From contig JAGSYV010000010.1 in NCBI GenBank assembly GCA_018262505.1, positions 1-59,539 on the forward strand: a DNA stretch of 59,539 nt. Reading direction: 5' to 3'. Shown here piece by piece: positions 1 through 59,539 of the stretch. The notes under the pieces are model-generated. The model ran no database searches and had not been told where the DNA came from. It saw nothing but the letters and a program-made list of their open reading frames with translations. The translations under genes were made by a program, and so were the position numbers. Each line of letters begins with the position of its first letter. The first letter of the stretch is position 1. The DNA is from Pseudomonadota bacterium (GTDB taxonomy: Bacteria; Pseudomonadota; Alphaproteobacteria; Rhizobiales; Pleomorphomonadaceae).

Positions 1-480
1 GGCGGGCGGCTGCATGTGCGCGGGCCCAACGTGATGCTCGGCTATCTCCGGGTGGAAAACCCCGGCGTGCTGGAGGCGCCCGAGGATGGCTGGCACGACA
101 CCGGCGACATCGTGGCGCTCGACGACGACGGCTTTATCGCCATCAAGGGCCGCGCCAAGCGCTTCGCCAAGATCGGCGGCGAGATGGTGTCGCTGGCCAG
201 CCTCGATGCGCTGGCCAGCCAGTGCTGGCCGGACGCCACATCGGCCGCCGCCAGCGTGCCGGACGCCAAGAAGGGCGAGCGGATCATCCTGGTGACCGAC
301 CGGAAGGACGCCACCCGCGACGCCTTCATGGCTTTCGCCCGGGGGCGTGGTGCGACGGAACTGATGATGCCGAGCGAGGTGCTGGTGGTGCCGGCGCTGC
401 CGCTGCTCGGTTCCGGCAAGACGGACTTTGCCGGGCTGGGGAAGTTGGTGGCGGAAAAGGCGGCAAGCGTGGCGGCGTAG
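1..480 (+). CDS. Acyl-ACP/acyl-CoA ligase, C-terminal part (5' end outside window)
   Basis: The reading frame is open from base 1 (GGRLHVRGPNVMLGYL...) to the stop at 478-480, so the gene starts upstream of the window. The visible 159 residues are the end of an AMP-forming adenylating enzyme. GPNVMLGYL and WHDTGDI are typical of the core-domain end with the ribose-binding Asp, GRAKRFAKIGGEMVS is the hinge into the small C-terminal domain, and GSGKTDF carries the conserved catalytic Lys near the C-terminus. The family activates a carboxylate to acyl-AMP and transfers it to ACP or CoA. The FAKIGGEMVS hinge resembles the ligase half of Aas-type acyl-ACP synthetase/lysophospholipid acyltransferases, so a membrane-lipid recycling role is plausible. 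The missing N-terminus prevents a firm symbol. Confidence 0.8.
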   Translation, partial: GGRLHVRGPNVMLGYLRVENPGVLEAPEDGWHDTGDIVALDDDGFIAIKGRAKRFAKIGGEMVSLASLDALASQCWPDATSAAASVPDAKKGERIILVTDRKDATRDAFMAFARGRGATELMMPSEVLVVPALPLLGSGKTDFAGLGKLVAEKAASVAA

Positions 481-565
481 TCGCCGGCAAGTTGCAAGGC
501 TGACCGGTATGGGGCTTCGGGGTGCCTGATAGTGCCCTCGGAGCCCTCTCGTCCTGAGGTCCTCG

Positions 566-674
566 CCTGCGCGAGGATGACAGGAAATTGATAGGAAACA
601 GGTGGTTATCGGATCGCATTGCTGCTCCCATTGCCGCTTCACCCGCAGCCGTCATGCTGTCATCCTCGCGCAGG
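566..674. repeat. Pair of inverted 18-bp intergenic repeats
   Basis: CCTGCGCGAGGATGACAG at 566-583 recurs as its exact reverse complement at 657-674, with about 73 bases between. The left copy also forms a small CTCGC/GCGAG hairpin with the bases before it. No gene lies between the copies. This looks like two facing copies of a chromosomal intergenic repeat; it could serve as a transcription end for the ligase gene. Confidence 0.6.
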
Positions 675-677
675 CCG

Positions 678-701
678 CTTAAATTCACAAGTGAATTTAA
701 G
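678..701. repeat. Inverted repeat with 11-bp arms
   Basis: CTTAAATTCAC at 678-688 and GTGAATTTAAG at 691-701 are exact reverse complements separated by AA. The AT-rich palindrome stands out in high-GC DNA, between the ends of the ligase gene (plus) and the 771-1052 gene (minus). It could be a protein-binding palindrome or part of a bidirectional transcription end. Confidence 0.55.
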
Positions 702-770
702 GTGGATCTCAGGCAGGATAGAGCGAGCGGGCTATATAGGGCTCCGGCCTCGCGGCCCGATTACTTGCGG

Positions 771-1052
771 CTACCGTCTTTTGAAGCCGCTGGCGTAGGG
801 ATCCGAGTTGTAGGTCGTCGAGCCGTGGCCGAAGGTGTATTCGGTGACGGAGCCGTAGAGGTTTTCCATTGTCTGGGAATAGGGCACGCCGTTGCGATAG
901 GTGGTGTAGCCGAAGCCGAGGTTTTGCTCGGTTACGTAGGTGTTGCCGTGGGAATCCGTGCGGCAGGGGCTGGTGATCAGCGCGCAGTCGGCATGGGCCG
1001 GTGCCGCCAGAAGCATAGTCAGCGCGGCAAGAGAAAAAATCCTTGAAATCAT
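771..1052 (-). CDS. Small secreted protein, SOS-promoter controlled
   Basis: A 93-residue protein with a clear Sec signal peptide (MISRIFSLAALTMLLAAPAHA, cleavage likely after AHA). The mature part is about 70 residues rich in Tyr, Thr, Ser, Gly and Asn, with two Cys near its start (DCALITSPCRTD) that could form a disulfide. No catalytic motif is visible and I do not recognise the family. The start at 1052 gives the complete signal peptide. About 70 bases upstream is a good sigma70-type promoter overlapping a LexA box, so expression on DNA damage is likely. The gene faces away from the phage-derived locus that begins just to its right. It may be an exported structural or toxin-like peptide, but its function is unknown. 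Confidence 0.65.
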   Translation of the reverse strand: MISRIFSLAALTMLLAAPAHADCALITSPCRTDSHGNTYVTEQNLGFGYTTYRNGVPYSQTMENLYGSVTEYTFGHGSTTYNSDPYASGFKRR

Positions 1053-1125
1053 GATGATAGCTTCTTGATCGAGCTTGAGATGGGCGTCCGCAGTGTGATT
1101 GGCCTTGCGGAGAACGCCTTGACGT

Positions 1126-1158
1126 GTTCTTTATATGTTCTCTTTCCTGTTCTATCAA
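1126..1158 (-). promoter_or_regulatory. LexA (SOS) box overlapping a sigma70-type promoter
   Basis: Read on the minus strand, TTGATA (1153-1158), a 17-base spacer and TATAAA (1130-1135) form a near-consensus promoter. The -10 lies inside GAACATATAAAGAAC (1126-1140), an exact match to the alphaproteobacterial LexA site GTTC-N7-GTTC. A further GTTC at 1149-1152 could be a third half-site. The predicted transcript runs into the 771-1052 gene. Confidence 0.7.
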
Positions 1159-1246
1159 GAAGGGAGTTTATACGATCTGCAATCTTTTGTAGAATCTTGG
1201 TGAATGCCCGAGGCTCCTGGGCAGGCGCCTCTCTCCCCACCACCAC

Positions 1247-1284
1247 GGAAACCTTGAATCCTTAGCGTCGGGCCGACAGCGTCG
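1247..1284 (+). promoter_or_regulatory. Phage-locus promoter-like motif, site A, with hairpin
   Basis: AAACC (1249-1253), seven bases, then CTTAG (1261-1265), followed by a short hairpin (CCGAC, loop AGC, GTCGG). It lies about 55 bases before the 1327 start. It is one of seven clear sites of the same design, each ahead of a phage gene here. Confidence 0.6.
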
Positions 1285-1326
1285 GACCGGTAAGGCGTCC
1301 TGGCGCGTGAGCGATGCGAGGACCAG

Positions 1327-3387
1327 ATGCCCGTTGTGCCAACCTATGAAGACCGAGGCATTCGCCTCGATCCCGGCCTCAATTTCCGCGACAGCACCCA
1401 CGCCACCGGCGAGATGTTCGGCTCGCAAGTGGGCGAGGCGATGGGGAAGGCCGGGCAGGGCCTCATCGACGTGGGCAAGGCGGTGGCCGAGGTTGAGGAT
1501 CTCGATGCCACCACCACCGCCAAGGACAATGGCAACGTGTTCATTGGACGAGCCAACGAACGGGCCTATGGCGAAAACGGCTACATGAACACCAGCGGCC
1601 GCGCGGGGGTAGAGGGGATCAAGAGCTTCCAGGCTGACCTCATGCAGATGGCAAAAGAGGGAGCCAAGGGGCTGTCGCCGCTTGCCGAGAGGCGATACTG
1701 GGACACGGCCAATGTCGTCATGAACGACATGATGAAGGAAGCCTATCGCCACTCGATGGCGCAACGACCCGTGTGGAAGGCGAAGGCTGACAACACGCGT
1801 ACCGCCGTGCTCTCCGACAGTGCTGTTAGCAAGCCGGAGGGGAGCGAGGGGGTGCCGCTGATGGTTGCCGCCGCCGTGGCCCAGCACGACGAGACGGCGC
1901 GGGATCAGCAACTGCCTGAGCAGGACAGACTGAAGGGGAACGCAAGCGTCGTTTCCGATATTGTCGAGGCGCGGCTTCTCAAGCGGGCGGAGACGGACCC
2001 CAGGGTGGCGTTGCGCCAGCTCGAACTCGCCAAGGGCAGTCTTCCGAAGGCCACCTTCGATAGACTGTTCGGGAACTTCAACAAGGCGGCGGTTGACGAG
2101 ACGACCTGGCAGGGCGCCGTGGCCTTCGCGACCGGTCCGCGGGCGCCGGAAGAAATGTCGCCGATAGTAGGCGTATCGGACGCAACGCCCGCTGCCGGCC
2201 CGACGCGGCAGAAGGGCTTCCTGCTCGACCACACGGCCGGCGCCAACGCCCCGGCGGTGCTCAATCTCGATACTCCCTTCGCCACCAATCTCGCCGCCTT
2301 GATCGAGGACGCGCCGGCCAAGGTTCGCGATGGCCTCGGCATCGGCTTCCGCAAGGGGGCCGACGACCCACATGGCGAGCGGCGGGCGGCCGACCTCACC
2401 TATCTTGGCGTCAGCCTCGATCAGGCGCCAGCCGATGTGCAGGACTGGCTGCGGCGCAACGCCGGTTCATACGGTCTCAGCCTGCCGATCGGCGGCGGGC
2501 CGAACGGCTCGGTGGTAGCCAGCACCGACGGCGTGGCGGTCCGGGCGCTAAGGCCGTCGGCGGAAGCCATCGACAAGCACCTCGCGTCCATCGCCGATCC
2601 GGGCCAGCGGGTGATTGCCCAGCAGGCGATCATGGCCACGCTGGACCAGCAAAGCCGGCAGGAGCAGCAGCAGCAGCAAGCGGCCAAGGACGTGCTGTGG
2701 CAGAAGGTGGAGGACGGCACGGCGCCCGACGCACTGCCCTTCCCCATCCGCCAGGCGGCCGGCAGCGGCGCCATGACGGTGGCGCGCAACTATGTCAACA
2801 AGACGCGGCACGGTCCCATCGTCAGCGACGACGTGCTGCTCCGCGACATGCGCCTTTTCGCCGCCGAGCGGCCGGAGGATTTCGCGCGGGTGGACCTCAA
2901 CGACTATCGCGACCGCCTGGAAGGATCCGATCTCAAGGCGCTGGCCGAGACGCAATCGGCGATCGGCCAGGACAGTCGCAAGGCGCGCGACCAGGGCGCC
3001 GAGCTCAAGAATGCCTTCGACATCGCCAAGACGAGGCTGGAAGACGCCGGTGCGCTGACGCCGGGCGAAGAAAGCGCCCATCAGCGCCAGTTGCTGGCCC
3101 AGGTGCAGAACACCGTCTATGCCGGCCTTGCTGACTTCCGGACGGCCAATCCCGGCGCCAGGCCGACGCCGTCCGACGTCCACAAGATGGTCGATCCGTT
3201 CCTGCTGCCCTACTACCTGCCGCAACCGGACCCCAGGCGCGGCAAGCCCGTAGCCAAGCTTTCCGACATCTCGCCCGACCTGCGCGCGAGCATTACGCAG
3301 CAGCTTGCCATGGAGATCGACCGCAAGCCGACCGATGGCGAAATAGCGCGGGAATACGCGGCGTTCATGCAGTCGCAGTTGGTGTGA
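1327..3387 (+). CDS. Phage internal virion-like protein (gp15-like position)
   Basis: A 686-residue, largely hydrophilic and helical protein. The opening (VPTYEDRGIRLDPGLNFRD) and the segment YGENGYMNTSGRAGVEGI match a pattern I associate with internal virion or ejection proteins of podoviruses. A Gln-rich helical stretch lies near residues 436-446, and the C-terminus is predicted helical (PFLLPYYLPQPDPRRGKPVAKL...). The length compares with T7 gp15 (about 750). The ATG at 1327 follows GCGAGGA. The order, before a giant polyvalent protein and tail fibres, also fits gp15. The 3' end of this gene is repeated downstream at 4865-4893 and 6479-6813, each copy next to another membrane-protein gene. 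The exact family cannot be assigned by eye; an internal virion role is inferred from composition and position. Confidence 0.6.
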   Translation: MPVVPTYEDRGIRLDPGLNFRDSTHATGEMFGSQVGEAMGKAGQGLIDVGKAVAEVEDLDATTTAKDNGNVFIGRANERAYGENGYMNTSGRAGVEGIKSFQADLMQMAKEGAKGLSPLAERRYWDTANVVMNDMMKEAYRHSMAQRPVWKAKADNTRTAVLSDSAVSKPEGSEGVPLMVAAAVAQHDETARDQQLPEQDRLKGNASVVSDIVEARLLKRAETDPRVALRQLELAKGSLPKATFDRLFGNFNKAAVDETTWQGAVAFATGPRAPEEMSPIVGVSDATPAAGPTRQKGFLLDHTAGANAPAVLNLDTPFATNLAALIEDAPAKVRDGLGIGFRKGADDPHGERRAADLTYLGVSLDQAPADVQDWLRRNAGSYGLSLPIGGGPNGSVVASTDGVAVRALRPSAEAIDKHLASIADPGQRVIAQQAIMATLDQQSRQEQQQQQAAKDVLWQKVEDGTAPDALPFPIRQAAGSGAMTVARNYVNKTRHGPIVSDDVLLRDMRLFAAERPEDFARVDLNDYRDRLEGSDLKALAETQSAIGQDSRKARDQGAELKNAFDIAKTRLEDAGALTPGEESAHQRQLLAQVQNTVYAGLADFRTANPGARPTPSDVHKMVDPFLLPYYLPQPDPRRGKPVAKLSDISPDLRASITQQLAMEIDRKPTDGEIAREYAAFMQSQLV

Positions 3388-3483
3388 GAGTGGCGTCCTT
3401 TCGCAGCGCAAGACTATCTCGATGACGAGAGGCATCGCGAGGATCGCTGTGGGCTCAAGAGATAGTCCGTTGTAAAGGTGCAG

Positions 3484-3520
3484 CTTATCGGGGTATGGTT
3501 TGTCATGCTACCCTGATAAG
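3484..3520 (+). promoter_or_regulatory. Conserved inverted repeat before membrane gene 1
   Basis: CTTATCGGGGTA (3484-3495) and TACCCTGATAAG (3509-3520) pair over 11 of 12 positions with a 13-base loop, ending 13 bases before the ATG at 3534. The same element, with compensating sequence changes, precedes the paralogous gene at 5042. It could be an operator or an mRNA hairpin near the ribosome-binding site. Confidence 0.6.
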
Positions 3521-3533
3521 TAGAGTTAGGTAT

Positions 3534-4730
3534 ATGAACAGTCTGGCTTCCGACGCCCTCCACTTTGCCTTCGACAATTTGTTTACCGTTATTTTGGGAG
3601 TGCCTTTTCTAGCGGCGGCCATTTTCTTGCATTTTTTGAAGCCTACGTTCAAGCTCGGGCGGGCTGGCTACTTCTGTGCATTTGGGGTAACCCTTCTAGT
3701 CTGGAGATTAGCTGGTCCTCTGGGGTCCGTGGTGGCGAAGAACGAGGGAAGCGTCTATTTTCCCTTCTGGGTATTGGCCGTTTATCTGTGTCTTATTGTC
3801 ACTGGAATTTTGCTCGGTCTTGCTTCCTCGGCACGCGCGATGGACGCCTATAACCATCGCACCTATTGGTTCTTGGGGTTTATTCCTATCGCCAATCTTT
3901 CGCTTCTGCTCAAGCGGCCGAGGCAGCGCAGGGAGTTGCACGTCTCGCAGTTGGCCGGAAACGCCTTGCTCATTGGCACCGGCTGCCTGATGCTCGGTAC
4001 GTTCTATCTGCCGGCCGATTTCTTCGCGCCGGCCATGGTGGCGTTCGTTGGTCGTGGGGAATACGATCGTATATTGGACGGTGATGTCACGCAGCAGGAA
4101 GGCTATAAACGCGTATTCGGCGTGTATCTGCAGGGACATATCGACTCGATTCGTCCACCAAGAAACATTGACGAAGATGAAGTATTCGTCGGAAAAGAGA
4201 TCGATGGGACTACCATCCGTCTAATCTTCGAGCGTGGAAACAACATAACCTACAAGGGATCGATGGCCTGGCTGCTCCAGGAGAGTTTTGAGGTATGTCG
4301 GGATCCGCGCCTCGGAACCTTCATGGATATGGGCGCGACCGTCGAAAGGAGATACGTCACGCACCAGGGGGGACTTCTGGATACGGTGACCGTCACAGCA
4401 GCAATTTGCCCGACAGTGCCCGAGGCCGTTTCAGAATATATCCAGGTTTTCGCGGGCCTTGCGAAGCGAGGGATTCGCATTGACGACGAAACAATTTCCA
4501 GCAACGGCAATTATGCCGACAAGCTGATGACCGTCGATTTCAAGTATTCTGGAGATATTGGGAAGTTATCCATGAGTTATATTCAGAAATCTGTTTGCAG
4601 TCATCCGATATTCGCGAATATCACGCGGTTCGACGTGAGCGTGCAGGGAGTTTACAAGTCGGACAAGGGCGAGGATTTAGGGGAAGCGACCGTCGACTAC
4701 AATACCTGCCAGGCCCTGAAGAAGGGATAG
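3534..4730 (+). CDS. Accessory membrane protein 1 with extracytoplasmic domain
   Basis: A 398-residue protein. The first 180 residues carry about four or five transmembrane segments with the signature GLASSARAMDAYNHRTYWFLGFIPIANLSLLLKRP. The remaining 200 or so are a soluble domain with four scattered Cys, probably periplasmic. The start at 3534 is chosen because it lies just after the conserved hairpin and matches the paralogue at 5042-6235; an in-frame ATG at 3495 falls inside that hairpin. GC content and codon use are lower than in the flanking phage genes, suggesting a separate origin. It sits where phage genomes often carry accessory genes, so superinfection exclusion or envelope protection is possible, but nothing shows this directly. 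The family is not recognised. Confidence 0.65.
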   Translation: MNSLASDALHFAFDNLFTVILGVPFLAAAIFLHFLKPTFKLGRAGYFCAFGVTLLVWRLAGPLGSVVAKNEGSVYFPFWVLAVYLCLIVTGILLGLASSARAMDAYNHRTYWFLGFIPIANLSLLLKRPRQRRELHVSQLAGNALLIGTGCLMLGTFYLPADFFAPAMVAFVGRGEYDRILDGDVTQQEGYKRVFGVYLQGHIDSIRPPRNIDEDEVFVGKEIDGTTIRLIFERGNNITYKGSMAWLLQESFEVCRDPRLGTFMDMGATVERRYVTHQGGLLDTVTVTAAICPTVPEAVSEYIQVFAGLAKRGIRIDDETISSNGNYADKLMTVDFKYSGDIGKLSMSYIQKSVCSHPIFANITRFDVSVQGVYKSDKGEDLGEATVDYNTCQALKKG

Positions 4731-4864
4731 AAGGCATCCACTCCTCGTGCATCTTGCCGGTCGCCATGTCCCTTTTACTGTTGCTGGCACTGTCGATGAG
4801 CAGTCGCTGGTGAAGGTTTTCGGCATCGTTACTCACGCGTTTGCTGGATGTGAAGGCAAACGCA

Positions 4865-4893
4865 GGCGTTCATGCAGTCGCAGTTGGCGTGAG
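4865..4893 (+). pseudogene. 29-base copy of the 3' end of the 1327-3387 gene
   Basis: The bases coding FMQSQL and the stop of the 1327-3387 gene recur here with one substitution (Val to Ala in the last codon). It is not preceded by a reading frame. It is followed, as in the original, by about 100 bases and the hairpin leader of a membrane-protein gene, so it marks the boundary of a displaced cassette. Confidence 0.7.
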
Positions 4894-4992
4894 GGCGTGG
4901 GGCTTGCGAAGCGTGGCATGCGCGGACTCTACGGCGGGGAGCGCCTGGATAATTGCTGTGATCTCTGTAGATAGCCCGTTGTCCGTCCGCAT

Positions 4993-5028
4993 CTTATTAG
5001 GGTAGGATTTTGTATCTACCCTAATAAG
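4993..5028 (+). promoter_or_regulatory. Perfect 12-bp inverted repeat before membrane gene 2
   Basis: CTTATTAGGGTA (4993-5004), a 12-base loop, and TACCCTAATAAG (5017-5028) are perfectly complementary and end 13 bases before the ATG at 5042. Upstream, AGATAG-Y-CCGTTGT is also shared with the 3484 element. The single mismatch of that copy is paired here, so the stem rather than its exact sequence is conserved. Confidence 0.65.
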
Positions 5029-5041
5029 TAGAGTTTTGTAT

Positions 5042-6235
5042 ATGGAAGCGTTCGCCTACAGGATCATGCAAACCGGCTACTCCAACTCCCTCTTTTTCTC
5101 CTGGGGGATGCTGCTTGCTTTCGCGGCGGTCGTTGTTTTCTTGGTTAAGCCAAAATTTCGGATGGGCCGGGCTGCATATTTCTCTGTCATGGGATTGTGT
5201 ATTCTGTTTTTTGGGATGCGATATTTTATAGATGGCTTTTTTCAGGATGCCGTGAAGAATGATTATTTATTCAAACTGGTGCTGGGCAGCTATTCTTGCC
5301 TCACCATAGGTGCCGTTCTGCTCGGGCTTGCTTCGGCTGCAAGGTCAAATGACGCATACGGTCACTGGAAGAATTGGTTCCTGGGATTTATCCCGCTTGT
5401 CAGCCTCGTATTGCTTTTCAAGTCACCGCTGGAGCCGGGGAAGCCGGGCTTCTCGCGGGTTGCGGTAAACATCCTGCTAATTGTCTTGGGCTTGTTTCTG
5501 TTTGGGTCCGGCAGAATGCTGGTGGTTCTTACCGATCTGGATAGTCGACAGACCGCCGGCAACGCGCAGAACGATCCGGAGTTTCAGAAGAAAGCGGAGC
5601 GGTACGAGCTGCAAAATCGCGGCGTGAATGGGTGGCTGCAGGAAGTGGTGAAGACCATCCATACACCTGAAAAAATTGACTGGGCTACCGTGATGTCTTC
5701 AGCGAAGGTCGATGGGGATACACTTCGCTTTGTTTATGAGGTCGCCTACGGAAGTAGCGCCTATTCGCAGATCTGGAAGAATCAGAAGACCTATGAGTTG
5801 TGTAAAATGCCCGCGTTTGCCAATTTGATGGAAGCCGGTGGAACCATTGAGAAGAAGTACCTCGGAGAACAGGGCATGCTTCTGGGCGAGGCAAGGGCCA
5901 ATACACAGCTTTGCGGGCCATTTTTAGCTGGCATTGCAAAAGATGCACAAGAAATTATCTCTGGATGGCATGAATCGGTTCCGATTAACGACGAGACGAC
6001 GTGGACGAATATTGAATATAGAGACGATCTTTTGATTGTGTATTTTGAAAAGAAGGGTAATGGGGAGAGAGTTGATACAGATAGCGTTCTGTATAAGCTT
6101 TGCGGTAATGACTTATCCAGGAAGATTATGGATTTTGGTGTCGATGCCCGTGTTGTGACCGGGACATCGGAGAAGGTCGAGATAGGCACTGATACCGTTC
6201 CTAACGTCGACTGCACCTATTGGATTGCTGAATAG
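5042..6235 (+). CDS. Accessory membrane protein 2 (paralogue of 3534-4730)
   Basis: A 397-residue paralogue of the 3534-4730 product with the same architecture: hydrophobic N-terminal half with the signature GLASAARSNDAYGHWKNWFLGFIPLVSLVLLFKSP, then a soluble domain of about 210 residues containing spaced Cys and an LMEAGGTIEKKYL segment that aligns with FMDMGATVERRYV of the first protein. Identity is concentrated around the last transmembrane segments; the soluble domains have diverged widely, as in proteins under selection for different partners. The start at 5042 follows the conserved hairpin. The gene is bracketed by fragments of the 3' end of the 1327-3387 phage gene. Function unknown; an immunity or exclusion protein is a hypothesis only. 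Confidence 0.65.
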   Translation: MEAFAYRIMQTGYSNSLFFSWGMLLAFAAVVVFLVKPKFRMGRAAYFSVMGLCILFFGMRYFIDGFFQDAVKNDYLFKLVLGSYSCLTIGAVLLGLASAARSNDAYGHWKNWFLGFIPLVSLVLLFKSPLEPGKPGFSRVAVNILLIVLGLFLFGSGRMLVVLTDLDSRQTAGNAQNDPEFQKKAERYELQNRGVNGWLQEVVKTIHTPEKIDWATVMSSAKVDGDTLRFVYEVAYGSSAYSQIWKNQKTYELCKMPAFANLMEAGGTIEKKYLGEQGMLLGEARANTQLCGPFLAGIAKDAQEIISGWHESVPINDETTWTNIEYRDDLLIVYFEKKGNGERVDTDSVLYKLCGNDLSRKIMDFGVDARVVTGTSEKVEIGTDTVPNVDCTYWIAE

Positions 6236-6366
6236 AGCAAATATCGACTGGAGTGAAACTTCAGCCCAACCTGTTTGACAAGGCTTGATGTTACCGGTCA
6301 TGGCAAAGTAAGCGTTCGGCTTTGACCAAGCCGTGCCGTACACGCGGATCAATGGTCTGTCACAGC

Positions 6367-6414
6367 GGAAACCCTTCGCCCCCTAGCATCCGGCATTCCG
6401 ACCACGAGGGGATG
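6367..6414 (+). promoter_or_regulatory. Phage-locus promoter-like motif, site B, with hairpin
   Basis: AAACC (6369-6373), eight bases, CCTAG (6382-6386), then CGGCAT pairing with ATGCCG across a 15-base loop. It precedes the TTG of the gene remnant at 6420. It is closely similar to site D over about 45 bases. Confidence 0.55.
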
Positions 6415-6419
6415 CCGCC

Positions 6420-6813
6420 TTGCTCAGCCCTGCCGACTACGACGATTACAAGGGTAGGCAGCGGCGGGAAGATGCCGCGCGCTGACGCCCGGCGAAGAAA
6501 GCGGCGATCAGCGCCAGTTGCTGGCCAGGGTGCAGAATGCCGTCTACTCCGGCCTCGCCGACTTCCGGGCGGCCAACCCCGGTCGCAAGCCGGCGCCGGC
6601 TGATATCCGCAAGATGGTCGACCCGTTCCTGCTGCCCTACTATCTGCCGCAACCAGACCCCGGCGCGTCAAACCCGTAGCCAAGCTTTCCGACATCTCGC
6701 CCGACCTGCGCGCGAGCATTACGCGCCAGCTCGCCATGGAATACGGTCGCAAGCCGACGGACGGCGAGGTGGCGCGGGAGTATGCGGCGTTCATGCAGTC
6801 GCAGCTGGGTTAG
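6420..6813 (+). pseudogene. Chimeric remnant: start of a 7560-type gene joined to end of a 1327-type gene
   Basis: From the TTG at 6420 the frame reads LLSPADYDDYKGRQRREDAAR and stops at 6483-6485. This matches the first residues of the 7560-11519 product. From 6479 to 6813 the DNA matches the last 336 bases of the 1327-3387 gene in another frame (GEESGDQRQLLARVQNAVYSG...), with one base missing near 6660 that causes a stop at 6677-6679. The junction GAAGATGCCGCGCGCTGACG resembles both parents, so a deletion through short homology joined them. Because the intact genes lie in the opposite order, the deletion must have happened between tandem copies of the locus. Confidence 0.8.
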
Positions 6814-6839
6814 GAGGTGTGGTCCTTACGCACTCAGTT

Positions 6840-7232
6840 TCAGCGCTGTGTTGCCGCCGCGTCGTCCACCGGAGCCGCGCCAAACTCTACCTCCAGGTTC
6901 TCCAGCGAAGAATAGTAAATGCTGATGGACAGAAGAAGCAAGATGACGACGCCGGTACCGAGGCCCCTCGTCGGCACGGACGCACTCCTGGCGAGCCGGA
7001 CGATGGCAAAAAAGAGAGCTGGTATGATGAACAAGCCTATGAAAGTGCCGATAATGGTCCCGATATACCGTGCGGATCCGAAATCCTGATTGGGTAATTT
7101 GAAGCCGAGAAGTACTGTGATCACGATCGTGGCGGCCAGGGCAAGCAAGCACAGCTTTCTCATGCAGCTGTCTCGATGATACCTGTCGGCGGCCACGGCT
7201 TTCTTGGTTTCTTCCGAGACATCGATTTGCAT
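6840..7232 (-). CDS. Small membrane protein, third cargo gene
   Basis: A 130-residue protein with an N-terminal cytoplasmic stretch of about 25 residues and three predicted transmembrane segments (LCLLALAATIVITVLLGF, IGTIIGTFIGLFIIPALFFAIV, GVVILLLLSISIYY). No conserved motif is recognised. It lies on the minus strand, in the same slot between phage genes that holds the two plus-strand membrane genes. It follows the displaced 3' end at 6813 directly, so it looks like a third accessory gene. Coding bias and membrane topology support a real gene, but a homologue would be needed to be sure. Confidence 0.5.
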   Translation of the reverse strand: MQIDVSEETKKAVAADRYHRDSCMRKLCLLALAATIVITVLLGFKLPNQDFGSARYIGTIIGTFIGLFIIPALFFAIVRLARSASVPTRGLGTGVVILLLLSISIYYSSLENLEVEFGAAPVDDAAATQR

Positions 7233-7393
7233 TCTTAACCTCGTGCTCCAGTCCTACGCGTCGGCTCCGGACGGACTGCTGCTCGCATAGGGGCGATCCC
7301 TGAATGCTTCGACTATGTCCGGAGAGACGCGAGTCGGCAACGAGGCGCAACCCCTTATTGAGTCGTGGTGAATACTGAAGCACCCGCCGATCA

Positions 7394-7492
7394 GATTGAG
7401 TCAACCTGATCGCAGAGCGGCTGCTCAAGCAAATGAACCTGGAGCCATCGCCGGACCACCAAATGTTTCAATTTGGTCGCGAAGGCTCCAGG
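7394..7492 (+). repeat. Dispersed intergenic palindromic repeat (RIME-like), copy 1
   Basis: About 98 bases here match the reverse complement of 40850-40945, for example GCGGCTGCTC-N-AGCAAATGAA and AAATGTTTCAATTTGGTCG. The right half folds into a nested hairpin (CCTGGAGCC 7438-7446 with GGCTCCAGG 7484-7492; ACCAAAT with ATTTGGT inside). A further pair, CGATCAG with CTGATCG, lies at the left end. It is not coding and is of the size of rhizobial intergenic mosaic elements. Confidence 0.7.
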
Positions 7493-7506
7493 GGCGTCTA
7501 TCACCA

Positions 7507-7554
7507 TGAAAACCTCCAGGACTTAGCGTCGGGCCCGATCCTTTTCGGGAGACA
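7507..7554 (+). promoter_or_regulatory. Phage-locus promoter-like motif, site C, with hairpin
   Basis: AAACC (7510-7514), seven bases, CTTAG (7522-7526), then CCCGA-N6-TCGGG. GGGAGA after the hairpin is the likely ribosome-binding site for the TTG at 7560. Confidence 0.6.
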
Positions 7555-7559
7555 GGCCT

Positions 7560-10500
7560 TTGCTCACCCCTGACAATTACGACGCCTACAAGGGTAGGCA
7601 GCGGCAGCAAGACGACGCGCGCAAACAGTTCCTGACCGTGGCGAAGCTGGAAGGCGACAACAGCTCGCCCGTCAGCGATGCGCAGCTCTCCGACCGGGTG
7701 GCGGAACTGACGGGAAGCCGGCCAGCGCCGGAGGACATGGTCAGGGCCAATCGCGACCTGTTCCGCGAGGCCGCCGATAATGCGTGGGTGGATAGCATTC
7801 GGGGCGGCTCGCCCGTTACCTTGGCGATGCTGAGCGACCCCAATAGAGGGCCTATTTCCAAGAGCGATGTCGAAGCTTTTGCCGCCATCGAGCAGACCGC
7901 GAACCAGGTCGGTAAAGGCTCGGGCACGATGGGGGGCGGGGCGCCACGGCGGGGCGTCCAGCTGGCTTCCGCCTTGATTTCGGGGCCGAGAGGGAGCGGC
8001 GCGTTACCTCCTATCCCGCTTGCAAACCCGCTAAGGAGCAGCGCTTTACCCCCCATTCCGCTTGCGAACCCGATGAGGAGCGGCGTTTTACCTCCCATCC
8101 CACTTCCGAACCCGCTAAGGAGCCCGGCGGTAATCGCGCCGCCCCAAAGGCAAGAAGGCGCGGATGTACCGGCTTCCGATGCGCCAACGGCGGCTCCCGC
8201 CGAGGAGGCGTCGGCGGCCGCTCCTTCGGTTGAAGGGGCTGGCCAGCCGTCAGTACTCACGGGACCGGGGGCGCAAACAGGCGCGAGCGGCAACGCTGCG
8301 GGTGCGCCTGATGGGGCTTCCGTTCAATCCGTGCCGCCGGGACCTCCGCCGGCTGAGGCTGCGGGGCAGGGCGCTGCCGCGACAGCTCCTGTTGAGCAGG
8401 TAAGTCCGGGCACCAATATCCCCGGCGCGCCGGGAACGGCCCCCGTCCAAACGGCGCCCGTCCAAACGGCGCCCGTTCAGGAGGTGCCCGCCGCAGGCGG
8501 AGCGGTGGAAGGGGCGGGGCAGGTCGCCGTTTCCGGGACGCCTGCGACGCGTAAGGATGATCCTGCAGGCGGTGGCTCGGTATCGGACTCTGCGCAAACG
8601 GGGGCGGCTACGATTCCAGGCGTGCCTGGGGTATCAAGCAATGTTAACGCGGATAGTGGCAAGATCTCTAGTCCGAGTCTAACAACCACGAAGCTCGCTG
8701 AAGCTATTGCCGGTATTGCGAAGGATTCCAGCCAAAAGAACAGAGAGGCCGTCCAGGCCATTATCAATGAGCAGCCTGAAAATGTTCGCTCCAGGGCTCG
8801 AAATGTTCTTGATGATGTAATTTGGGGGGTTACTCCTCCCGAGAAGGTACTTGAAGAGCTCTCTAGGCCTAATGCTACGGATTCGGCGGTTGGTGGTAAT
8901 AAAGGCGTTGTATATCAGTCCTCTCCGGCGTACGCGGAACTCGCTGTGCTGATTGCAAGCGCTGGCGAAAATCCGAGCGAAGAAAAGACGCAATATATCA
9001 AGGGACGCATAGCACACCAAAATGAAATTCCGCATCACTTTGCCTACCAGAAGCTCGAAGAAGCGGTTGCTGGTGGTAAAAAGGAGGATCTTTTAGATGA
9101 TCTGATGCGTGTGCCTTACGCTCCCCGTGATGATATTGCCAAGATGATCGGTGCCGCGGCAAATCTGGGCGATGACCAAGCTAAAGTCTTTGAGGAGGAG
9201 CTTAAAAGACAGCCGTATATTCGCCCGGAGGTTGCGATTGCGGCTATGCGAGAAATACGTGAGAAGCACCAAAGCTTCGATGAAGCTATGCTCACGTTCG
9301 AGAGAATGGATCACGACGACCTTGTTAACAGTATCGCCGATATAAACGGGAAGAGCCAAGAAGAATTCGAAGCTGCTCGCCGAAGAATTGGCGAAGCGAA
9401 GAATATCGATCGTTCGATTGCCGAATCTGTTCTCACCGCGCGCTTTGCCAACAGAATGGGCCGTGACGAAGCGATTGTGGCTCTACAGCCGCAAAACCCT
9501 TACTTAAACGCCGTTCATCGGGAGTTGTGGCGCCTCAAGGGAAGTACTGATTATCTCTTGGCACTATGGGCGATGCAAGTCGAGGCAGATAAGTCTAAAT
9601 CATTTCTCGATATTCTAAATGAGGAACGGGGTAACGGACAGAATATTAGAGAGGCGGCTACCAACGCGGAATCGCCCGCTAGGTGGGACGACAGCTTGGC
9701 CGCTTTAAGGGGAGATAAAAATGCCTTATTGCTCGCTTTGTGGGACGACGGCTTAGCCGCTTTGGGCGGAGATAAAAATGCGTTTGCGCGGGCGCGCGAC
9801 CTAGTCTTGAGCCAAACTTCTAGATTGCGCGACAGGTACACTGGAAAAGGGGGGTGGTGGAACCTTCTAGATGACAGTTATAACTTAACAGTCGCAAGCG
9901 ACCCAATGTTACGTCAAGGCAGAGATGCGGGAGATGCTCTCTACGCGACTTTTCGATGGGCGAGCGCAAGCGCCTCCTCCGCCTTTGGCTTTGATGATAA
10001 GGCATTCTTACTCGACCACATATTGGCGGCGGCCGATGCCGACAAGCATATCGACGCAATATCGTGGTCACCCGCCGCTACCGGCTTTATAAAACTGAAA
10101 AACACGCCCGGATCAGATCAATCCACTTCTGGTAAGTGGTCGAAGTTTGGCAGCGACATTTTTTCTGATCCGGATGGATTCTTGGCTTATGCCTCTGAGT
10201 CAGCAACCGAAAGTCTTCCTGGCCTTTTGATCGTTGCGGCTGCGACACTTGCTACGAGGAATGCCGAAGTAGGCATGACGTTATCAGCCGGGCTTGCTGG
10301 GGGGGAAGCAGCCTTTACGGAAGCGTTGGGTTTCTTTGAAGAGAAAGGCTATGACCTAACGAAGGAGGAAGACAGGCTCCGATTGCTTAGTGATCCGTCG
10401 GTGCTGGCGGAGGTAAAAGAACGCGGCAAGAAAGCCGCGCTTATTGCCGCTGTCGTGGATGCTATATCCAGCGGCATTGGAAGCAAAACTTGGTCTAATT

Positions 10501-11519
10501 CTGCTATCCGTAACGAGGTGACTAGGACGGCTTTGACCGCTGGCGTAACAGGTGCCGGAGAGGCGGCCACGCAACTCTCCATAGGTAAGGAGTTCAATCC
10601 CGAAGAGGTCCTGCTAAAGGCGGCGGCGGTTGTCGTTAAGGTTCTTGGATGGAGGCCGGGCGAGCTCGGAGTTGATAGTTTCGTTAAAGATTTTGCTCGG
10701 GCGGGAGCTGCCCTTGAAAATCGCGAACAACTACATGCAACGACCGAACATGTAAAAACATTGAAAGCGGGTACGCAGGATCCCGCCAACATCAGGGCGG
10801 GCCTGCAAGCTATGTCGGGCGGGAAGAAATATTATTTTGTACGAATTGATCAGTTGGACAAGGCTCTGAAAGAAGCGGGTATTGACGCCGATGCTTTTTT
10901 TGGTTCGCTAAAGAGCGAGACGAAAGCCGATATTGATCTCGCCCGCGAAACTGGAGGTTTCGCACGGTTTTCCTTCGAAAATTACGTGACCGATATCGCG
11001 TCTACGCCAGCCGGCGTCGCGCTGGAGCCATATGTACACGTCAATGATCCGGCTAGTTTCTCGGATGCGGAGGCTCACGAGTTCCTAACCCATCCGAAGC
11101 TCGGCGGAACTGAGCGGAACGATGAGGCGGCCAGTCAAACGACCACCCCAGCAACCGTTGATATCCCCCAAAAGGCGGGCGAAGGGGTGCAAGGAGGCGA
11201 GGGAGGTGCGGGAAAGGTTCCGGATACCGCACCATCCGGTCCATCTACGTCCGAGGGTTCCAACCCGTCGGCCAACGGGGAAACAGTGACCGGTGGTCCT
11301 GAGGCCAAGGTGGTCCCGAACCAGACTCAAACGCTTCCCAAGGAGCCTATGCCTTCAAATGATGGCGCGCCGGTTCCCCCAAAGAAATCGCTGGCAGAGC
11401 AGAAAGCTATACGCGCCAAAGAAATCGCGCGCAAAAAAGCTCAAGGATCGTACGATCCTCGACCGACAGGAAGCAGTCCGAAATGGGAACGCCCGCCTGG
11501 AACTCCCCCTTCCCAGTAA
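7560..11519 (+). CDS. Large phage ejection/polyvalent protein, N-terminal half
   Basis: A 1319-residue protein with a TTG start, supported by GGGAGA upstream and by the same TTG context in the remnant at 6420. Residues 147-188 hold three tandem 14-residue repeats (GALPPIPLANPLRS type). About 190-360 is Pro/Ala/Gly-rich and low in complexity. From 370 it is helical, with a hydrophobic segment near 880-930 (LPGLLIVAAATLATRNAE...). Residues 1090-1180 contain YYFVRIDQLDKALKEAGIDADAFFGSL and a following EPYVHVNDPASFSDAEAHEFL region. That region resembles a domain seen in very large polyvalent or internal virion proteins of podoviruses, where it lies mid-protein. A Pro-rich tail ends it. Such proteins enter the cell with the DNA. 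The size equals T7 gp16 (1318), but homology to it is not visible. Codon use from 8650 to 10900 is AT-richer than the flanks. Confidence 0.6.
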   Translation: MLTPDNYDAYKGRQRQQDDARKQFLTVAKLEGDNSSPVSDAQLSDRVAELTGSRPAPEDMVRANRDLFREAADNAWVDSIRGGSPVTLAMLSDPNRGPISKSDVEAFAAIEQTANQVGKGSGTMGGGAPRRGVQLASALISGPRGSGALPPIPLANPLRSSALPPIPLANPMRSGVLPPIPLPNPLRSPAVIAPPQRQEGADVPASDAPTAAPAEEASAAAPSVEGAGQPSVLTGPGAQTGASGNAAGAPDGASVQSVPPGPPPAEAAGQGAAATAPVEQVSPGTNIPGAPGTAPVQTAPVQTAPVQEVPAAGGAVEGAGQVAVSGTPATRKDDPAGGGSVSDSAQTGAATIPGVPGVSSNVNADSGKISSPSLTTTKLAEAIAGIAKDSSQKNREAVQAIINEQPENVRSRARNVLDDVIWGVTPPEKVLEELSRPNATDSAVGGNKGVVYQSSPAYAELAVLIASAGENPSEEKTQYIKGRIAHQNEIPHHFAYQKLEEAVAGGKKEDLLDDLMRVPYAPRDDIAKMIGAAANLGDDQAKVFEEELKRQPYIRPEVAIAAMREIREKHQSFDEAMLTFERMDHDDLVNSIADINGKSQEEFEAARRRIGEAKNIDRSIAESVLTARFANRMGRDEAIVALQPQNPYLNAVHRELWRLKGSTDYLLALWAMQVEADKSKSFLDILNEERGNGQNIREAATNAESPARWDDSLAALRGDKNALLLALWDDGLAALGGDKNAFARARDLVLSQTSRLRDRYTGKGGWWNLLDDSYNLTVASDPMLRQGRDAGDALYATFRWASASASSAFGFDDKAFLLDHILAAADADKHIDAISWSPAATGFIKLKNTPGSDQSTSGKWSKFGSDIFSDPDGFLAYASESATESLPGLLIVAAATLATRNAEVGMTLSAGLAGGEAAFTEALGFFEEKGYDLTKEEDRLRLLSDPSVLAEVKERGKKAALIAAVVDAISSGIGSKTWSNSAIRNEVTRTALTAGVTGAGEAATQLSIGKEFNPEEVLLKAAAVVVKVLGWRPGELGVDSFVKDFARAGAALENREQLHATTEHVKTLKAGTQDPANIRAGLQAMSGGKKYYFVRIDQLDKALKEAGIDADAFFGSLKSETKADIDLARETGGFARFSFENYVTDIASTPAGVALEPYVHVNDPASFSDAEAHEFLTHPKLGGTERNDEAASQTTTPATVDIPQKAGEGVQGGEGGAGKVPDTAPSGPSTSEGSNPSANGETVTGGPEAKVVPNQTQTLPKEPMPSNDGAPVPPKKSLAEQKAIRAKEIARKKAQGSYDPRPTGSSPKWERPPGTPPSQ
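9683..9784 (+). repeat. 45-bp tandem duplication inside the 7560 gene
   Basis: TGGGACGAC...GGAGATAAAAATGC occurs twice, about 57 bases apart. It encodes WDDSLAALRGDKNA and WDDGLAALGGDKNA in frame. A few substitutions separate the copies, so the duplication is recent but not brand new. Confidence 0.65.
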
Positions 11520-11769
11520 CCCTCGAAAGGCTCCAAAAGGCACGCCGAAAACCGACCGCCAAAAGTTCGATGAAAGGCGACGCTCTGGAAGGTTGCATAG
11601 GGCAGAGTGTCGCAATATTGGCAGTGCTGCGGCAACCCGAATTATCGTAGCTGGCGTGCGCTTATCGGTCGGCTTGAACGCAGTGAAAGCGACCGTACGG
11701 GAGAGGTGCGGCTGTACGAATGTGAACGCTCTATAGCTTGGTTCAGGTCGATACCGCTGGTCATGCCGA
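11520..11769. other. Non-coding gap after the 7560 gene
   Basis: No convincing gene. Open frames here are short and lack phage-like or conserved content. The stretch ends at promoter-like site D. It separates two halves that appear to derive from one large gene. Confidence 0.5.
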
Positions 11770-11819
11770 AAACCCACCATCCCCTAGCATGCGGCATTCT
11801 GACCTTTGGGGATTGCCGC
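11770..11819 (+). promoter_or_regulatory. Phage-locus promoter-like motif, site D, with hairpin
   Basis: AAACC (11770-11774), eight bases, CCTAG (11783-11787), then GCGGCA pairing with TGCCGC. TTG follows at 11821, as at site B. About 45 bases are shared with site B apart from the loop. Confidence 0.55.
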
Positions 11820-11820
11820 C

Positions 11821-11997
11821 TTGCCCGCCAGAGCCCGTCTCAAACTCGTTTGCCAGTCCTCGTCGATTGAAGAGAGCGGGAAGGCACCAGTTTTCTTCGC
11901 CGCTCTGGGAACGCTCGAAGGTTCGATTTCGCTTCCCTTGTCCAATGCGCGAAAGGGCGGTTTTTCCTGCCTTTGCCACTGCCGGAGACCACAATGA
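11821..11997 (+). CDS. Possible 58-residue leader peptide or gene remnant
   Basis: From the TTG at 11821, in the same position relative to site D as the TTG starts at sites B and C, an open frame of 58 codons runs to a TGA at 11995-11997. The stop overlaps the ATG of the next gene as ATGA, which would couple their translation. The product is basic and Cys-containing with no recognised family and no similarity to the 7560 start. It may be a degraded 5' end kept as a leader, or chance. Confidence 0.35.
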   Translation: MPARARLKLVCQSSSIEESGKAPVFFAALGTLEGSISLPLSNARKGGFSCLCHCRRPQ

Positions 11998-14900
11998 CCA
12001 TGAAGCCCCCTGAGACAGCAGACGGGGCGACGCTCCGCCTTTACTCCGGCCCCAGAGACGATGAAGCGCCCCAAGGGGCTGAGGCGCGCATGAGCGTGTC
12101 AACACCTTCGGCCGTCGGCGAGCGCGTGCCGGCGAGACCGCCGGCGGGTGTGAAACCGGGTGAGCGGCATCCTACCGCCAATGACGAGGATACGTTGAAG
12201 CGAGTGTTCGCTGAAGCCGACCTTTCGGTGCTGCTGCGCGATGGCGCGCGCTCGTTCCTTGCGTTTCTTGCAACCATGGAACGCAACGGCGACGCGATTG
12301 CGATAGCCGATGGCAATGCGCTCCGTCGCTGGTGGGGCGATGCCGGGGATGGCGAAGACCGGTTCGCCCGCGCCTTCACGTCCTATCTTCTGGAGGGCAC
12401 GGCACTGCCCGCCGGGCCGCGCGAGGCGTTTCGCCATTTCAGGGCGTGGCTGATCGGGCTTTATCTGACGATGCGGCGGCTCGGCGTGGCTGTCGCTCCC
12501 GAGGTGGGCGATGTGTTCGACCGGTTGCTGGCCAGCGAGCTGGCGCTGGCCGAGGCGCGCCAGTCGGCTGGCGATGTCGGGCCGGTGTCGCCGGATCTTA
12601 AGGAGAAGCGGACGGCGGCGGAAGCGGAGGCCGAGGACCGGCTGACACGCGACATCATGCGGCCGGTGCGGGAGGCGCGCGAGAAAGGCTATCGCGAGGA
12701 ACTGGCGGCTGCGACGGCCGAAGCGGAAGGGCGGATCAATGCGCTGCCGGTCTATCGAGCGACCGAGTGGCTGACCAATCGTCGCTGGCTGGGCGGGGAG
12801 CCGCCGGCGCTGCCGACGCTCAGGCTGTCGCGCTCCATCCTGGTCGAGCGCTATGGCGAGGCGGTGCTGGCCGCGCTGCCGCGCGGGCGGTTCACCGCCT
12901 ATGCCGCCACCGGTGGCGTCGACCCCGACGAGGCGGCTGGGCTGTTCGGCTTTTCGAGCGGCGACGAGATGATCCAGGCGATGGCCCTGGTGCCCAAGCG
13001 CGAGGCGACGATCGCCGCCGAAGCCAAGCGGTTGATGGTGGAACGGCGCGGCGATCCGCTGGTTGACGGCACATTGCCGGAGAAGGCGCTGGCTGCCATC
13101 CACGGCGGGCGCATGGCCGAATGGCTGGCCGCCGAGCTGAAGGCGTTGGCCGGCGCTGCCGGTGAGGCACAGCCCGTCACCGCCGAGGGGGCGGCGGAAT
13201 TTGCCCGCAAGGCACTGGTCGACACGCCGGTGCGCGACGCCATCGATGCCCGCCATCATCTGGTGGCCGAGCGCCGGGCCGGCGAGGAGGTGGCAAGGCT
13301 CTCCGCTGCGCACGAGGATGGGGAGAGGACCAAGAAGATCTACGATGCCCGGCGGCGGCAGTTGCTCAACGTAGCGCTCTATGCCGAGGCGCGGCGGATT
13401 GCCGACCATCTGCAGAGAGCAGAAGAGACGGTGCGGCGGCTCGACCATCCCGAGCGGCCGGAGGTGACGACCGGCGTCGACGGCTGGCCGGCCATCGATG
13501 CCATTCTCGACCGCTATCAGTTCCGCCGCACCGACGACCCGGCGCCGCGCGGCGCGGTGGCGGTCTTCGTGAGAGCGATGACGGCGGCGGGGCGGGAGAA
13601 CGAGCTGGCGCTCACCGATGCGGTGCTGACTGACGGCGAGAGCAAATCCTACCGCGAGCTGCCGATCGGCGTGCTCGAGGCGGTGGTGGCCAGCCTCGAC
13701 AACATCGAACACGCCATGGGGCGCAACGACGCGCTGGTGGACGAGCGCGGGCGGCAAAGCCTCAGCGTGGCGGCCACGGGCATCGCCGAGGCGCTGGCGC
13801 GGGCGAAGGGCGGGGTGGGCGGCCGCTCGGTCGATCTCGGCCGCGCCGCCGGCGAGGTGTTGCGGGAGATCGATGGCCGCGCCGAGGGACCGGCTTTCAC
13901 CGCGCTGAAGGTGCCCGTCGATGCCGCCGTCGCGGCGCTGCAGGCGCGTCGGCAGCAGGCGGCGAAGGACATTGCCGCGCTCTATGCGCCCTATGATGCG
14001 CGCGAGCGGCGGGCGATGGCGGTGCGGCGGTTCCTGCCGGCGCTGGGCCGGTCGCTGTCGCGCTGGGAGATGATCACCATCGCCCTCAACGCCGGCAACG
14101 AGGCCGGGTACGCACGGCTGACCGGACAGGCGGGGTTTGCGCCGGAGGCGGTGGCAATGCTGCTGGCCGCGCTCGATGGGCGGGATGCGCGCTTTGTCGC
14201 GGCGGTGTGGGACTATCTGGAAAGTTTCCGCGGCGACATTGCCGCCCGCGAGCGACGGGCGACCGGCAGGACGCCCAAGTGGGCCGCGGCGCGGCCGGTG
14301 ACCGTGGGCGGCGTGGCGCTGAAAGGCGGCTTCTATCCGCTGGCCGTGACGAGCGATCCGGGCGCCGACGTACGGGCCGGCCGCTTCGCCAAGGCGATGG
14401 CTGGCGGCGGGGCGGCTGGGGCCGTCGACCTCGATCTCACCCTGCTGCATGCCTATGTCGACCGGCTGCTGCACGATCTGAACCTGTCCGAGGCGGTGGC
14501 CAATGCCGGGCGGCTGTTGAGAGAGTGGGCGCTGGGCGACGCTTTCACCGTCAACGGTCGGGGGGACGATCTCGAAACGCTGGTGGCCTGGCTCGGCAGC
14601 GTGGCGGCTGGCGATCTCCAGCCGGCGGATTTTCTCTTGGCGATGGCGTCGGCCGAAGGGGGCGAACCGGTGGCCCGGCAGCTGGCCCAGGATATGGCGA
14701 AGGCGCTGGCCGAGGCGGCGGGGCTGCCCGAGGCGATGAAGGCGGTGGGCGAGGCTGAGTTTGCGGCCGGCGTCGCAGCCACGTTCTGCCCCGGTGTGGG
14801 GGATCGGATTGCCGAGCGCTCCACCCTGATGGCCGGGCGGCGGGCGGCGGCGGCGAAACGCGGCGAGGCGGGGAAGGAGGATCTGGCGGCCTGGCTCGTC

Positions 14901-15419
14901 AGGCGCGCCCGCTGGCACTTCATCGACATGCCCGTTTGGCTTGCCGGCTATCAGGAGGGCCTTGCCCGGTTCGGCAACGAGACCAAGGCGGTGGCCGAGG
15001 GCGACGGCTGGGCGCGGCGGCTTGGGGCCGGGGCGGACGGCAAGGCGGAGGCGGCGGTGAAGACCTTGGTCGCGGCCCTGTTGCGCTCCCCTCCCGGCGC
15101 GTCCGGCGCGGCAGAACTCTCGCGCACCCTCGGCGCGGCCCTGATGTTCGCCCGGGAGAGCGTGGTGCTCCAGGCATTGCGGAGCGAGGGCGGCCCGATC
15201 GGCTCGGCGCCCTCCGTTCGGGACGCCCTGCCGGTGACACGGGATGCCGGAGCCTGCGCCGCCATGTGGGCGCCGCCCGCAGGCTCCGCGGCGCACGCCG
15301 GCGACGGCCAGGCGCTGCGGCCGGCCATGATGGCCGCAGCGCTGCTGATGGACGCGCCGCCGAGGGTGGCGATCGGGCAGGTGTTCGGAGGTACTTTGAG
15401 GCAAACTGCTGCAAGGTAG
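11994..15419 (+). CDS. Large phage ejection/polyvalent protein, C-terminal half
   Basis: A 1141-residue protein; ATG at 11994 with GGAGA six bases before. Residues about 65-180 (WWGDAGDGEDRFARAFTSYLLEGTALPAGPREAFRHFRAWLIGLY...VFDRLLASE) match the conserved block of large polyvalent proteins: a FARxFExYL-type start, an FxxFRxWL helix and an xVFDRxLA end. The stretch RRARWHFIDMPVWLAGYQEGLARFGNETKAVAEGDGWARRLG near 970-1010 corresponds to the W-L-xx-Y segment close to the C-terminus of the same proteins. In intact relatives these blocks follow the kind of domain that ends the 7560-11519 product, so the two genes look like halves of one ancestral protein of about 2,500 residues. It is strongly Ala/Arg-rich, unlike the AT-richer first half. 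Confidence 0.65.
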   Translation: MTMKPPETADGATLRLYSGPRDDEAPQGAEARMSVSTPSAVGERVPARPPAGVKPGERHPTANDEDTLKRVFAEADLSVLLRDGARSFLAFLATMERNGDAIAIADGNALRRWWGDAGDGEDRFARAFTSYLLEGTALPAGPREAFRHFRAWLIGLYLTMRRLGVAVAPEVGDVFDRLLASELALAEARQSAGDVGPVSPDLKEKRTAAEAEAEDRLTRDIMRPVREAREKGYREELAAATAEAEGRINALPVYRATEWLTNRRWLGGEPPALPTLRLSRSILVERYGEAVLAALPRGRFTAYAATGGVDPDEAAGLFGFSSGDEMIQAMALVPKREATIAAEAKRLMVERRGDPLVDGTLPEKALAAIHGGRMAEWLAAELKALAGAAGEAQPVTAEGAAEFARKALVDTPVRDAIDARHHLVAERRAGEEVARLSAAHEDGERTKKIYDARRRQLLNVALYAEARRIADHLQRAEETVRRLDHPERPEVTTGVDGWPAIDAILDRYQFRRTDDPAPRGAVAVFVRAMTAAGRENELALTDAVLTDGESKSYRELPIGVLEAVVASLDNIEHAMGRNDALVDERGRQSLSVAATGIAEALARAKGGVGGRSVDLGRAAGEVLREIDGRAEGPAFTALKVPVDAAVAALQARRQQAAKDIAALYAPYDARERRAMAVRRFLPALGRSLSRWEMITIALNAGNEAGYARLTGQAGFAPEAVAMLLAALDGRDARFVAAVWDYLESFRGDIAARERRATGRTPKWAAARPVTVGGVALKGGFYPLAVTSDPGADVRAGRFAKAMAGGGAAGAVDLDLTLLHAYVDRLLHDLNLSEAVANAGRLLREWALGDAFTVNGRGDDLETLVAWLGSVAAGDLQPADFLLAMASAEGGEPVARQLAQDMAKALAEAAGLPEAMKAVGEAEFAAGVAATFCPGVGDRIAERSTLMAGRRAAAAKRGEAGKEDLAAWLVRRARWHFIDMPVWLAGYQEGLARFGNETKAVAEGDGWARRLGAGADGKAEAAVKTLVAALLRSPPGASGAAELSRTLGAALMFARESVVLQALRSEGGPIGSAPSVRDALPVTRDAGACAAMWAPPAGSAAHAGDGQALRPAMMAAALLMDAPPRVAIGQVFGGTLRQTAAR

Positions 15420-15960
15420 CGCTCGCAAAACGGCGCAACGCACGTGCTGAGGACGACAAGGCGTTGCCCCATTCCCCTGTCGTCTGGTTCAAGCATGGAG
15501 GCCTCTTGCCTAAGCTGCAGGTTTCGTCCAGTCCGCGCGGCAAAGCAGCCGAAATCAAGTATCCTACCCCGATCAGTGCTTATGTTTTTACGACGTTTAG
15601 CAAGCGCGTGACCGCTTGCATGAGATTTGGGCGACTCAATACTACCTGCTCGGATGGATATCCATCCAAACGTAACGTCGCAAAAGACACCGGAGGGTTG
15701 CGATTCCTTCCGTTCTCGCTCCCAGGACAGACAAGTTGCCCACCCGATCGGAGGTCGATGTTTGAAACGCTGTTGTTCAATCTCCGGGCGAAGTTTTGCC
15801 AGCGCCTGGCAGACTGTTGAACCAGGCGCAGCGGCTTCCCTATACTCCACGGGTCGAAATGGCCTCTGCCTGCCGACAGTGACAATGGCTACGAGGATGA
15901 TCCCCAGATGGGGATGGATGCGCCGGGACCGGGGAGGAGGTTTCGCTGGCGTGACCAAGT
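15420..15960. other. Non-coding gap before the first tail fibre
   Basis: About 540 bases in which I see no gene. Plus and minus frames are open for 60-100 codons in places, but none has a good start, phage-like content or a partner. Composition is nearer to balanced GC than the flanks. Site E ends the gap. Confidence 0.5.
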
Positions 15961-16000
15961 AAACCGTTCCTCGCCTAGGGTCTCGCAAAACCAGCGAGGC
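15961..16000 (+). promoter_or_regulatory. Phage-locus promoter-like motif, site E, with hairpin
   Basis: AAACC (15961-15965), eight bases, CCTAG (15974-15978), then CTCGC-N7-GCGAG. The hairpin ends shortly before the ATG at 16007, so its 3' arm (GCGAGG) may also act in ribosome binding. Confidence 0.6.
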
Positions 16001-16006
16001 CAGCCC

Positions 16007-17377
16007 ATGACCATTGCGAGCGAAGCAAACCGCTCCGGCCCCTATGCCTGCAACGGGGTGACGACACATTTTCCCTATGCCTTCAGGATCTACGACGCGG
16101 CGCACATCCGCGTCATCCTGACGAAACCCGACGGCACCGAGACCACGCTGGCGCTTGGGACCGACTACACGGTGTCCGGCGTCGGGGGGAGTGACGGCGG
16201 GGCCGTTGAAGCGGCAGTCGCCCACGCGACTGGACACTTCGTTACGCTGATCCTGAACGTGCCGTTCACGCAGAACATCGACCTCGAGAACCAGGGCGCT
16301 TATTTCGCCGAGACCATCGAGCGGGCGATCGACCTGCAGACGCAGATGTCGCTGCAGCTCAAGGAGCAGGTGGCGCGCGCCGTGGTGCTGCCGGTGACGT
16401 CGTCGGTGTCGGTGGACAGACTGACCGGCGCGGTGCTCTCACTCGCCGAGATCCAGCCGCAGATACAGACGCTGGCGCCGATCGCCGGGAACATCGTGAC
16501 GGTGGCCGGCATCGCGGGTGCGGTTGTCGCGGCCGAGGGGAATGCCAACACCGCGACGGCGGCGGCCGCGTTGGCGACCGGCAGGGCGACTGAGGCGGCG
16601 GCGAGCGCGGCGGCGGCGCAGACCTGGAATCCGGCGATTTATTCGACCACCGCCCAAATCACCACCACCCTCGCCGGCTATGTGCCGATAGCGCGCAAGC
16701 TGAAGGTCGGCACAGGCCTTTCGCTCGATGGAGTCGCGGGTAGCGACGGAGTGCTGGCCGAGGGCGATCTTTCGAAAGATCGGATGCTCGCACTCGACCT
16801 GACAGCCGTACTTGGTCGCTTGAAGAACGTTCGCTTCATAACAACCTCTGGTAACGTCCAGCCGGCCCCAGGCTGCACTAAATGGCTCGGCTTTTTGGTC
16901 GGTGGAGCAAACGCCGGTGGTAACAGCAGCGGAGCATCTTATGGTGTTGGGGCTCCCGGCGGAGCTGGGTGCATGTTCTTTGCTACGGTTTCCGATGGCA
17001 CACAGTATGCGGCGGTGATCGGCGGTGTTGGGGGTAATTCCAGTTTAGTAGTAGGAACCACCACCTACAGCGCCGAGGGTAATGGTGGGGTGGCAACCAA
17101 TGGCCTCGTCAATCTATCAGGTGCCCCCAGTGGGGATGGAACGGTTACCGGCGGCAATCCTGTGGTGCTTTCCACCGGCCCGAACGGCGGCGATGGGCCT
17201 TTTGGCCTCGGCGCCGGCGGCGGAGGCGCTCGAGTCAGTAACTGGAATGGCTCCGTATCCAGAAACGGCATCGCTGGGCGCGGTTACGGCGCTGGTGGCG
17301 GCGCAGCAGCTGGCCTCGGTGGCTCTGGTACTGGCGGCGCGGGAACTCCAGGTTGCCTTCTGTTGCTGGAGTTCTGA
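16007..17377 (+). CDS. Phage tail fibre 1 with glycine-rich tip
   Basis: A 456-residue fibre. The ATG at 16007 is chosen because the paralogue at 20443 starts identically (MTIASEANRSGPY). Residues 1-130 form the T7 gp17-like virion-attachment domain (FPYAFRIYDAAHIRV...NVPFTQNIDLENQGAYFAETIERAIDLQ). A helical/Ala-rich shaft follows (to about 235). The tip, from about 300, is a glycine-rich adhesin (GAPGGAG...GGGGARVSNWNG...GAGGGAAAGLGGSG...) ending in LLLLEF, a pattern common in receptor-binding fibre ends. The first 233 residues are nearly identical, at DNA level too, to the second fibre, and the rest is unrelated. It would determine what surface the particle binds. A three-base gap separates it from the next gene. 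Confidence 0.8.
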   Translation: MTIASEANRSGPYACNGVTTHFPYAFRIYDAAHIRVILTKPDGTETTLALGTDYTVSGVGGSDGGAVEAAVAHATGHFVTLILNVPFTQNIDLENQGAYFAETIERAIDLQTQMSLQLKEQVARAVVLPVTSSVSVDRLTGAVLSLAEIQPQIQTLAPIAGNIVTVAGIAGAVVAAEGNANTATAAAALATGRATEAAASAAAAQTWNPAIYSTTAQITTTLAGYVPIARKLKVGTGLSLDGVAGSDGVLAEGDLSKDRMLALDLTAVLGRLKNVRFITTSGNVQPAPGCTKWLGFLVGGANAGGNSSGASYGVGAPGGAGCMFFATVSDGTQYAAVIGGVGGNSSLVVGTTTYSAEGNGGVATNGLVNLSGAPSGDGTVTGGNPVVLSTGPNGGDGPFGLGAGGGGARVSNWNGSVSRNGIAGRGYGAGGGAAAGLGGSGTGGAGTPGCLLLLEF

Positions 17378-17379
17378 GC

Positions 17380-17919
17380 ATGAAACAAGCTTGCGTAATT
17401 GATGCCGGGGTGGTGGTAAACACCCTCATGCTGGACGACGATGCGGACCCCGCAGACTTCGGGGCAATGCTTGGGCCGGACGGGGTCGGCATTGGTTGGT
17501 CGTTCAACGGGACGGACTGGATTGCCCCAGCTAATACGGTTGTTCCAGTCCCCTCGCTTGAAAACATTCGCTCCGCCGCCAAGGCTAGCGTCGACGCCGG
17601 AGCCGAGGCCTATCGTCTCACCTACATCACCGGCGGGTCGGGTCAGGCGATGGCCTACCAGCAAAAGCTGGAGGAGGCCAAAGCCTACCTCGCCGATCTG
17701 TCGCTAACGACCATCGAGTGCCCGCATGTCTTCGCCGAGATCGGCATCACGGGCGAAACCGCCGAGGCTGTGGCCCAGGTGGTGGTTGGCATGCATGCCG
17801 CCTGGCAGGTCAAATCGGCTGAGATCGAGCGCAAGAGGCTCGCGGCAAAGGTGGCGATCGACGTAGGCGAGACAGCCGAAGCGATCAGCGCGGCAGCAGA
17901 GATAGATTGGGGCGCATAA
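17380..17919 (+). CDS. Tail-fibre-associated protein, helical C-terminal domain
   Basis: A 179-residue protein two bases after fibre 1, with GGAG before its ATG. The first 60 residues (VIDAGVVVNTLMLDD...GPDGVGIGWSFNGTDWIAPA) resemble the small beta-rich start of tail-fibre accessory proteins. Residues 65-170 (AAKASVDAGAEAYRLTYITGGSGQAMAYQQKLEEAKAYLAD...) are a helical segment found in many alphaproteobacterial prophage tail proteins. Its place directly after the fibre suggests a chaperone or attached tip protein, by analogy with tail-fibre assembly genes. The corresponding gene in the second cassette (21714-22394) differs in sequence but has a similar plan. Confidence 0.6.
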   Translation: MKQACVIDAGVVVNTLMLDDDADPADFGAMLGPDGVGIGWSFNGTDWIAPANTVVPVPSLENIRSAAKASVDAGAEAYRLTYITGGSGQAMAYQQKLEEAKAYLADLSLTTIECPHVFAEIGITGETAEAVAQVVVGMHAAWQVKSAEIERKRLAAKVAIDVGETAEAISAAAEIDWGA

Positions 17920-18007
17920 CGAGCATGGTCCACGCGATCGATGCCGCCTCACTTGGTGCCCTTATACCAATTCGCGAAGATGCTGACGCATCCGCTCATT
18001 GAGATTG

Positions 18008-18089
18008 TTGCCGATTTCTCATTTGCCCCAAAGGCATGAGAAATCGGCAAACGGAATACCAAGAGTCATTTTCAATGCATCTTGGTATT
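18008..18089. terminator. Bidirectional terminator region between convergent genes
   Basis: TTGCCGATTTCTCAT (18008-18022) and ATGAGAAATCGGCAA (18036-18050) form a perfect 15-bp stem with a 13-base loop. A second pair, AATACCAAGA (18055-18064) and TCTTGGTATT (18080-18089), follows. They lie between the ends of the plus-strand 17380 gene and the minus-strand acyltransferase. Confidence 0.7.
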
Positions 18090-19988
18090 AGGTGCTCCTT
18101 CCGAAAGCACGTGCTCAACTTCGGTCGCGACCTTGTCGGCGATGATTGGCGCCGTTGTTTTAGAAAGGTGGGAGCCATCGAAAAGGACGAACTCTCCATC
18201 CCTGACCATTGGGCAACTACTCCCCTCACAGAACCAATCGAGGCCATTCACTTCGCTAAATGGAAGCCTGGCGTCATTCAAGGATTGAACGAGACGGGAG
18301 CGGATATATGACGCTAGGTCATAGTCGCCATAGATCTGTGACTTCAGGCCGTACCTGATCTCCTTTCGGGCCACCGGGAAATTGGGGACAGTGGCGTGGG
18401 GTGTGACCAGAACGACCTGGCTGCCGAGTTCGCGCAGCCTCGCAACCGTCTCCCGAAGCCCTGTGGTGATCACGTCCGCAGGCGGTCTTGCAGGATCATC
18501 CAAAGCAGTGACGAGTGACTGTTTAGGCCTAGGTCCGACAAATGCGCCATACCAGGCGTAGGCGCTGGTCAGAACGACGACTGGGAACCTATGCTGCTTT
18601 AGGTACTCGAATGTTTTGTTGTTGTGTTGCGTACAATCGGAGTTCGATGTCCGCAAGTCCGCTTCATTTTTCTGAATGCCAAGAAGCGAAGGGCAACCAT
18701 GCCTGATGGAGAATTCAAGCCCCTCCCCACGTGCGTTGAGCGCGCGCCCGAGGCTTGAACCAAACGCGTCGGCGTAGCTGTCTCCCCAGAAGAAGACGCG
18801 TGTGTTTGGCAACTTGAAGCAATTGCCCTGTTCAAAACCGCAGCCGTCCGCTGTTTCTCGCTGGCTTCCAGGCGCGGGAATGAAGGTCGTTCCGATCCAG
18901 GATCCGAGGAAAAGGCTCACCGCGCCGAGTAGGGAGAAGGCGAAGACACGCGCCCGCGTTCTGAAAAGCGAGTATGCCCCGGACCTTATGGGCGTCTCCA
19001 CAAATCGCCAACTGATATAGGCGAGAGGAAGGCTACAGAGAGCAACGACGGAGGTCATGAAGACGGACGGCGGTTCAATCGACCTCGTCTTCAAAAGTGC
19101 GATCAAGGGCACATGCCAGAGATAGGCGCCGTAGCTGAGCTTGCCGATGAATGAAACGGACGGGTGACCGAGAGCCTTGCAAGGCCATGCGGTCGACGAT
19201 CCAAACAGGAGGATGAGCGCGGTTCCCACGACCGGGGCGAGGGTGAAGTGCGACGGGAATAGATAGTCCTCGCTCAGAATGGCGAAGGACAGAAATAGAA
19301 TGATCAACCCAAGAAGAGACAGCGAAGTGACGCCCTTCTTTCCCATCTTCTGCCGTAGGGCAAACGCCGCGGCGCCAAAGAGCAACTCAAACGACCTGTA
19401 GGGCGTCGAGAAGAATAATTTCTCTGGATTTTTATGGCTAAACAAAACGGTGGCCTCTGTAACCAGAAACAACAACAGGGCGCCGGCGATGATGACCGTA
19501 AGCCTGTGTTTTCGGCATAGCTTCCAGAGGAGGAACACCACCAACGGGAACACAAGGTAGAACTGTTCCTCGACGGAGAGGCTCCAGGTGTGAAGAAGGG
19601 GCTTTTCGTCGCTGAGGGGGGAGAAATAATCAGTGCCTTTGGCGAAAAAGGAATTAGATCTAAATGTAACGACTGCCTGAATGGATCGTAGGTATTCGTG
19701 CAGCTCGAAGGGGAATGTCCAGGCGACCACAAATGGCAGCGTACATAAAATTACCAAATACAATGCGGGCAGAATTCTTCGGCAGCGCCGCTCGTAGAAC
19801 TTGAATATTGAAAATTCGCCTCTGCTAATTTCGCTATCTATGATGCCGAAAATAAGAAACCCGCTGATGACGAAGAAGATGTCCACGCCGATGAAGCCGC
19901 CGCCAAACCCTGGCAGCCCAGCGTGAAACAAGATGACGGGAATGACGGCCAAGGCGCGGAGACCATCAATGTCGCTCCTGTATTCCAT
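18072..19988 (-). CDS. Surface polysaccharide O-acetyltransferase 1 (acyltransferase-3 plus SGNH)
   Basis: A 638-residue membrane enzyme of the OafA/YrhL type. The start at 19988 is chosen because MEYRSDIDGLRALAVIPVILFH is the family's normal N-terminus. Residues 1-370 hold about ten transmembrane helices with the acyltransferase-3 signature (GGFIGVDIFFVISGFLI, FYERRCRRILPAL, HTWSLSVEEQFYL). A periplasmic SGNH domain follows: WGDSYAD carries the nucleophilic Ser, and FDGSH near the C-terminus the Asp604 and His607 of the catalytic pair. The family moves acetyl groups across the membrane onto O-antigen or capsule sugars. Lying between two tail-fibre cassettes and opposite in strand, it fits a lysogenic-conversion gene that changes the surface receptor. 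Its 5' region shares a promoter with the second acyltransferase. Confidence 0.85.
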   Translation of the reverse strand: MEYRSDIDGLRALAVIPVILFHAGLPGFGGGFIGVDIFFVISGFLIFGIIDSEISRGEFSIFKFYERRCRRILPALYLVILCTLPFVVAWTFPFELHEYLRSIQAVVTFRSNSFFAKGTDYFSPLSDEKPLLHTWSLSVEEQFYLVFPLVVFLLWKLCRKHRLTVIIAGALLLFLVTEATVLFSHKNPEKLFFSTPYRSFELLFGAAAFALRQKMGKKGVTSLSLLGLIILFLSFAILSEDYLFPSHFTLAPVVGTALILLFGSSTAWPCKALGHPSVSFIGKLSYGAYLWHVPLIALLKTRSIEPPSVFMTSVVALCSLPLAYISWRFVETPIRSGAYSLFRTRARVFAFSLLGAVSLFLGSWIGTTFIPAPGSQRETADGCGFEQGNCFKLPNTRVFFWGDSYADAFGSSLGRALNARGEGLEFSIRHGCPSLLGIQKNEADLRTSNSDCTQHNNKTFEYLKQHRFPVVVLTSAYAWYGAFVGPRPKQSLVTALDDPARPPADVITTGLRETVARLRELGSQVVLVTPHATVPNFPVARKEIRYGLKSQIYGDYDLASYIRSRLVQSLNDARLPFSEVNGLDWFCEGSSCPMVRDGEFVLFDGSHLSKTTAPIIADKVATEVEHVLSEGAPNTKMH

Positions 19989-20132
19989 GGCCGGCGGGTG
20001 ATTGGGTGTTTGTTGGATCGACGATGCCTCCGTGTTGGTCGCCTCTTCCCGATATTTCCAATTGGAGTTCGTCAATATCCCGCACCCACCCTGCCGGCCC
20101 GCCACACGGCAGACGCTCTTCAAACGGGCTGC

Positions 20133-20161
20133 AAGATAGATATACTCGTTACAGATTGAAA
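20133..20161 (-). promoter_or_regulatory. Promoter of acyltransferase 1
   Basis: On the minus strand TTTCAA (20156-20161), 17 bases, then TATCTT (20133-20138). The whole segment TTTCAAT-Y-TGTAACG and the following bases are conserved at 26425-26453 upstream of acyltransferase 2. The leader to the chosen start is about 140 bases. Confidence 0.5.
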
Positions 20162-20223
20162 TATGGAATTGGCTGGATATCAATGCGGCGGCCTATGACA
20201 GTCTGACCCGATGGGATGGGGGC

Positions 20224-20259
20224 CCTAGACTGCCCGCAAAGCCGGGTTTCACGCTTTGC
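20224..20259 (+). promoter_or_regulatory. Degenerate phage-locus motif, site H, with hairpin
   Basis: CCTAG (20224-20228) is followed by GCAAAGC (20236-20242) pairing exactly with GCTTTGC (20253-20259). The AAACC part is not recognisable upstream. The hairpin is followed by AGGA and a GTG start at 20272. Confidence 0.4.
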
Positions 20260-20271
20260 GAGGATTGATCT

Positions 20272-20376
20272 GTGGCCTCCATTGCGCCCTTTGTTGGTGT
20301 CCGCGTCCAGCATTCCATCCTGGTCGACACCGTCGAGAAGCTAGCCGTCGAGACCGGCTTTTCGGTTTCCGTTTAA
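20272..20376 (+). CDS. Possible 34-residue phage peptide
   Basis: GTG at 20272, preceded by GAGGA at good spacing and by the hairpin of site H, opens a frame of 34 codons ending in TAA at 20374-20376. The peptide (VASIAPFVGVRVQHSILVDTVEKLAVETGFSVSV) looks amphipathic and has no recognised family. The leader arrangement is like that of the other phage genes here, which is the main support. It may instead be the stub of a lost gene, since the next promoter-like site follows at once. Confidence 0.35.
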   Translation: MASIAPFVGVRVQHSILVDTVEKLAVETGFSVSV

Positions 20377-20398
20377 GAGTGGACCGACGTGATGAAAC

Positions 20399-20431
20399 AA
20401 ACCCTCTCCCCATAGGATCTCGCAAAACAGC
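20399..20431 (+). promoter_or_regulatory. Phage-locus promoter-like motif, site F, with hairpin
   Basis: AAACC (20399-20403), seven bases, CATAG (20411-20415), then CTCGC-N6-GCGAG, close to site E. The ATG of fibre 2 follows at 20443. Confidence 0.6.
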
Positions 20432-20442
20432 GAGGCCTGCCG

Positions 20443-21705
20443 ATGACCATTGCGAGCGAAGCAAACCGCTCCGGCCCCTATGTCTGCAACGGGGCGACGA
20501 CACACTTTCCGTTCAGTTTCAGGATCTACGACGAGACGCATATCCGCGTCGTCCTGACCGATCCGCAGGGCATCGAGACGACGCTGTCGCTCGGAGCCGA
20601 CTATGCTGTATCCGGTATTGGCCAGAGCGGTGGCGGGGCGATCGACATGGCCATCGCTTACGCGTCGGGCTATCGGGTGACGCTGACCCTCAATGTGCCG
20701 TTCACGCAGAACATCGACCTTGAGAATCAGGGTGCTTATTTTGCCGAGACGATTGAGCGGGCGCTAGATCTCCAGACGCAGCAATCGTTGCAGATCAAGG
20801 AACAGGTGGCGCGCGCTGTCGTGCTACCGGTAACGTCGACGGCGGAGATAGAAAAGCTGACAAGCGCCGTACTGTCGCTCTCGGAAATCCAGCCGCAGAT
20901 GCAGACGCTGGCGCCAATCGCCGGGGACATCACGACGGTCGCCGGCATCGCGGGTGCCATCGTGGCAGCCGAGGGGAATGCAAACACCGCGACGGCGGCG
21001 GCCGCGTTGGCGACCGGCAAGGCGGCCGAGGCGGCGGCGAGTGCGGCGGCGGCGCAGACCTGGAATCCGGCGATTTATTCGACCACCGCCCAAATCACCA
21101 CCACCCTCGCCGGCTATGTGCCGATAGCGCGCAAGCTGATCGCCGGCACGGGAGTGAAGCTCAACGGTGGGACAGAGGCGAGTCTTGCGGGCGATGTGAC
21201 GATTGCGGTGGCCGGCGTGCCGACTGGCGCCGTCATGGGGTTCGATCTGGCCGCGCCGCCGATCGGATGGATCGTCGGTGATGGATCGGCGATCAATCGC
21301 GCTGCATATTCGGATCTCGACGCGGTCAAGTATTGCGGCGATGCGCTGAATGCCACGGCCACCGCCTGGTACCGATGTACCGACCCGGCAAATCCCAGCA
21401 CCACACGGTCGGTAACGGGCGGCTATCTTGTCACTAGAGATTTGCGGGGCGTGTTCTTACGCTTCCTTGATGGTGGACGAGGCCTCGACAGCGGGCGTGT
21501 CTTAGGTAGCCAGCAGGCTGATATGGTGGGGCCGCACACGCATGCCATGAGTACCCAGCTTACCTACGCGAAGCGCATCAGTGACGGGGGCACCTCGAAT
21601 CGAGTTGAGCCTGACTATGGCGGGACGAAAATTGACGTCCTATCGAATACAGGCACAGAAACGCGCCCCGTCAACATCTCTCTTCTCGGGTGCATTAAAT
21701 ATTGA
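20443..21705 (+). CDS. Phage tail fibre 2 with tail-collar-type tip
   Basis: A 420-residue fibre whose first 233 residues are nearly identical to fibre 1: the same attachment domain (FPFSFRIYDETHIRV, NVPFTQNIDLENQGAYFAETIERALDLQ) and the same shaft. The tip is unrelated to fibre 1. From about 265 it has the tail-collar fold signature (PTGAVMGFDLAAPPIGWIVGDGSAINRAAYSDL...TRDLRGVFLRFLDGGRGLD...HTHAMS) and ends TRPVNISLLGCIKY, as in many phage fibres. It is therefore an alternative receptor-binding protein for the same attachment site. A lone fibre set would normally suffice, so the two cassettes suggest either a bispecific particle or successive capture of fibre alleles. Confidence 0.8.
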   Translation: MTIASEANRSGPYVCNGATTHFPFSFRIYDETHIRVVLTDPQGIETTLSLGADYAVSGIGQSGGGAIDMAIAYASGYRVTLTLNVPFTQNIDLENQGAYFAETIERALDLQTQQSLQIKEQVARAVVLPVTSTAEIEKLTSAVLSLSEIQPQMQTLAPIAGDITTVAGIAGAIVAAEGNANTATAAAALATGKAAEAAASAAAAQTWNPAIYSTTAQITTTLAGYVPIARKLIAGTGVKLNGGTEASLAGDVTIAVAGVPTGAVMGFDLAAPPIGWIVGDGSAINRAAYSDLDAVKYCGDALNATATAWYRCTDPANPSTTRSVTGGYLVTRDLRGVFLRFLDGGRGLDSGRVLGSQQADMVGPHTHAMSTQLTYAKRISDGGTSNRVEPDYGGTKIDVLSNTGTETRPVNISLLGCIKY

Positions 21706-21713
21706 GGTCGCAC

Positions 21714-22394
21714 ATGTCCATCAAGACTGTTTATCAAGTAGGTGCTAATGGGATCTATACGGGTCCAGCAATCGCCTACGAGAGTCCTCTCGAGACAGGC
21801 GTCTTTCACCTTCCGGCTGGTTGCGTTGAACTCGCTCCGCCCATTCCTGAATCGGGGAAAATGGCTATTTGGAAGGGGGGCGCGTGGTCTTTCGCTTTGA
21901 ATCATCGCGGCGAGGCATGGTATCTCGGCAGCGTCAAAACCACCATCGATTTCGTGGGTGATCCGATCGAACGGGGATATACGACTGCGCCACCGCCTCC
22001 CACCTTCGAAGAACTTCGCTCCTCCAAGATTGCAGCGATTGTCTCTGCTGCCAATGCCCTCCTCATCACCGGCGCTCCAGTCGACTCCACCCTCCATATC
22101 GCCCTTGACGACGGTAGCCGCGCCGATCTGACCGCCATGGCGGCAACGGCCACAGCCGCCGCCTCCGGTTCCGTCCCTTGGCCGGAAAGCTATGCGCGTG
22201 GCTGGATTACCATCGAGAACATCCGCATCCCGCTCACCACACCGTCTGCCGGCTTGGCGCTCGCCGCCTCGGTTGGCAATTACTACGCCGCCCTTATCCA
22301 GCACCGGCGCGACCTGAAGGATGCGGCCCTGGCGGCCGAGGACGAAGCAGCGCTCGATGCCATCGACATCGCCGCCGGCTGGCCTACCTTATAG
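21714..22394 (+). CDS. Tail-fibre-associated protein (DUF4376-like)
   Basis: A 226-residue protein eight bases after fibre 2; the start MSIKTVYQV at 21714 gives the usual N-terminus. The first 100 residues (YQVGANGIYTGPAIAYESPLETGVFHLPAGCVELAPPIP...WKGGAWSF) are a typical small beta-rich module of tail-fibre accessory proteins. Residues 105-220 (FEELRSSKIAAIVSAANALL...GSRADLTAMAATATAA...) look like a DUF4376 domain. It occupies the place of the 17380 gene in the first cassette. A chaperone or bound tip subunit for fibre 2 is the likely role. Confidence 0.65.
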   Translation: MSIKTVYQVGANGIYTGPAIAYESPLETGVFHLPAGCVELAPPIPESGKMAIWKGGAWSFALNHRGEAWYLGSVKTTIDFVGDPIERGYTTAPPPPTFEELRSSKIAAIVSAANALLITGAPVDSTLHIALDDGSRADLTAMAATATAAASGSVPWPESYARGWITIENIRIPLTTPSAGLALAASVGNYYAALIQHRRDLKDAALAAEDEAALDAIDIAAGWPTL

Positions 22395-22403
22395 GCCGCT
22401 GGC

Positions 22404-22805
22404 ATGACCAAGCCCCTCTTCCAGGACACCGATCCCACCGGAGAAATCCTCATCAAGCTCGGCGAGCTCGGCGCCAGCGTCGAACACCTGTTGCGTGATT
22501 TCGCCGATGAGAAGACCGCCGCCCGCGACAACCGTGCGTCCGTGCATCGCCGCCTCGACGAACAGGCGCAAGGATTGGCCGACGTCAAGACCGAACTGGC
22601 GCTGAGCCGGCAGGTGGTCGAGACCCTTGCCAAGGCCCAGGCGGAAACCGTTCTGCCGGCCGTCGACGACTGGCAGGGCATGAAGCGGACCGGCCTCACC
22701 ATCGTCGGCCTTCTCGCCCTTGGCGGCGTCAGCGTCGGCGCCACCATGGCTTGGTTCTCCGACCAGGCGTCGATGCTGGTGCGCCACTGGCTGAGGATCG
22801 GCTGA
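22404..22805 (+). CDS. DUF1515-like phage protein with C-terminal membrane anchor
   Basis: A 133-residue protein. The N-terminal 90 residues are helical (LIKLGELGASVEHLLRDFADEKTAARDNRASVHRRLDEQAQGLADVKTELALSRQVVETL), like the DUF1515 proteins encoded beside endolysins in rhizobial prophages. A single transmembrane segment lies near the C-terminus (GLTIVGLLALGGVSVGATMAWF). It starts nine bases after the DUF4376-like gene and opens the lysis cassette. A holin-accessory or anti-holin role is possible from topology and context, but not shown. Confidence 0.55.
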   Translation: MTKPLFQDTDPTGEILIKLGELGASVEHLLRDFADEKTAARDNRASVHRRLDEQAQGLADVKTELALSRQVVETLAKAQAETVLPAVDDWQGMKRTGLTIVGLLALGGVSVGATMAWFSDQASMLVRHWLRIG

Positions 22806-22817
22806 GCGCCATCCCGA

Positions 22818-22855
22818 AAACCCATCCCGCCTAAACTCTGGCCATTCTTGCTGGA
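22818..22855 (+). promoter_or_regulatory. Phage-locus promoter-like motif, site G, with hairpin
   Basis: AAACC (22818-22822), seven bases, CCTAA (22830-22834), then AACTC pairing with GAGTT around a 14-base loop. It lies directly before the holin-like gene at 22864. Confidence 0.55.
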
Positions 22856-22863
22856 GTTGCGCG

Positions 22864-23097
22864 ATGAAGCGACCGAAACTCGTGCCCAATGCTCGCCGGG
22901 TGCTCCGGCATTCCTGGACTTCCCACATTCTGATTGTCGGGGGGCTTCTCACCGCCGCCGAGGCGGCGCTGCCTTATCTCTCCGGCAGCGAGCTGATCGC
23001 GCCAGCGGTTTTCCCCTTCGTGGCTTTTGGCGTCGTTTTCGCCGCCTTCGTCGCCCGCTACGTGCTACAGGAGGCCTTGCGCGATGGCGACGCTTAA
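22864..23097 (+). CDS. Holin-like membrane protein
   Basis: A 77-residue protein with a basic N-terminus (MKRPKLVPNARRVLRHSW) and two transmembrane segments (HILIVGGLLTAAEAALPYL, VFPFVAFGVVFAAFVARYVL). Size, topology and position directly before and overlapping the endolysin by 14 bases are those of a class II holin. The pattern ARRVLRHSW...A..A.LP.L is common in small phage membrane proteins of this class (DUF7940-like). A holin would make the lethal membrane lesion that triggers the SAR endolysin. Confidence 0.65.
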   Translation: MKRPKLVPNARRVLRHSWTSHILIVGGLLTAAEAALPYLSGSELIAPAVFPFVAFGVVFAAFVARYVLQEALRDGDA

Positions 23098-23674
23098 GCT
23101 CGCGGCCTCCAAACGCGCACGGGCGGCGATTGCCGCCGTCGTACTGGCGGCGGGCGCCAGCGGTACGGTGGCGCTGATGCCCGGCGCCTCGCCCGTGCCC
23201 GATGATGTGGCACTGGCGGTGGACGTGCTGGTCAAGCCCTGGGAAGGGCGGTCGCTGACCGCATATCTCGACACCATCGCCAAGCCGCCGGTCTGGACGA
23301 TCTGCGATGGTGACACCACCAACCTAAAGCCGGGCATGGTGGAAACGCCCGAGGGCTGCGACCGGCGCCTTGCGACAAAGGTTGCGCGCGACTACCGCGC
23401 AAAGCTCGTGGCCTGCATCCCCAACTGGACCAAAGCGCCCCTGAGCTGGCGGGCCATGATGGACTCGCTCGCCTGGAATATCGGCGCTGATGCCGCCTGC
23501 AGCTCGATGGCGGCGCGGCTCGGCCGGGCCGGTCACTGGCAAGAAAGCTGCGTTGCCGCCACCGCTTTCAACCGGGCCGGTGGGCGCATGGTGGTCGGCC
23601 TTGCCCGGCGGCGCGGCATGGGCGATGCCACGCGCATCGGCGAGGGCGAACTCTGCGCCTCGGGGGTGCTGTGA
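23084..23674 (+). CDS. SAR endolysin (GH24 lysozyme)
   Basis: A 196-residue muramidase. The start at 23084, inside the end of the holin gene, is the first giving a sensible N-terminus. Residues 13-32 are a weakly hydrophobic Ala/Gly-rich segment (AAIAAVVLAAGASGTVALM) with Lys/Arg before it, the signal-anchor-release type that exports without a holin channel. The lysozyme triad fits Glu54 (KPWEGRS), Asp63 (AYLD) and Thr78 (WTICDGDT). The CDGDT variant and the paired Cys further on are usual in this subgroup. The enzyme cuts peptidoglycan after release into the periplasm. It overlaps the i-spanin start by one base. Confidence 0.85.
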   Translation: MATLKLAASKRARAAIAAVVLAAGASGTVALMPGASPVPDDVALAVDVLVKPWEGRSLTAYLDTIAKPPVWTICDGDTTNLKPGMVETPEGCDRRLATKVARDYRAKLVACIPNWTKAPLSWRAMMDSLAWNIGADAACSSMAARLGRAGHWQESCVAATAFNRAGGRMVVGLARRRGMGDATRIGEGELCASGVL

Positions 23675-24072
23675 TGTTCGGCCTTCTCGACAAGATCGGC
23701 ACCACGGCCGCCGCCATCGCCGGCGTCGTTACCGGCGCCCTGCTGACGGCCTTCCTGATGAGCCTCTACGTCTGGCTGGTCCATGACCCGGCTGTGGCAT
23801 CGGCCGCTCGGGAAGGCTTCGTCGCGGTGTCCGAGAAGCTGGCGCTGCAGGGACAGGTCGAGGAAATGCGGCGGCAATTCAAGCTGGCGGAGGCAACGGC
23901 CGAGAGCGACCGGGTGCGGGCCGAGGCGGCAAGCAAGGAAGCGGACGATGCGTGGAAGCAATATGAGGCAGCCGTGGCGAGTGATACCGGCGATGACGGC
24001 TGCCGCGTCGATGCTGGCGATCTTGAGTGGCTGCGGAAATCTCGAAGGGCGTCTGTCGGAGGCGTCAAGTGA
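23674..24072 (+). CDS. Inner-membrane spanin (Rz-like)
   Basis: A 132-residue protein starting at the last base of the endolysin stop (TGATG). One N-terminal transmembrane segment (TTAAAIAGVVTGALLTAFLMSLYVWLV) is followed by a periplasmic coiled coil (VSEKLALQGQVEEMRRQFKLAEATAESDRVRAEAASKEADDAWKQYEAA). This is the i-spanin layout. The last third overlaps, in another frame, the lipoprotein gene at 23963, the classic Rz/Rz1 arrangement. Sequence identity to known Rz proteins is not evident, so the call rests on topology and arrangement. Confidence 0.7.
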   Translation: MFGLLDKIGTTAAAIAGVVTGALLTAFLMSLYVWLVHDPAVASAAREGFVAVSEKLALQGQVEEMRRQFKLAEATAESDRVRAEAASKEADDAWKQYEAAVASDTGDDGCRVDAGDLEWLRKSRRASVGGVK

Positions 24073-24301
24073 GATCGGCCGCCAGAACGCCGGCGTGAGC
24101 CTCCCTGCGCTGCCGGCCCGCTGCCGCGACAAGATGCCGCGTGTTACGCCCCGAGCTGGCGAGAAGTGGCGCGCCGTGCAGGGGCGATGGGAAATCGCCG
24201 CCGATGGTGAGGATCGCCGGACGCGCGATTGCGCGGCGTTCTATGACGATGTGAAGGGCGGTTTCGCTAGAGCCGCGCCACCAGTATCGCCTAACGGGTA
24301 A
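23963..24301 (+). CDS. Outer-membrane lipoprotein spanin (Rz1-like), altered C-terminus
   Basis: A 112-residue lipoprotein in the +1 frame relative to the i-spanin gene and overlapping its end. The signal is MRQPWRVIPAMTAAASMLAILSGC with lipobox LSGC (Cys24). ATG 23993 is an alternative start but would lose the basic n-region. The mature part carries ARCRDKMPRVTPRAGEKWRAVQGRWEIAADGEDRRTRDCAAFYDDV, longer than lambda Rz1. Its last 12 residues (from FARAAPPV) differ from those encoded by the second copy of the gene end at 26491-26659 (LTRLGKG), so the original 3' end was displaced by the acyltransferase block. It overlaps the converging acyltransferase gene by 11 bases. Confidence 0.65.
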   Translation: MRQPWRVIPAMTAAASMLAILSGCGNLEGRLSEASSEIGRQNAGVSLPALPARCRDKMPRVTPRAGEKWRAVQGRWEIAADGEDRRTRDCAAFYDDVKGGFARAAPPVSPNG

Positions 24302-26366
24302 GGCGCCTTGCTCTCCGGGCGGCCAATGTCGGCGACTCAGCTTCAGGTGTCGCTCTTGCCTCTCCACTCTGGTTTAGTCCAGTGACGGAATGCTTGTCTT
24401 CCCTGGGAAAACGCCTTTCTCTAGAGATTTTATCGAAGAATGGCCCAAAGAGCGTAGCATATAGCTGAGCTCCCGCATGCGAGAGATGGCTATTGTCTCT
24501 ATAGAGAATTTCGTTGCCGTTGGCGCGTACACAAGTCTCAGTAGAGCAAAACAAGGGTGTTGGACTTACGATCTCCAGGTTGCTGTGTTGCGACTGAGCT
24601 TCATCGAGGAGCGTTTTGACATAGGTTTGTCGCTTCCAGTATTCAACTAAGGTTAGATTTGTTGCTGAGCTTGGAACTCCGAGGCGCTCTATCCATTGTG
24701 TCCAAACAACCGGTGCTTTGCCATTATATTCCGGCACTGTTAACGCCGTCACAATCTGACGGTTTCCAATCGCGATAAGCGTTTCGTTCAACGCCGAAGC
24801 AACCGAAGAGAGCCGGTCGGATTCTGCCAGGGGAGACCCGTTGCTGAAGAGAGGTGTCTTGTATCCTCCGTTTGGATCTCCGATGACGGCGGTCCATTGT
24901 GAGATCAGTATCACCAGTTTGGGGTTGTACTTTCGTATTTGGCTTATGGCGAATTCATGTTGCTGGGGACATGACGATTTTGGTGTTCGGGTAAGACCGG
25001 CCAACGGGGGGCATCCGGCCCTACCGAGATAGAGTCCACGTAAGTGATAGGTTCTGGCAAGGTCGCCGATTTCGGCGGCAACCGCTTGGGCATGTGAGTC
25101 CCCGATGATCACGAACGATATTCCACTCGCCGTTTCATCGCCGAGCGGACATGGAGTCGGCTCTCCTTTAGTGATTGCTGGACAGCGTTTAGCGATGAGG
25201 AAGGAGTCCTGCCTGGTTGCTTCGTCAACCGCTACGAGTTCTTTAGGCAGTCTTTGCGGAACGCCTCGCATTTCGAATATGAGAGCGCCGATGCCGACGA
25301 GGACGACGACGAAAGTGGTCAACGTTGCAAAGAATACCTTCCGCCCAGCAAGCATGCGCCTTTGGCGGATCGGCTGTTCCCAGAGAAAGTAGCCAACCAC
25401 TGACAGGGCGAGCATCACGGCGGCGATGACGAGGCGCGTGCCGGTGTCCGTTGGCGGCAGGCCGATACCGGCGGCGATGGAGATCAGCGGCCAGTGCCAG
25501 AGGTAGAGCGCAAAGGACAGGCGGCCGATCCAGACGAATGGCCGGAACGACAAGAGCTTTCCCGCGAGACCACCGTTGGCCCAAATGGTAGCGGCGGCAC
25601 CCAGTGTTGGCGCCAGCGCGATATAGCCGGGGAAAGGGTCGGATTCGGATAATCGCAAGGCGGCCCAGGCGATCGCCAGAAGCCCGGCGAGGCCGAGGAC
25701 TGAGCGCTGGGGCGATGACAGGTGATCACTTGCCGGCAGGATGGCAATCAGGGCGCCGATGCCGAGTTCCCAGAAGCGGGTTGGCAGCAGAAAGTAGGAC
25801 GGAGCCCAGTTGGTGAATGCCGCGCCAACGCTGAGGGCTAGCGATAGGGCGACGACGCCAGCGATGAGCCACGTCGCGCGGTAGCCGCGCTTTGCCGCGA
25901 AGATGAGTAGCCAGGGAAAGAAGAGATAGAACTGCTCTTCGACACCGAGCGACCAAGTGTGCAGCAGCGGTTTGGTGAGGTTGTCGGGGTCGAAATAGCC
26001 GTCGCCGCCGATGAAGGCAAAGTTGGAGGCTGAGAGAGGGGCCCAGATCAGGCTGCGGCCGAACGGCCGGTAGGTCAGCGGCACCATGGCGAGGAAGCCA
26101 AGAATCGTCGTCACCGCCAGGACGATCAGAAGATTCGGATAGATGCGGCGAAACCGGCGCTCGTAGAAATCGATCAGGCTGAAGCGGTCTTGCGTGATCT
26201 GACGGGCAATCAGTGATGTGATCAGAAAGCCGGAGATGACGAAGAAAACGTCGACGCCGACAAAGCCGCCGGGAACCCAACTGAACTCGAGATGAAACAG
26301 GATGACGATGGCGACGGCGAGTGCACGAAGACCATCAATGTCCGACCGATATCGCAAATCCGCCAC
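24291..26366 (-). CDS. Surface polysaccharide O-acetyltransferase 2 (acyltransferase-3 plus SGNH)
   Basis: A 691-residue enzyme of the same family as 18072-19988, with the full N-terminus (MADLRYRSDIDGLRALAVAIVILFH). Membrane part to about 370 (GGFVGVDVFFVISGFLITSLIA, FYERRFRRIYPNLL, HTWSLGVEEQFYLFFPW), then a periplasmic SGNH domain with IIGDSHAQ and, near the end, DNSHLSHAG. It would acetylate an O-antigen or other surface glycan. The gene lies on a 2.2-kb block bounded on both sides by the same 147 bases of the spanin gene end. It shares promoter design with acyltransferase 1 but the proteins are only family-level similar. GC is higher in the membrane half than in the SGNH half. Confidence 0.85.
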   Translation of the reverse strand: MADLRYRSDIDGLRALAVAIVILFHLEFSWVPGGFVGVDVFFVISGFLITSLIARQITQDRFSLIDFYERRFRRIYPNLLIVLAVTTILGFLAMVPLTYRPFGRSLIWAPLSASNFAFIGGDGYFDPDNLTKPLLHTWSLGVEEQFYLFFPWLLIFAAKRGYRATWLIAGVVALSLALSVGAAFTNWAPSYFLLPTRFWELGIGALIAILPASDHLSSPQRSVLGLAGLLAIAWAALRLSESDPFPGYIALAPTLGAAATIWANGGLAGKLLSFRPFVWIGRLSFALYLWHWPLISIAAGIGLPPTDTGTRLVIAAVMLALSVVGYFLWEQPIRQRRMLAGRKVFFATLTTFVVVLVGIGALIFEMRGVPQRLPKELVAVDEATRQDSFLIAKRCPAITKGEPTPCPLGDETASGISFVIIGDSHAQAVAAEIGDLARTYHLRGLYLGRAGCPPLAGLTRTPKSSCPQQHEFAISQIRKYNPKLVILISQWTAVIGDPNGGYKTPLFSNGSPLAESDRLSSVASALNETLIAIGNRQIVTALTVPEYNGKAPVVWTQWIERLGVPSSATNLTLVEYWKRQTYVKTLLDEAQSQHSNLEIVSPTPLFCSTETCVRANGNEILYRDNSHLSHAGAQLYATLFGPFFDKISRERRFPREDKHSVTGLNQSGEARATPEAESPTLAARRARRLTR

Positions 26367-26424
26367 GCTCGCCCGCCCGTTTTACCGGCCCGCGGCAAGG
26401 CGAGCACCCATCGTATTGGGCGGC

Positions 26425-26453
26425 AACATAAATATCCGCGTTACAAATTGAAA
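26425..26453 (-). promoter_or_regulatory. Promoter of acyltransferase 2
   Basis: On the minus strand TTTCAA (26448-26453), 17 bases, TATGTT (26425-26430). TTTCAAT-Y-TGTAACG-N-G is shared with the segment upstream of acyltransferase 1, although the genes that follow differ. The leader is about 60 bases. Confidence 0.5.
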
Positions 26454-26490
26454 TGTCGGAATGGCCACACAGCCGTTAATCTTCGGCTAG

Positions 26491-26659
26491 CCGCTGCCGC
26501 GACAAGATGCCGCGTGTTACGCCCCGAGCTGGCGAGAAATGGCGCGCCGTGCAGGGGAGGTGGGAAATTGTCGCCGATGGTGAGGATCGCCGGACGCGCG
26601 ATTGCGCGGCGTTCTATGACGATGTGAAGGGCGGTTTAACCCGCTTGGGTAAGGGATAG
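26491..26659 (+). pseudogene. Second copy of the spanin gene 3' end
   Basis: Bases 26491-26637 repeat 24118-24264 with about five differences and no gaps, keeping the frame CRDKMPRVTPRAGEKWRAVQGRW...FYDDVKGG. The frame then continues as LTRLGKG to a TAG at 26657. There is no start codon or lipobox, so this is a displaced gene end, and probably the original one. It bounds the acyltransferase 2 block and marks the right end of the phage-derived locus. Confidence 0.8.
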
Positions 26660-26700
26660 TTTGCCTGTCGCGATGGATCATCTACCCAGCCCCGATATCC

Positions 26701-26752
26701 GGGGTGCGGCCGCATCGCCGACGATTTGCGCTGCGGAATGTAGCCGCACCCC
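26701..26752. terminator. GC-rich inverted repeat downstream of DUF6165 gene
   Basis: GGGGTGCGGC (26701-26710) and GCCGCACCCC (26743-26752) are exact reverse complements, just beyond the stop of the minus-strand gene at 26762. A smaller CCCCG hairpin precedes it. There is no T-tract, so it may act with Rho or as a shared barrier to phage-locus transcripts. Confidence 0.5.
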
Positions 26753-26761
26753 CGGCTCAGG

Positions 26762-27157
26762 TCAGTAGGGCTTGTAGCTCTTTTCCTCGATGATCTCCGA
26801 GGCGAGGTGCATGTTGATGCGTCGCTTCACCGCTGCCCGCAGGTCGTTCGTGCGATAGACGCTTCGCGCCAGCTCGATGAATTCGGCGTCGAAGCTGCGG
26901 CTGGCTTCCTTCTCGCGGATACGGTCCTCAATGGTCCATAGGCGCGAGTTGATCTCCAGGAGTTCCCGTTTCATCTCCACCAGTGCGGGGTCATCGGCGA
27001 TAACGCCCCCAATCAGATCGGAAAGCATGCGGAGTTCCTTCTCGACATTCAGAAGGGCCGCTTCATTGACAATGTTCTTTTTCTTGATCTCCAGGATGGT
27101 GATCTTGTCGATGACCTCGCCCCATGACGTCGGCACGGCTGGGATTTCTCTCGCCAC
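26762..27157 (-). CDS. DUF6165 family protein
   Basis: A 131-residue protein matching the DUF6165 pattern: PAVPTSWGEVIDKITILEIKKKNIVNE at the N-terminus, a central ELRMLSDLI helix and a helical second half (LLEINSRLWTIEDRIREKEASRSFDAEFIELARSVYRTNDLRAAVKRRIN). The family is often encoded with, or fused to, glycosyltransferases and TPR proteins, and its function is unknown. Here it is divergent from a GT9-like gene with only 51 bases between the starts, so they probably share a promoter region. A role in surface glycan synthesis is an inference. Confidence 0.75.
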   Translation of the reverse strand: MAREIPAVPTSWGEVIDKITILEIKKKNIVNEAALLNVEKELRMLSDLIGGVIADDPALVEMKRELLEINSRLWTIEDRIREKEASRSFDAEFIELARSVYRTNDLRAAVKRRINMHLASEIIEEKSYKPY

Positions 27158-27208
27158 TTTACTCTCCGGTCAGTTTCTGCACGCGCGCATTGAGTAACGC
27201 CTAACCGG

Positions 27209-28141
27209 ATGCTAGTCCATAGACTCTCCTTGCCTCCGGAATCGTACAGGGACGTCGGCAACGTGTTGTGGTTCAAGAGACTTCTCCGCCGCTTCGACAA
27301 GCGATACACCACCCGTGCCTATCGGACGGATGCCGGCGTCCTCGACGCGGCCGGGCGAAAGCATATCGCGCTGCGCGCTCGCAGCGTGAACAGCAAGAAC
27401 GCGCCGTTCACGGCGACCGGGCTGGGCGACCGGTTCCACTGCGTGACGACCGGCTGGGTCTTCTCGCGGGCGCATGACGTTCCGGTGGTGTTGCACCTCA
27501 CCAAGAAGAAGCAGTCGGGTGGACAGTTCAACAACAAGCTGGAGTCCTGGTACGAGGTATTGGGCCTCTTTCCGAAAGGTCACGTCGAGCTGATGCTGCA
27601 CGACTTCGAGCCCGTGGATGAGAAATCCTGGGTTGCCTATCTCGAAGAGAAGGGCTTTGCGGCCGAGACTTACTGGTATCAGGACCATCCGGGCCGGTTC
27701 GAAACGCCGCAGCCTCTGGAGATCTCGCACTATCTGCACAGCATCCCGTCGATTCCCGCCGAAGATTTGGGGGCTGAGCTCAACCTTCCGCAGCGCTTCG
27801 TCACGGTACAGTGGGATTCCAATGAAGACGCGCGCACTCTGCCGCCCGATCGGCAACAAGAGGTGATGGAACTCTACAGACGGGACGGCTACGAGGCGGT
27901 GACGGTTGGCGGCAAGGCCACGGATCCGATTCTCAAAAACTCCCTGCGCCACATAGCCTATGCCATGCAGAAGGCTGAGTTGCACGTCGGCGTGGATTCG
28001 GCCTTCATGCACATGGCGTTTCTCTATCTCCCGCATAAGCGGATTCATCTCTACAATCAGAAGCGGGGGTTTCAGTCGCACCACCTCCGGCGGGCGCTGG
28101 ATGCCGGTTGCCCGTTGAATTTCCACTACAAGGATATTTGA
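27209..28141 (+). CDS. GT9-like glycosyltransferase family protein
   Basis: A 310-residue protein whose C-terminal half has the ADP-heptose transferase-like end: a Rossmann region (RFVTVQWDSNEDARTLPPDRQQEVMELYRRDGYEAVTVGGK) and AELHVGVDSAFMHMAFLY, the nucleotide-sugar binding GVDS-xx-MH motif. The N-terminal half (HIALRARSVNSKN...RFHCVTTGWVFSRAHDVPVVLHLTKKKQSGGQFNNKLESWYEVLGLFP) fits a nucleoside-sugar enzyme's acceptor domain but is not a standard heptosyltransferase. The start is uncertain; GTG or TTG codons near 27260 would shorten it. Paired with DUF6165, it probably acts in LPS or capsule assembly next to the phage locus that carries glycan acetylases. Confidence 0.65.
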   Translation: MLVHRLSLPPESYRDVGNVLWFKRLLRRFDKRYTTRAYRTDAGVLDAAGRKHIALRARSVNSKNAPFTATGLGDRFHCVTTGWVFSRAHDVPVVLHLTKKKQSGGQFNNKLESWYEVLGLFPKGHVELMLHDFEPVDEKSWVAYLEEKGFAAETYWYQDHPGRFETPQPLEISHYLHSIPSIPAEDLGAELNLPQRFVTVQWDSNEDARTLPPDRQQEVMELYRRDGYEAVTVGGKATDPILKNSLRHIAYAMQKAELHVGVDSAFMHMAFLYLPHKRIHLYNQKRGFQSHHLRRALDAGCPLNFHYKDI

Positions 28142-28302
28142 GCGGCGCGCACGGTCGCCCGCCCTCGCCAAGGATCGCTATCCGCGGAACGAGGATGATG
28201 CGCCTTGATTCCGTTGATGGGGGATGGCAGAAACAGGCGCCCTGGAACTGGCGCGGTGAGCGGACGATGCAAATCGTCCGGTGAGCCGTCCGGATCCTCG
28301 AT

Positions 28303-28378
28303 GGGCCTGTAGCTCAATGGTTAGAGCCGGCCGCTCATAACGGTCTGGTTGCAGGTTCGAGTCCTGCCGGGCCCACCA
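28303..28378 (+). tRNA. tRNA with CAT anticodon, probably tRNA-Ile2 (lysidine-modified)
   Basis: A complete cloverleaf: acceptor GGGCCTG/CGGGCCC, D arm GCTC-AATGGTTA-GAGC, anticodon arm GGCCG-CTCATAA-CGGTC, T arm GCAGG-TTCGAGT-CCTGC, with encoded CCA. The anticodon is CAT. The D-loop and variable loop (TGGTT) resemble E. coli ileX more than elongator Met, and the initiator features are absent, so tRNA-Ile(CAT) is preferred. Confidence 0.9.
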
Positions 28379-29639
28379 AACTTTTCAAGGGGTTAGACGG
28401 TGATCCGGCCCTCGCGGTCATCGGCGACGAAACGATCCGACTGACGGGATTGCCGTGGCTGCCGTCCCGAGGGGAGACCCAAGAGCGCCGCCACGGTCAT
28501 GTCGTTGCCAGTTGTCGCATCGCTCTGGCGGGGCGCCGGTTTTCGGCGGCGTTCAGTCATGCGGCCGCCGATGCGAATCCGGCGGGCCAGGTCGCGCACG
28601 CCATCGGCAGCGCCACTCCTTTGTCCGCACCGGCGACTCCGCCGGGGCTGCGCTGGCAATCGGCCGCTTGCAGGCGTCCGCCCCGACGGGACGCCGCCCG
28701 CCGATCCCGCAATCCGTCTGGCCACGCCATTCCCGGGATCATTCCTCCGCGGTGCGCCGCCGTCGCCGCCTCTCGATGGCGGTCGTTTCAGGGTGAGTGG
28801 TCGCCCAGATGATGCCGCGAGGACGAGCCGACGGCATTTCTTCTTTCATCTGTTCAAGTACTGTTCTGCTCAATAAAATGGTCCGCCGTTGTGTGGCGGC
28901 AACGGCGGACCTGCGTATAGTATGAAAACCTCCCCAAAAGCTGGCTTCCAGGGAAAAATAAATTAAAAATGCCGAAATCAATCGATCTGTTCTTGTTCAG
29001 TCAGATCTGTATTTGCCGACACTTTCTTTGTACTTTTTAGCGCTAACTGCGAGTCACTTGCAACGGGGTAGATCTACCCGCCGTCGGTTTGGGTTGGGGC
29101 GACGGTGCCAAGAGGAGGGCTATCTCTTCGCCAATATGAGGGGCCTGTGCGCGTCGGGCCGGTGAGCCATCTATTGCGCGGCGACTGGTCAGGGTTCGTT
29201 TTTGGTATTGATGGGGAACTTTGCAATCGTGAAGCTTGCAAGAAGAGAACAATCGGCCCCGTTTATGCTCAACACTAATAATAATCTTTGTGTAAAAAGT
29301 CTGAGCGCGCATTGTTATGTCAGTTTTAACGCTTTTGGGATAGGTAAAACTACCCATTCCCTATTTGCAAGTATATCTGCATAATTCCCTCCACATTGGA
29401 GTATTCTTCACAACGAGCCGCTTGGCGCGGCACGTCATTCTAATGCTTATCTGGAGTGAACGCAAGAAACAGGCGAGTTTTCGATTTACATTTGCTCGGG
29501 TAAATATACCCTTGGAAGGATTTATGGCGGCTTATGTGGGTTGACTTCAAACTTTCACAGAAGTCAGACTGTATTATAACGGGAACAATCGATTGTGCCT
29601 TAACGAGGCAAATCGAGAAATGGGGATAAGGGTCGTTTC
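28379..29639. other. Gene-poor stretch, GC-rich then AT-rich
   Basis: About 1.26 kb without a supported gene. Bases 28390-28860 are GC-rich with overlapping open frames on both strands, none with a good start or family. From 28900 the DNA is AT-richer and frames are short. It contains the inverted repeat at 28880-28911. Bases 29000-29640 probably hold the promoter region of the LuxR-type gene. Confidence 0.5.
28880..28911 (-). terminator. Strong hairpin with T-rich tail on the minus strand
   Basis: GGTCCGCCGTT (28880-28890) and AACGGCGGACC (28901-28911) pair perfectly with a 10-base loop. Read on the minus strand the stem is followed by ATTTTATTG, as at an intrinsic terminator. No minus-strand gene is evident upstream, so the transcript it would end is unknown. 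Confidence 0.5.
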
Positions 29640-30239
29640 ATGCAAGCCAAGGAACTTGAACGGAACCAAGACCCGCCCAGTCCGGCTCAAAACGTCAGGC
29701 GACAAAGAACCTATTTTGTGAATCGCACCAACACGCGGATGGCGCATGGGCTATACGATCTCGAATGCTGGAACGGTGCCCCGGGTAAACAGCATATCAA
29801 TCTCATTACAGCGGATATAGCTCAGAAAGATCGCGACCCTCTTGTGACAGCGCTCACGCCGCCACATAGTGTAAGTAAATCAATCCGCCAAATTTCCCCT
29901 GATTCGGAAAAATTCCCCGATCACATTCTCTTTCAAAGAGAGGTATACTTATTTCTATACTCGCAAAGAACGATATTAACTATCCATTGGGAAAAAATGG
30001 CAACCAGTGTCGGCTTATATCTCAATGAGCGGGAAATGGAGACCATAGCGTATCTCGCCGCGGGCTATGGCGCCAAAGAGATTGCTCGCGAACTTAATCT
30101 CTCCCCCAGAACCGTCGAGCATCGGATTGAGACGCTGAAACGTCGTCTTGGTGCGCGCAATGTCACGCACCTCATCGCCATGGTTCTCCTGGCAAAACCG
30201 GTCCGAAACTCGGGCATGAGCGAATCCAGGGGCAAGTGA
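29640..30239 (+). CDS. LuxR/FixJ-type HTH regulator with unrecognised N-terminus
   Basis: A 199-residue protein. Residues about 128-190 (LNEREMETIAYLAAGYGAKEIARELNLSPRTVEHRIETLKRRLGARNVTHLIAMVLL) are a complete GerE-type DNA-binding domain with the usual E-x-E-x-x...L-x-G-x-x-x-K-E-I start and SPRTVEHR recognition helix. The first 120 residues match neither a response-regulator receiver nor an acyl-HSL domain; they are polar and poorly structured by eye. ATG at 29640 follows GGGGATAAGG. It lies in an AT-rich stretch, which suggests it was acquired. Its signal and targets are unknown. Confidence 0.7.
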   Translation: MQAKELERNQDPPSPAQNVRRQRTYFVNRTNTRMAHGLYDLECWNGAPGKQHINLITADIAQKDRDPLVTALTPPHSVSKSIRQISPDSEKFPDHILFQREVYLFLYSQRTILTIHWEKMATSVGLYLNEREMETIAYLAAGYGAKEIARELNLSPRTVEHRIETLKRRLGARNVTHLIAMVLLAKPVRNSGMSESRGK

Positions 30240-30521
30240 GCGGGAAATCTCGTGTCGGTCGGGATGCTGCTTCGCTCTGTTTTGACCGCCCGAAAGGAAG
30301 GCTGAGGCCCGAAGCAGCCCTGTGCGACCGTTGGTCTCCAGTAGGTAGAAGCTAGACTCTAGATACCGTCGTTATGGTTTGTATGTGTGTAGGCTATATT
30401 TATGGTAATTCACATTCATAAATTAGTATATCTCTACCTTATTGTCGTATATTAAACGCAGGTTATGTTTCATCTGTCGCTTTCATTCGGATATTTCGAC
30501 CGCTTATGGGTTGAGGATATT

Positions 30522-30896
30522 ATGCATCCAAAAATTCTCGAGAGGAGAGGGCGTGTGCTCTCCGAAAAGTGCGCCGAGATCGATCGGGACATCAAAGACG
30601 TATCGGCGGCTGTTGCCCGTCGTGTGCGGCTGGCCGGCGAACTGTGTCTTGGCCTTGAGGAAGCGGAGGCCCTCGAGAGGCAGTTCCAGGCGAGCGTATG
30701 CTGCGTTATCGAGGTTCCGGCGACTTCCGAGGAAGGAGCGCGCGCCCGCCGTGAGTTGATCCGAAAACTCATGGAACTTGATGACTATATCGGCTCCTTA
30801 CTTCGGGCGCCGTGGGCCAGGTCCGAGAGCATCGCAAATTGTCGCCAGAATCTGGATCGATGCCGTAAAGATCTTGACGGAATTAAACTTCGATAG
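30522..30896 (+). CDS. Small helical hypothetical protein
   Basis: A 124-residue, charged, mostly helical protein (KILERRGRVLSEKCAEIDRDIKDVSAAVARRVRLAGELCLGLEEAEALERQF...), with a coiled-coil character in its first half. The ATG at 30522 has GAGG five bases before it, which favours it over an upstream ATG at 30465. No domain is recognised. It lies in the AT-richer stretch after the LuxR-type gene, with about 280 bases of non-coding DNA between. Confidence 0.45.
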   Translation: MHPKILERRGRVLSEKCAEIDRDIKDVSAAVARRVRLAGELCLGLEEAEALERQFQASVCCVIEVPATSEEGARARRELIRKLMELDDYIGSLLRAPWARSESIANCRQNLDRCRKDLDGIKLR

Positions 30897-31033
30897 ATGT
30901 GTTACGAAAGTGCAGAAATACATTTGTTATGTTGTTTTTCTCCGAAATAATACGGTATTATGAGTTTAATAGCTTTGAATTGCTTGAAATAACTGTAAAC
31001 ACATAGGTAATTATGTAAGGAGACTGTTTTGAA

Positions 31034-31312
31034 ATGGCGCATTGCCCGCATTGCTTAAGATCGCTGTCAAAAGAGGAAATCGTATGCCAGGTATGTGGGT
31101 CTGAGAAGGGATATGTGTACTTCTACCGAAAGGCCAGAGGGTGGGTGTTCCTGCTGGCTTTTGGAATACTTCTGCCTATGTTGGTCCTTCTTTGCGCGCC
31201 ATTCTATTTCCATGACCTTGACGTATATTTATGGGTGGTCCTGGCGATTGCTTTGGGGCTTGCTGTCTTCTCCGCATATAGGTTGGTGATCGGGCCTGTT
31301 TGGTATCGCTAG
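31034..31312 (+). CDS. Zinc-ribbon membrane protein
   Basis: A 92-residue protein with an N-terminal zinc ribbon (CPHC...CQVCG, four Cys at about residues 4, 7, 18 and 21) and two transmembrane segments (GWVFLLAFGILLPMLVLLCAPFYF, VYLWVVLAIALGLAVFSAYRLVIG). AAGGAG precedes the ATG at 31034 by about 11 bases. Such double-span zinc-ribbon proteins are common and mostly uncharacterised. An AT-rich palindrome (ATAATAC-G-GTATTAT) lies about 75 bases upstream. Confidence 0.65.
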   Translation: MAHCPHCLRSLSKEEIVCQVCGSEKGYVYFYRKARGWVFLLAFGILLPMLVLLCAPFYFHDLDVYLWVVLAIALGLAVFSAYRLVIGPVWYR

Positions 31313-31400
31313 ATGCGGAGTCGCAACAGATCGCTCGGCGCTGACGCGTGGCGATCGTTCGAAGCGCAGCGGGCGGATAGGATGTCCGTCGCGGTCCTCG

Positions 31401-32576
31401 TCACCTCTGGCCCTGCGCGCTTCTTTCGAGCGGCGCTTCGGCGAGCTGGGGAGAGCGCTGCCCATGGATGGGGCTGGCGATCCGCACCTGGTTGCGGCCG
31501 CGCCGCTTGGCTTCGTAAAGCGCCCTGTCGGCGAGGGCGATGACCTCGCCGTGGTCCTGGGCGTGCTGCGGGAACGAGGCGACGCCGAACGACGCCGTTA
31601 TCCCGAAGGCGTTGGGCTCCGGCTTCATGGTCTGAGCCTGCAGCACCCTGCGCAGCGCGTCGGCCCAATCCGCCGCCATGGCGGTGGTGTGGCCGGGCAG
31701 CACGATCAGGAACTCTTCGCCGCCATAGCGGAAGGCGAGGTCGGCGGGGCCGCGGCTCTTGTCGATCAGGGAGGCGATGACGACCAGAACGTCGTCTCCC
31801 ACCGGATGGCCATATCCGTCGTTGACCGCCTTGAAGTGGTCGATATCGCACATGACGAGGCTGAAGACGTCGCTGGCCGCCCGTGCCCGGCCGCACTCCA
31901 GTTCCAGCGCCGCGTCGAGATAGTGGCGATTGTAAAGACCGGTCAGCGCGTCGCGGATCGATTGCTCGCGCAGCAGGGCATGCAGTTCCTCGGCCCGCAG
32001 TTCGGCCTGCTTGCGCTTGCTGATGTCGAGCATGATGCTGACGGCCATCGGCCTGACGCCGAGGTTGTGAATGCTGCCGTGCAGCTCGATGTCGAACTCC
32101 ACGCCGTCCTTGCGCAGCCCGCGGAAGGACATTCTCTGGCGCGTATGTTCGGCCACCAGCGGCCGGTCGCACTCGGCCACCAGATCGAGAACGTCGCGAC
32201 CGACCACTTCGCTCACCTCGTAGCCGAACATGCTCGCCATCTTCTCGTTGGCAAAGGTGAACTTCCCTTCCTCGGAGGTCGAGATGCCCACCAGCGGCTG
32301 GTTGACGACGCTCAGCAGCTTCATCTGGGATTCGCGCAGCTGACGGTTGATCCGCTCGTTGCCGCCGAGGGCGGCTTCTAGGGCGGCGGTGTGGCGGCGC
32401 ACCTCGCTTCTCAGCACGACGGCGGTCTGTAGCTCGTCGAATTCGCTGCGATAGTCGCCGGCGGCGTTGCGCTCCAGCCGGTTCATCAGCGCCTCGATGA
32501 CCTTGTTCTGCCGAAGCACTTCGGCCAACAGCTGCTCCGGGGTGGACTCGGGCCCGAGAGGTCGACGCTCAGCCAT
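31401..32576 (-). CDS. PAS-GGDEF diguanylate cyclase
   Basis: A 391-residue protein. ATG at 32576 is preferred because GGAGG lies nine bases before it; its start overlaps the end of the FIST gene, so translation is coupled. Order: N-terminal coiled coil (1-85), PAS domain (about 87-195, NQPLVGISTSEEGKFTFANEKMASMFGYE...DISKRKQAEL), then GGDEF domain with active-site GGEEF at 285-289 and the metal-binding D-IDHFKAVND. The position of the inhibitory RxxD site reads GPAD, so product inhibition at the I-site is probably absent. It makes c-di-GMP from GTP. Its FIST partner likely supplies the input. Confidence 0.9.
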   Translation of the reverse strand: MAERRPLGPESTPEQLLAEVLRQNKVIEALMNRLERNAAGDYRSEFDELQTAVVLRSEVRRHTAALEAALGGNERINRQLRESQMKLLSVVNQPLVGISTSEEGKFTFANEKMASMFGYEVSEVVGRDVLDLVAECDRPLVAEHTRQRMSFRGLRKDGVEFDIELHGSIHNLGVRPMAVSIMLDISKRKQAELRAEELHALLREQSIRDALTGLYNRHYLDAALELECGRARAASDVFSLVMCDIDHFKAVNDGYGHPVGDDVLVVIASLIDKSRGPADLAFRYGGEEFLIVLPGHTTAMAADWADALRRVLQAQTMKPEPNAFGITASFGVASFPQHAQDHGEVIALADRALYEAKRRGRNQVRIASPIHGQRSPQLAEAPLERSAQGQR

Positions 32577-33738
32577 TGTCATTGCCCTCCGGCACACCGC
32601 CGATCGCAATCCCGGTCAATGTATAATTGACGTGAATGCCGTTGTATTGCTCGCCGTAGCAGGAAAATCCAACGACGTTATTGTCGTTCAGGACGCTTTC
32701 GATTTCCCCGACTAAAGATTTGTTGGCGATATTGAACTTTCTCAGGATGCAGTCAAACCCTATCAGTATTTCCGGAAAACCTACGGCGTCGCGAATATCG
32801 TGCAGGGAGGCGCTCAGGTTGGCGACGGCATCCGTCATGCTGGCAACGCGGAACACCATGCCCTCGTCGATCGCGCAGTAGAAGGTGAGACTGCCGTCGG
32901 GGTTGGCGCTCTGAATGGCGCGAACGTAATAGGTGCCGGCCAGGAGAACGACGATCGGCGCCTCGGCGAACGTGGCCGGGCTGAGATTTTGCGGGTCGGC
33001 ATCGATGACGCGGGCATATTCCTCGACCGCCGGCAGACCATTGATTTCCTGAACGATCCGGCGCTCCGTCTCCGCCTTTGTCACCACGAGCCGCTCGGCC
33101 ATCGGCACGAAGTTCTGCACCTTCAGGGCGCGGAATGGCCGCGACGTGGCGATCAGGATCACCGCCGCGGCGTTGTGATGGAACTGGCCGTTGGCGTAAA
33201 TATGGGTGCGCGTGAAGGCGAGGTCGTCTCCCGCCGATCCGCCGATCAGGCAAATGTCGTCGAGCGCGCTCTGGAAGGCGCGGGCGACCAGTTCCTCGCG
33301 GACCGAGAGCCCGTCGATCAGGGCCAGCGCGAACCTGTTGGTCATCTGGGGGCGAAGCGCAGTCCTGTTGTCCAGCTCCACAAGTTGGCGCTGCACGAAG
33401 GCGCGCGCCGACAGAAGCTCGAACTGCTGCAGGTTGGCGGCAAGGCGCCCGACGACCGCGAAACTGTCGCCGGGAAGGCTGAAGCCGCTGAGGCTGTGGC
33501 TGAGATAGCCTTCCGGGCCGATCTCGCCGGCGGTCGTGCAGCCGAAAACCGGCACGCCGGGGAACTGACGCGCCATCTCCGCGGCGATCTCGTCGAGCGG
33601 ATAGGTGCTCGAACAGAAGAACAGAACACCGGCCAGGTCAGCCTGCCATACGCCGTCGCGAAACTCGCGCACTGCCGCGCGCGCGTCGATGTTGGTCGAC
33701 TGAAACCGGCGAATGGGGTCCCACATTTTTGTCGGCAT
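32569..33738 (-). CDS. FIST-domain sensor protein, possible NosP-type haem protein
   Basis: A 389-residue cytosolic protein with FIST-N (GVLFFCSSTYPLDEIAAEMARQFPGVPVFGCTTAGEIGPEGY...) and FIST-C (GLPAVEEYARVIDADPQ...GFDCILRK...NNVVGFSCYGEQYNGIHVNYTLTGIAIG). FIST proteins encoded next to diguanylate cyclases or histidine kinases include NosP, which binds haem and senses nitric oxide. The HIYANGQFHHNAAA segment offers candidate His ligands, but haem binding cannot be read from sequence. The stop overlaps the cyclase start by eight bases. The pair would link a small ligand to c-di-GMP and so to surface attachment or dispersal. Confidence 0.75.
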   Translation of the reverse strand: MPTKMWDPIRRFQSTNIDARAAVREFRDGVWQADLAGVLFFCSSTYPLDEIAAEMARQFPGVPVFGCTTAGEIGPEGYLSHSLSGFSLPGDSFAVVGRLAANLQQFELLSARAFVQRQLVELDNRTALRPQMTNRFALALIDGLSVREELVARAFQSALDDICLIGGSAGDDLAFTRTHIYANGQFHHNAAAVILIATSRPFRALKVQNFVPMAERLVVTKAETERRIVQEINGLPAVEEYARVIDADPQNLSPATFAEAPIVVLLAGTYYVRAIQSANPDGSLTFYCAIDEGMVFRVASMTDAVANLSASLHDIRDAVGFPEILIGFDCILRKFNIANKSLVGEIESVLNDNNVVGFSCYGEQYNGIHVNYTLTGIAIGGVPEGNDNG

Positions 33739-33939
33739 ATCTCGGGCGTCTCGTAAGCTCCATACTGCCGATCTAGTGTTGCTGGATTCTTATTGATGTT
33801 TATATTATTCTTTAGAAATAACGCTTTCCCTCACGAATAGTCACAAATGACGACGCCGGTACCAGTGTCGTAAACAACGCGCTCCCCCGGGGTGGTTGGG
33901 GCTGCCGGAGTTTTCCCAACAAAATCAGCGCTTCCGCGT

Positions 33940-34686
33940 CTAGATAGCAACCATGGCGAGGATCGTCTCGATGTTGAACTGGAGGCGAGCCGCGTAGGCC
34001 TCGGGGGTTGCCATGTCGCGCTCGTAGACGATGGACGCCGTGTAGCGATTGGTCAGGTAATAGTAGCCGATGGCGCTGATGGTGATGTTGAGCTGTACCG
34101 GGTCGATGCCGGGGCGGAACAGGCCGGCCGCGACGCCGCGATCGAGGATGCGGGCCGCCAGATCCAGAGACTGCCGCGCCTTCGAGCCGACGGTTTCCGT
34201 TGGCCGGAAATGCCGCGCCCTCAGCAGGTTCTCGTGGTTGAGCAGCGTCATGAACTCGGGATGGCTGACGTAATAGGTCCAGGTGAAGGCCACCAGTTGG
34301 GCCAGCGCCTGATCAGCCGGCAGGCCGTCGAGGTCGAGCGCCGCCTCCGCCTCCCAGACGTCGGTATAGACGGCTTCGAGAACGGCCTCGAACAGCTCCT
34401 CCTTGCTGCCGAAGTAATGGTAGAGCATCCGCTTGTTGAAGCCGGCCCGCGCGGCGATCTCGTCGACGCGGGCGCCGGTGAGGCCCTTGTCGGCGAACTC
34501 GGCGATGGCTGCCTGCAGCACCTTGGCGCGCGTCGCGTCGGCGTCACGCGGCTTGCCGGCCGGCCTGGCGCGTTCGGCCTTTTTCTCCTCGGTGGGCCGT
34601 CGCCGGATCTTGGGCCTCGGCGGCTTGGTGCCGCGCCCGGAACCCTCGCCGGTGAGCGATGTCCGGTCGTCGCGTTCGCCGGTCAT
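33940..34686 (-). CDS. TetR family regulator
   Basis: A 248-residue regulator with a long basic, probably disordered N-terminal tail (1-45, rich in Pro, Arg, Lys), then the TetR HTH (DATRAKVLQAAIAEFADKGLTGARVDEIAARAGFNKRMLYHYFGSKEELFEAVLEAVY). The C-terminal domain (LAQLVAFTWTYYVSHPEFMTLLNHENLLRARH...) is of the type with a conserved HPE-x-x-x-L-x-x-EN segment. Its start overlaps the end of the PHP gene by four bases, forming an operon with two phosphatase genes. The palindrome at 36428-36441 before that operon is a likely operator. Confidence 0.85.
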   Translation of the reverse strand: MTGERDDRTSLTGEGSGRGTKPPRPKIRRRPTEEKKAERARPAGKPRDADATRAKVLQAAIAEFADKGLTGARVDEIAARAGFNKRMLYHYFGSKEELFEAVLEAVYTDVWEAEAALDLDGLPADQALAQLVAFTWTYYVSHPEFMTLLNHENLLRARHFRPTETVGSKARQSLDLAARILDRGVAAGLFRPGIDPVQLNITISAIGYYYLTNRYTASIVYERDMATPEAYAARLQFNIETILAMVAI

Positions 34687-35549
34687 CCTGGCCGCACCTG
34701 ATCAAGCGGAATGTCTTCCCAGCCTCTCCCCCGGCTCAGGCGGCGCACCGACCGGAAGCCGGCCTTGGCGATCGCTTCCAGCGAGGCGGTGAGTCCGACG
34801 CCGACGGTGTCGGGGCCATGGCTGTCGTCGCCGAGCGTGACGCCGACGCCCATGTGGCAGGCCATCTCCAGCAGGGCGAGCTGCGGATAAGGCGCGCCAT
34901 AGCCGTTGCGGACCGGCGCGCAGTTGACGTCGAGCGCTGCCCCCGCCGCCCACACGGCATCAAACAGCCCCTCGGCGGCCCTCAACGCGGCGGGGCTGAA
35001 GACGAAATCGGCCGGTTCGAACTTCCGGATGAGATCGATATGGCCGACGACATCGGGCTTGAGAAGCCGAACCATGTCGGCCAGCCGCTCGAACCAGGTC
35101 ACATGCAGGGCCTCCGCGCCGAATTCGGCCTTGAGCTCGTCGGTCATCGCCGGCTTGAAGTCCACCCAGCGGCCGTCGATGTCGTGCAGGCTGCCGACGA
35201 AATAGTCGAAGGGGTAGGACCGCCTGATCTCCCGCATCCTGTCCGGCCAGATGTCGGGCGGCAGCGTTTCCGTCTCAAAGCCGACCAAGAGTTCGATCCG
35301 GTCGCCGTAGCGCTCCTGAAGCTCGAATGCCGTCCGGGCGTAATCCTCGAAGGCGCGGATCAGCCCTTCGACGCCCAGACGTTCTTCGCCGGGGAAAAGA
35401 TCCTGATCGCGGTAGCGCGGCACGTGCTCGCTGAGGCCGTAGTGGGTGAAGCCACGGGCGATGGCGGTTTCCACCACCTGTTCGAGGGTGCCCTTGGCGT
35501 GGTCGCAGAACGAGCCGCTGTGCCCGCCGTGAAAGCTGAACCAGGTCAT
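34683..35549 (-). CDS. PHP-domain histidinol-phosphatase-like phosphatase
   Basis: A 288-residue PHP phosphoesterase. Metal-binding positions are visible: FHGGHSGSFCDH at the start, GLSEHVPRY, LVGFETE, FVGSLHDIDG, VVGHIDLIRKF and GDDSHGPDTVG near the end. This is the HisK/HisJ-like layout, cleaving phosphomonoesters with a trinuclear metal site. It overlaps both neighbours by four bases, and all three minus-strand genes diverge from an ABC importer. The context suggests it removes phosphate from an imported compound rather than acting in histidine synthesis. Confidence 0.8.
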   Translation of the reverse strand: MTWFSFHGGHSGSFCDHAKGTLEQVVETAIARGFTHYGLSEHVPRYRDQDLFPGEERLGVEGLIRAFEDYARTAFELQERYGDRIELLVGFETETLPPDIWPDRMREIRRSYPFDYFVGSLHDIDGRWVDFKPAMTDELKAEFGAEALHVTWFERLADMVRLLKPDVVGHIDLIRKFEPADFVFSPAALRAAEGLFDAVWAAGAALDVNCAPVRNGYGAPYPQLALLEMACHMGVGVTLGDDSHGPDTVGVGLTASLEAIAKAGFRSVRRLSRGRGWEDIPLDQVRPG

Positions 35550-36403
35550 TTGCCAGGTGCCGGATAAAGAGTGCCGTTGAAGTCCTCGATATGGAAGGGT
35601 TCGAGGCCCGGTGTCGGATCGAAGGCGACGCTGAAGCCGTCGTCCGCAAGATCAAGGAAGGTCACGCCAAGCATCCCGGCTCCGTTCTGGGGTGGCATCG
35701 ACGTATCGCGCGTCAGGAAACTGGTGGCCGGCACCCAGAAAAGCGACGGCTCGCCCGATGATACGAAGGATAGGGCCCGGTGCATATGGGCGGAAAAGAT
35801 GGCAACGGCGCCGGCGCGGGTCGCAACGTCGAGGAGGCGAAGGCGCGCCGTGGCCACGCTCGTCCAGTAGGGGCGGTCGCCTTCCTGCCGGTGTTCGAGG
35901 AACAGCGGCTGATGGGTGAACAGGAGGATGCGGCGATCGGTCAGCAGAGCTTCTTCAAGGAAGCGCCACTGATCCGCCTCCTCGGAGAGCCCGGTTCCAA
36001 GGATCTGGGCGTTGAGCCCGATCAGGCGCCAGCCGGCGATCTCGTCCGACACCCAGCGATCGGCGCCGAAGTGGCGCACCCAGCGGGCGATTCGCTCCGC
36101 GTTGGCCGGCTGGCGGCTGCCCCGGTCGGTATCGCCGACGTCATGATTACCCGGCAGCACCAGACAGGGGCTTTTCAGATCGGCCAGCGCCTCCTTGGCG
36201 AAGGCGCAGTCGTCATCGGAATTGGCGCCATCGAACGTCAGGTCGCCGAGGAGGATGGTGAGGTCCGGCCGGCGGTCGTTGACGCGCTCAGCCGCGCGTC
36301 GCCAGTTGTCGACGAAGTTGGTTTTGCTCACCCCGATATGGGTATCGGCAATCACGGCGATACGGGTCAAACGCCTTACTCCCTGTTGGGTCGCCATTGT
36401 CAA
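35546..36403 (-). CDS. Calcineurin-like metallophosphoesterase
   Basis: A 285-residue metallophosphoesterase with the complete motif set: D-x-H (IADTHIG), GDLTFDG, GNHDV, a central HQPLF and C-terminal H-x-H (FSAHMHRAL). The start may be 36403 or the second Met at 36397. The fold hydrolyses phosphomono- or diesters with a dinuclear metal centre. No signal peptide, so it is cytosolic. As the first gene of the operon with the PHP phosphatase and TetR regulator, it probably hydrolyses a phosphodiester whose product feeds the second phosphatase. Confidence 0.85.
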   Translation of the reverse strand: MTMATQQGVRRLTRIAVIADTHIGVSKTNFVDNWRRAAERVNDRRPDLTILLGDLTFDGANSDDDCAFAKEALADLKSPCLVLPGNHDVGDTDRGSRQPANAERIARWVRHFGADRWVSDEIAGWRLIGLNAQILGTGLSEEADQWRFLEEALLTDRRILLFTHQPLFLEHRQEGDRPYWTSVATARLRLLDVATRAGAVAIFSAHMHRALSFVSSGEPSLFWVPATSFLTRDTSMPPQNGAGMLGVTFLDLADDGFSVAFDPTPGLEPFHIEDFNGTLYPAPGK

Positions 36404-36427
36404 TCGGCTCGTTCAATTTCGCATTTG

Positions 36428-36441
36428 TAACCAACTGGTTA
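36428..36441. promoter_or_regulatory. Palindrome TAACCA-AC-TGGTTA, probable TetR operator
   Basis: An exact inverted repeat with 6-bp arms in the 203-base AT-rich region between the metallophosphoesterase start (36403) and the divergent ABC operon (36607). Position and shape fit the operator of the operon's own TetR regulator. Confidence 0.5.
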
Positions 36442-36606
36442 TTTAATAATCAAGCTGTTTTTTCTTTGTAATTCAAATGTTTGTTTCGGTTTTGTCATCA
36501 TCCCTTCACATGGCCGGTGTTAGGGCTTGGTCCTGTTGCCTGGCCAAGTCATCGCTTTTGAGGCGCGCCCTCCGGCGCTCCGTCGGCTTGTCCGCGAACG
36601 GCCTGA

Positions 36607-37821
36607 ATGGGATGTGAAATGCAATTGCGCGGTCAGTCGGTCAGCCTCACGGGTTTGCGGAAACGGTTGGGCAACCGGGAGATCATCCGCGACGTCAGCC
36701 TCGATATCCGTCCGGGCGAGTTCGTCACGCTGCTCGGTCCGTCCGGCTGCGGCAAGTCGACGCTGCTCAGGCTGATCGCCGGCTTCGACGCGCCCGACGT
36801 GGGCACCATCGCCATCGGCGAGCGGGATGTCCGGGCCGTCTCGCCCAAGGATCGCGACCTTGCCATGGTCTTCCAGTCCTACGCGCTCTATCCGCACATG
36901 TCGGTCGCCGACAACATCGCCATCCCCCTGACGATGCGGCGCCTGAGCTTTCTCCAGCGCGCGCCGGGGCTTGGCCGGCTGTTCCCCTCGACGCGCCGCG
37001 AGATGCGCGACATCCGCGCCGAAGTCGGCCGGGTGGCGGCCATGCTCGGCATGACCTCGATGCTCGACCGCCTGCCGTCGCAACTCTCGGGCGGGCAGCG
37101 CCAGCGCGTCGCCGTCGGACGGGCGCTGGCCCGTTCGCCGGGCGTGTTCCTGATGGACGAACCGCTGTCCAACCTCGACGCCGCGCTGAAGGAGCAGATC
37201 CGCGAGGAGCTGACCGAACTGCACCGTCGCACCGGCATCACCTTCATCTACGTGACGCACGACCAGGCCGAGGCCATGTCGCTGTCCGACCGCATCGCGG
37301 TGATGGAGAACGGCGAGATCCTGCAATACGGCACGCCGGAGGCGCTCCTCGATGCGCCGTCGTCACTGGCCGTCGCCCGCTTCATCGGCACGGTGCCGAT
37401 GAACATCGTCGAGGTCTCCGTTCGCTCGGGCATGCTGTTCTCGGGCGATCAGCCGCTGCGCATCCGGTCGCCCGAGCTCACTGACGGGCAATTCCATCTG
37501 GGTGTCCGGCCCGAGGCGCTGTCGCCCGTCGCGCATGGAACCCGAAGCGCCCATTTCCGGCTGCCGCTCGCCCATATCGAGCGCAGCGGCTCCGGCGCTC
37601 TGTTGCGCTGCGACGGCAGCCGGCTGGGGACGCCGTGGATCCGCCTGTTCCAGCCCTTGGAGAAATACCAGACCTACCGGAGCCAACAGGAAGAAGGCAT
37701 CGAGCTGCCGCTCCGCATCTCGCTCGGTGAGGCGCATGTGTTTGCCGCCGACGGCCGGCGGCTCGAGGTGTCTCTGCACGACGCGGCGGTCGAGGAGGTG
37801 CGTCATGGCTTTGGCAGCTGA
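36607..37821 (+). CDS. Carbohydrate-type ABC importer ATPase (MalK/UgpC family)
   Basis: A 404-residue ATPase. Walker A GPSGCGKST, Q-loop VFQSYALYPHM, signature LSGGQRQRV, Walker B VFLMDEP, D-loop SNLDA and switch His (YVTHDQAEA) are all intact. A C-terminal OB-like regulatory domain (LGVRPEAL...) marks the MalK/UgpC subfamily that energises uptake of sugars and glycerol-3-phosphate. A family-atypical insert (SFLQRAPGLGRLFPSTRREMRDIRAEV) follows the Q-loop. Start may be 36607 or the internal ATG at 36619. It overlaps the next gene by 17 bases. Substrate unknown; the divergent phosphatases favour a phosphorylated compound. Confidence 0.85.
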   Translation: MGCEMQLRGQSVSLTGLRKRLGNREIIRDVSLDIRPGEFVTLLGPSGCGKSTLLRLIAGFDAPDVGTIAIGERDVRAVSPKDRDLAMVFQSYALYPHMSVADNIAIPLTMRRLSFLQRAPGLGRLFPSTRREMRDIRAEVGRVAAMLGMTSMLDRLPSQLSGGQRQRVAVGRALARSPGVFLMDEPLSNLDAALKEQIREELTELHRRTGITFIYVTHDQAEAMSLSDRIAVMENGEILQYGTPEALLDAPSSLAVARFIGTVPMNIVEVSVRSGMLFSGDQPLRIRSPELTDGQFHLGVRPEALSPVAHGTRSAHFRLPLAHIERSGSGALLRCDGSRLGTPWIRLFQPLEKYQTYRSQQEEGIELPLRISLGEAHVFAADGRRLEVSLHDAAVEEVRHGFGS

Positions 37822-38528
37822 CGCGGCTTCCGCGCGCCACGGGGCGAGGGCGGCAAGCAAGCCCCTCGGTTTGGCGTCCTGGGCCTATCTGTTGTCGGCG
37901 CCGGCCTTCCTGCTGACGGCGGCGACGATCGTCGCGCCGCTGATCATCGTCGCAGTGGCCAGCCTGACCAATTACAAGTTCGGCCGTCCGACGATGAAAT
38001 TCGTCGGCCTCGACAACTACGCCCAGCTATTTGCCGATCCCGATTTCTGGAACGCGCTCCGCAACAGCGCCACCTATTCGGCCATCGTGGTGCCCGTGTC
38101 GGTGCTGCTGGCCTTCGTGCTGGCGGCGCTGGTCAAGAGCCGCACGCGGAGCAAGCGCTTCTACGAGATCGTGTTTTTCCTGCCGGTTGCCAGCACGCTG
38201 ACGGCGATGTCGATCGTCTGGAGCTACATTCTCAATGGCCGGATCGGCCCGATCGCCGACCTGACCGAAGCGATCGGCCTCGGCCGTCACCACCTTCGTC
38301 GTCGTGCTGCTCAGCCTCATCCAGACCTTCCAGGTGTTCGACACCATCGCGGTGCTGACCAATGGCGGCCCCAACGGCGCCACCGACGTGCTGCTCTACA
38401 AGATCCAGCGCGACAGCTTCGTCTCGCTGAAGGTCGGCTATGGCAGCGCGCTGACCGTCGTCTTCCTCATCCTGCTCGGGCTGTTCGCCATCGCGCAGGG
38501 CCTCGCCAGCCGCAAGCGGGAGGGTTGA
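37805..38528 (+). pseudogene. ABC importer permease 1, broken by internal deletion and frameshift
   Basis: The frame from 37805 encodes a normal MalF/UgpA-type start (LSAPAFLLTAATIVAPLIIVAVASLTNYKFGRP...FVGLDNYAQLFADPDFWNALRNSATYSAIVVPVS...) up to NGRIGPIADLTEAIGL near 38280. The family sequence then resumes in another frame as TTFVVVLLSLIQTFQVFDTIAVLTNGGPNGATDVLLYKIQRDSF...GLASRKREG, ending 38528. Between them the usual 50-60 residues, including the EAA loop that contacts the ATPase, are missing. The first frame has no stop and reads on, in frame, into permease 2. Either a real deletion or an assembly error; as it stands the permease should not work. Confidence 0.75.
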
Positions 38529-38530
38529 CG

Positions 38531-39364
38531 ATGACCGCCCTCATCCGATCTGTCCGACGCCTCGCCCCGCACGCGGTTCTGCTGCCGGCCGCCTTGGCGA
38601 TGGTCTATCCCTTCTTCTGGATGGTGCGCGCCTCGCTGCGCACCAGCGCCGAAGTGTTCGGCGCGGTGCCCGACGCGCCGCCGATCTGGCAGAGCGCTTT
38701 GGAGAACTACGGCCGGGCGCTGATCGAAAGCCCGGTGCTGCAGTTCATCGCCAACGGGCTGCTGGTCACCACGGTGATCCTCGGCTTGCAGATCGTCACG
38801 TCGGTGATGGCAGCCTACGCGCTGGCCAAACTGCGCTTCCGGGGCGCCGGGCTTTTGATGGCGCTCATCGTGCTGGCCATGGCCATTCCGCCGCAGGTGC
38901 CGGCCTTTCCGCTGTTTCTGACGCTGGCGCGGATGCGGATGCTGGACAGTTACTTCGCGCTGATCCTGCCCTACATGACGTCGGCCTTCGCGATCCTGAT
39001 GTTCCGCCAGTTCATCGTCGGCATCCCCGACGACATCATCCTCGCCGCCCGCCAGGACGGCATGAACGAGGCGGACATCGTCCTGCGGATCGTCGTGCCG
39101 GCGTTGAAGCCGGCCATCGCCGCCTTCGCCATCTTCTCGGTCACCTTCCACTGGAACGATCTCTACTGGCCGATGATCGTCATCAAGTCGACCCACTTCG
39201 CGCCGCCGACGCTCGGGATTCTCTATTTCCGCAGTCAGGACGGCGGCAACGATTTTGGCCCGCTCATGGCGAGCGCAACGCTCGTCACCCTGCCGATGAT
39301 CGCATTGTTCCTTGCCCTGCAAAGACAGTTCGTTCGCGGCGTGACCATGAGTGGTGTCAAATAA
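38531..39364 (+). CDS. Carbohydrate-type ABC importer permease 2 (MalG/UgpE family)
   Basis: A 277-residue permease with six predicted transmembrane helices and an intact EAA loop (DDIILAARQDGMNEADIVLRIVVPALKP). The N-terminus (LLPAALAMVYPFFWMVRASLRTSAEVF) and WQSALENYGRAL are typical for the second permease of family 1 sugar importers. ATG at 38531 is two bases after the stop of permease 1. It is in the same frame as the broken part of permease 1, with no stop codon between. Confidence 0.85.
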   Translation: MTALIRSVRRLAPHAVLLPAALAMVYPFFWMVRASLRTSAEVFGAVPDAPPIWQSALENYGRALIESPVLQFIANGLLVTTVILGLQIVTSVMAAYALAKLRFRGAGLLMALIVLAMAIPPQVPAFPLFLTLARMRMLDSYFALILPYMTSAFAILMFRQFIVGIPDDIILAARQDGMNEADIVLRIVVPALKPAIAAFAIFSVTFHWNDLYWPMIVIKSTHFAPPTLGILYFRSQDGGNDFGPLMASATLVTLPMIALFLALQRQFVRGVTMSGVK

Positions 39365-39431
39365 AGAGGGTGCGGAAAGCGGCAACTTTCCACACCCCCA
39401 GAATGATCGCAACACGCACAGGATAATGGCA

Positions 39432-40718
39432 ATGCGCAAATCATATCGTTCGGTAGCCTTGGCGGCCACCCTTGCTATGACGTTTCCCGTTCTAGCTGAG
39501 GCGGCACAACCTGTCACCCTGAATTTCTTTCACGCTTCTGCCAGCACGGCGAACTACCTGCGTCCGGTGGTGGCGAAGTTCATGGCGGCGAACCCCGACA
39601 TCAAGATCAACATGATGGTGCCGGCCACCAACTATTCGGAAGCCCATCAGGCCGTGTTGCGCGACATCGCCGCCGGCACGCTGCCCGACGTCTACCTCGC
39701 CTCCTATTCCTCGCTGGGCTCGCTGGTCAGCGCCCTCAAGGACAACGGCAAGGCCGTGCCGCTCGACCCGTTCATGAAGGGCGAAGGCGAGGGCTGGGTG
39801 GCCGCCAACTACGGCGAGGCGCTGTTGAAGCTCGGCCAGTCCGAGGGAACGCAGTATGGCATTCCCTTCGCCGCCTCGACGCCCATCCTCTACGTCAACG
39901 AGGATCTGGTGACCAAGGCGGGCGGCTCGATGCAGTCCTTCCCCGATAGCTGGGACGGCGTCGCCGACCTCGCCGCCAAGATCACCGCCGCCGATCCGTC
40001 GGTCGCCGGCCTCAACTTCTCGGTCGGCGGCCTCAGCGACGACTGGTATTGGCAGATGATGGTCATGTCGGTCGGCGCGCCGATGCTCAACGCCGAACAG
40101 ACCGCCATCGGCTACAACGACGCCAAGGGCCTCAAGGCCCTTGAGATGACCCAGAACATGGCCGTCAAGTCGAACATGACGGTCGACACGACGCCCGAGC
40201 CGTCGCAGCAGCAGTTCTTCGCCGGCAAGCTCGGCATCGTCGTCGGTTCGCCGTCCGATCTCTCCGACTTCACCAAGGCGATCGGCGGCCGCTTCCACCT
40301 CGCCACCGCCAAGTTCCCGATGGCCGACAAGGAGCATGGCGGCCTGCCGACCGGCGGCAACGCCATCACCATCCTCTCCCAGGACCCGACCACCCAGAAG
40401 GCCGCCTGGACCTTCGTCAAATACATGACCGGCCCCGAAGCCCAGGCCGACGTCTCCAAGGCGACCGGCTACATGCCCACCAACAAGAACTCGGCGGCCA
40501 GCCTTGCCGACTTCTACGCCGCCAACCCCAACTACCGCACGGTGTTCGAGCAGATGTCCTACGCCGCGCCGTGGTTCTCCTACCCGCGCGATACCGGCGC
40601 CGAGGTCTGGAAGACGCAGTCGGCGCTGCTCGACAAGCTGCAGCGCGGTCAGGTCACCCCCAAGGATGCGCTGGCCGAGATGGCGGCGGATGCCGAACGC
40701 GTGCTGAAGGCGGAGTAA
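39432..40718 (+). CDS. Extracellular solute-binding protein, family 1
   Basis: A 428-residue periplasmic binding protein. Start MRKSYRSVALAATLAMTFPVLAEAA gives a clean signal peptide cut after AEA; an ATG two codons earlier is possible. The mature protein (VTLNFFHASASTANYLRPVVAKFMAANPDIKINMMVPATNYSEAHQAVLRDIAAGTLPDVYLASY...) and the later GGNAITILSQDPTTQKAAWTFVKYMTGPEAQ are typical of family 1 sugar and glycerol-3-phosphate binders. It ends the importer operon and is followed by a strong terminator. Ligand unknown. Confidence 0.85.
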   Translation: MRKSYRSVALAATLAMTFPVLAEAAQPVTLNFFHASASTANYLRPVVAKFMAANPDIKINMMVPATNYSEAHQAVLRDIAAGTLPDVYLASYSSLGSLVSALKDNGKAVPLDPFMKGEGEGWVAANYGEALLKLGQSEGTQYGIPFAASTPILYVNEDLVTKAGGSMQSFPDSWDGVADLAAKITAADPSVAGLNFSVGGLSDDWYWQMMVMSVGAPMLNAEQTAIGYNDAKGLKALEMTQNMAVKSNMTVDTTPEPSQQQFFAGKLGIVVGSPSDLSDFTKAIGGRFHLATAKFPMADKEHGGLPTGGNAITILSQDPTTQKAAWTFVKYMTGPEAQADVSKATGYMPTNKNSAASLADFYAANPNYRTVFEQMSYAAPWFSYPRDTGAEVWKTQSALLDKLQRGQVTPKDALAEMAADAERVLKAE

Positions 40719-40737
40719 AACCTGAGACTTCAAACAA

Positions 40738-40766
40738 GGTGCGCGCCGGGTCATCCGGCGCGCACC
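40738..40766 (+). terminator. Terminator hairpin of the ABC importer operon
   Basis: GGTGCGCGCCGG and CCGGCGCGCACC form a perfect 12-bp stem with loop GTCAT, 19 bases after the binding-protein stop. No T-tract. Confidence 0.7.
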
Positions 40767-40849
40767 AACCGATCCGGGGATGCCTGCAGTTTTCTCCTAA
40801 AATCAGCGCTCAGCGACGAAATTTCCGATATCATGCCGCTCGCTGTCTA

Positions 40850-40945
40850 GAGCATTCGCCGACCAGATTGAAACATCTGGTCGCTGAGCGAATGCTCCAG
40901 ATTCATTTGCTGGAGCAGCCGCTTTTCGATCAGGTTGATTCAACC
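40850..40945 (-). repeat. Dispersed intergenic palindromic repeat (RIME-like), copy 2
   Basis: The reverse complement of this stretch matches 7394-7492 with roughly 80 per cent identity by eye. The hairpin arms GAGCATTCGC and GCGAATGCTC are complementary, and GACCAGAT pairs with ATCTGGTC inside. Its right end overlaps the proposed TTG start of the next gene. Confidence 0.7.
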
Positions 40946-41891
40946 GTCGTTTTCGGTTTGGCGGTCGCTCGGCCTGGTCGGCCGCACCTGGCCGTTCCTG
41001 GTGCTGCGTCTCGTCGCCTACGTGCTGATGGTCGCGGGGTGTTTGGGAGCGGTTGCCGTTGCCGCCTTCCTCGGCTGGGGGCTCGGTCATGCCGTCAGCG
41101 CGGTTTCCGTCGAAGCCGGGGCGATCTATGGCGGCATCGCGGGCTTTCTGGTGTTCCTGATCCTCCTGTGGTGGATCCGCGACTATCTGTTCTACCTTCT
41201 CACCGCCGGTCACGTGGCGGCCCTCATGCAGGCGTTCGACGGCGCGCCGCTGCCGCTCGGCAAGGGGCAGATCGACGCCGCTCTCGCCATCGTCCGCCAG
41301 CGTTTCGGCGAGATCAGCCTGCTGTTCGTGCTCGACCAGTTGATCAAGGGCGCCGTCGGCGCGGCGACCCGGCTGCTCGACTGGCTGACGGGCCTGTTCG
41401 GCATGCCCGGCCTTTCCGGCTTCGTCCGGCTGGTGGAAACGGTGATCCGCCTGTCGACGATCTTCATCGACGAACTGGTGCTTGCCCGGCAGATCCGCCT
41501 CGCCTCGACCGATCCCTGGACGACGGCGCGCGAAAGCGTCGTTCTCTATGCCCAGAACGCCCCGACCATCCTGAGCAACGCCGTCTGGCTGATGGTGTTT
41601 CGCTGGCTGCTGACGGCGGTGCTGTTCGTGCTGCTGATCTCACCGGCGGCGGTGTTCGTCTATCTGGTGCCGGGCGAGGCGGCCGGATGGGCGCTGGCCT
41701 TCGCGCTGGTGATGGCGGTGGCGCTGCAGCGCGCCCTGATCGATCCCTTCTGCATCGCCTCGCTGATGCAGGTCTATTTCAAGGTCATCGAAGGCCAGCA
41801 GCCGAACCCCGAGTGGGACGACAAGCTGGCCGAAGCCTCGAAATCCTTCCGCGATCTGATCGGCCGGGGGCAGTCAGGGTTCGCGGGCTGA
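40935..41891 (+). CDS. Integral membrane protein of unknown function
   Basis: A 318-residue protein with about five to six transmembrane segments (FLVLRLVAYVLMVAGCLGAVAVAAFLGWG, GIAGFLVFLILLWWIRDYLFYLLTAGHVAAL, LLTAVLFVLLISPAAVFVYLVP, WALAFALVMAVAL). The segment AALMQAFDGAPLPLGKGQIDAAL and the C-terminal EWDDKLAEASKSFRDLIGRGQ are conserved-looking cytosolic parts. The TTG start at 40935 lies within the right end of an intergenic repeat, and no better start is seen before residue 25, so the N-terminus may have been extended by the repeat. Family not recognised. Confidence 0.65.
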   Translation: MIQPSFSVWRSLGLVGRTWPFLVLRLVAYVLMVAGCLGAVAVAAFLGWGLGHAVSAVSVEAGAIYGGIAGFLVFLILLWWIRDYLFYLLTAGHVAALMQAFDGAPLPLGKGQIDAALAIVRQRFGEISLLFVLDQLIKGAVGAATRLLDWLTGLFGMPGLSGFVRLVETVIRLSTIFIDELVLARQIRLASTDPWTTARESVVLYAQNAPTILSNAVWLMVFRWLLTAVLFVLLISPAAVFVYLVPGEAAGWALAFALVMAVALQRALIDPFCIASLMQVYFKVIEGQQPNPEWDDKLAEASKSFRDLIGRGQSGFAG

Positions 41892-41910
41892 GTCTGGCGG
41901 ATACCGTGCG

Positions 41911-41938
41911 GGGAAGGGCGCCGAACGACGCCCCTCCC
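41911..41938. terminator. Bidirectional terminator between convergent genes
   Basis: GGGA-A-GGGCG and CGCCC-C-TCCC pair around an eight-base loop, between the converging ends of the 40935 and 41955 genes. Confidence 0.55.
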
Positions 41939-41954
41939 TGGCCTTGCGCGCGGC

Positions 41955-43037
41955 TCAGTTGAGCCGGACCACCTCGACGCGGCGGTTCTTGGCACGGCCG
42001 TCGTCGCTGGCGTTGGTGGCGACGGGCGCCACCATGCCGACGCCGGCGCTCTTCATCCGGTCGGCCGGGACCTGGAAGCGCTTGGTCAGCGCGCCGACCA
42101 CCGCCGCCGCCCGCTTCTTGGAGAGGTCGATGTTGTAGTCGAAGGCGCCGACATTGTCGGTATGGCCGACGATGACCACCTTGAGGTCGGGATTGTCCGA
42201 CAAGAGCTTGGCGATCTCGGTCAGCGTCGGCTCGGAGTCGGGCTTCAGCGTTGCCTTGTCGGTGTCGAACAGGATGCCGTAGAGCGCCACGTGGCCGGAG
42301 GCGTTGATATCCTTGGCCATTTCCTCGGCCCTCACCACCACCATCTTCTGCTCGCGCGCCTTCGGCTCCAGGATGTGGACGATGGCGATGGTCCGGTTGT
42401 TGAAGGCGCCGCAATAGGGCGCGCCATCGGGGATGGTGTAGGTCTGCACGGCGAGGAATGTGTCGCCGCTGGTGCCGGGTAGCCGGCCGGAGAAATAGCG
42501 CTGGTCGGTGATCCTCGAAGTCGCGGCGCAGGCGCCGTTGGAGAAGGCTTCGTCCTTGAGATCCTTCTCGGAGAAGAAGTGCATGGTGAGGCTGGTGTCG
42601 CCGCCGCCGCCCGAGCTGGAGCGGGTGGACGAGCCGCCGCAATCCTCGTCCTTGCACTGCCACAGCACCTCGCCACCGGCGGCCGTCAGCGCGTCCTGAT
42701 AGTTGCGCAGCACTTCGAGCGGTGAGCGATCCTCGGGCTCGACATAGACGAGGCGCGTCAACTGCCCCTCGAGATCCTTGGAGGTCTTGGGGGCGAACAC
42801 GTTGTTGTTGCTGGAATCGAGCTTGCCGTTGGCTTCCAGCGGCGACAGCGGCAGATTGAAATCGGTGAATTTCTGCTGCGCGTAGCTGACGATGAACGAC
42901 CCTTCGTAGCGCGGCAGCAGCGGGTTGTCGGCGGCGCCCTTGATGTCCTTGGTCGGCAGCGTCGCGTCGGCCAGGGCGGCGGGAATAAAGCCGAGGAGTC
43001 CGAGCGCCAGCAGGACGCCCGCTTTCCAGTGTGACAT
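41955..43037 (-). CDS. OmpA family protein with N-terminal DUF4892
   Basis: A 360-residue envelope protein; the ATG at 43037 gives a signal peptide (MSHWKAGVLLALGLLGFIPAALA). Residues 25-230 correspond to DUF4892 (YEGSFIVSYAQQKFTDFNLPLSPLE...LVYVEPEDRSPLEVLRNYQDALTAAGGEVLWQCKDEDCGG). The last 110 residues are an OmpA-like peptidoglycan-binding domain (GILFDTDKATLKPDSEPTLTEIAKLLSDNPDLKVVIVGHTDNVGAFDYNIDLSKKRAAAVVGAL...NRRVEVV). It is probably an outer-membrane or periplasmic protein tethered to the wall. Monocistronic. Confidence 0.85.
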   Translation of the reverse strand: MSHWKAGVLLALGLLGFIPAALADATLPTKDIKGAADNPLLPRYEGSFIVSYAQQKFTDFNLPLSPLEANGKLDSSNNNVFAPKTSKDLEGQLTRLVYVEPEDRSPLEVLRNYQDALTAAGGEVLWQCKDEDCGGSSTRSSSGGGGDTSLTMHFFSEKDLKDEAFSNGACAATSRITDQRYFSGRLPGTSGDTFLAVQTYTIPDGAPYCGAFNNRTIAIVHILEPKAREQKMVVVRAEEMAKDINASGHVALYGILFDTDKATLKPDSEPTLTEIAKLLSDNPDLKVVIVGHTDNVGAFDYNIDLSKKRAAAVVGALTKRFQVPADRMKSAGVGMVAPVATNASDDGRAKNRRVEVVRLN

Positions 43038-43237
43038 GTTTGGCTCCGGTCTGTGATCCGATTGCGCCGTCATCCGTCCGGCACAGTTCCCCCGCCGAAT
43101 GCCTCCGTCGCGGGCGCGAGGATACAACTGGAAACAGGAAGGCAGGTAAGCTGTTCCACGTAGGCGAGGGGGTGTTTTTCAATGCGAAGCTGATGGCCGC
43201 GATCAGATTGCGAAAGACAGCAAAAGGTGGATAGCTC

Positions 43238-43277
43238 TTGAGAAACCTCTTTGGTTCTCAGATAATAGTTGAGAACC
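43238..43277 (+). promoter_or_regulatory. Promoter and autoregulatory operator of the parDE-TIR operon
   Basis: TTGAGA (43238-43243), 17 bases, GATAAT (43261-43266) form a good sigma70-type promoter. The -10 is spanned by a perfect inverted repeat, GGTTCTCA (43253-43260) and TGAGAACC (43270-43277). The -35 region holds a third related half-site (TTGAGAAACC). This is the layout expected for repression by a ribbon-helix-helix antitoxin. Confidence 0.7.
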
Positions 43278-43301
43278 GCTTGGAACCATTGGAGTGCTGT
43301 C

Positions 43302-43547
43302 ATGGTCGCCTTCACCGTGCGTCTCGATGACGACGAGGCCGAAAAGCTCGACCGGTTGGCGAGCAAGCTTGATCGTCCGCGCTCCTACCTGGCCGCTCTG
43401 GCCATTGCCGATTATCTGGCCCGCGAGGAGTGGCAGATTGCCGAAATCGAGGCGGGCCTTTCCGAAGCCGATCGGGGCGAGTTTGCCTCGGCTGACGATC
43501 TTGCCCGCGTTGTCGCCAAGTATGTGACGCCGGGGCAGGGCGGATGA
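43302..43547 (+). CDS. Ribbon-helix-helix antitoxin, ParD/CopG type
   Basis: An 81-residue protein. Start MVAFTVRLDDDEAEKLDRLASKLDRPRSYLAALAIADYL gives the ribbon strand and two helices of an RHH fold; the acidic C-terminal part (EIEAGLSEADRGEFASADDLARVVAKY) is the usual toxin-binding tail. GGAG lies 11 bases before the ATG at 43302. It overlaps the toxin by four bases (ATGA). It probably binds the inverted repeat in its promoter. Confidence 0.85.
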   Translation: MVAFTVRLDDDEAEKLDRLASKLDRPRSYLAALAIADYLAREEWQIAEIEAGLSEADRGEFASADDLARVVAKYVTPGQGG

Positions 43548-43834
43548 AGCGACAGCTCCGATGGACCAAGCGGGCCATTCGGCGGCTTGATCAGGCTGGC
43601 GCCTATATTGCGCGGGAAGACCCCAATGCCGCTGCCCGCGTTGTGGCGCGGATCATTGCTGGCGTGGATCTTCTGGCGGAGCAGCCCGCCATCGGCAGGG
43701 TGGGTCGCATCGATGGGACGCGCGAACTGGTGTTCGCGGATATTCCCTACATCGTCCCCTACCGCGTGACGCCCTCCACGATTGAAATCCTGACTGTGAT
43801 GCACACCGCCCAGAAATGGCCGGAAGGTTTTTAG
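43544..43834 (+). CDS. ParE/RelE family toxin
   Basis: A 96-residue toxin with the family pattern: LRWTKRAIRRLDQAGAYIAREDPNAAARVVARII, LAEQPAIGRVGRIDGTRELVFADIPYIVPYRV and a final beta strand ending AQKWPEGF. The conserved RELV-x-x-xPY-x-x-x-YR segment is typical of ParE-like toxins; gyrase or ribosome as target cannot be told by sequence alone. The stop is overlapped by the AGGAGG that serves the TIR-like gene at 43844, so all three genes are one transcription unit. Confidence 0.85.
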   Translation: MKRQLRWTKRAIRRLDQAGAYIAREDPNAAARVVARIIAGVDLLAEQPAIGRVGRIDGTRELVFADIPYIVPYRVTPSTIEILTVMHTAQKWPEGF

Positions 43835-43843
43835 GAGGGACGG

Positions 43844-45079
43844 ATGAGGCGGGTGATTGATGGGGTCATGTATGACACAGACAAGGCGGAGGAGATTGGT
43901 TGTGGAAGCCATGATTCTGAGTTGTCGGATGCGGCGTGGTGTCTCTATCGAACGCCTGCTGGTGCGTTTTTTATGGTGGAAGCTGATCACGATGGAGTGG
44001 TGGACACATTCCGCCCTGTGTCCGATTGCGAAGCGCGAAAGTTTGTCGAACGTTGGGCAAATCGCCGCTATGAAGAATTCTGGCCGACTATCGAACCTGT
44101 TCCAATCGGGGATAACTTTAGGCAAAGTCGGGTCGCGGAGCACGGTGAAAGTGCGGGGGAGCAGAATATGGGAGACGAAATCCAAACGAAGAAATTTCCG
44201 CCGTTCCCGTCGAGGGCGTTAGTTATTGCGGCAGCAAATATGCTCAAAACTGAAGGACATTCAGGCTTTGACGCGTTACGCCTAGAATACGACTTATCTC
44301 GGACAAATGCCGGCCTGGGGTCTGGGTTAGCGGCGCGATCAACGTCCTTGGCGGCTTTTGCGCTCGAAAATCCAGATTTACGAACACCGGACGGCACATG
44401 CCTTCAATCGGCAATTGTTGCTCGTGCAGGTGAAATCTATCGCAGTGGCACAATGTACAACATCGGTGAGAAGGAGAGAGATGCTTTCAAAAAAGCGTCC
44501 AGCGCGGCGGGGACCATGAATGACGTTTCGGAGTCGGGAAACGTAATCTTATCGCGTCATAATGACAGCACAGCGCAACTGTTAACTTCCACGTCCGCCA
44601 TTATGCCCACGTCGGTCGGGCCTAAGACTTCCGCGAGCCGCAAAGTCTTCGTTGTTCATGGTCACGATAAAGCTACGCTTGAAACGGTTGCTAGATTTCT
44701 AGAGCGTATCCGATTTGAGGCTATAATCCTTCATGAGCAAGCCAACCAGGGACGAACGATTATCGAAAAAATTGAGGCGCACGGCGATGTCGGCTTTGCT
44801 GTTGTGCTTCTCACACCCGACGATGTTGGGGCGATGGTTGGTGGCGAGCAGAAACCTCGTGCACGTCAGAATGTCATCCTGGAGCTTGGCTATTTCATTG
44901 CCAAGCTGGGACGACAGAAGGTCTGTGTGTTGAAGCGCGATGCAATTGAATTACCGTCAGATTTTGCCGGGATAGTTTATCAAACCCTGGACGAAGGTGG
45001 CGTATGGCGCAATGCGCTCGCTCGTGAACTGGAGGAGGTTGGGTTCGAAATCGACTGGCGAAAGGTCGGGCGCTCATGA
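43844..45079 (+). CDS. TIR-like (CAP12/Pycsar-type) putative NADase effector with two extra domains
   Basis: A 411-residue protein with AGGAGG before its ATG. Residues 1-85 (IDGVMYDTDKAEEIG...LYRTPAGAFFMVEADHDG...VSDCEARKFVERW) form a small domain seen alone in many mobile-element proteins. Residues 115-215 are an unassigned helical domain (SRALVIAAANMLKTEGHSGFDALRLEYDLS...). Residues 267-400 match the TIR-like nucleotide-binding family PF10137: KVFVVHGHDKATLETVARFLE, LLTPDDVGA and RARQNVILELGYFIAKLG, with Glu347 at the place of the catalytic Glu of TIR NADases. Relatives include the effectors of TIR-STING CBASS; here no cyclase is adjacent. A stress- or phage-triggered NAD-depleting role is an inference. 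Confidence 0.75.
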   Translation: MRRVIDGVMYDTDKAEEIGCGSHDSELSDAAWCLYRTPAGAFFMVEADHDGVVDTFRPVSDCEARKFVERWANRRYEEFWPTIEPVPIGDNFRQSRVAEHGESAGEQNMGDEIQTKKFPPFPSRALVIAAANMLKTEGHSGFDALRLEYDLSRTNAGLGSGLAARSTSLAAFALENPDLRTPDGTCLQSAIVARAGEIYRSGTMYNIGEKERDAFKKASSAAGTMNDVSESGNVILSRHNDSTAQLLTSTSAIMPTSVGPKTSASRKVFVVHGHDKATLETVARFLERIRFEAIILHEQANQGRTIIEKIEAHGDVGFAVVLLTPDDVGAMVGGEQKPRARQNVILELGYFIAKLGRQKVCVLKRDAIELPSDFAGIVYQTLDEGGVWRNALARELEEVGFEIDWRKVGRS

Positions 45080-45279
45080 ATCAGCTCTGTCCCTGCTATT
45101 TCTATGGTGCCCGCAGTCATTACTTTCTTTGGCAATTGCGCCGCCTATGGTTTTTCTGAGTTCTTCACGGCTTATACACGGAACCGAATACGCGGCGGGC
45201 CGTTGGTGACTTTTGCCGCTGGGCCGAAGCCCTATGGTCTCACCTCGATTGAAAGCGCCTCCTCTGTCTATGTGGCGCC

Positions 45280-45714
45280 TCAATCCGGCAATCTCTCGAA
45301 CGGATCGCAGCACGGCACGCCTAACACACCGAAATGCCTCCTGTTCCTCGTGAGTATGGTCAGCTCATGCGCCGTCGCCGTCGAGGCTATGGCGATGTCG
45401 GCAAGGCCTGGGGCGTGGCCGTTGCCGCGTGCGCGGTCGGCCAGCTCTCCGGCGATCCGGGCTTCGGGGAGGCCGAAGGGGAGGATGCGGTCGGCGTAGA
45501 GGTGTTCGACCGTTTCCCACCAGTCCCGCAGGCGCGCCGCCTTGGCCGTTGCGCCCTCGCGCCGCAGCTTGGCGATGCCGGATAGGATCTCCGTCGCCGT
45601 GACGACCGAGAGCGCCAGATCGGCGGAGTGGTTCTCCATCCACTCGGCCACATCAAGGTGGGGTTGTGCCGCCGTGGCGCTCGACAGGATGTTGGTGTCG
45701 ACGAGGTATTTCAC
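45280..45714 (-). CDS. PIN-domain toxin, VapC type
   Basis: A 144-residue PIN ribonuclease. The GTG start at 45714 overlaps the antitoxin stop (GTGA) and gives KYLVDTNILSS, placing the first catalytic Asp at residue 6. TATEILSG supplies the conserved Glu and GLADIAIASTA the next Asp; NRRHFGVLGV is the usual end. Such toxins cut tRNA or rRNA and are held by their cognate antitoxin. Convergent with the TIR-like gene. Confidence 0.85.
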   Translation of the reverse strand: MKYLVDTNILSSATAAQPHLDVAEWMENHSADLALSVVTATEILSGIAKLRREGATAKAARLRDWWETVEHLYADRILPFGLPEARIAGELADRARGNGHAPGLADIAIASTATAHELTILTRNRRHFGVLGVPCCDPFERLPD

Positions 45715-45950
45715 AGGTTGATGTCCCGGAAGGACGGGTCGCGTTCGGCGAGGTCGCCCGGTTCCAGCCCCGATGACATCAGCAACCGGCCGAAGCTCGG
45801 CACATGCGAAAGCCGCTGCCATTCCTCCCAGGAGAGGACCACCGCCGCCTTGCGGCCATGCCGGGTGATCACCGCCGGCGAACCCGCGATGGCCTGATCG
45901 ACCACGGCCGACAAGGACGCCTTGGCATCCCGAAGCTGGATTTCACGCAT
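45711..45950 (-). CDS. Phd/YefM-type antitoxin
   Basis: A 79-residue antitoxin. MREIQLRDAKASLSAVVDQAIAGSPAVITRHGRKAAVVLSWEEWQRL is a complete Phd/YefM fold. The ATG at 45950 has GGAGG seven bases before it. The C-terminal tail (GLEPGDLAERDPSFRDINL) is the likely toxin-neutralising part. It precedes and overlaps the PIN toxin. A palindrome upstream is its probable operator. Confidence 0.85.
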   Translation of the reverse strand: MREIQLRDAKASLSAVVDQAIAGSPAVITRHGRKAAVVLSWEEWQRLSHVPSFGRLLMSSGLEPGDLAERDPSFRDINL

Positions 45951-45963
45951 CGGATCCTCCTTG

Positions 45964-45978
45964 TGACTACTGTAGTCA
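45964..45978 (-). promoter_or_regulatory. Operator palindrome of the Phd-VapC operon
   Basis: TGACTAC-T-GTAGTCA is a perfect 7-bp inverted repeat directly upstream of the ribosome-binding site of the antitoxin gene, the usual place for autorepression. Confidence 0.65.
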
Positions 45979-46120
45979 TATATCATGTTTATGGAACTGG
46001 GATGCAAGCGGGCGATCGTCAATGATCGACCGGCGCCCCCTCGGCTTCCTCAACCCATCCGGGCTTCAGCCGGCGTTAACCTGAGTGTCCCGCATCCCTT
46101 GCAAACCGGGCTTTTCCATT

Positions 46121-46140
46121 ATATGTACATCCGAACATAT
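46121..46140 (+). promoter_or_regulatory. Inverted repeat before the efflux TetR gene
   Basis: ATATGT (46121-46126) and ACATAT (46135-46140) are complementary with eight bases between, 14 bases before the TetR gene start. It is a likely site for autoregulation and for control of the efflux operon. Confidence 0.5.
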
Positions 46141-46154
46141 TGTGAGGTTGGGCG

Positions 46155-46793
46155 ATGGACAAGCCGGCGGCGCCGCGCGGGCGGCGGACCAAGGACATGC
46201 CGAGTGGGCGGGAAGCGCTGCTTGAGGCGGCGGTGCGGCTGTTCGCGGCGCATGGCTATGAGGGCACCGACATTCGCAGCGTGGCGACGGCGGCCGGCGT
46301 CGGCGCCAATCTCATCCGGGTGCATTTCGGCGGCAAGGCCGAGCTCTGGACCGCCGCTGCCGAGCGCATTCTCGACAACGCTGGCCCCATCATAGGCGTG
46401 GTGTCGGATTTGTCGGCCAACAGCACGCTGAAGATCGAGGAGCGCCTCGCGCTGATCATCCAGGAGACGGCGGACTTCTTCAGGAACAATCCCGACGTTC
46501 GCGATTTCGTTTTCCGATGTGTTGTGGAAAGCGGCGAGCGGGCGGACCTCGTCACCCAGAGACTCTTGGCTCCCGCCTATGCGGCGGGCAAGGCAACCTT
46601 TGAAGAAGCCATGACAACCGGCCTCATCCGCGCTCGCCACTCCGCGCTGTTCTTCATCATTCTGATCAATGCGCTCAGTCAACCGCATGGTTTTCCGGCC
46701 CTTCTGTCAATACTGGCGCCCGAAATACCAGCGGAAGACGCGTATGACTTCTTGTCCATGTCTGTGACGGAGCTCTTCTTGCACGGCATTTAA
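46155..46793 (+). CDS. TetR family regulator of the RND efflux operon
   Basis: A 212-residue regulator: HTH at about 18-65 (SGREALLEAAVRLFAAHGYEGTDIRSVATAAGVGANLIRVHFGGKAELW), then a ligand-binding domain (ADFFRNNPDVRDFVFRCVVESGERADLVTQRLLAPAY). It lies directly upstream of, and on the same strand as, a membrane-fusion protein and RND pump, so it is probably their repressor, released by an effluxed drug. Start MDKPAAPRGRRTKDM follows GTGAGG. Confidence 0.85.
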   Translation: MDKPAAPRGRRTKDMPSGREALLEAAVRLFAAHGYEGTDIRSVATAAGVGANLIRVHFGGKAELWTAAAERILDNAGPIIGVVSDLSANSTLKIEERLALIIQETADFFRNNPDVRDFVFRCVVESGERADLVTQRLLAPAYAAGKATFEEAMTTGLIRARHSALFFIILINALSQPHGFPALLSILAPEIPAEDAYDFLSMSVTELFLHGI

Positions 46794-46903
46794 GAGCCGT
46801 TCCATCCACAGCAACAGCGTTCAATTGTCTCCGGGGATGCATAGGCCTTTCCCTGGCAGGCGGAGCTTTGTTTCCGGCGGGCATCCCCCGCGGCTTGAGA
46901 GGT

Positions 46904-47995
46904 ATGATGACGATGGGAAGTTGGTCTTTGGCGGCGGGGGTCGCGACGGCAATCGTCGCCTGCCTGTTGAGCGGCTGTGAGGAGCAGAAGCCACAGGTGG
47001 CCGAGGTGCGCCCGGTCAAGGCGGTGGTGGTGGGCCAGCGGCCGGCCGGCGAGCCCGTCGTTCTGACCGGACAGGTGCGGGCGCGCAGCGAGATCAACCT
47101 GGCCTTTCGCCTCAGCGGGCACATGATCGACCGCCTGGTGCGGGTCGGCGATCCGGTCAGGCCGGGGCAGGTGATCGCCCATCTCGACGATCAGATCCAG
47201 AAGAACACGCTGCTGCAGGCCGAGGCGCTGTTGTCGGCCGCCCGGGCGCAGCTCGTCGAGGCGCGCAACACTTACGCCCGCCAGAACGGTCTTCTGAGCA
47301 AGGGCTTTGCCAGCAACGCCCAGTTCGATCAGGCGCAGCAGGCGCTGGACTCCGCCGAGGCGCAGGTTGCCTCCACCGAGGCGCAGGTGAAGAGCGCCCG
47401 GGAGCAGCTGAGCTACACCATCCTGACCGCCGATACCTCGGGCACGGTGATTTCCACCGGCGCCGAGGCCGGCGAGGTGGTGTCCGCCGGTCAGCCGGTG
47501 GCGCAGATCGCCAGCGACGGCGGCCGCGACGCGGTGTTCGCAGTGTCCGGCCAGATCATCCGCGCCCTGCCGGAGAAGCCTGCCTTTGCCGTGTCGCTGA
47601 CCGAAGACACCGCCATCGTGGCGAACGGCCATATCCGCGAGATCGCCCCACAGGCCGATCCGGTGACGCGCACCTACACCGTCAAGGTGGCGCTCGATAC
47701 GCCGCCGGAGGCCATGCAACTGGGCTCGACCGTATCGGGCATGACGCTGCTCGACGCGCCCGACGGCATCGAGGTGCCCTCGTCCGCCATCGTGCGCGGC
47801 TCTTCGTCGAGCGCCGTCTGGGTGGTCGACACCAAGGAACTGACCGTCTCGCTGCGTGATGTGGACGTGGTCCGCTACGAGCCGGCAAGCGTCATTCTTT
47901 CCAAGGGCTTGCAGCCGGGCGAGACCATCGTCACCGCCGGCGTGCAGTCGCTGCATCCGGGGCAGAAGGTCCGCCTGCTGGGTGGTGCCACATGA
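46904..47995 (+). CDS. RND efflux periplasmic adaptor (membrane fusion lipoprotein)
   Basis: A 363-residue adaptor. The N-terminus (MMTMGSWSLAAGVATAIVACLLSGC) has a lipobox LSGC. The rest is standard: a beta-barrel start (VVLTGQVRARSEINLAFRLSGHMIDRLVRVGDPVRPGQVIAHLDD), a coiled-coil hairpin (ALLSAARAQLVEARNTYARQNGLLSKGFASNAQFDQAQQALDSAEAQVAS), a lipoyl half (TAGDTSGTVISTGAEAGEVV-like) and a membrane-proximal end. It bridges the pump and an outer-membrane channel not encoded here. It overlaps the pump gene by four bases (ATGA). Confidence 0.9.
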   Translation: MMTMGSWSLAAGVATAIVACLLSGCEEQKPQVAEVRPVKAVVVGQRPAGEPVVLTGQVRARSEINLAFRLSGHMIDRLVRVGDPVRPGQVIAHLDDQIQKNTLLQAEALLSAARAQLVEARNTYARQNGLLSKGFASNAQFDQAQQALDSAEAQVASTEAQVKSAREQLSYTILTADTSGTVISTGAEAGEVVSAGQPVAQIASDGGRDAVFAVSGQIIRALPEKPAFAVSLTEDTAIVANGHIREIAPQADPVTRTYTVKVALDTPPEAMQLGSTVSGMTLLDAPDGIEVPSSAIVRGSSSSAVWVVDTKELTVSLRDVDVVRYEPASVILSKGLQPGETIVTAGVQSLHPGQKVRLLGGAT

Positions 47996-50900
47996 AGAAG
48001 GGCTTCAACCTCACCACTTGGGCGATCGGCAACCGGCAGCTGATCCTCTACTTCATGCTGGTGATCTCGATCGCCGGTGCCTGGTGCTACCTGAACCTCG
48101 GGCGGGGCGAGGACCCCGCCTTCACCATCAAGACCATGGTCATCCAGGCACAGTGGCCGGGGGCGACCATCGAGGAGACGCTGAAGCAGGTCACCGAGCG
48201 CATCGAGCGCAAGCTGCAGGAAACGCCGCATCTCGACTATGTCAAGAGCTATACCCAGGCCGGCGTGACCACGATCTTCGTGACGCTGGAAGGCAAGACG
48301 CCCAAGGCTTCCGTGCCGGACATCTGGTATCAGGTTCGCAAGAAGGTCGGCGACATCAAGGACACGCTGCCGCAGGGCACCTATGGCCCGTGGTTCAACG
48401 ACGAGTTCGGCGACACCTACGGCATCGTCTACGGCTTCACCTCCAACGGCTTTTCCAGCCGCGAGCTGCGCGACTATGTCGAGAACATCCGCTCGGAGCT
48501 GCTGCAGATTGCCAACGTGTCGAAGATCGACATGCTCGGCGTGCAGGACGAGCGGATCTACATCGAGTTCTCCACCGACCAGATGGCCGGGCTCGGTATC
48601 GACAAGAATGCGTTGATGGCCGCCCTGCAGGCGCAGAATGCCATCGCCCCGGCCGGCGTGGTGGAGACCTCCGACGAGAAGATCCTGGTGCGCACCTCCG
48701 GCGGCTTCAAGTCGGAAAAGGACATCCTGTCGGTCAACTTCGCGGCCAACGGCCGGCTGATCCGCCTCGGCGACATCGCCAAGGTGACGCGCGGGCCGTC
48801 CGACCCGCCGCAGCCGATCTTCCGCGTCAACGGCAAGGAGGCGATCGGCCTTGCCATCTCCATGCGCGACGGCGGCAACGTGCTGGTGCTCGGCGAGAAC
48901 ATTCGCGAGGCGATGACCAGGATCGTGGCGGATCTGCCGGTTGGCATCGAGGTGGTCAAGGCGGCCGATCAGTCGGTCACCGTCGAGCACGCGGTGGGCG
49001 ATTTCACCGAGGCGCTGTGGGAAGCCATCGGCATCGTGCTGGTGGTCAGCGTGCTGAGCCTCGGGTTCCGGGCCGGCTCCATCGTGGCGCTGTCGATACC
49101 GTTGGTGCTGGCCATCGTCTTCCTGGCCATGCAGCTTCTAGGCATCGATCTGCAACGCGTGTCGCTCGGCGCCTTGATCATCGCCCTCGGCCTGCTGGTC
49201 GACGACGCCATGATCACCATCGAGAGCATGATCACCCGTCTGGAACGGGGGGATAGCAAGGAGGTGGCGGCGTCCTTTGCCTACAAGTCCACCGCCTATC
49301 CGCGCCTTGCCGGCACGCTGGTGACCATTGCCGGCTTCGTGCCGATCGGCTTTGCCAAGTCGATGGCCGGCGAATACACCTTCTCGATCTTCGCCGTCGT
49401 CGGCATTTCGCTGATCGCCTCCTGGTTCGTGGCGGCGCTGTTCTCGCCGCTGCTCGGCGTGTGGATCCTGAAGCGGCCGAAGGGCACTCACCACGAGGTC
49501 GGCAACGGGCCGATCCTCAAGGTGTTCCGGGTGGTTCTTGCCAGCGTCATGCGTTGGCGCTGGGCGACGATCATCGTGACGCTCGTCCTGTTCGGCGGCG
49601 CCGTCTACGGCATGCGCTTCGTGCCGCAGCAGTTCTTCCCGTCGTCCGACCGGCCGGAGCTGCTGGTCGATCTGCAACTGCCGCAGAATGCCTCGATCGA
49701 AGCCTCGCGCGACGTCTCGGCCAGGATCGACAAGCTGCTGGCCGAGGATGCCGACGTCGATCACTGGAGCACCTATGTCGGCCAGGGAACCGTGCGCTTC
49801 TACCTGCCGCTCGACTTGCAACTGCCCAACGACGCCTACGCCCAGTCGGTGGTGGTGACCAAGGGGCTGGCCGAACGCGATCGCGTCAAGGCGCGGCTCC
49901 AGAAGGCGCTGACCGAAGACTTCCCCAATGTGGTCGGGCGCGTCTATCCCTTGGAGCTGGGCCCGCCGGTCGGCTGGCCGGTCCAGTATCGCGTCAGCGG
50001 CCCGCAAGAGGACAAGGTGCGTGAGATCGCCTTCCGCGTCGCGGCGGCCATGAACGGCGACACGCGCATCCAGAAGATCAACTACGACTGGATGGAGCCG
50101 GAGAGGACGATCCAGATTCATGTCGATCAGGATCAGGCGCGCCTGCTCGGTCTCAGCTCGCAGCAGGTGTCGCAGGCGATCAATGCCATCGTCTCCGGCG
50201 GCACCGTCACCCAGGTGCGCGACGATATCTACCTGATCAACGTGGTGATGCGCGCCAAGGCCGCGGAGCGCATGTCGCTGTCGACCATCCGCACCCTGCA
50301 GCTGCCGTTGCCGGGCGGCAAGTCGGTGCCGCTCAGCCAGGTCGCCCAGGTGGATTACGGCCTCGAAAGCCCGCTGATGTGGCGGCGCGACCGTCGCCCG
50401 ACGCTGACCGTCAAGGCCGACGTCACGCCCGGCGTCATGCCGGCCTCCGTCGTGCAATCGCTGAGCGCTCCCATCCAGGAGATCGCCACCGCCCTGCCGG
50501 CCGGCTATCGCATCGACATCGGCGGCTCCGTCGAGGAAAGCACCAAGTCGCAGGCTTCGGTCATCGCCGTGGCGCCGATCATGCTGTTCCTGATGGTGAC
50601 CATCCTGATGGTGCAGATCCGGTCGTTCAACGGCGTGTTCATGGTGCTGAGCGTGGCGCCGCTCGGGGTGATCGGCGTCGTGCTGGCGCTGTTCATGGCC
50701 CAGAAGCCGTTGGGGTTCGTGGCCATTCTGGGCATCCTGGCGCTGATCGGCATGATCGCCCGCAATTCGGTGATCCTGATCGACCAGATCGAGCAGGAAA
50801 AGCGGGCCGGGCTCGACGACTGGAATGCCGTCATCGAGGCGGCGGCCATCCGTTTCCGACCGATCCTGCTCACCGCCTCGGCGGCGACGCTGGGCATGGT

Positions 50901-51072
50901 GCCCATCGCGCCCACCATCTTCTGGGGCCCGATGGCTTTCGCCATCATCGGCGGACTGACGGTGGCAACCGTGCTGACGCTGCTGTTCCTGCCGGCGCTC
51001 TACGTCGCCTGGTTCCGGATCCATCCGACGGCCGGCAAGGCGGAAGCGCCAGAGCCCACCGAGGCGAAGTGA
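47992..51072 (+). CDS. RND multidrug efflux pump, AcrB/HAE1-like
   Basis: A 1026-residue pump with the normal duplicated layout: transmembrane helix 1 (LILYFMLVISIAGAWCYLNL), first periplasmic loop, helices 2-6 with proton-relay aspartates (GLLVDDAMITIE, Asp404-Asp405), second helix-loop block from about 515 (RWATIIVTLVLFGGAVYGMRF), and a final membrane bundle (FLMVTILMVQIRSFNGVFMVLSVAPLGVIGVVLAL...GMIARNSVILIDQIE). It exports hydrophobic or amphiphilic compounds by proton antiport. Slightly short for AcrB (1049) but complete. Operon with the adaptor; no channel gene adjacent. Confidence 0.9.
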   Translation: MKKGFNLTTWAIGNRQLILYFMLVISIAGAWCYLNLGRGEDPAFTIKTMVIQAQWPGATIEETLKQVTERIERKLQETPHLDYVKSYTQAGVTTIFVTLEGKTPKASVPDIWYQVRKKVGDIKDTLPQGTYGPWFNDEFGDTYGIVYGFTSNGFSSRELRDYVENIRSELLQIANVSKIDMLGVQDERIYIEFSTDQMAGLGIDKNALMAALQAQNAIAPAGVVETSDEKILVRTSGGFKSEKDILSVNFAANGRLIRLGDIAKVTRGPSDPPQPIFRVNGKEAIGLAISMRDGGNVLVLGENIREAMTRIVADLPVGIEVVKAADQSVTVEHAVGDFTEALWEAIGIVLVVSVLSLGFRAGSIVALSIPLVLAIVFLAMQLLGIDLQRVSLGALIIALGLLVDDAMITIESMITRLERGDSKEVAASFAYKSTAYPRLAGTLVTIAGFVPIGFAKSMAGEYTFSIFAVVGISLIASWFVAALFSPLLGVWILKRPKGTHHEVGNGPILKVFRVVLASVMRWRWATIIVTLVLFGGAVYGMRFVPQQFFPSSDRPELLVDLQLPQNASIEASRDVSARIDKLLAEDADVDHWSTYVGQGTVRFYLPLDLQLPNDAYAQSVVVTKGLAERDRVKARLQKALTEDFPNVVGRVYPLELGPPVGWPVQYRVSGPQEDKVREIAFRVAAAMNGDTRIQKINYDWMEPERTIQIHVDQDQARLLGLSSQQVSQAINAIVSGGTVTQVRDDIYLINVVMRAKAAERMSLSTIRTLQLPLPGGKSVPLSQVAQVDYGLESPLMWRRDRRPTLTVKADVTPGVMPASVVQSLSAPIQEIATALPAGYRIDIGGSVEESTKSQASVIAVAPIMLFLMVTILMVQIRSFNGVFMVLSVAPLGVIGVVLALFMAQKPLGFVAILGILALIGMIARNSVILIDQIEQEKRAGLDDWNAVIEAAAIRFRPILLTASAATLGMVPIAPTIFWGPMAFAIIGGLTVATVLTLLFLPALYVAWFRIHPTAGKAEAPEPTEAK

Positions 51073-51158
51073 CGGGACGTTGGCGGGACAAACGAGACGG
51101 CGTGTATGTTGATGAGGGGCGATGAATCGGTAATGCTCTGACTCCTTGAGGAAAAGAC

Positions 51159-51178
51159 GGCGGGGCATTGCCCCCGCC
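51159..51178 (+). terminator. Terminator hairpin after the RND operon
   Basis: GGCGGGG and CCCCGCC pair around CATTGC, about 90 bases after the pump stop. No T-tract. Confidence 0.5.
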
Positions 51179-51209
51179 GGTGACTTCGTTTGCTGGGGGG
51201 AGGAAAGCG

Positions 51210-51881
51210 ATGCACGGTGACCCTTCGCAGGGCGAGCCTTGCCAAAGGCGCCCGCTGCTTTATGGGGGAGGCCTCAGGCCGGTTGGCGCGCTCATCGGCC
51301 TCGTCCTGGCCGAGCGGGAGCGGACCGCGCACCGCTTCGAAAGCATCGGCTGCTGGTGGTGGGTGTTCGTCCTGGGGGCGATACTCGCGGGGCTGGTGGG
51401 CATTCCGGTGCTGGACCTGACCATCTATGGCGTCACCGGCACCTACTCTCCCGGCATGGCCTCGATCTTCAGCGGCGTCTTGCAGATCCTGCTCATTGTG
51501 AAGATCGCCGGTTTCGAGGTCTATCCCGATTGGGTGTGCCTGGGCGGTCTCGACGGTTTGATCGGCGCCGTGCTGCTGATCGATCCCAATCTTGCGGCCG
51601 GCTGGCCGCTCGCCGGCTTCGGCCTGTGCTTTGCCCTGTCGGCGCTCGTCCGCATCTGGATCGGCATGACCTTCCGCGATGCCGATGCCTTCATCTGGAT
51701 CGGCGCGAGCGGCCTCGTCGGCCTGTTCCTGCTCGCCTGGTTCCTGGCGTTTGTGCTGACCACCGATGACATCAAGCTCGACCTGCCGATGGCTGCCAAG
51801 CTCGCGGTGCACGCCGACCTGACGCTGCGCGGCATGGCGCTGATGGGCTTCGGCCTGTCGCTGAAAAGCAGGAACGCGTGA
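51210..51881 (+). CDS. HdeD-like membrane protein (DUF308 type)
   Basis: A 223-residue protein with six predicted transmembrane helices (WVFVLGAILAGLVGIPVLDLTIYG, MASIFSGVLQILLIVKIAG, CLGGLDGLIGAVLLIDPNLAAGWPLAGFGLCFALSALVRIWIGM, IWIGASGLVGLFLLAWFLAFVL). The LGAI-x-GLVG...GLI-x-x-LLI-x-P helices resemble HdeD/DUF308 proteins linked to acid stress in enterobacteria. The start at 51210 follows a GGGAGGAAAG ribosome-binding site. Function unknown. Confidence 0.65.
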   Translation: MHGDPSQGEPCQRRPLLYGGGLRPVGALIGLVLAERERTAHRFESIGCWWWVFVLGAILAGLVGIPVLDLTIYGVTGTYSPGMASIFSGVLQILLIVKIAGFEVYPDWVCLGGLDGLIGAVLLIDPNLAAGWPLAGFGLCFALSALVRIWIGMTFRDADAFIWIGASGLVGLFLLAWFLAFVLTTDDIKLDLPMAAKLAVHADLTLRGMALMGFGLSLKSRNA

Positions 51882-52054
51882 CGCCGCGCCTCACCTACCG
51901 ATGTCGGTCGCCAGTTCGTCGAAATCCCGCTCTGCGCGATTTCTTGACCTTCGCCGTGATTTGGTGCCGTGATTTGGCTTCAGCTAAATCGCAAGATCGG
52001 TGGAGCGCGACCTGTCTCAAAAGGCTTAGCTGATGCCGCCACGGAGAACAGACG

Positions 52055-52945
52055 ATGACGGCAGCGCTTGAAAACTACCATGCCCGGATGCAGCGGGTGC
52101 TGGACTACATCGACCGGCATCTCGACGACGATCTGGGCCTGGACGTGTTGAGCGGTGTCGCGGCCTTTTCGAAGTACCACTTCCACCGGCAGTTCACGGC
52201 AACTTTCGGGTTGTCGGTGCATCGCTATGTCCAGCTGGCTCGTCTGAAGCGTGCTTCGCATCAGCTGGCCAATGGCGACGCCCAAAGCGTCACCGACATC
52301 GCGATGGAAGCCGGCTACGACGCACCGGACGCCTTCGCCCGCGCCTTTCGCCAACGGTTCGGGCAATCGCCGTCATCGTTCCGGAGGTCTCCCCAATGGG
52401 AGCCGTGGCTCGCCGCCTTCGGGCCGCTCAACAAGGCGAGGAGCCAACTGATGCCGACCACCTTTACCCCCGACGACGTCACTATCCGCGAAGTTGCCCC
52501 GACCCGCGTGGCCATCTTCGAACACCGGGGCGATCCCGACACCATCGACGCCACCGTCCAGCGGTTCATCGCTTGGCGCAAGGCGAGGGGAATGTCGCCC
52601 CAGACCAACCCGACCTTCAACATCTGGTATTCCGAGCGGCGCCCCGCCAATCCTGCCGACTACAGCATGGATCTCTGCATCGGCCTCAGGGCCGATCAGA
52701 CGATCGACGAGGAAACGGTCAAGGCCGGCGAAATCAAGCTCGGCGAAATCCCCGGCGGGCGCTGCGCGGTGTTGCGCGTCACCGGCGACACCCACAACCT
52801 CGAACCCGCCGCCCTCTACCTCTACCGCGACTGGCTTCCGACAAGCGGCGAAGAAATGCGCGACTTCCCCATCTACTGCCAGCGCTTCTTCCTGGAAGGT
52901 CCGGAACTGGGCACGGCGGCGGAGCTGTTCCTGCCGCTGAGGTGA
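52055..52945 (+). CDS. AraC-type regulator with GyrI-like effector domain
   Basis: A 296-residue regulator. N-terminal AraC double HTH (1-105: MQRVLDYIDRHLDDDLGLDVLSGVAAFSKYHFHRQFTATFGLSVHRYVQLARLKRASHQL...VTDIAMEAGYDAPDAFARAFRQRFGQSPSSFR), then a GyrI/SbmC-like ligand domain (about 140-295: VTIREVAPTRVAIFEHRGDP...GEIPGGRCAVLRVTGDTHNL...YCQRFF). This is the Rob/SoxS-relative architecture that binds small hydrophobic drugs. GGAG precedes the ATG. Targets unknown; the nearby RND pump is a candidate. Confidence 0.9.
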   Translation: MTAALENYHARMQRVLDYIDRHLDDDLGLDVLSGVAAFSKYHFHRQFTATFGLSVHRYVQLARLKRASHQLANGDAQSVTDIAMEAGYDAPDAFARAFRQRFGQSPSSFRRSPQWEPWLAAFGPLNKARSQLMPTTFTPDDVTIREVAPTRVAIFEHRGDPDTIDATVQRFIAWRKARGMSPQTNPTFNIWYSERRPANPADYSMDLCIGLRADQTIDEETVKAGEIKLGEIPGGRCAVLRVTGDTHNLEPAALYLYRDWLPTSGEEMRDFPIYCQRFFLEGPELGTAAELFLPLR

Positions 52946-53432
52946 GGGAGGGGGCTCGGAGTTGTGGCGTATTGGGTAGGCCTATTCGCCACAACTAACG
53001 AAAACTGGCGCCTCCGCTGCGCGGGGGTCACGCCAGCATTGCGCCCCATTTCGGTCGAAGAGGCGGTCCTCGCCACAGCCCAATAGCTGACTGGGTTGCA
53101 TAAACGCCCAGAAGCCGGCTGACGCATTTGGTGCTTCAAGGGCAAGCGCCGAAAGGGATGGAACGCCTTGTTTCGATCAGGACACACATGAACAAGCTGC
53201 CGTTCGTCGGCGGCAGCGCCTTTTGTGGATGGCGTGCAGGGCGCAATTTCGATTCAGCATGGCCGGTTTGCCAGCCTGGATGCAACGAACACAAGAGGCT
53301 GACGATTCCCCACCTCGGCGCCAAAATTACGCTCCAATATAATTGCAAATTGCAATTGACATGCAATTAAATTTGCCTTTCGATGAGTGGCGCTCGTTTC
53401 GTTGACCCGCACACAGGACTCGTCGCCAGCCC
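52946..53432. other. Non-coding region before the 2-hydroxy-acid dehydrogenase operon
   Basis: About 490 bases. It starts with the terminator at 52960-52996. No gene is supported in 53000-53330. The last 90 bases are AT-rich with repeated TGCA half-sites (53344, 53351, 53362) and TTGACA at 53356-53361, the likely promoter/operator zone of the 53433 gene. Confidence 0.5.
52960..52996 (+). terminator. Terminator hairpin of the AraC-GyrI gene
   Basis: AGTTGTGGCG (52960-52969) and CGCCACAACT (52987-52996) are a perfect 10-bp inverted repeat 15 bases after the stop. Confidence 0.6.
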
Positions 53433-54632
53433 ATGCGTTCACCCATCGCAAGATCCAGCCCGCAATCGATTGCCGACTATCGCGAAGCCGCGCGTCGGGC
53501 TCTGCCGAAAATGGTCTTCGATTTCTTCGATGGCGGCGGGGGTAGCGAGAGCACGTTGACCCATAATCGCGAGGCCTTCGATGCCAAACGGCTCATCGGC
53601 TCCGCACCGGTCGACGTCAGCGTTCGGAGCCAGGAGCAGACGCTCTTCGGCAAGACCCACAGCATGCCGCTGATCATCGGGCCGACCGGCCTCGCTTCGG
53701 CGGCCTGGCCAAAAGGCGACGTCGCCCTGGCGCGTGCCGCTGGCCGGGCCAGCATCCCCTTCGTGATGAGCACGGCTGGCACCTGCACGCAGCAGGAGGT
53801 CGCCAGGGCCGGCGGGGGCACCAGATGGATGCAGCTCTATTTGTTCAAGAACCGCGATTTCAGCGCGCGTCTGGTCGACAAGGCCGAAGCCTTGGGTTTC
53901 GAAGCCATTGAGGTCACCGTCGACAATGCCGTCGCCGGCAAGCGGCTTCGCGATGCTCGCAACGGTTTTTCCCTGCCCTTGCGCTGGACCCCGGCCAAGA
54001 TCGCCGATCTTGTTCGCCATCCCGCCTGGGCGCTGCGCATGGCCCGTTCCGGCGGGCCGCGCCTCGAAGTGATGGCCAGCGAACTTGGCCTTGAGGCCAA
54101 CGACACCATCGCCGAGGTGATGGACAGCCAGCTCGACCCTTCGGTCAACTGGACCGATATCGCCAGGCTGCGCGACCGCTGGAAGAAGCCACTGATCGTC
54201 AAGGGCGTACTCGACCCGCGACAGGTCGAAAAAGCCATTGCCATCGGCGTCGACGGGCTGGTCATTTCCAATCATGGCGGCCGCCAGCTCGATGGCGCGG
54301 TGGCGACAATCGATGTCCTGCCCGAGTTCGTGACTGCGGCCAAGGGGCGTCTGACGCTCCTGCTCGACAGCGGCATCCGTACCGGCTCGGACATTGCCCG
54401 CGCCCTCGCTCTTGGCGCCGACGCCGTACAGATCGGCCGTGCCACGCTTTATGCCCTCGCCACGGGCGGCGAAGACGCCGTCTTTCACGCGCTCGGCCTG
54501 TTGAGGCACGAGCTCGACATCGTTCAGGCAATGGTGGGCGCGGCACGGATCGAAGACTTCCATCCGGGCATGATCCACACGCCCATGGCATCGCCTCCCG
54601 ACTTTCCCCTGCCGGTGGCCATCGCCGGTTGA
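53433..54632 (+). CDS. FMN-dependent alpha-hydroxy-acid dehydrogenase (LldD-like)
   Basis: A 399-residue flavoprotein of the lactate/glycolate oxidase family. Visible are the N-terminal DYREAARRALPKMVFDFFDGGGGSE, the FMN-site PLIIGPTGLASAAWPKGDVALARAA and MSTAGTCTQQEVA, WTDIARLRDRWKKPLIVKGVL with the active-site Lys, and VISNHGGRQLDGA with the catalytic His, then LLDSGIRTGSDIARALALGADAVQIGRATLYA. It oxidises an L-2-hydroxy acid (lactate, mandelate or similar). It is 43 bases upstream of a three-gene ABC importer on the same strand, which may bring in its substrate. Confidence 0.9.
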   Translation: MRSPIARSSPQSIADYREAARRALPKMVFDFFDGGGGSESTLTHNREAFDAKRLIGSAPVDVSVRSQEQTLFGKTHSMPLIIGPTGLASAAWPKGDVALARAAGRASIPFVMSTAGTCTQQEVARAGGGTRWMQLYLFKNRDFSARLVDKAEALGFEAIEVTVDNAVAGKRLRDARNGFSLPLRWTPAKIADLVRHPAWALRMARSGGPRLEVMASELGLEANDTIAEVMDSQLDPSVNWTDIARLRDRWKKPLIVKGVLDPRQVEKAIAIGVDGLVISNHGGRQLDGAVATIDVLPEFVTAAKGRLTLLLDSGIRTGSDIARALALGADAVQIGRATLYALATGGEDAVFHALGLLRHELDIVQAMVGAARIEDFHPGMIHTPMASPPDFPLPVAIAG

Positions 54633-54675
54633 TTGCGCGTCCCGACTTCCCTCCCAAGCCGAAAGGACACTTCCA

Positions 54676-55638
54676 ATGCAACCACTCAAAACCCTCGTCA
54701 TGGCTGCGGGTCTCGCCGGCCTCGCGGGTCTGGCCCAAGCCGCCGACATGCCGACGATCGGCATTACCTATATCGTCGAGCATCCGGCCATCGATGCGGT
54801 CGACAAGGGCATTGTCGATGGGCTCGCCGATGCCGGCTACACCGACGGAAAAACCATCAAGATCGTTTCCCGCAGTGCCCAGGGCAGCATGGCCACCCAG
54901 GCCCAAATCGCCTCCGAATTCGCCGGCCTCGATCTCGATGTCGGTGCCGCCATCTCGACGCCCTCGGCCCAGGCACTCAAAAACAGCATGGGAGACAAAC
55001 CGGTGGTCTTCGCCGCCGTCACCGATCCGGTCGGCGCCGGCCTGATCCACTCTCTGGCCGCGCCGGGCGGCGATATGACCGGAACGAGCGACCAGCAGCT
55101 TTATCCACCGATCCTGAAACTCATCAAGAGCCTCGTTCCCGATGCCAAGAAGCTCGGCATCGTCTTCAATCCGGGCGAAGCGAATGCGGTCTCGCAGGTC
55201 GATGCGCTCAAGGCGGTGGCAGCTGACTACGGTCTGAGTATCGTCGAAGCGCCGGCGGCGGAGTCGACCATGGTGGCCGATGCCACCCGTAGTCTTGTGG
55301 GACAGGTCGATGCGGTTCTCCTGCCCACCGACAGCACGGTAGTTTCGGTCATCGAGAGCGTCGTTACCGTCGGTGAAAAGGCGAAACTGCCGATTTTCGC
55401 CTCCGACACCGGATCGGTCGAACGCGGTGCGCTGGCGGCGCTCGGGTTCAACTACTACGACATGGGCAGGGCATCGGCGGACATGATCGTCAAGATCCTG
55501 AAAGGCGCCAAGCCGGCCGACATCCCCGCCATCGTCCCCAACAGCCAGGACCTCTATCTCAATGCCAAATCGGCCAAGGCGATGGGTGTGACCATCCCGG
55601 AAGATGTGCTGTCCGGCGCCAAGAAAGTGATCCGCTAA
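54676..55638 (+). CDS. ABC importer substrate-binding protein (ABC_sub_bind/TrpX type)
   Basis: A 320-residue periplasmic protein with signal peptide MQPLKTLVMAAGLAGLAGLAQAA. The mature part (IGITYIVEHPAIDAVDKGIVDGLADAGYTDGKTIKIVSRSAQGSMATQAQIASEFAGLDLDVGAAISTPSAQALKNSM) is the PF04392 family, which includes TrpX-type binders of aromatic amino acids. The gene ends exactly where the permease gene starts. Ligand unknown. Confidence 0.85.
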   Translation: MQPLKTLVMAAGLAGLAGLAQAADMPTIGITYIVEHPAIDAVDKGIVDGLADAGYTDGKTIKIVSRSAQGSMATQAQIASEFAGLDLDVGAAISTPSAQALKNSMGDKPVVFAAVTDPVGAGLIHSLAAPGGDMTGTSDQQLYPPILKLIKSLVPDAKKLGIVFNPGEANAVSQVDALKAVAADYGLSIVEAPAAESTMVADATRSLVGQVDAVLLPTDSTVVSVIESVVTVGEKAKLPIFASDTGSVERGALAALGFNYYDMGRASADMIVKILKGAKPADIPAIVPNSQDLYLNAKSAKAMGVTIPEDVLSGAKKVIR

Positions 55639-56559
55639 ATGAGCCTTTTCGCCCTCGCTGGTGCTATCGAAACGGGGCTGTTGTTTTCGCTGGTCGCACT
55701 CGGGGTTTTTCTCTCCTTTCGCGTCCTGGATTTCCCCGATCTGACGGTCGATGGCAGCTTTCCGCTCGGTGCCGCCACCGCCGCCGCCGCCATCACCGCC
55801 GGCGCCGATCCTTTCCTTGCAACCGCCGCCGCCGCGCTTTCGGGCGCGGCCGCGGGCCTCGTCACCGCCATGCTGAATGTCAGGTTCAAGATCATGAATC
55901 TGCTCGCCGGCATTTTGAGTATGGTTGCCCTGTTTTCGATCAATCTGAGGATCATGGGGCGCCCGAACCTGCCGGTTTACGGGTATGACACGGTTTTCAA
56001 CCGCTTTGGCAGCCTGTTCGATTTCGGGTTGTGGAACGACACCATTCTGCTGGCGATCTTCGCCATCGGCGCCAAGCTGGCAATCGACTGGTTCTTGAGA
56101 ACCGAAATCGGTTTGGCGCTGCGGGCCAGCGGCGAAAATCCGTCGATGTCGGAAGCTCAGGGCATCTCCAATGGCGGCATGCGCTATCTCGGCATGGGAC
56201 TGAGCAATGCCCTGGTTGCGCTCGCCGGCGCCCTGTTCGCCCAGATGCAGGGCGTCGCGGATGTGTCCATGGGCATCGGGACCATCGTGACCGGGCTCGC
56301 CGCCCTGATCATCGGAGAAGCCGTTCTGGGGCGTCGCAGCGTTTTTCTGGCGACTCTCGGCTGTCTCGTCGGCGCCCTGATCTACCGGCTTTTCATCGCG
56401 CTCGCCCTCAACGCCGGTTTCATCGGCATCAAGGCCCAGGACCTCAATCTCGTGACGGCAGTTATCGTGGCGGGCGCGGTAATCCTGTCCCAGAGCCGGG
56501 GACGGTTGCAGATGCCGCCGCCGCCGCTCATCCCGGCCACGACTAAAAGGGAGGGATAG
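55639..56559 (+). CDS. ABC importer permease (branched-chain/TrpY type)
   Basis: A 306-residue permease with eight or more transmembrane segments (GLLFSLVALGVFLSFRVLDFPDLTVDGSFPLGAATAAAAI...LIIGEAVLGRRSVFLATLGCLVGALIYRLFIALAL). FRVLDFPDLTVDGSFPLGAA is the hallmark of the permeases that accompany PF04392 binding proteins. It abuts both neighbours without gap, so the three genes are one operon. Confidence 0.85.
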   Translation: MSLFALAGAIETGLLFSLVALGVFLSFRVLDFPDLTVDGSFPLGAATAAAAITAGADPFLATAAAALSGAAAGLVTAMLNVRFKIMNLLAGILSMVALFSINLRIMGRPNLPVYGYDTVFNRFGSLFDFGLWNDTILLAIFAIGAKLAIDWFLRTEIGLALRASGENPSMSEAQGISNGGMRYLGMGLSNALVALAGALFAQMQGVADVSMGIGTIVTGLAALIIGEAVLGRRSVFLATLGCLVGALIYRLFIALALNAGFIGIKAQDLNLVTAVIVAGAVILSQSRGRLQMPPPPLIPATTKREG

Positions 56560-57357
56560 ATGCTTCGTCTCACCGACATCCGCGTCACGTTCAATGCCAA
56601 CACCGCTTCCGAGGTACGCGCATTGCAGGGCGTGACGCTCGACATCAATACCGGCGAGTTCGTCACCGTCATCGGCTCGAATGGAGCGGGCAAATCCACT
56701 CTTCTGTCCGTGATCGTGGGCACTGTGCGCCCGGATTACGGCACGATCTGGCTTGGCACGAACGAGATGACGGACTGGTCGGCGGCGCGGCGTGCGCAAC
56801 ACGTGGCGCGGGTCTTTCAGGAACCGCGCCTCGGCACCTGCGGATCGCTCAGCATTGCCGAAAACCTGGCCCTTGCGGCCAAACGCGGTCAGCAAAGAGG
56901 TCTCCGCCTGGCCTTGTCCGGAAGTCGCCAGCAGCGCCAGTTCGCCGATCTTCTGGCCCGACTCGAACTGGGCCTTGAGGATCGCATGACAACCCCGATC
57001 GGATCTTTGTCTGGCGGTCAACGCCAGGCCGTCAGCCTGTTGATGGCCACTCTGTTGCCGATGAGAATCCTCGTGCTCGACGAGCACACCGCAGCGCTCG
57101 ACCCGGCGGCAGCGGCACGTGTGCTGGCGCTGTCGGCGGAGATCGCCGGCTCGCAAAAGCTCACCACATTGATGGTGACCCACTCGATGCGCGACGCCCT
57201 GGCGCTGGGAACGCGCACGATCATGATGGATCGGGGACGGGTTGCGCTGGACATCAAGGGCGAGGAACGGGAAAAGCTCGACATCCCCGATCTACTCGAC
57301 CTGTTCGGCCAGGCGACAGGCCACGCGGTGGACGACGACCAGCTCATGCTCAGCTAG
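56560..57357 (+). CDS. ABC importer ATPase
   Basis: A 265-residue ATPase: Walker A GSNGAGKST, Q-loop RVFQEPRLGT, signature LSGGQRQAV, Walker B ILVLDEHTAALD and switch His MVTHSMRDAL. It ends the operon; its stop lies within the first bases of an inverted-repeat element (57354-57432). Confidence 0.85.
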   Translation: MLRLTDIRVTFNANTASEVRALQGVTLDINTGEFVTVIGSNGAGKSTLLSVIVGTVRPDYGTIWLGTNEMTDWSAARRAQHVARVFQEPRLGTCGSLSIAENLALAAKRGQQRGLRLALSGSRQQRQFADLLARLELGLEDRMTTPIGSLSGGQRQAVSLLMATLLPMRILVLDEHTAALDPAAAARVLALSAEIAGSQKLTTLMVTHSMRDALALGTRTIMMDRGRVALDIKGEEREKLDIPDLLDLFGQATGHAVDDDQLMLS

Positions 57358-57432
57358 TGGAGCGAATGTGACATTTGAGTCCCGGCTGACATAAGGCGCC
57401 AGCTCAAATGTCAACTTCAAAAGCTCCACTAG
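57354..57432. repeat. 79-bp element with two nested inverted repeats
   Basis: CTAGTGGAGC (57354-57363) and GCTCCACTAG (57423-57432) close the element. Inside, TGACATTTGAG (57369-57379) and CTCAAATGTCA (57403-57413) are again exact complements. It overlaps the stop of the ATPase gene, so it can act as its terminator. The fully symmetric ends resemble a small non-coding mobile or palindromic repeat. Confidence 0.7.
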
Positions 57433-57456
57433 AACCAATAACTTGCTAGTGGTTCT
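57426..57456 (+). promoter_or_regulatory. Operator-like repeat before the MarR gene
   Basis: CCACTAG (57426-57432) and CTAGTGG (57446-57452) overlap AGAACCA (57431-57437) and TGGTTCT (57450-57456). The compact palindromes lie about 105 bases before the MarR start and share CTAGTGG with the adjacent element. Confidence 0.45.
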
Positions 57457-57560
57457 CTTGACTGCGGCATTTGCTCCGAGGCTGGTATGGGGCGGATGCA
57501 AATGCAGCAGTCGAACCACGAGACCGCGCCCGGCGCATTCTCCTCGAACCGGCGAAAATC

Positions 57561-58106
57561 ATGACTGACAACAATCCGGACTCCCCCGTGATAAAGCTCG
57601 AAAAATGGCTGCCCTACCGGCTTTTCATCATCGCGGCGCGCGTCGCGGAATTGCTCGCCGACTACTATGGGCCGCGCTATGGCCTGTCCCAGGCGGCGTG
57701 GCGCATTCTGGCCGTCGTTGGCGATTCGCCCGGGCTCAGCGCCCGGCAGATCCAGCACGCCGCCGGGCTCGATCAATACGCCGCCAGCCGGGCAATCGCC
57801 CTGCTGAGCGAACTCGGTTATGCCGAGCGCAATGCCGCCGATCACGATCGCCGCCGCGCCGAGGTCCATCTGACCGAAGCCGGCCGCAAGGTTTTCGAGG
57901 AGTTGTCCGAGATCGGTCTGGCGATCGAGGCCGAATTGCTCGATGCCGTTTCGGAAAAACAGCGGGCGGAACTCGACCGCCTGATCTCCGAGATGGAAAA
58001 GGCCAGCGCCGGCGTCGTCGCGCGCGGCCTCAAGGCCATCGTTCCCGACCTCGACCAGAAGATCTCCGTCCCGCTGCCCGCCCGCGCCACGCATGATGAT
58101 GTCTGA
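57561..58106 (+). CDS. MarR family regulator
   Basis: A 181-residue regulator; ATG at 57561 gives MTDNNPDSPVIKLEKWLPYRLFIIAARVAELLADYYG. Winged helix at about 55-120 (LSQAAWRILAVVGDSPGLSARQIQHAAGLDQYAASRAIALLSELGYAERNAADHDRRRAEVHLTEAG). It overlaps the EamA transporter gene by 14 bases and may control that gene and RidA. Confidence 0.85.
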   Translation: MTDNNPDSPVIKLEKWLPYRLFIIAARVAELLADYYGPRYGLSQAAWRILAVVGDSPGLSARQIQHAAGLDQYAASRAIALLSELGYAERNAADHDRRRAEVHLTEAGRKVFEELSEIGLAIEAELLDAVSEKQRAELDRLISEMEKASAGVVARGLKAIVPDLDQKISVPLPARATHDDV

Positions 58107-58992
58107 CACCGCTGCCGGGTCGTTCGAGCATCCAACGGTACTGTTCGCGGCAACGGCCCTGTTCTGGGGCAGTGGCGCATTGGTGACCGCCACCCAGGTC
58201 GCCACCGGTTCGCCTGAACCGTCGGTCGCGCTACGCATGCTTTTGCTTGGGGTCCTGGCCTTGGGCATCGCTTGGTGCAGGGGATCCTTTCCGGCGATTT
58301 CTGGGCCCCAGATCAAATGGCTTGCCGCTCAGGGCGTTGCGATGTTCGGGCTGGCCTTCATCGCCTTCTACCACGCCACAAGCCTCATCCCGAGCGGCCT
58401 CGCCGCTCTCGTCCTGTCCACATCCGGCGTGTTCGCGGCAGTGCTGGCCCGAATATTCCGGAATGTCCGTTTGCCGCTACGCACGCTTTTGGGCCTCGGG
58501 CTGGGCATGACCGGCCTTGCCGTCATTATCACGCCGCAACTAGAGGGATGGGGCAACATGTCCGACGCAGTTGCCGGCTTCGCATGGGCGGCGCTGGCCG
58601 CTCTGGGCACCGGCGCCGGAGCCCTCATCAGCGAGCACACCGCACAGCTTGACGTCCCGCCCTTGGTCCAGACGGGCTGGGGTGCCGTTTTCGGCGGCAT
58701 GTTCGCGCTGGCGGCAACGCTTTTGCGACCGGGGCTGGTTCTGCCGGAGGTGACCCCGTCCTATGTTGCCGGTCTCGCCTATATGGTTTTTGTCGCCTCC
58801 TTCTTGTGCTTTGCCCTTTTCCTGAAGCTGATCGGCAAGGTCGGGGCGGCAAACGCTTCCTATGTCATGACCCTGGTGCCTGTCGTGGCGCTCACGCTCT
58901 CAGCGCTGTTCGAAGGCTATGTCCCCGACACGCAGACCTTTGTCGGCGCCGCTGCAATCCTTGCCGGCAATCTCCTGATCCTGAGAGCCTGA
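58093..58992 (+). CDS. EamA/DMT superfamily transporter
   Basis: A 299-residue protein with ten predicted transmembrane helices in two EamA repeats (LFAATALFWGSGALVTATQVATGSPEP..., then AGFAWAALAALGTGAGALISEHT...). PVVALTLSALFEGYVPDTQTFVGAAAILAGNLLIL ends it, as usual. Such carriers export amino acids or metabolites. Start is one of three consecutive ATGs at 58093-58101 inside the end of the MarR gene. It is one base before the RidA reading frame. Confidence 0.85.
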   Translation: MMMSDTAAGSFEHPTVLFAATALFWGSGALVTATQVATGSPEPSVALRMLLLGVLALGIAWCRGSFPAISGPQIKWLAAQGVAMFGLAFIAFYHATSLIPSGLAALVLSTSGVFAAVLARIFRNVRLPLRTLLGLGLGMTGLAVIITPQLEGWGNMSDAVAGFAWAALAALGTGAGALISEHTAQLDVPPLVQTGWGAVFGGMFALAATLLRPGLVLPEVTPSYVAGLAYMVFVASFLCFALFLKLIGKVGAANASYVMTLVPVVALTLSALFEGYVPDTQTFVGAAAILAGNLLILRA

Positions 58993-58993
58993 C

Positions 58994-59366
58994 ATGGACA
59001 TCGACCAGAAAACCGTTCCGCTGTCCCCAGCTCGCCGCGCCGGAGATTTCCTCTATCTGTCGGGACAGATCGCCTTCGATTCGAACGGGCGGATGACGGG
59101 TGATGATGTCGCGACGCAAACCCATCAGGTGTTCCGGAACATAAAGGCCGTGCTCGCCGACAACGGTGCCCGGGTTCGCCGACATCGTCAACGCAACCGT
59201 CTGGCTTGCCGATCCTGACGACTTCGCTGTCTTCAACACCGCCTATGCAGCTCATTTCCCCGGGATACCTCCCGCACGGCCGACCGTCATCTCCGGTCTG
59301 CTCGCCGGTGCCCGCGTCGAGATCGCTGTGGTGGCGTATCTCGACGGCTCCCGACAGCAAGGCTGA
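58994..59366 (+). pseudogene. RidA (YjgF) family gene with a frameshift
   Basis: The frame from 58994 encodes a normal RidA start (LSPARRAGDFLYLSGQIAFDSNGRMTGDDVATQTHQVFRNIKAVLADNGAR) up to about 59170, then diverges. The family sequence continues one frame over as FADIVNATVWLADPDDFAVFNTAYAAHFPGIPPARPTVISGLLAGARVEIAVVAYL to 59366. One extra G in the run at about 59172-59174 explains it. RidA deaminates reactive enamine/imine intermediates. A sequencing error is as likely as a true lesion. Confidence 0.75.
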
Positions 59367-59539
59367 CCGCCGTTTCGCGCCCTCAGCGGCAGGGCTGTTT
59401 TCGTGAAGAGTTTCGGGCGCCGGCAGGCGTACGAAAGTCCCCGAGGAAGGAACCCGCGGGCCACAGGCGATGGCTATGGGGATTTCGATTTGCGGCTGAT
59501 GTCAGCGATTGCGCGACCGCCGTCGGCAAGCACGGCGAT
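59367..59539. other. Right edge, no gene supported
   Basis: The last 170 bases show no convincing start or family. A gene running in from the right on the minus strand is possible. Confidence 0.4.

Follow-up and report, generated by a model that had tools for sequence, protein, structure and literature searches.

The window, by which we mean the whole stretch of 59,539 nucleotides that was analysed, carries the tail and lysis section of a BPP-1-like podoviral particle gene set in Pleomorphomonas. The genes relevant here are the following.

1327..3387, + strand: gp15-like internal virion protein, labelled from gene order in comparison with BPP-1; the C-terminal half matches phrog_10475 (endolysin)
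7560..11519, + strand: large internal virion protein, called gp16a in this analysis; no PHROG match, sub-threshold LPD22 match in Pfam
11973..15419, + strand: large internal virion protein of unit D3; phrog_9880, distantly related to BPP-1 Bbp10
16007..17377, + strand: tail fibre 1; phrog_1640 and others
20443..21705, + strand: tail fibre 2
21714..22394, + strand: fibre assembly-type protein; phrog_1807, DUF4376
22864..23097, + strand: small membrane protein, putative holin; DUF7940
23084..23674, + strand: phage lysozyme; PF00959
23674..24072, + strand: candidate spanin, judged by position; no family match

The initial annotation had described seven sites of the pattern AAACC-N7/8-C(C/T/A)TA(G/A) and a half site, all on the plus strand. 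A rescan of the window returned exactly these coordinates (1249, 6369, 7510, 11770, 15961, 20399 and 22818), with the CCTAG half alone kept at 20224, and no eighth match to the full pattern was found on either strand. The copies and their surroundings are as follows.

1235..1270, + strand: motif copy of unit D1, before the gp15-like gene; D1 is motif-headed in nine other genomes too
6355..6390, + strand: motif copy heading just a 21-codon vestige, the remnant of a start of gp16a type
7496..7530, + strand: motif copy of unit D2, before the gp16a-type gene
11756..11791, + strand: motif copy with no intact gene immediately downstream
15947..15983, + strand: motif copy of unit D4, before tail fibre 1; clear leader hairpin
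20224..20228, + strand: half motif, CCTAG, downstream of an inserted minus-strand acyltransferase gene
20385..20419, + strand: motif copy upstream of tail fibre 2, with a clear hairpin in the leader
22804..22838, + strand: motif copy of unit D6, before the lysis unit

It had been proposed that the motif heads every phage transcription unit. This is true of most blocks, but the copy at 6369 precedes only the vestige, and past 11770 the first intact phage gene starts at 11973 or 11994. A T five bases past TA, which the first description did not mention, is present at all eight sites (the seven and 20224). At genome background about 0.04 matches would be expected on one strand of 23 kb, a value that is descriptive because the pattern was chosen post hoc. 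In the 5.28 Mb draft genome to which the window belongs, both strands together contain 27 matches: the seven of the window, two that precede further members of this phage gene set (C247:13327 and C82:30657, both on the minus strand) and 18 elsewhere. The window thus has more copies than chance would give, and independent support comes from relatives in which the motif precedes the same genes.

From 10 Pleomorphomonas genomes 60 motif copies were collected, representing seven kinds of unit (portal-adaptor, B, tubular-nozzle, gp15, gp16a, fibre and lysis); three unit copies yielded none. The consensus of the collection is YCACCRCGG-AAACC-N7/8-CYTAG-N-GTC. The conserved stretch is thus bipartite, about 31 bases long, and includes an upstream element, CACCRCGG, that was absent from the first description; the gap between AAACC and TA is 9 or 10, differing by one base between units. 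The rule by which copies were picked demanded an AAACC-like start and TA, and slightly preferred C, C/T, G/A and T beside TA, so that the columns next to TA are not independent evidence; the T at +5, found in 50 of the 60 copies, was likewise favoured by the rule. Matches located within the set made up 25 of 42 in six set-bearing genomes and 11 of 21 in four further ones, and the three set-less genomes had 0, 3 and 0 matches. The expectation that further copies would be found before head and terminase genes was borne out in part: in the head module the portal-adaptor unit has a variant copy with TAT and the B gene has a copy, but none was seen in the 110 bases upstream of terS, terL or A0 (the gene directly before terS), hence the box does not span the whole set. 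All six Pleomorphomonas tubular genes carry a copy 45 bases upstream. In none of the 12 contiguous relatives did the 160 bases upstream of portal, MCP, tubular, nozzle, gp14 or gp15, where these genes were found, contain a copy.

The other particle genes of the set are scattered. Those for terminase, portal, capsid and nozzle are located in other parts of the chromosome, interrupted by host genes but with the phage order kept, and altogether the set encodes terminase (terS, terL), portal, protease, capsid (MCP), tail and lysis proteins. In G012, the sole complete chromosome, it spans 145 kb, as compared to the 42.5 kb of the BPP-1 genome. Gene order and flanking genes are common to several species, and IMG/VR lists pieces of the set loci among its viral contigs. 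In the genome of the window terL was not found on the contigs examined. The set was searched for within the genus, and outside it by nozzle scans and among listed relatives. A simple prophage could be ruled out, as the flanks are host genes and the head genes are located elsewhere. A tailocin is a tail without head and packaging genes; such a tail-only particle was also ruled out by the presence of portal, MCP, protease, terS and terL in the set.

Purifying selection acts on most of the particle genes, and internal stops were absent from the copies used. The most tightly constrained genes include capsid, portal, terS and terL (median dN/dS 0.08 for MCP, 0.14 for portal and 0.18 for terL), whereas gp15 and A0 are loosely constrained (0.55 and 0.47); the calculation excluded any unit, such as gp16a and the fibres, for which fewer than four copies reached 85% coverage. 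Portal plus MCP distances track host distances (r 0.92, 7 genomes); the corresponding values in 5-6 genomes were 0.55 for terL, a weak relation, 0.58 for the lysis genes and 0.14 for nozzle plus tubular (5 genomes), which do not track the host. GTA_TIM, the marker of RcGTA, was detected in none of the 11 set-bearing genomes and in all three set-less ones, with a matching Caulobacter control; this exclusion refers to 14 genomes of one genus, in which at least one of the two states is common by descent (rpoB tree of 11 genomes).

Which factor might act on the box? For Caulobacter (PMC11150451, PMC9638019), a single activator, GafY, is reported from some 20 promoters in which the -35 is degenerate; a GafY motif was, according to the authors, not easily derived. 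A candidate in the Pleomorphomonas set is A0, which combines an HNH-like stretch with an OmpR/PhoB-type winged helix. Its matches were confined to the 11 set-bearing genomes; it had no match in Pfam, and Foldseek by itself gave nothing below E 0.001. Beyond the winged helix the structure model was of poor quality (mean pLDDT 54), and the copy in the genome of the window carries a flagged in-frame stop. A0 is the likely activator of the box-headed units.

Several modes of action of the box were considered. Ordinary sigma-70 promoters were rejected for the interval from 4500 to 24200: six sigma-70-like matches were found there with 5.0 expected, which is chance level, and none lay on the motif sites, where no TTGACA-like -35 at a spacing of 16-18 bases was seen in this interval. 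Three of the six are about 80-150 bases upstream of a motif site. The T past TA described above would agree with the TA-N3-T of a sigma-70 -10 element, although among the 60 copies the picking rule favoured it. The initial annotation had likened the sites to promoters of single-subunit phage RNA polymerases with hairpins at the mRNA 5' end, the polymerase being encoded elsewhere. Like T7-type promoters, the box is a site of comparable length repeated before late genes, in several units with a leader hairpin near the putative start; unlike them, it differs in sequence and comes without a polymerase gene, PF00940 being absent from all 10 set-bearing Pleomorphomonas genomes searched under conditions where the phage T7 positive control matched. 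The T7 promoter is fixed and 23 bp long, whereas here the conserved stretch is longer and its spacing varies by one base. A visiting phage could supply a T7-type polymerase from beyond the genomes searched, but with this evidence we regard the T7-type explanation as extremely improbable. Alternatively, the element could act mainly in RNA, the functional part being the leader hairpins, through translation control or mRNA protection, and not the AAACC...TAG box. Across genomes clear hairpins were found in four of the seven unit types (B, D2, D4 and D6), and in B, D4 and D6 GGAG or GAGG sits in the 3' arm. The leaders of C1 and A3, in contrast, have the box and no hairpin, which rules out the hairpin as a universal part and also speaks against the T7-type explanation, and it is the box sequence, not the arms, that is common to the units. 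An element working chiefly in RNA is therefore very unlikely. A hairpin had been claimed for each site of the window. Compared with shuffled sequences, folding was clear at 15961 (z = -2.7) and 20399 (-2.3) and moderate at 6369 (-2.0), 11770 (-1.9), 22818 (-1.7) and 20224 (-1.4), but 1249 (-0.1) and 7510 (-0.4) showed no gain, random 37-mers averaging -0.2. Nor did the proposed covariation of the arms hold up: the arms differ between unlike units, thus they indicate hairpins present at different sites and not covariation in one aligned element. No known RNA family was matched in positions 1-30000 except a tRNA at 28303. What did stand is that the sites form a promoter-like family heading phage units, with further copies ahead of particle genes elsewhere in the genome, and the idea that a factor encoded elsewhere drives the locus fits the findings. 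The box is probably a promoter used by the host RNA polymerase with a dedicated activator, and the blocks probably form a common regulon, that of a domesticated gene transfer agent (GTA).

As to the nature of the set itself, a prophage in decay, with its pieces scattered by chance and the motif left as a relic of phage late promoters, would account for the vestige at 6369, the half site at 20224, the IS-like or host insertions between genes and the loose constraint on gp15. It is hard to reconcile with purifying selection on most particle genes, with copies free of internal stops, with the order and flanking genes that several species have in common, and with contiguous phage relatives that lack the motif; we consider it unlikely. 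That the particle serves killing or some other use by the host, as a tail-based or capsid-based device and not for gene transfer, appears decidedly improbable: fibre and lysis genes are conserved, and the window alone has only tail and lysis genes, but terS, terL, portal, protease and capsid, which a tail-only device would not need, were kept, most of these under particularly strong constraint. In PMC9662315, GTAs are described as having particle proteins derived from tailed phages and as endogenized, often in several loci; the set has such proteins, and its clusters are separated by host genes. Also named there are packaging of mostly random host DNA, absence of full self-packaging (head size), vertical inheritance with co-diversification of agent and host, and DNA delivery to other cells. 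The Pleomorphomonas set is predicted to be a new kind of GTA. We see about an even chance that a BPP-1-type podovirus was domesticated as an independent GTA, replacing an RcGTA-type agent in most Pleomorphomonas, and that host genes split its late operon, the pieces gained copies of one promoter box and an activator encoded beside the terminase runs the regulon.

In the mechanism that we envisage, the host RNA polymerase would read the box together with the dedicated activator. TAGNGT would serve as a -10-like element, and CACCRCGGAAACC, about 22-35 bases upstream of the RNA start, is the predicted site of the activator. A0 would switch on the scattered blocks together as a single regulon, and in some units a leader hairpin that includes the ribosome-binding region may add translational control. 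The predicted outcome is that particles form, package host DNA and transfer it.

The set shares features with several known systems. Its particle genes are identical in kind and order to those of Bordetella phage BPP-1 (Rauchvirus), which, however, is contiguous and has an integrase, replication genes and a repressor. Contiguous BPP-1-like phages of Rhizobium, Mesorhizobium, Aminobacter, Phyllobacterium and P. oryzae have nozzle proteins 60-76% identical, but their gene run is unbroken and the motif is absent before the genes checked. In RcGTA and CcGTA (Rhodogtaviriformidae; controlled by GafA or GafY-GafZ) the particle genes likewise derive from a phage and reside in the chromosome of the host; they stem from another phage type, whereas the Pleomorphomonas set lacks GTA_TIM (11 genomes), is scattered over about 145 kb and has a common sequence box. 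BaGTA of Bartonella (Bartogtaviriformidae) likewise belongs to Hyphomicrobiales, its genes reportedly lying inside a larger stretch of some 79 kb, but it is described with an HK97-MCP and with an origin of replication close by. The 2022 classification recognizes three independently exapted GTA groups with an established genetic basis. Literature searches found nothing on Pleomorphomonas prophage, on Pleomorphomonas gene transfer agent or on gene transfer agent combined with BPP-1, and in a broader search the system was absent from titles and abstract openings among the matches listed.

For annotation, the box offers a short query string by which loci far apart can be connected. Because GTA_TIM was confined to genomes lacking the set, it can be tested directly whether one agent replaced another, and some of the species are deposited type strains. 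If our interpretation is true, a podovirus-derived candidate would widen the range of what can turn into a GTA, and it would show that one phage late operon, cut up, can still be run as a unit through a box placed before most of its pieces.

The locus belongs to a podovirus particle gene set that is scattered over the chromosome, of which it forms one part. Between 1327 and 24072 the window carries genes for internal virion proteins, for two tail fibres along with assembly-type proteins and for a lysozyme, as well as for a candidate holin and a candidate spanin; two membrane-protein genes and one acyltransferase gene are interspersed, and host genes flank the particle genes. Both fibres and the 11973 protein matched BPP-1-type podoviruses. 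The two membrane-protein genes are paralogues located between gp15 and gp16a. Ahead of each stands an inverted repeat (CTTATCGGGGTA...TACCCTGATAAG at about 3480-3534 and CTTATTAGGGTA...TACCCTAATAAG at about 4990-5042), whose arms are unlike between the paralogues while complementarity is kept; a copy in P. carboxyditropha is similar. A vestigial gp16a-type start at 6369-6490 has a motif copy to itself and lies next to a remnant resembling the end of gp15. Two OafA-like acyltransferases, recognized by eye, are possibly surface-modifying. The relevant features, including two motif copies found by the pattern scan of the window's own genome (see below), are:

18072-20105, minus strand, OafA-like acyltransferase gene beside the fibre unit
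24291-26366, minus strand, OafA-like acyltransferase gene beside the lysis unit
28303-28375, plus strand, tRNA gene downstream of the set
Contig C247, 13327, minus strand, motif copy ahead of the tubular-nozzle cluster
Contig C82, 30657, minus strand, motif copy ahead of the separate head-module gene B

The window starts inside a long acyltransferase gene (aas, our own label), most of which is at the end of contig C247. Because this gene is split between the two, the window and C247 are likely to be neighbours in the chromosome.

A second cluster, encoding a tubular protein (phrog_394), a nozzle (PF25675, phrog_376), phrog_308 and a gp14-like protein (PF24072), was found in same-genus relatives upstream of the gp15 cluster, mostly past host genes. 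The third comprises portal (PF12236), protease (phrog_458) and major capsid protein (MCP, PF20911) genes, preceded by terS (PF03592) and terL (phrog_2) and followed by B. A scan of named genomes assigned the genus as Pleomorphomonas. In BPP-1 the homologous genes have the identical order but are contiguous, whereas the Pleomorphomonas set is split by host genes. On the complete chromosome (G012) it spans 1,933,756 to 2,078,799, all on the plus strand with host genes interspersed, and in G001, G002 and G006 the portal, nozzle and gp15 clusters occur in identical order on single contigs. P. carboxyditropha has a tandem pair of gp15 units (4955 and 11601 in L022) with one motif copy each. In IMG/VR, fragments of the set that include motif copies are catalogued as viral contigs (L117, L119, L120, L121).

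The promoter-like motif described in the initial annotation, AAACC-N7/8-C(C/T/A)TA(G/A), was confirmed at all seven sites (1249, 6369, 7510, 11770, 15961, 20399 and 22818), with no further match in the window, and its association with phage units held. On both strands of the 5.28 Mb draft genome the pattern had 27 matches, versus 53 for a reversed control pattern. Nine of the 27 fall in the phage particle gene set, seven of them within the window and the other two ahead of the tubular-nozzle cluster and B. Among the remaining 18, the match at C247:7500 is a short way downstream of the nozzle cluster with no particle gene after it, and no gene of the set was seen near the other 17. A T five bases after TA, present at all eight sites when the half-site at 20224 is included, had been missed. 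The suggestion that a single-subunit phage RNA polymerase reads the motif was rejected.

A search of the 110-base upstream regions of seven unit types yielded 60 sites across ten genomes. Three unit copies, two fibres and B of the window's genome, had no site in this interval; the copy of that B sits further upstream. The picking rule required an AAACC-like start and TA, with mild preferences for C and C/T on the 5' side of TA, G/A on the 3' side and T at +5; these columns are therefore weak evidence. Independent of the rule are G two before AAACC (51/60), A seven before AAACC (53 of the 55 sites having a base there), G at +4 (42/60) and C at +6 (47/60). The gap between AAACC and TA is 9 or 10, largely set by unit type, and the portal unit is a variant, TAT. 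Copies of one unit type are orthologues rather than independent sites; the seven types are the independent units.

A hairpin had been proposed after each site. Leader folds were scored as z against dinucleotide shuffles, with 155 host leaders of 37 bases (mean -0.2) as reference. Mean z (number of copies) was -2.6 (5) for B, -2.4 (8) for gp16a, -2.0 (8) for lysis, -1.9 (10) for fibre, -1.0 (11) for gp15, -0.2 (10) for the portal-adaptor and +0.7 (8) for the tubular-nozzle units, and two of the five B copies and several fibre copies fold no better than shuffles. Hairpins are common but stand outside the core signal. In the folds of B, fibre and lysis units, read directly, GGAG or GAGG lies in the 3' arm just ahead of the start codon.

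Close nozzle copies (at least 86%) were found in 9 and the close portal type in 10 of 14 genus genomes. The set was counted in 11, including two incompletely seen: in G009 portal, gp15 and gp16a are present with the motif and nozzle had no match, and the fragmentary G011 has A0 (the gene before terS, a candidate activator) with a terS-like gene, motif-headed gp15, fibre and holin units, and only distant portal and nozzle matches. It is missing from G004, G007 and G008; the two distant portals of G004 are from other phages. P. oryzae, which has the scattered set, also carries a second, contiguous BPP-1-like phage (L104) without the motif.

The refined pattern gave 0, 3 and 0 matches in G004, G007 and G008. 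In six set-bearing genomes 25 of 42 matches fell inside the set, and one more (G009:C246) is a possible lysis-unit copy; in G001, G006, G011 and G013 it was 11 of 21. Matches outside the set were about equal to or fewer than the reversed-control count in the set-bearing genomes scanned. Twelve contiguous relatives (four Rhizobium, two Mesorhizobium, Aminobacter, Phyllobacterium, a Sphingomonas MAG, two Rhodobacteraceae MAGs and the second P. oryzae phage) have MCP, tubular, nozzle, gp14 and gp15 genes (12/12) and portal (9/12) within 16 kb. In none of them did a relaxed version of the motif turn up in the 160 bases preceding these genes, whereas all six scattered Pleomorphomonas copies carry it 45 bases ahead of the tubular gene; a second pattern, run over the full contiguous stretches, matched once, on the minus strand of the Sphingomonas MAG. 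The nozzle cluster of G001 directly neighbours the gp15 cluster, yet the motif is retained at the junction. These observations show that the box accompanies the scattered form of the set.

Median dN/dS was 0.08 for MCP, 0.14 for portal, 0.18 for terL, 0.21 for nozzle, 0.47 for A0 and 0.55 for gp15; the copies used were free of internal stops. For dS, the set genes gave 0.23-0.61 compared with 0.26-0.42 in four host genes. Portal plus MCP distances track host distances (r 0.92, 7 genomes); tracking was weaker or lacking for lysis (0.58), terL (0.55) and nozzle plus tubular (0.14). Among the 14 genomes GTA_TIM, the RcGTA marker, occurs only in G004, G007 and G008, exactly those without the set, for which our arithmetic gives a chance of 1 in 364 under random labels, kinship being ignored. 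On an rpoB tree of 11 genomes the set and GTA_TIM states require two changes, and G004 groups with the set-bearing P. carboxyditropha (support 87/98). Two of the six gene transfer agent criteria given in PMC9662315 apply to the set. No paper on Pleomorphomonas with a prophage or with a gene transfer agent was found in the literature searched. Taken as a whole, the scattered set is likely to be a new gene transfer agent, which is predicted to package random host DNA and deliver it to other cells.
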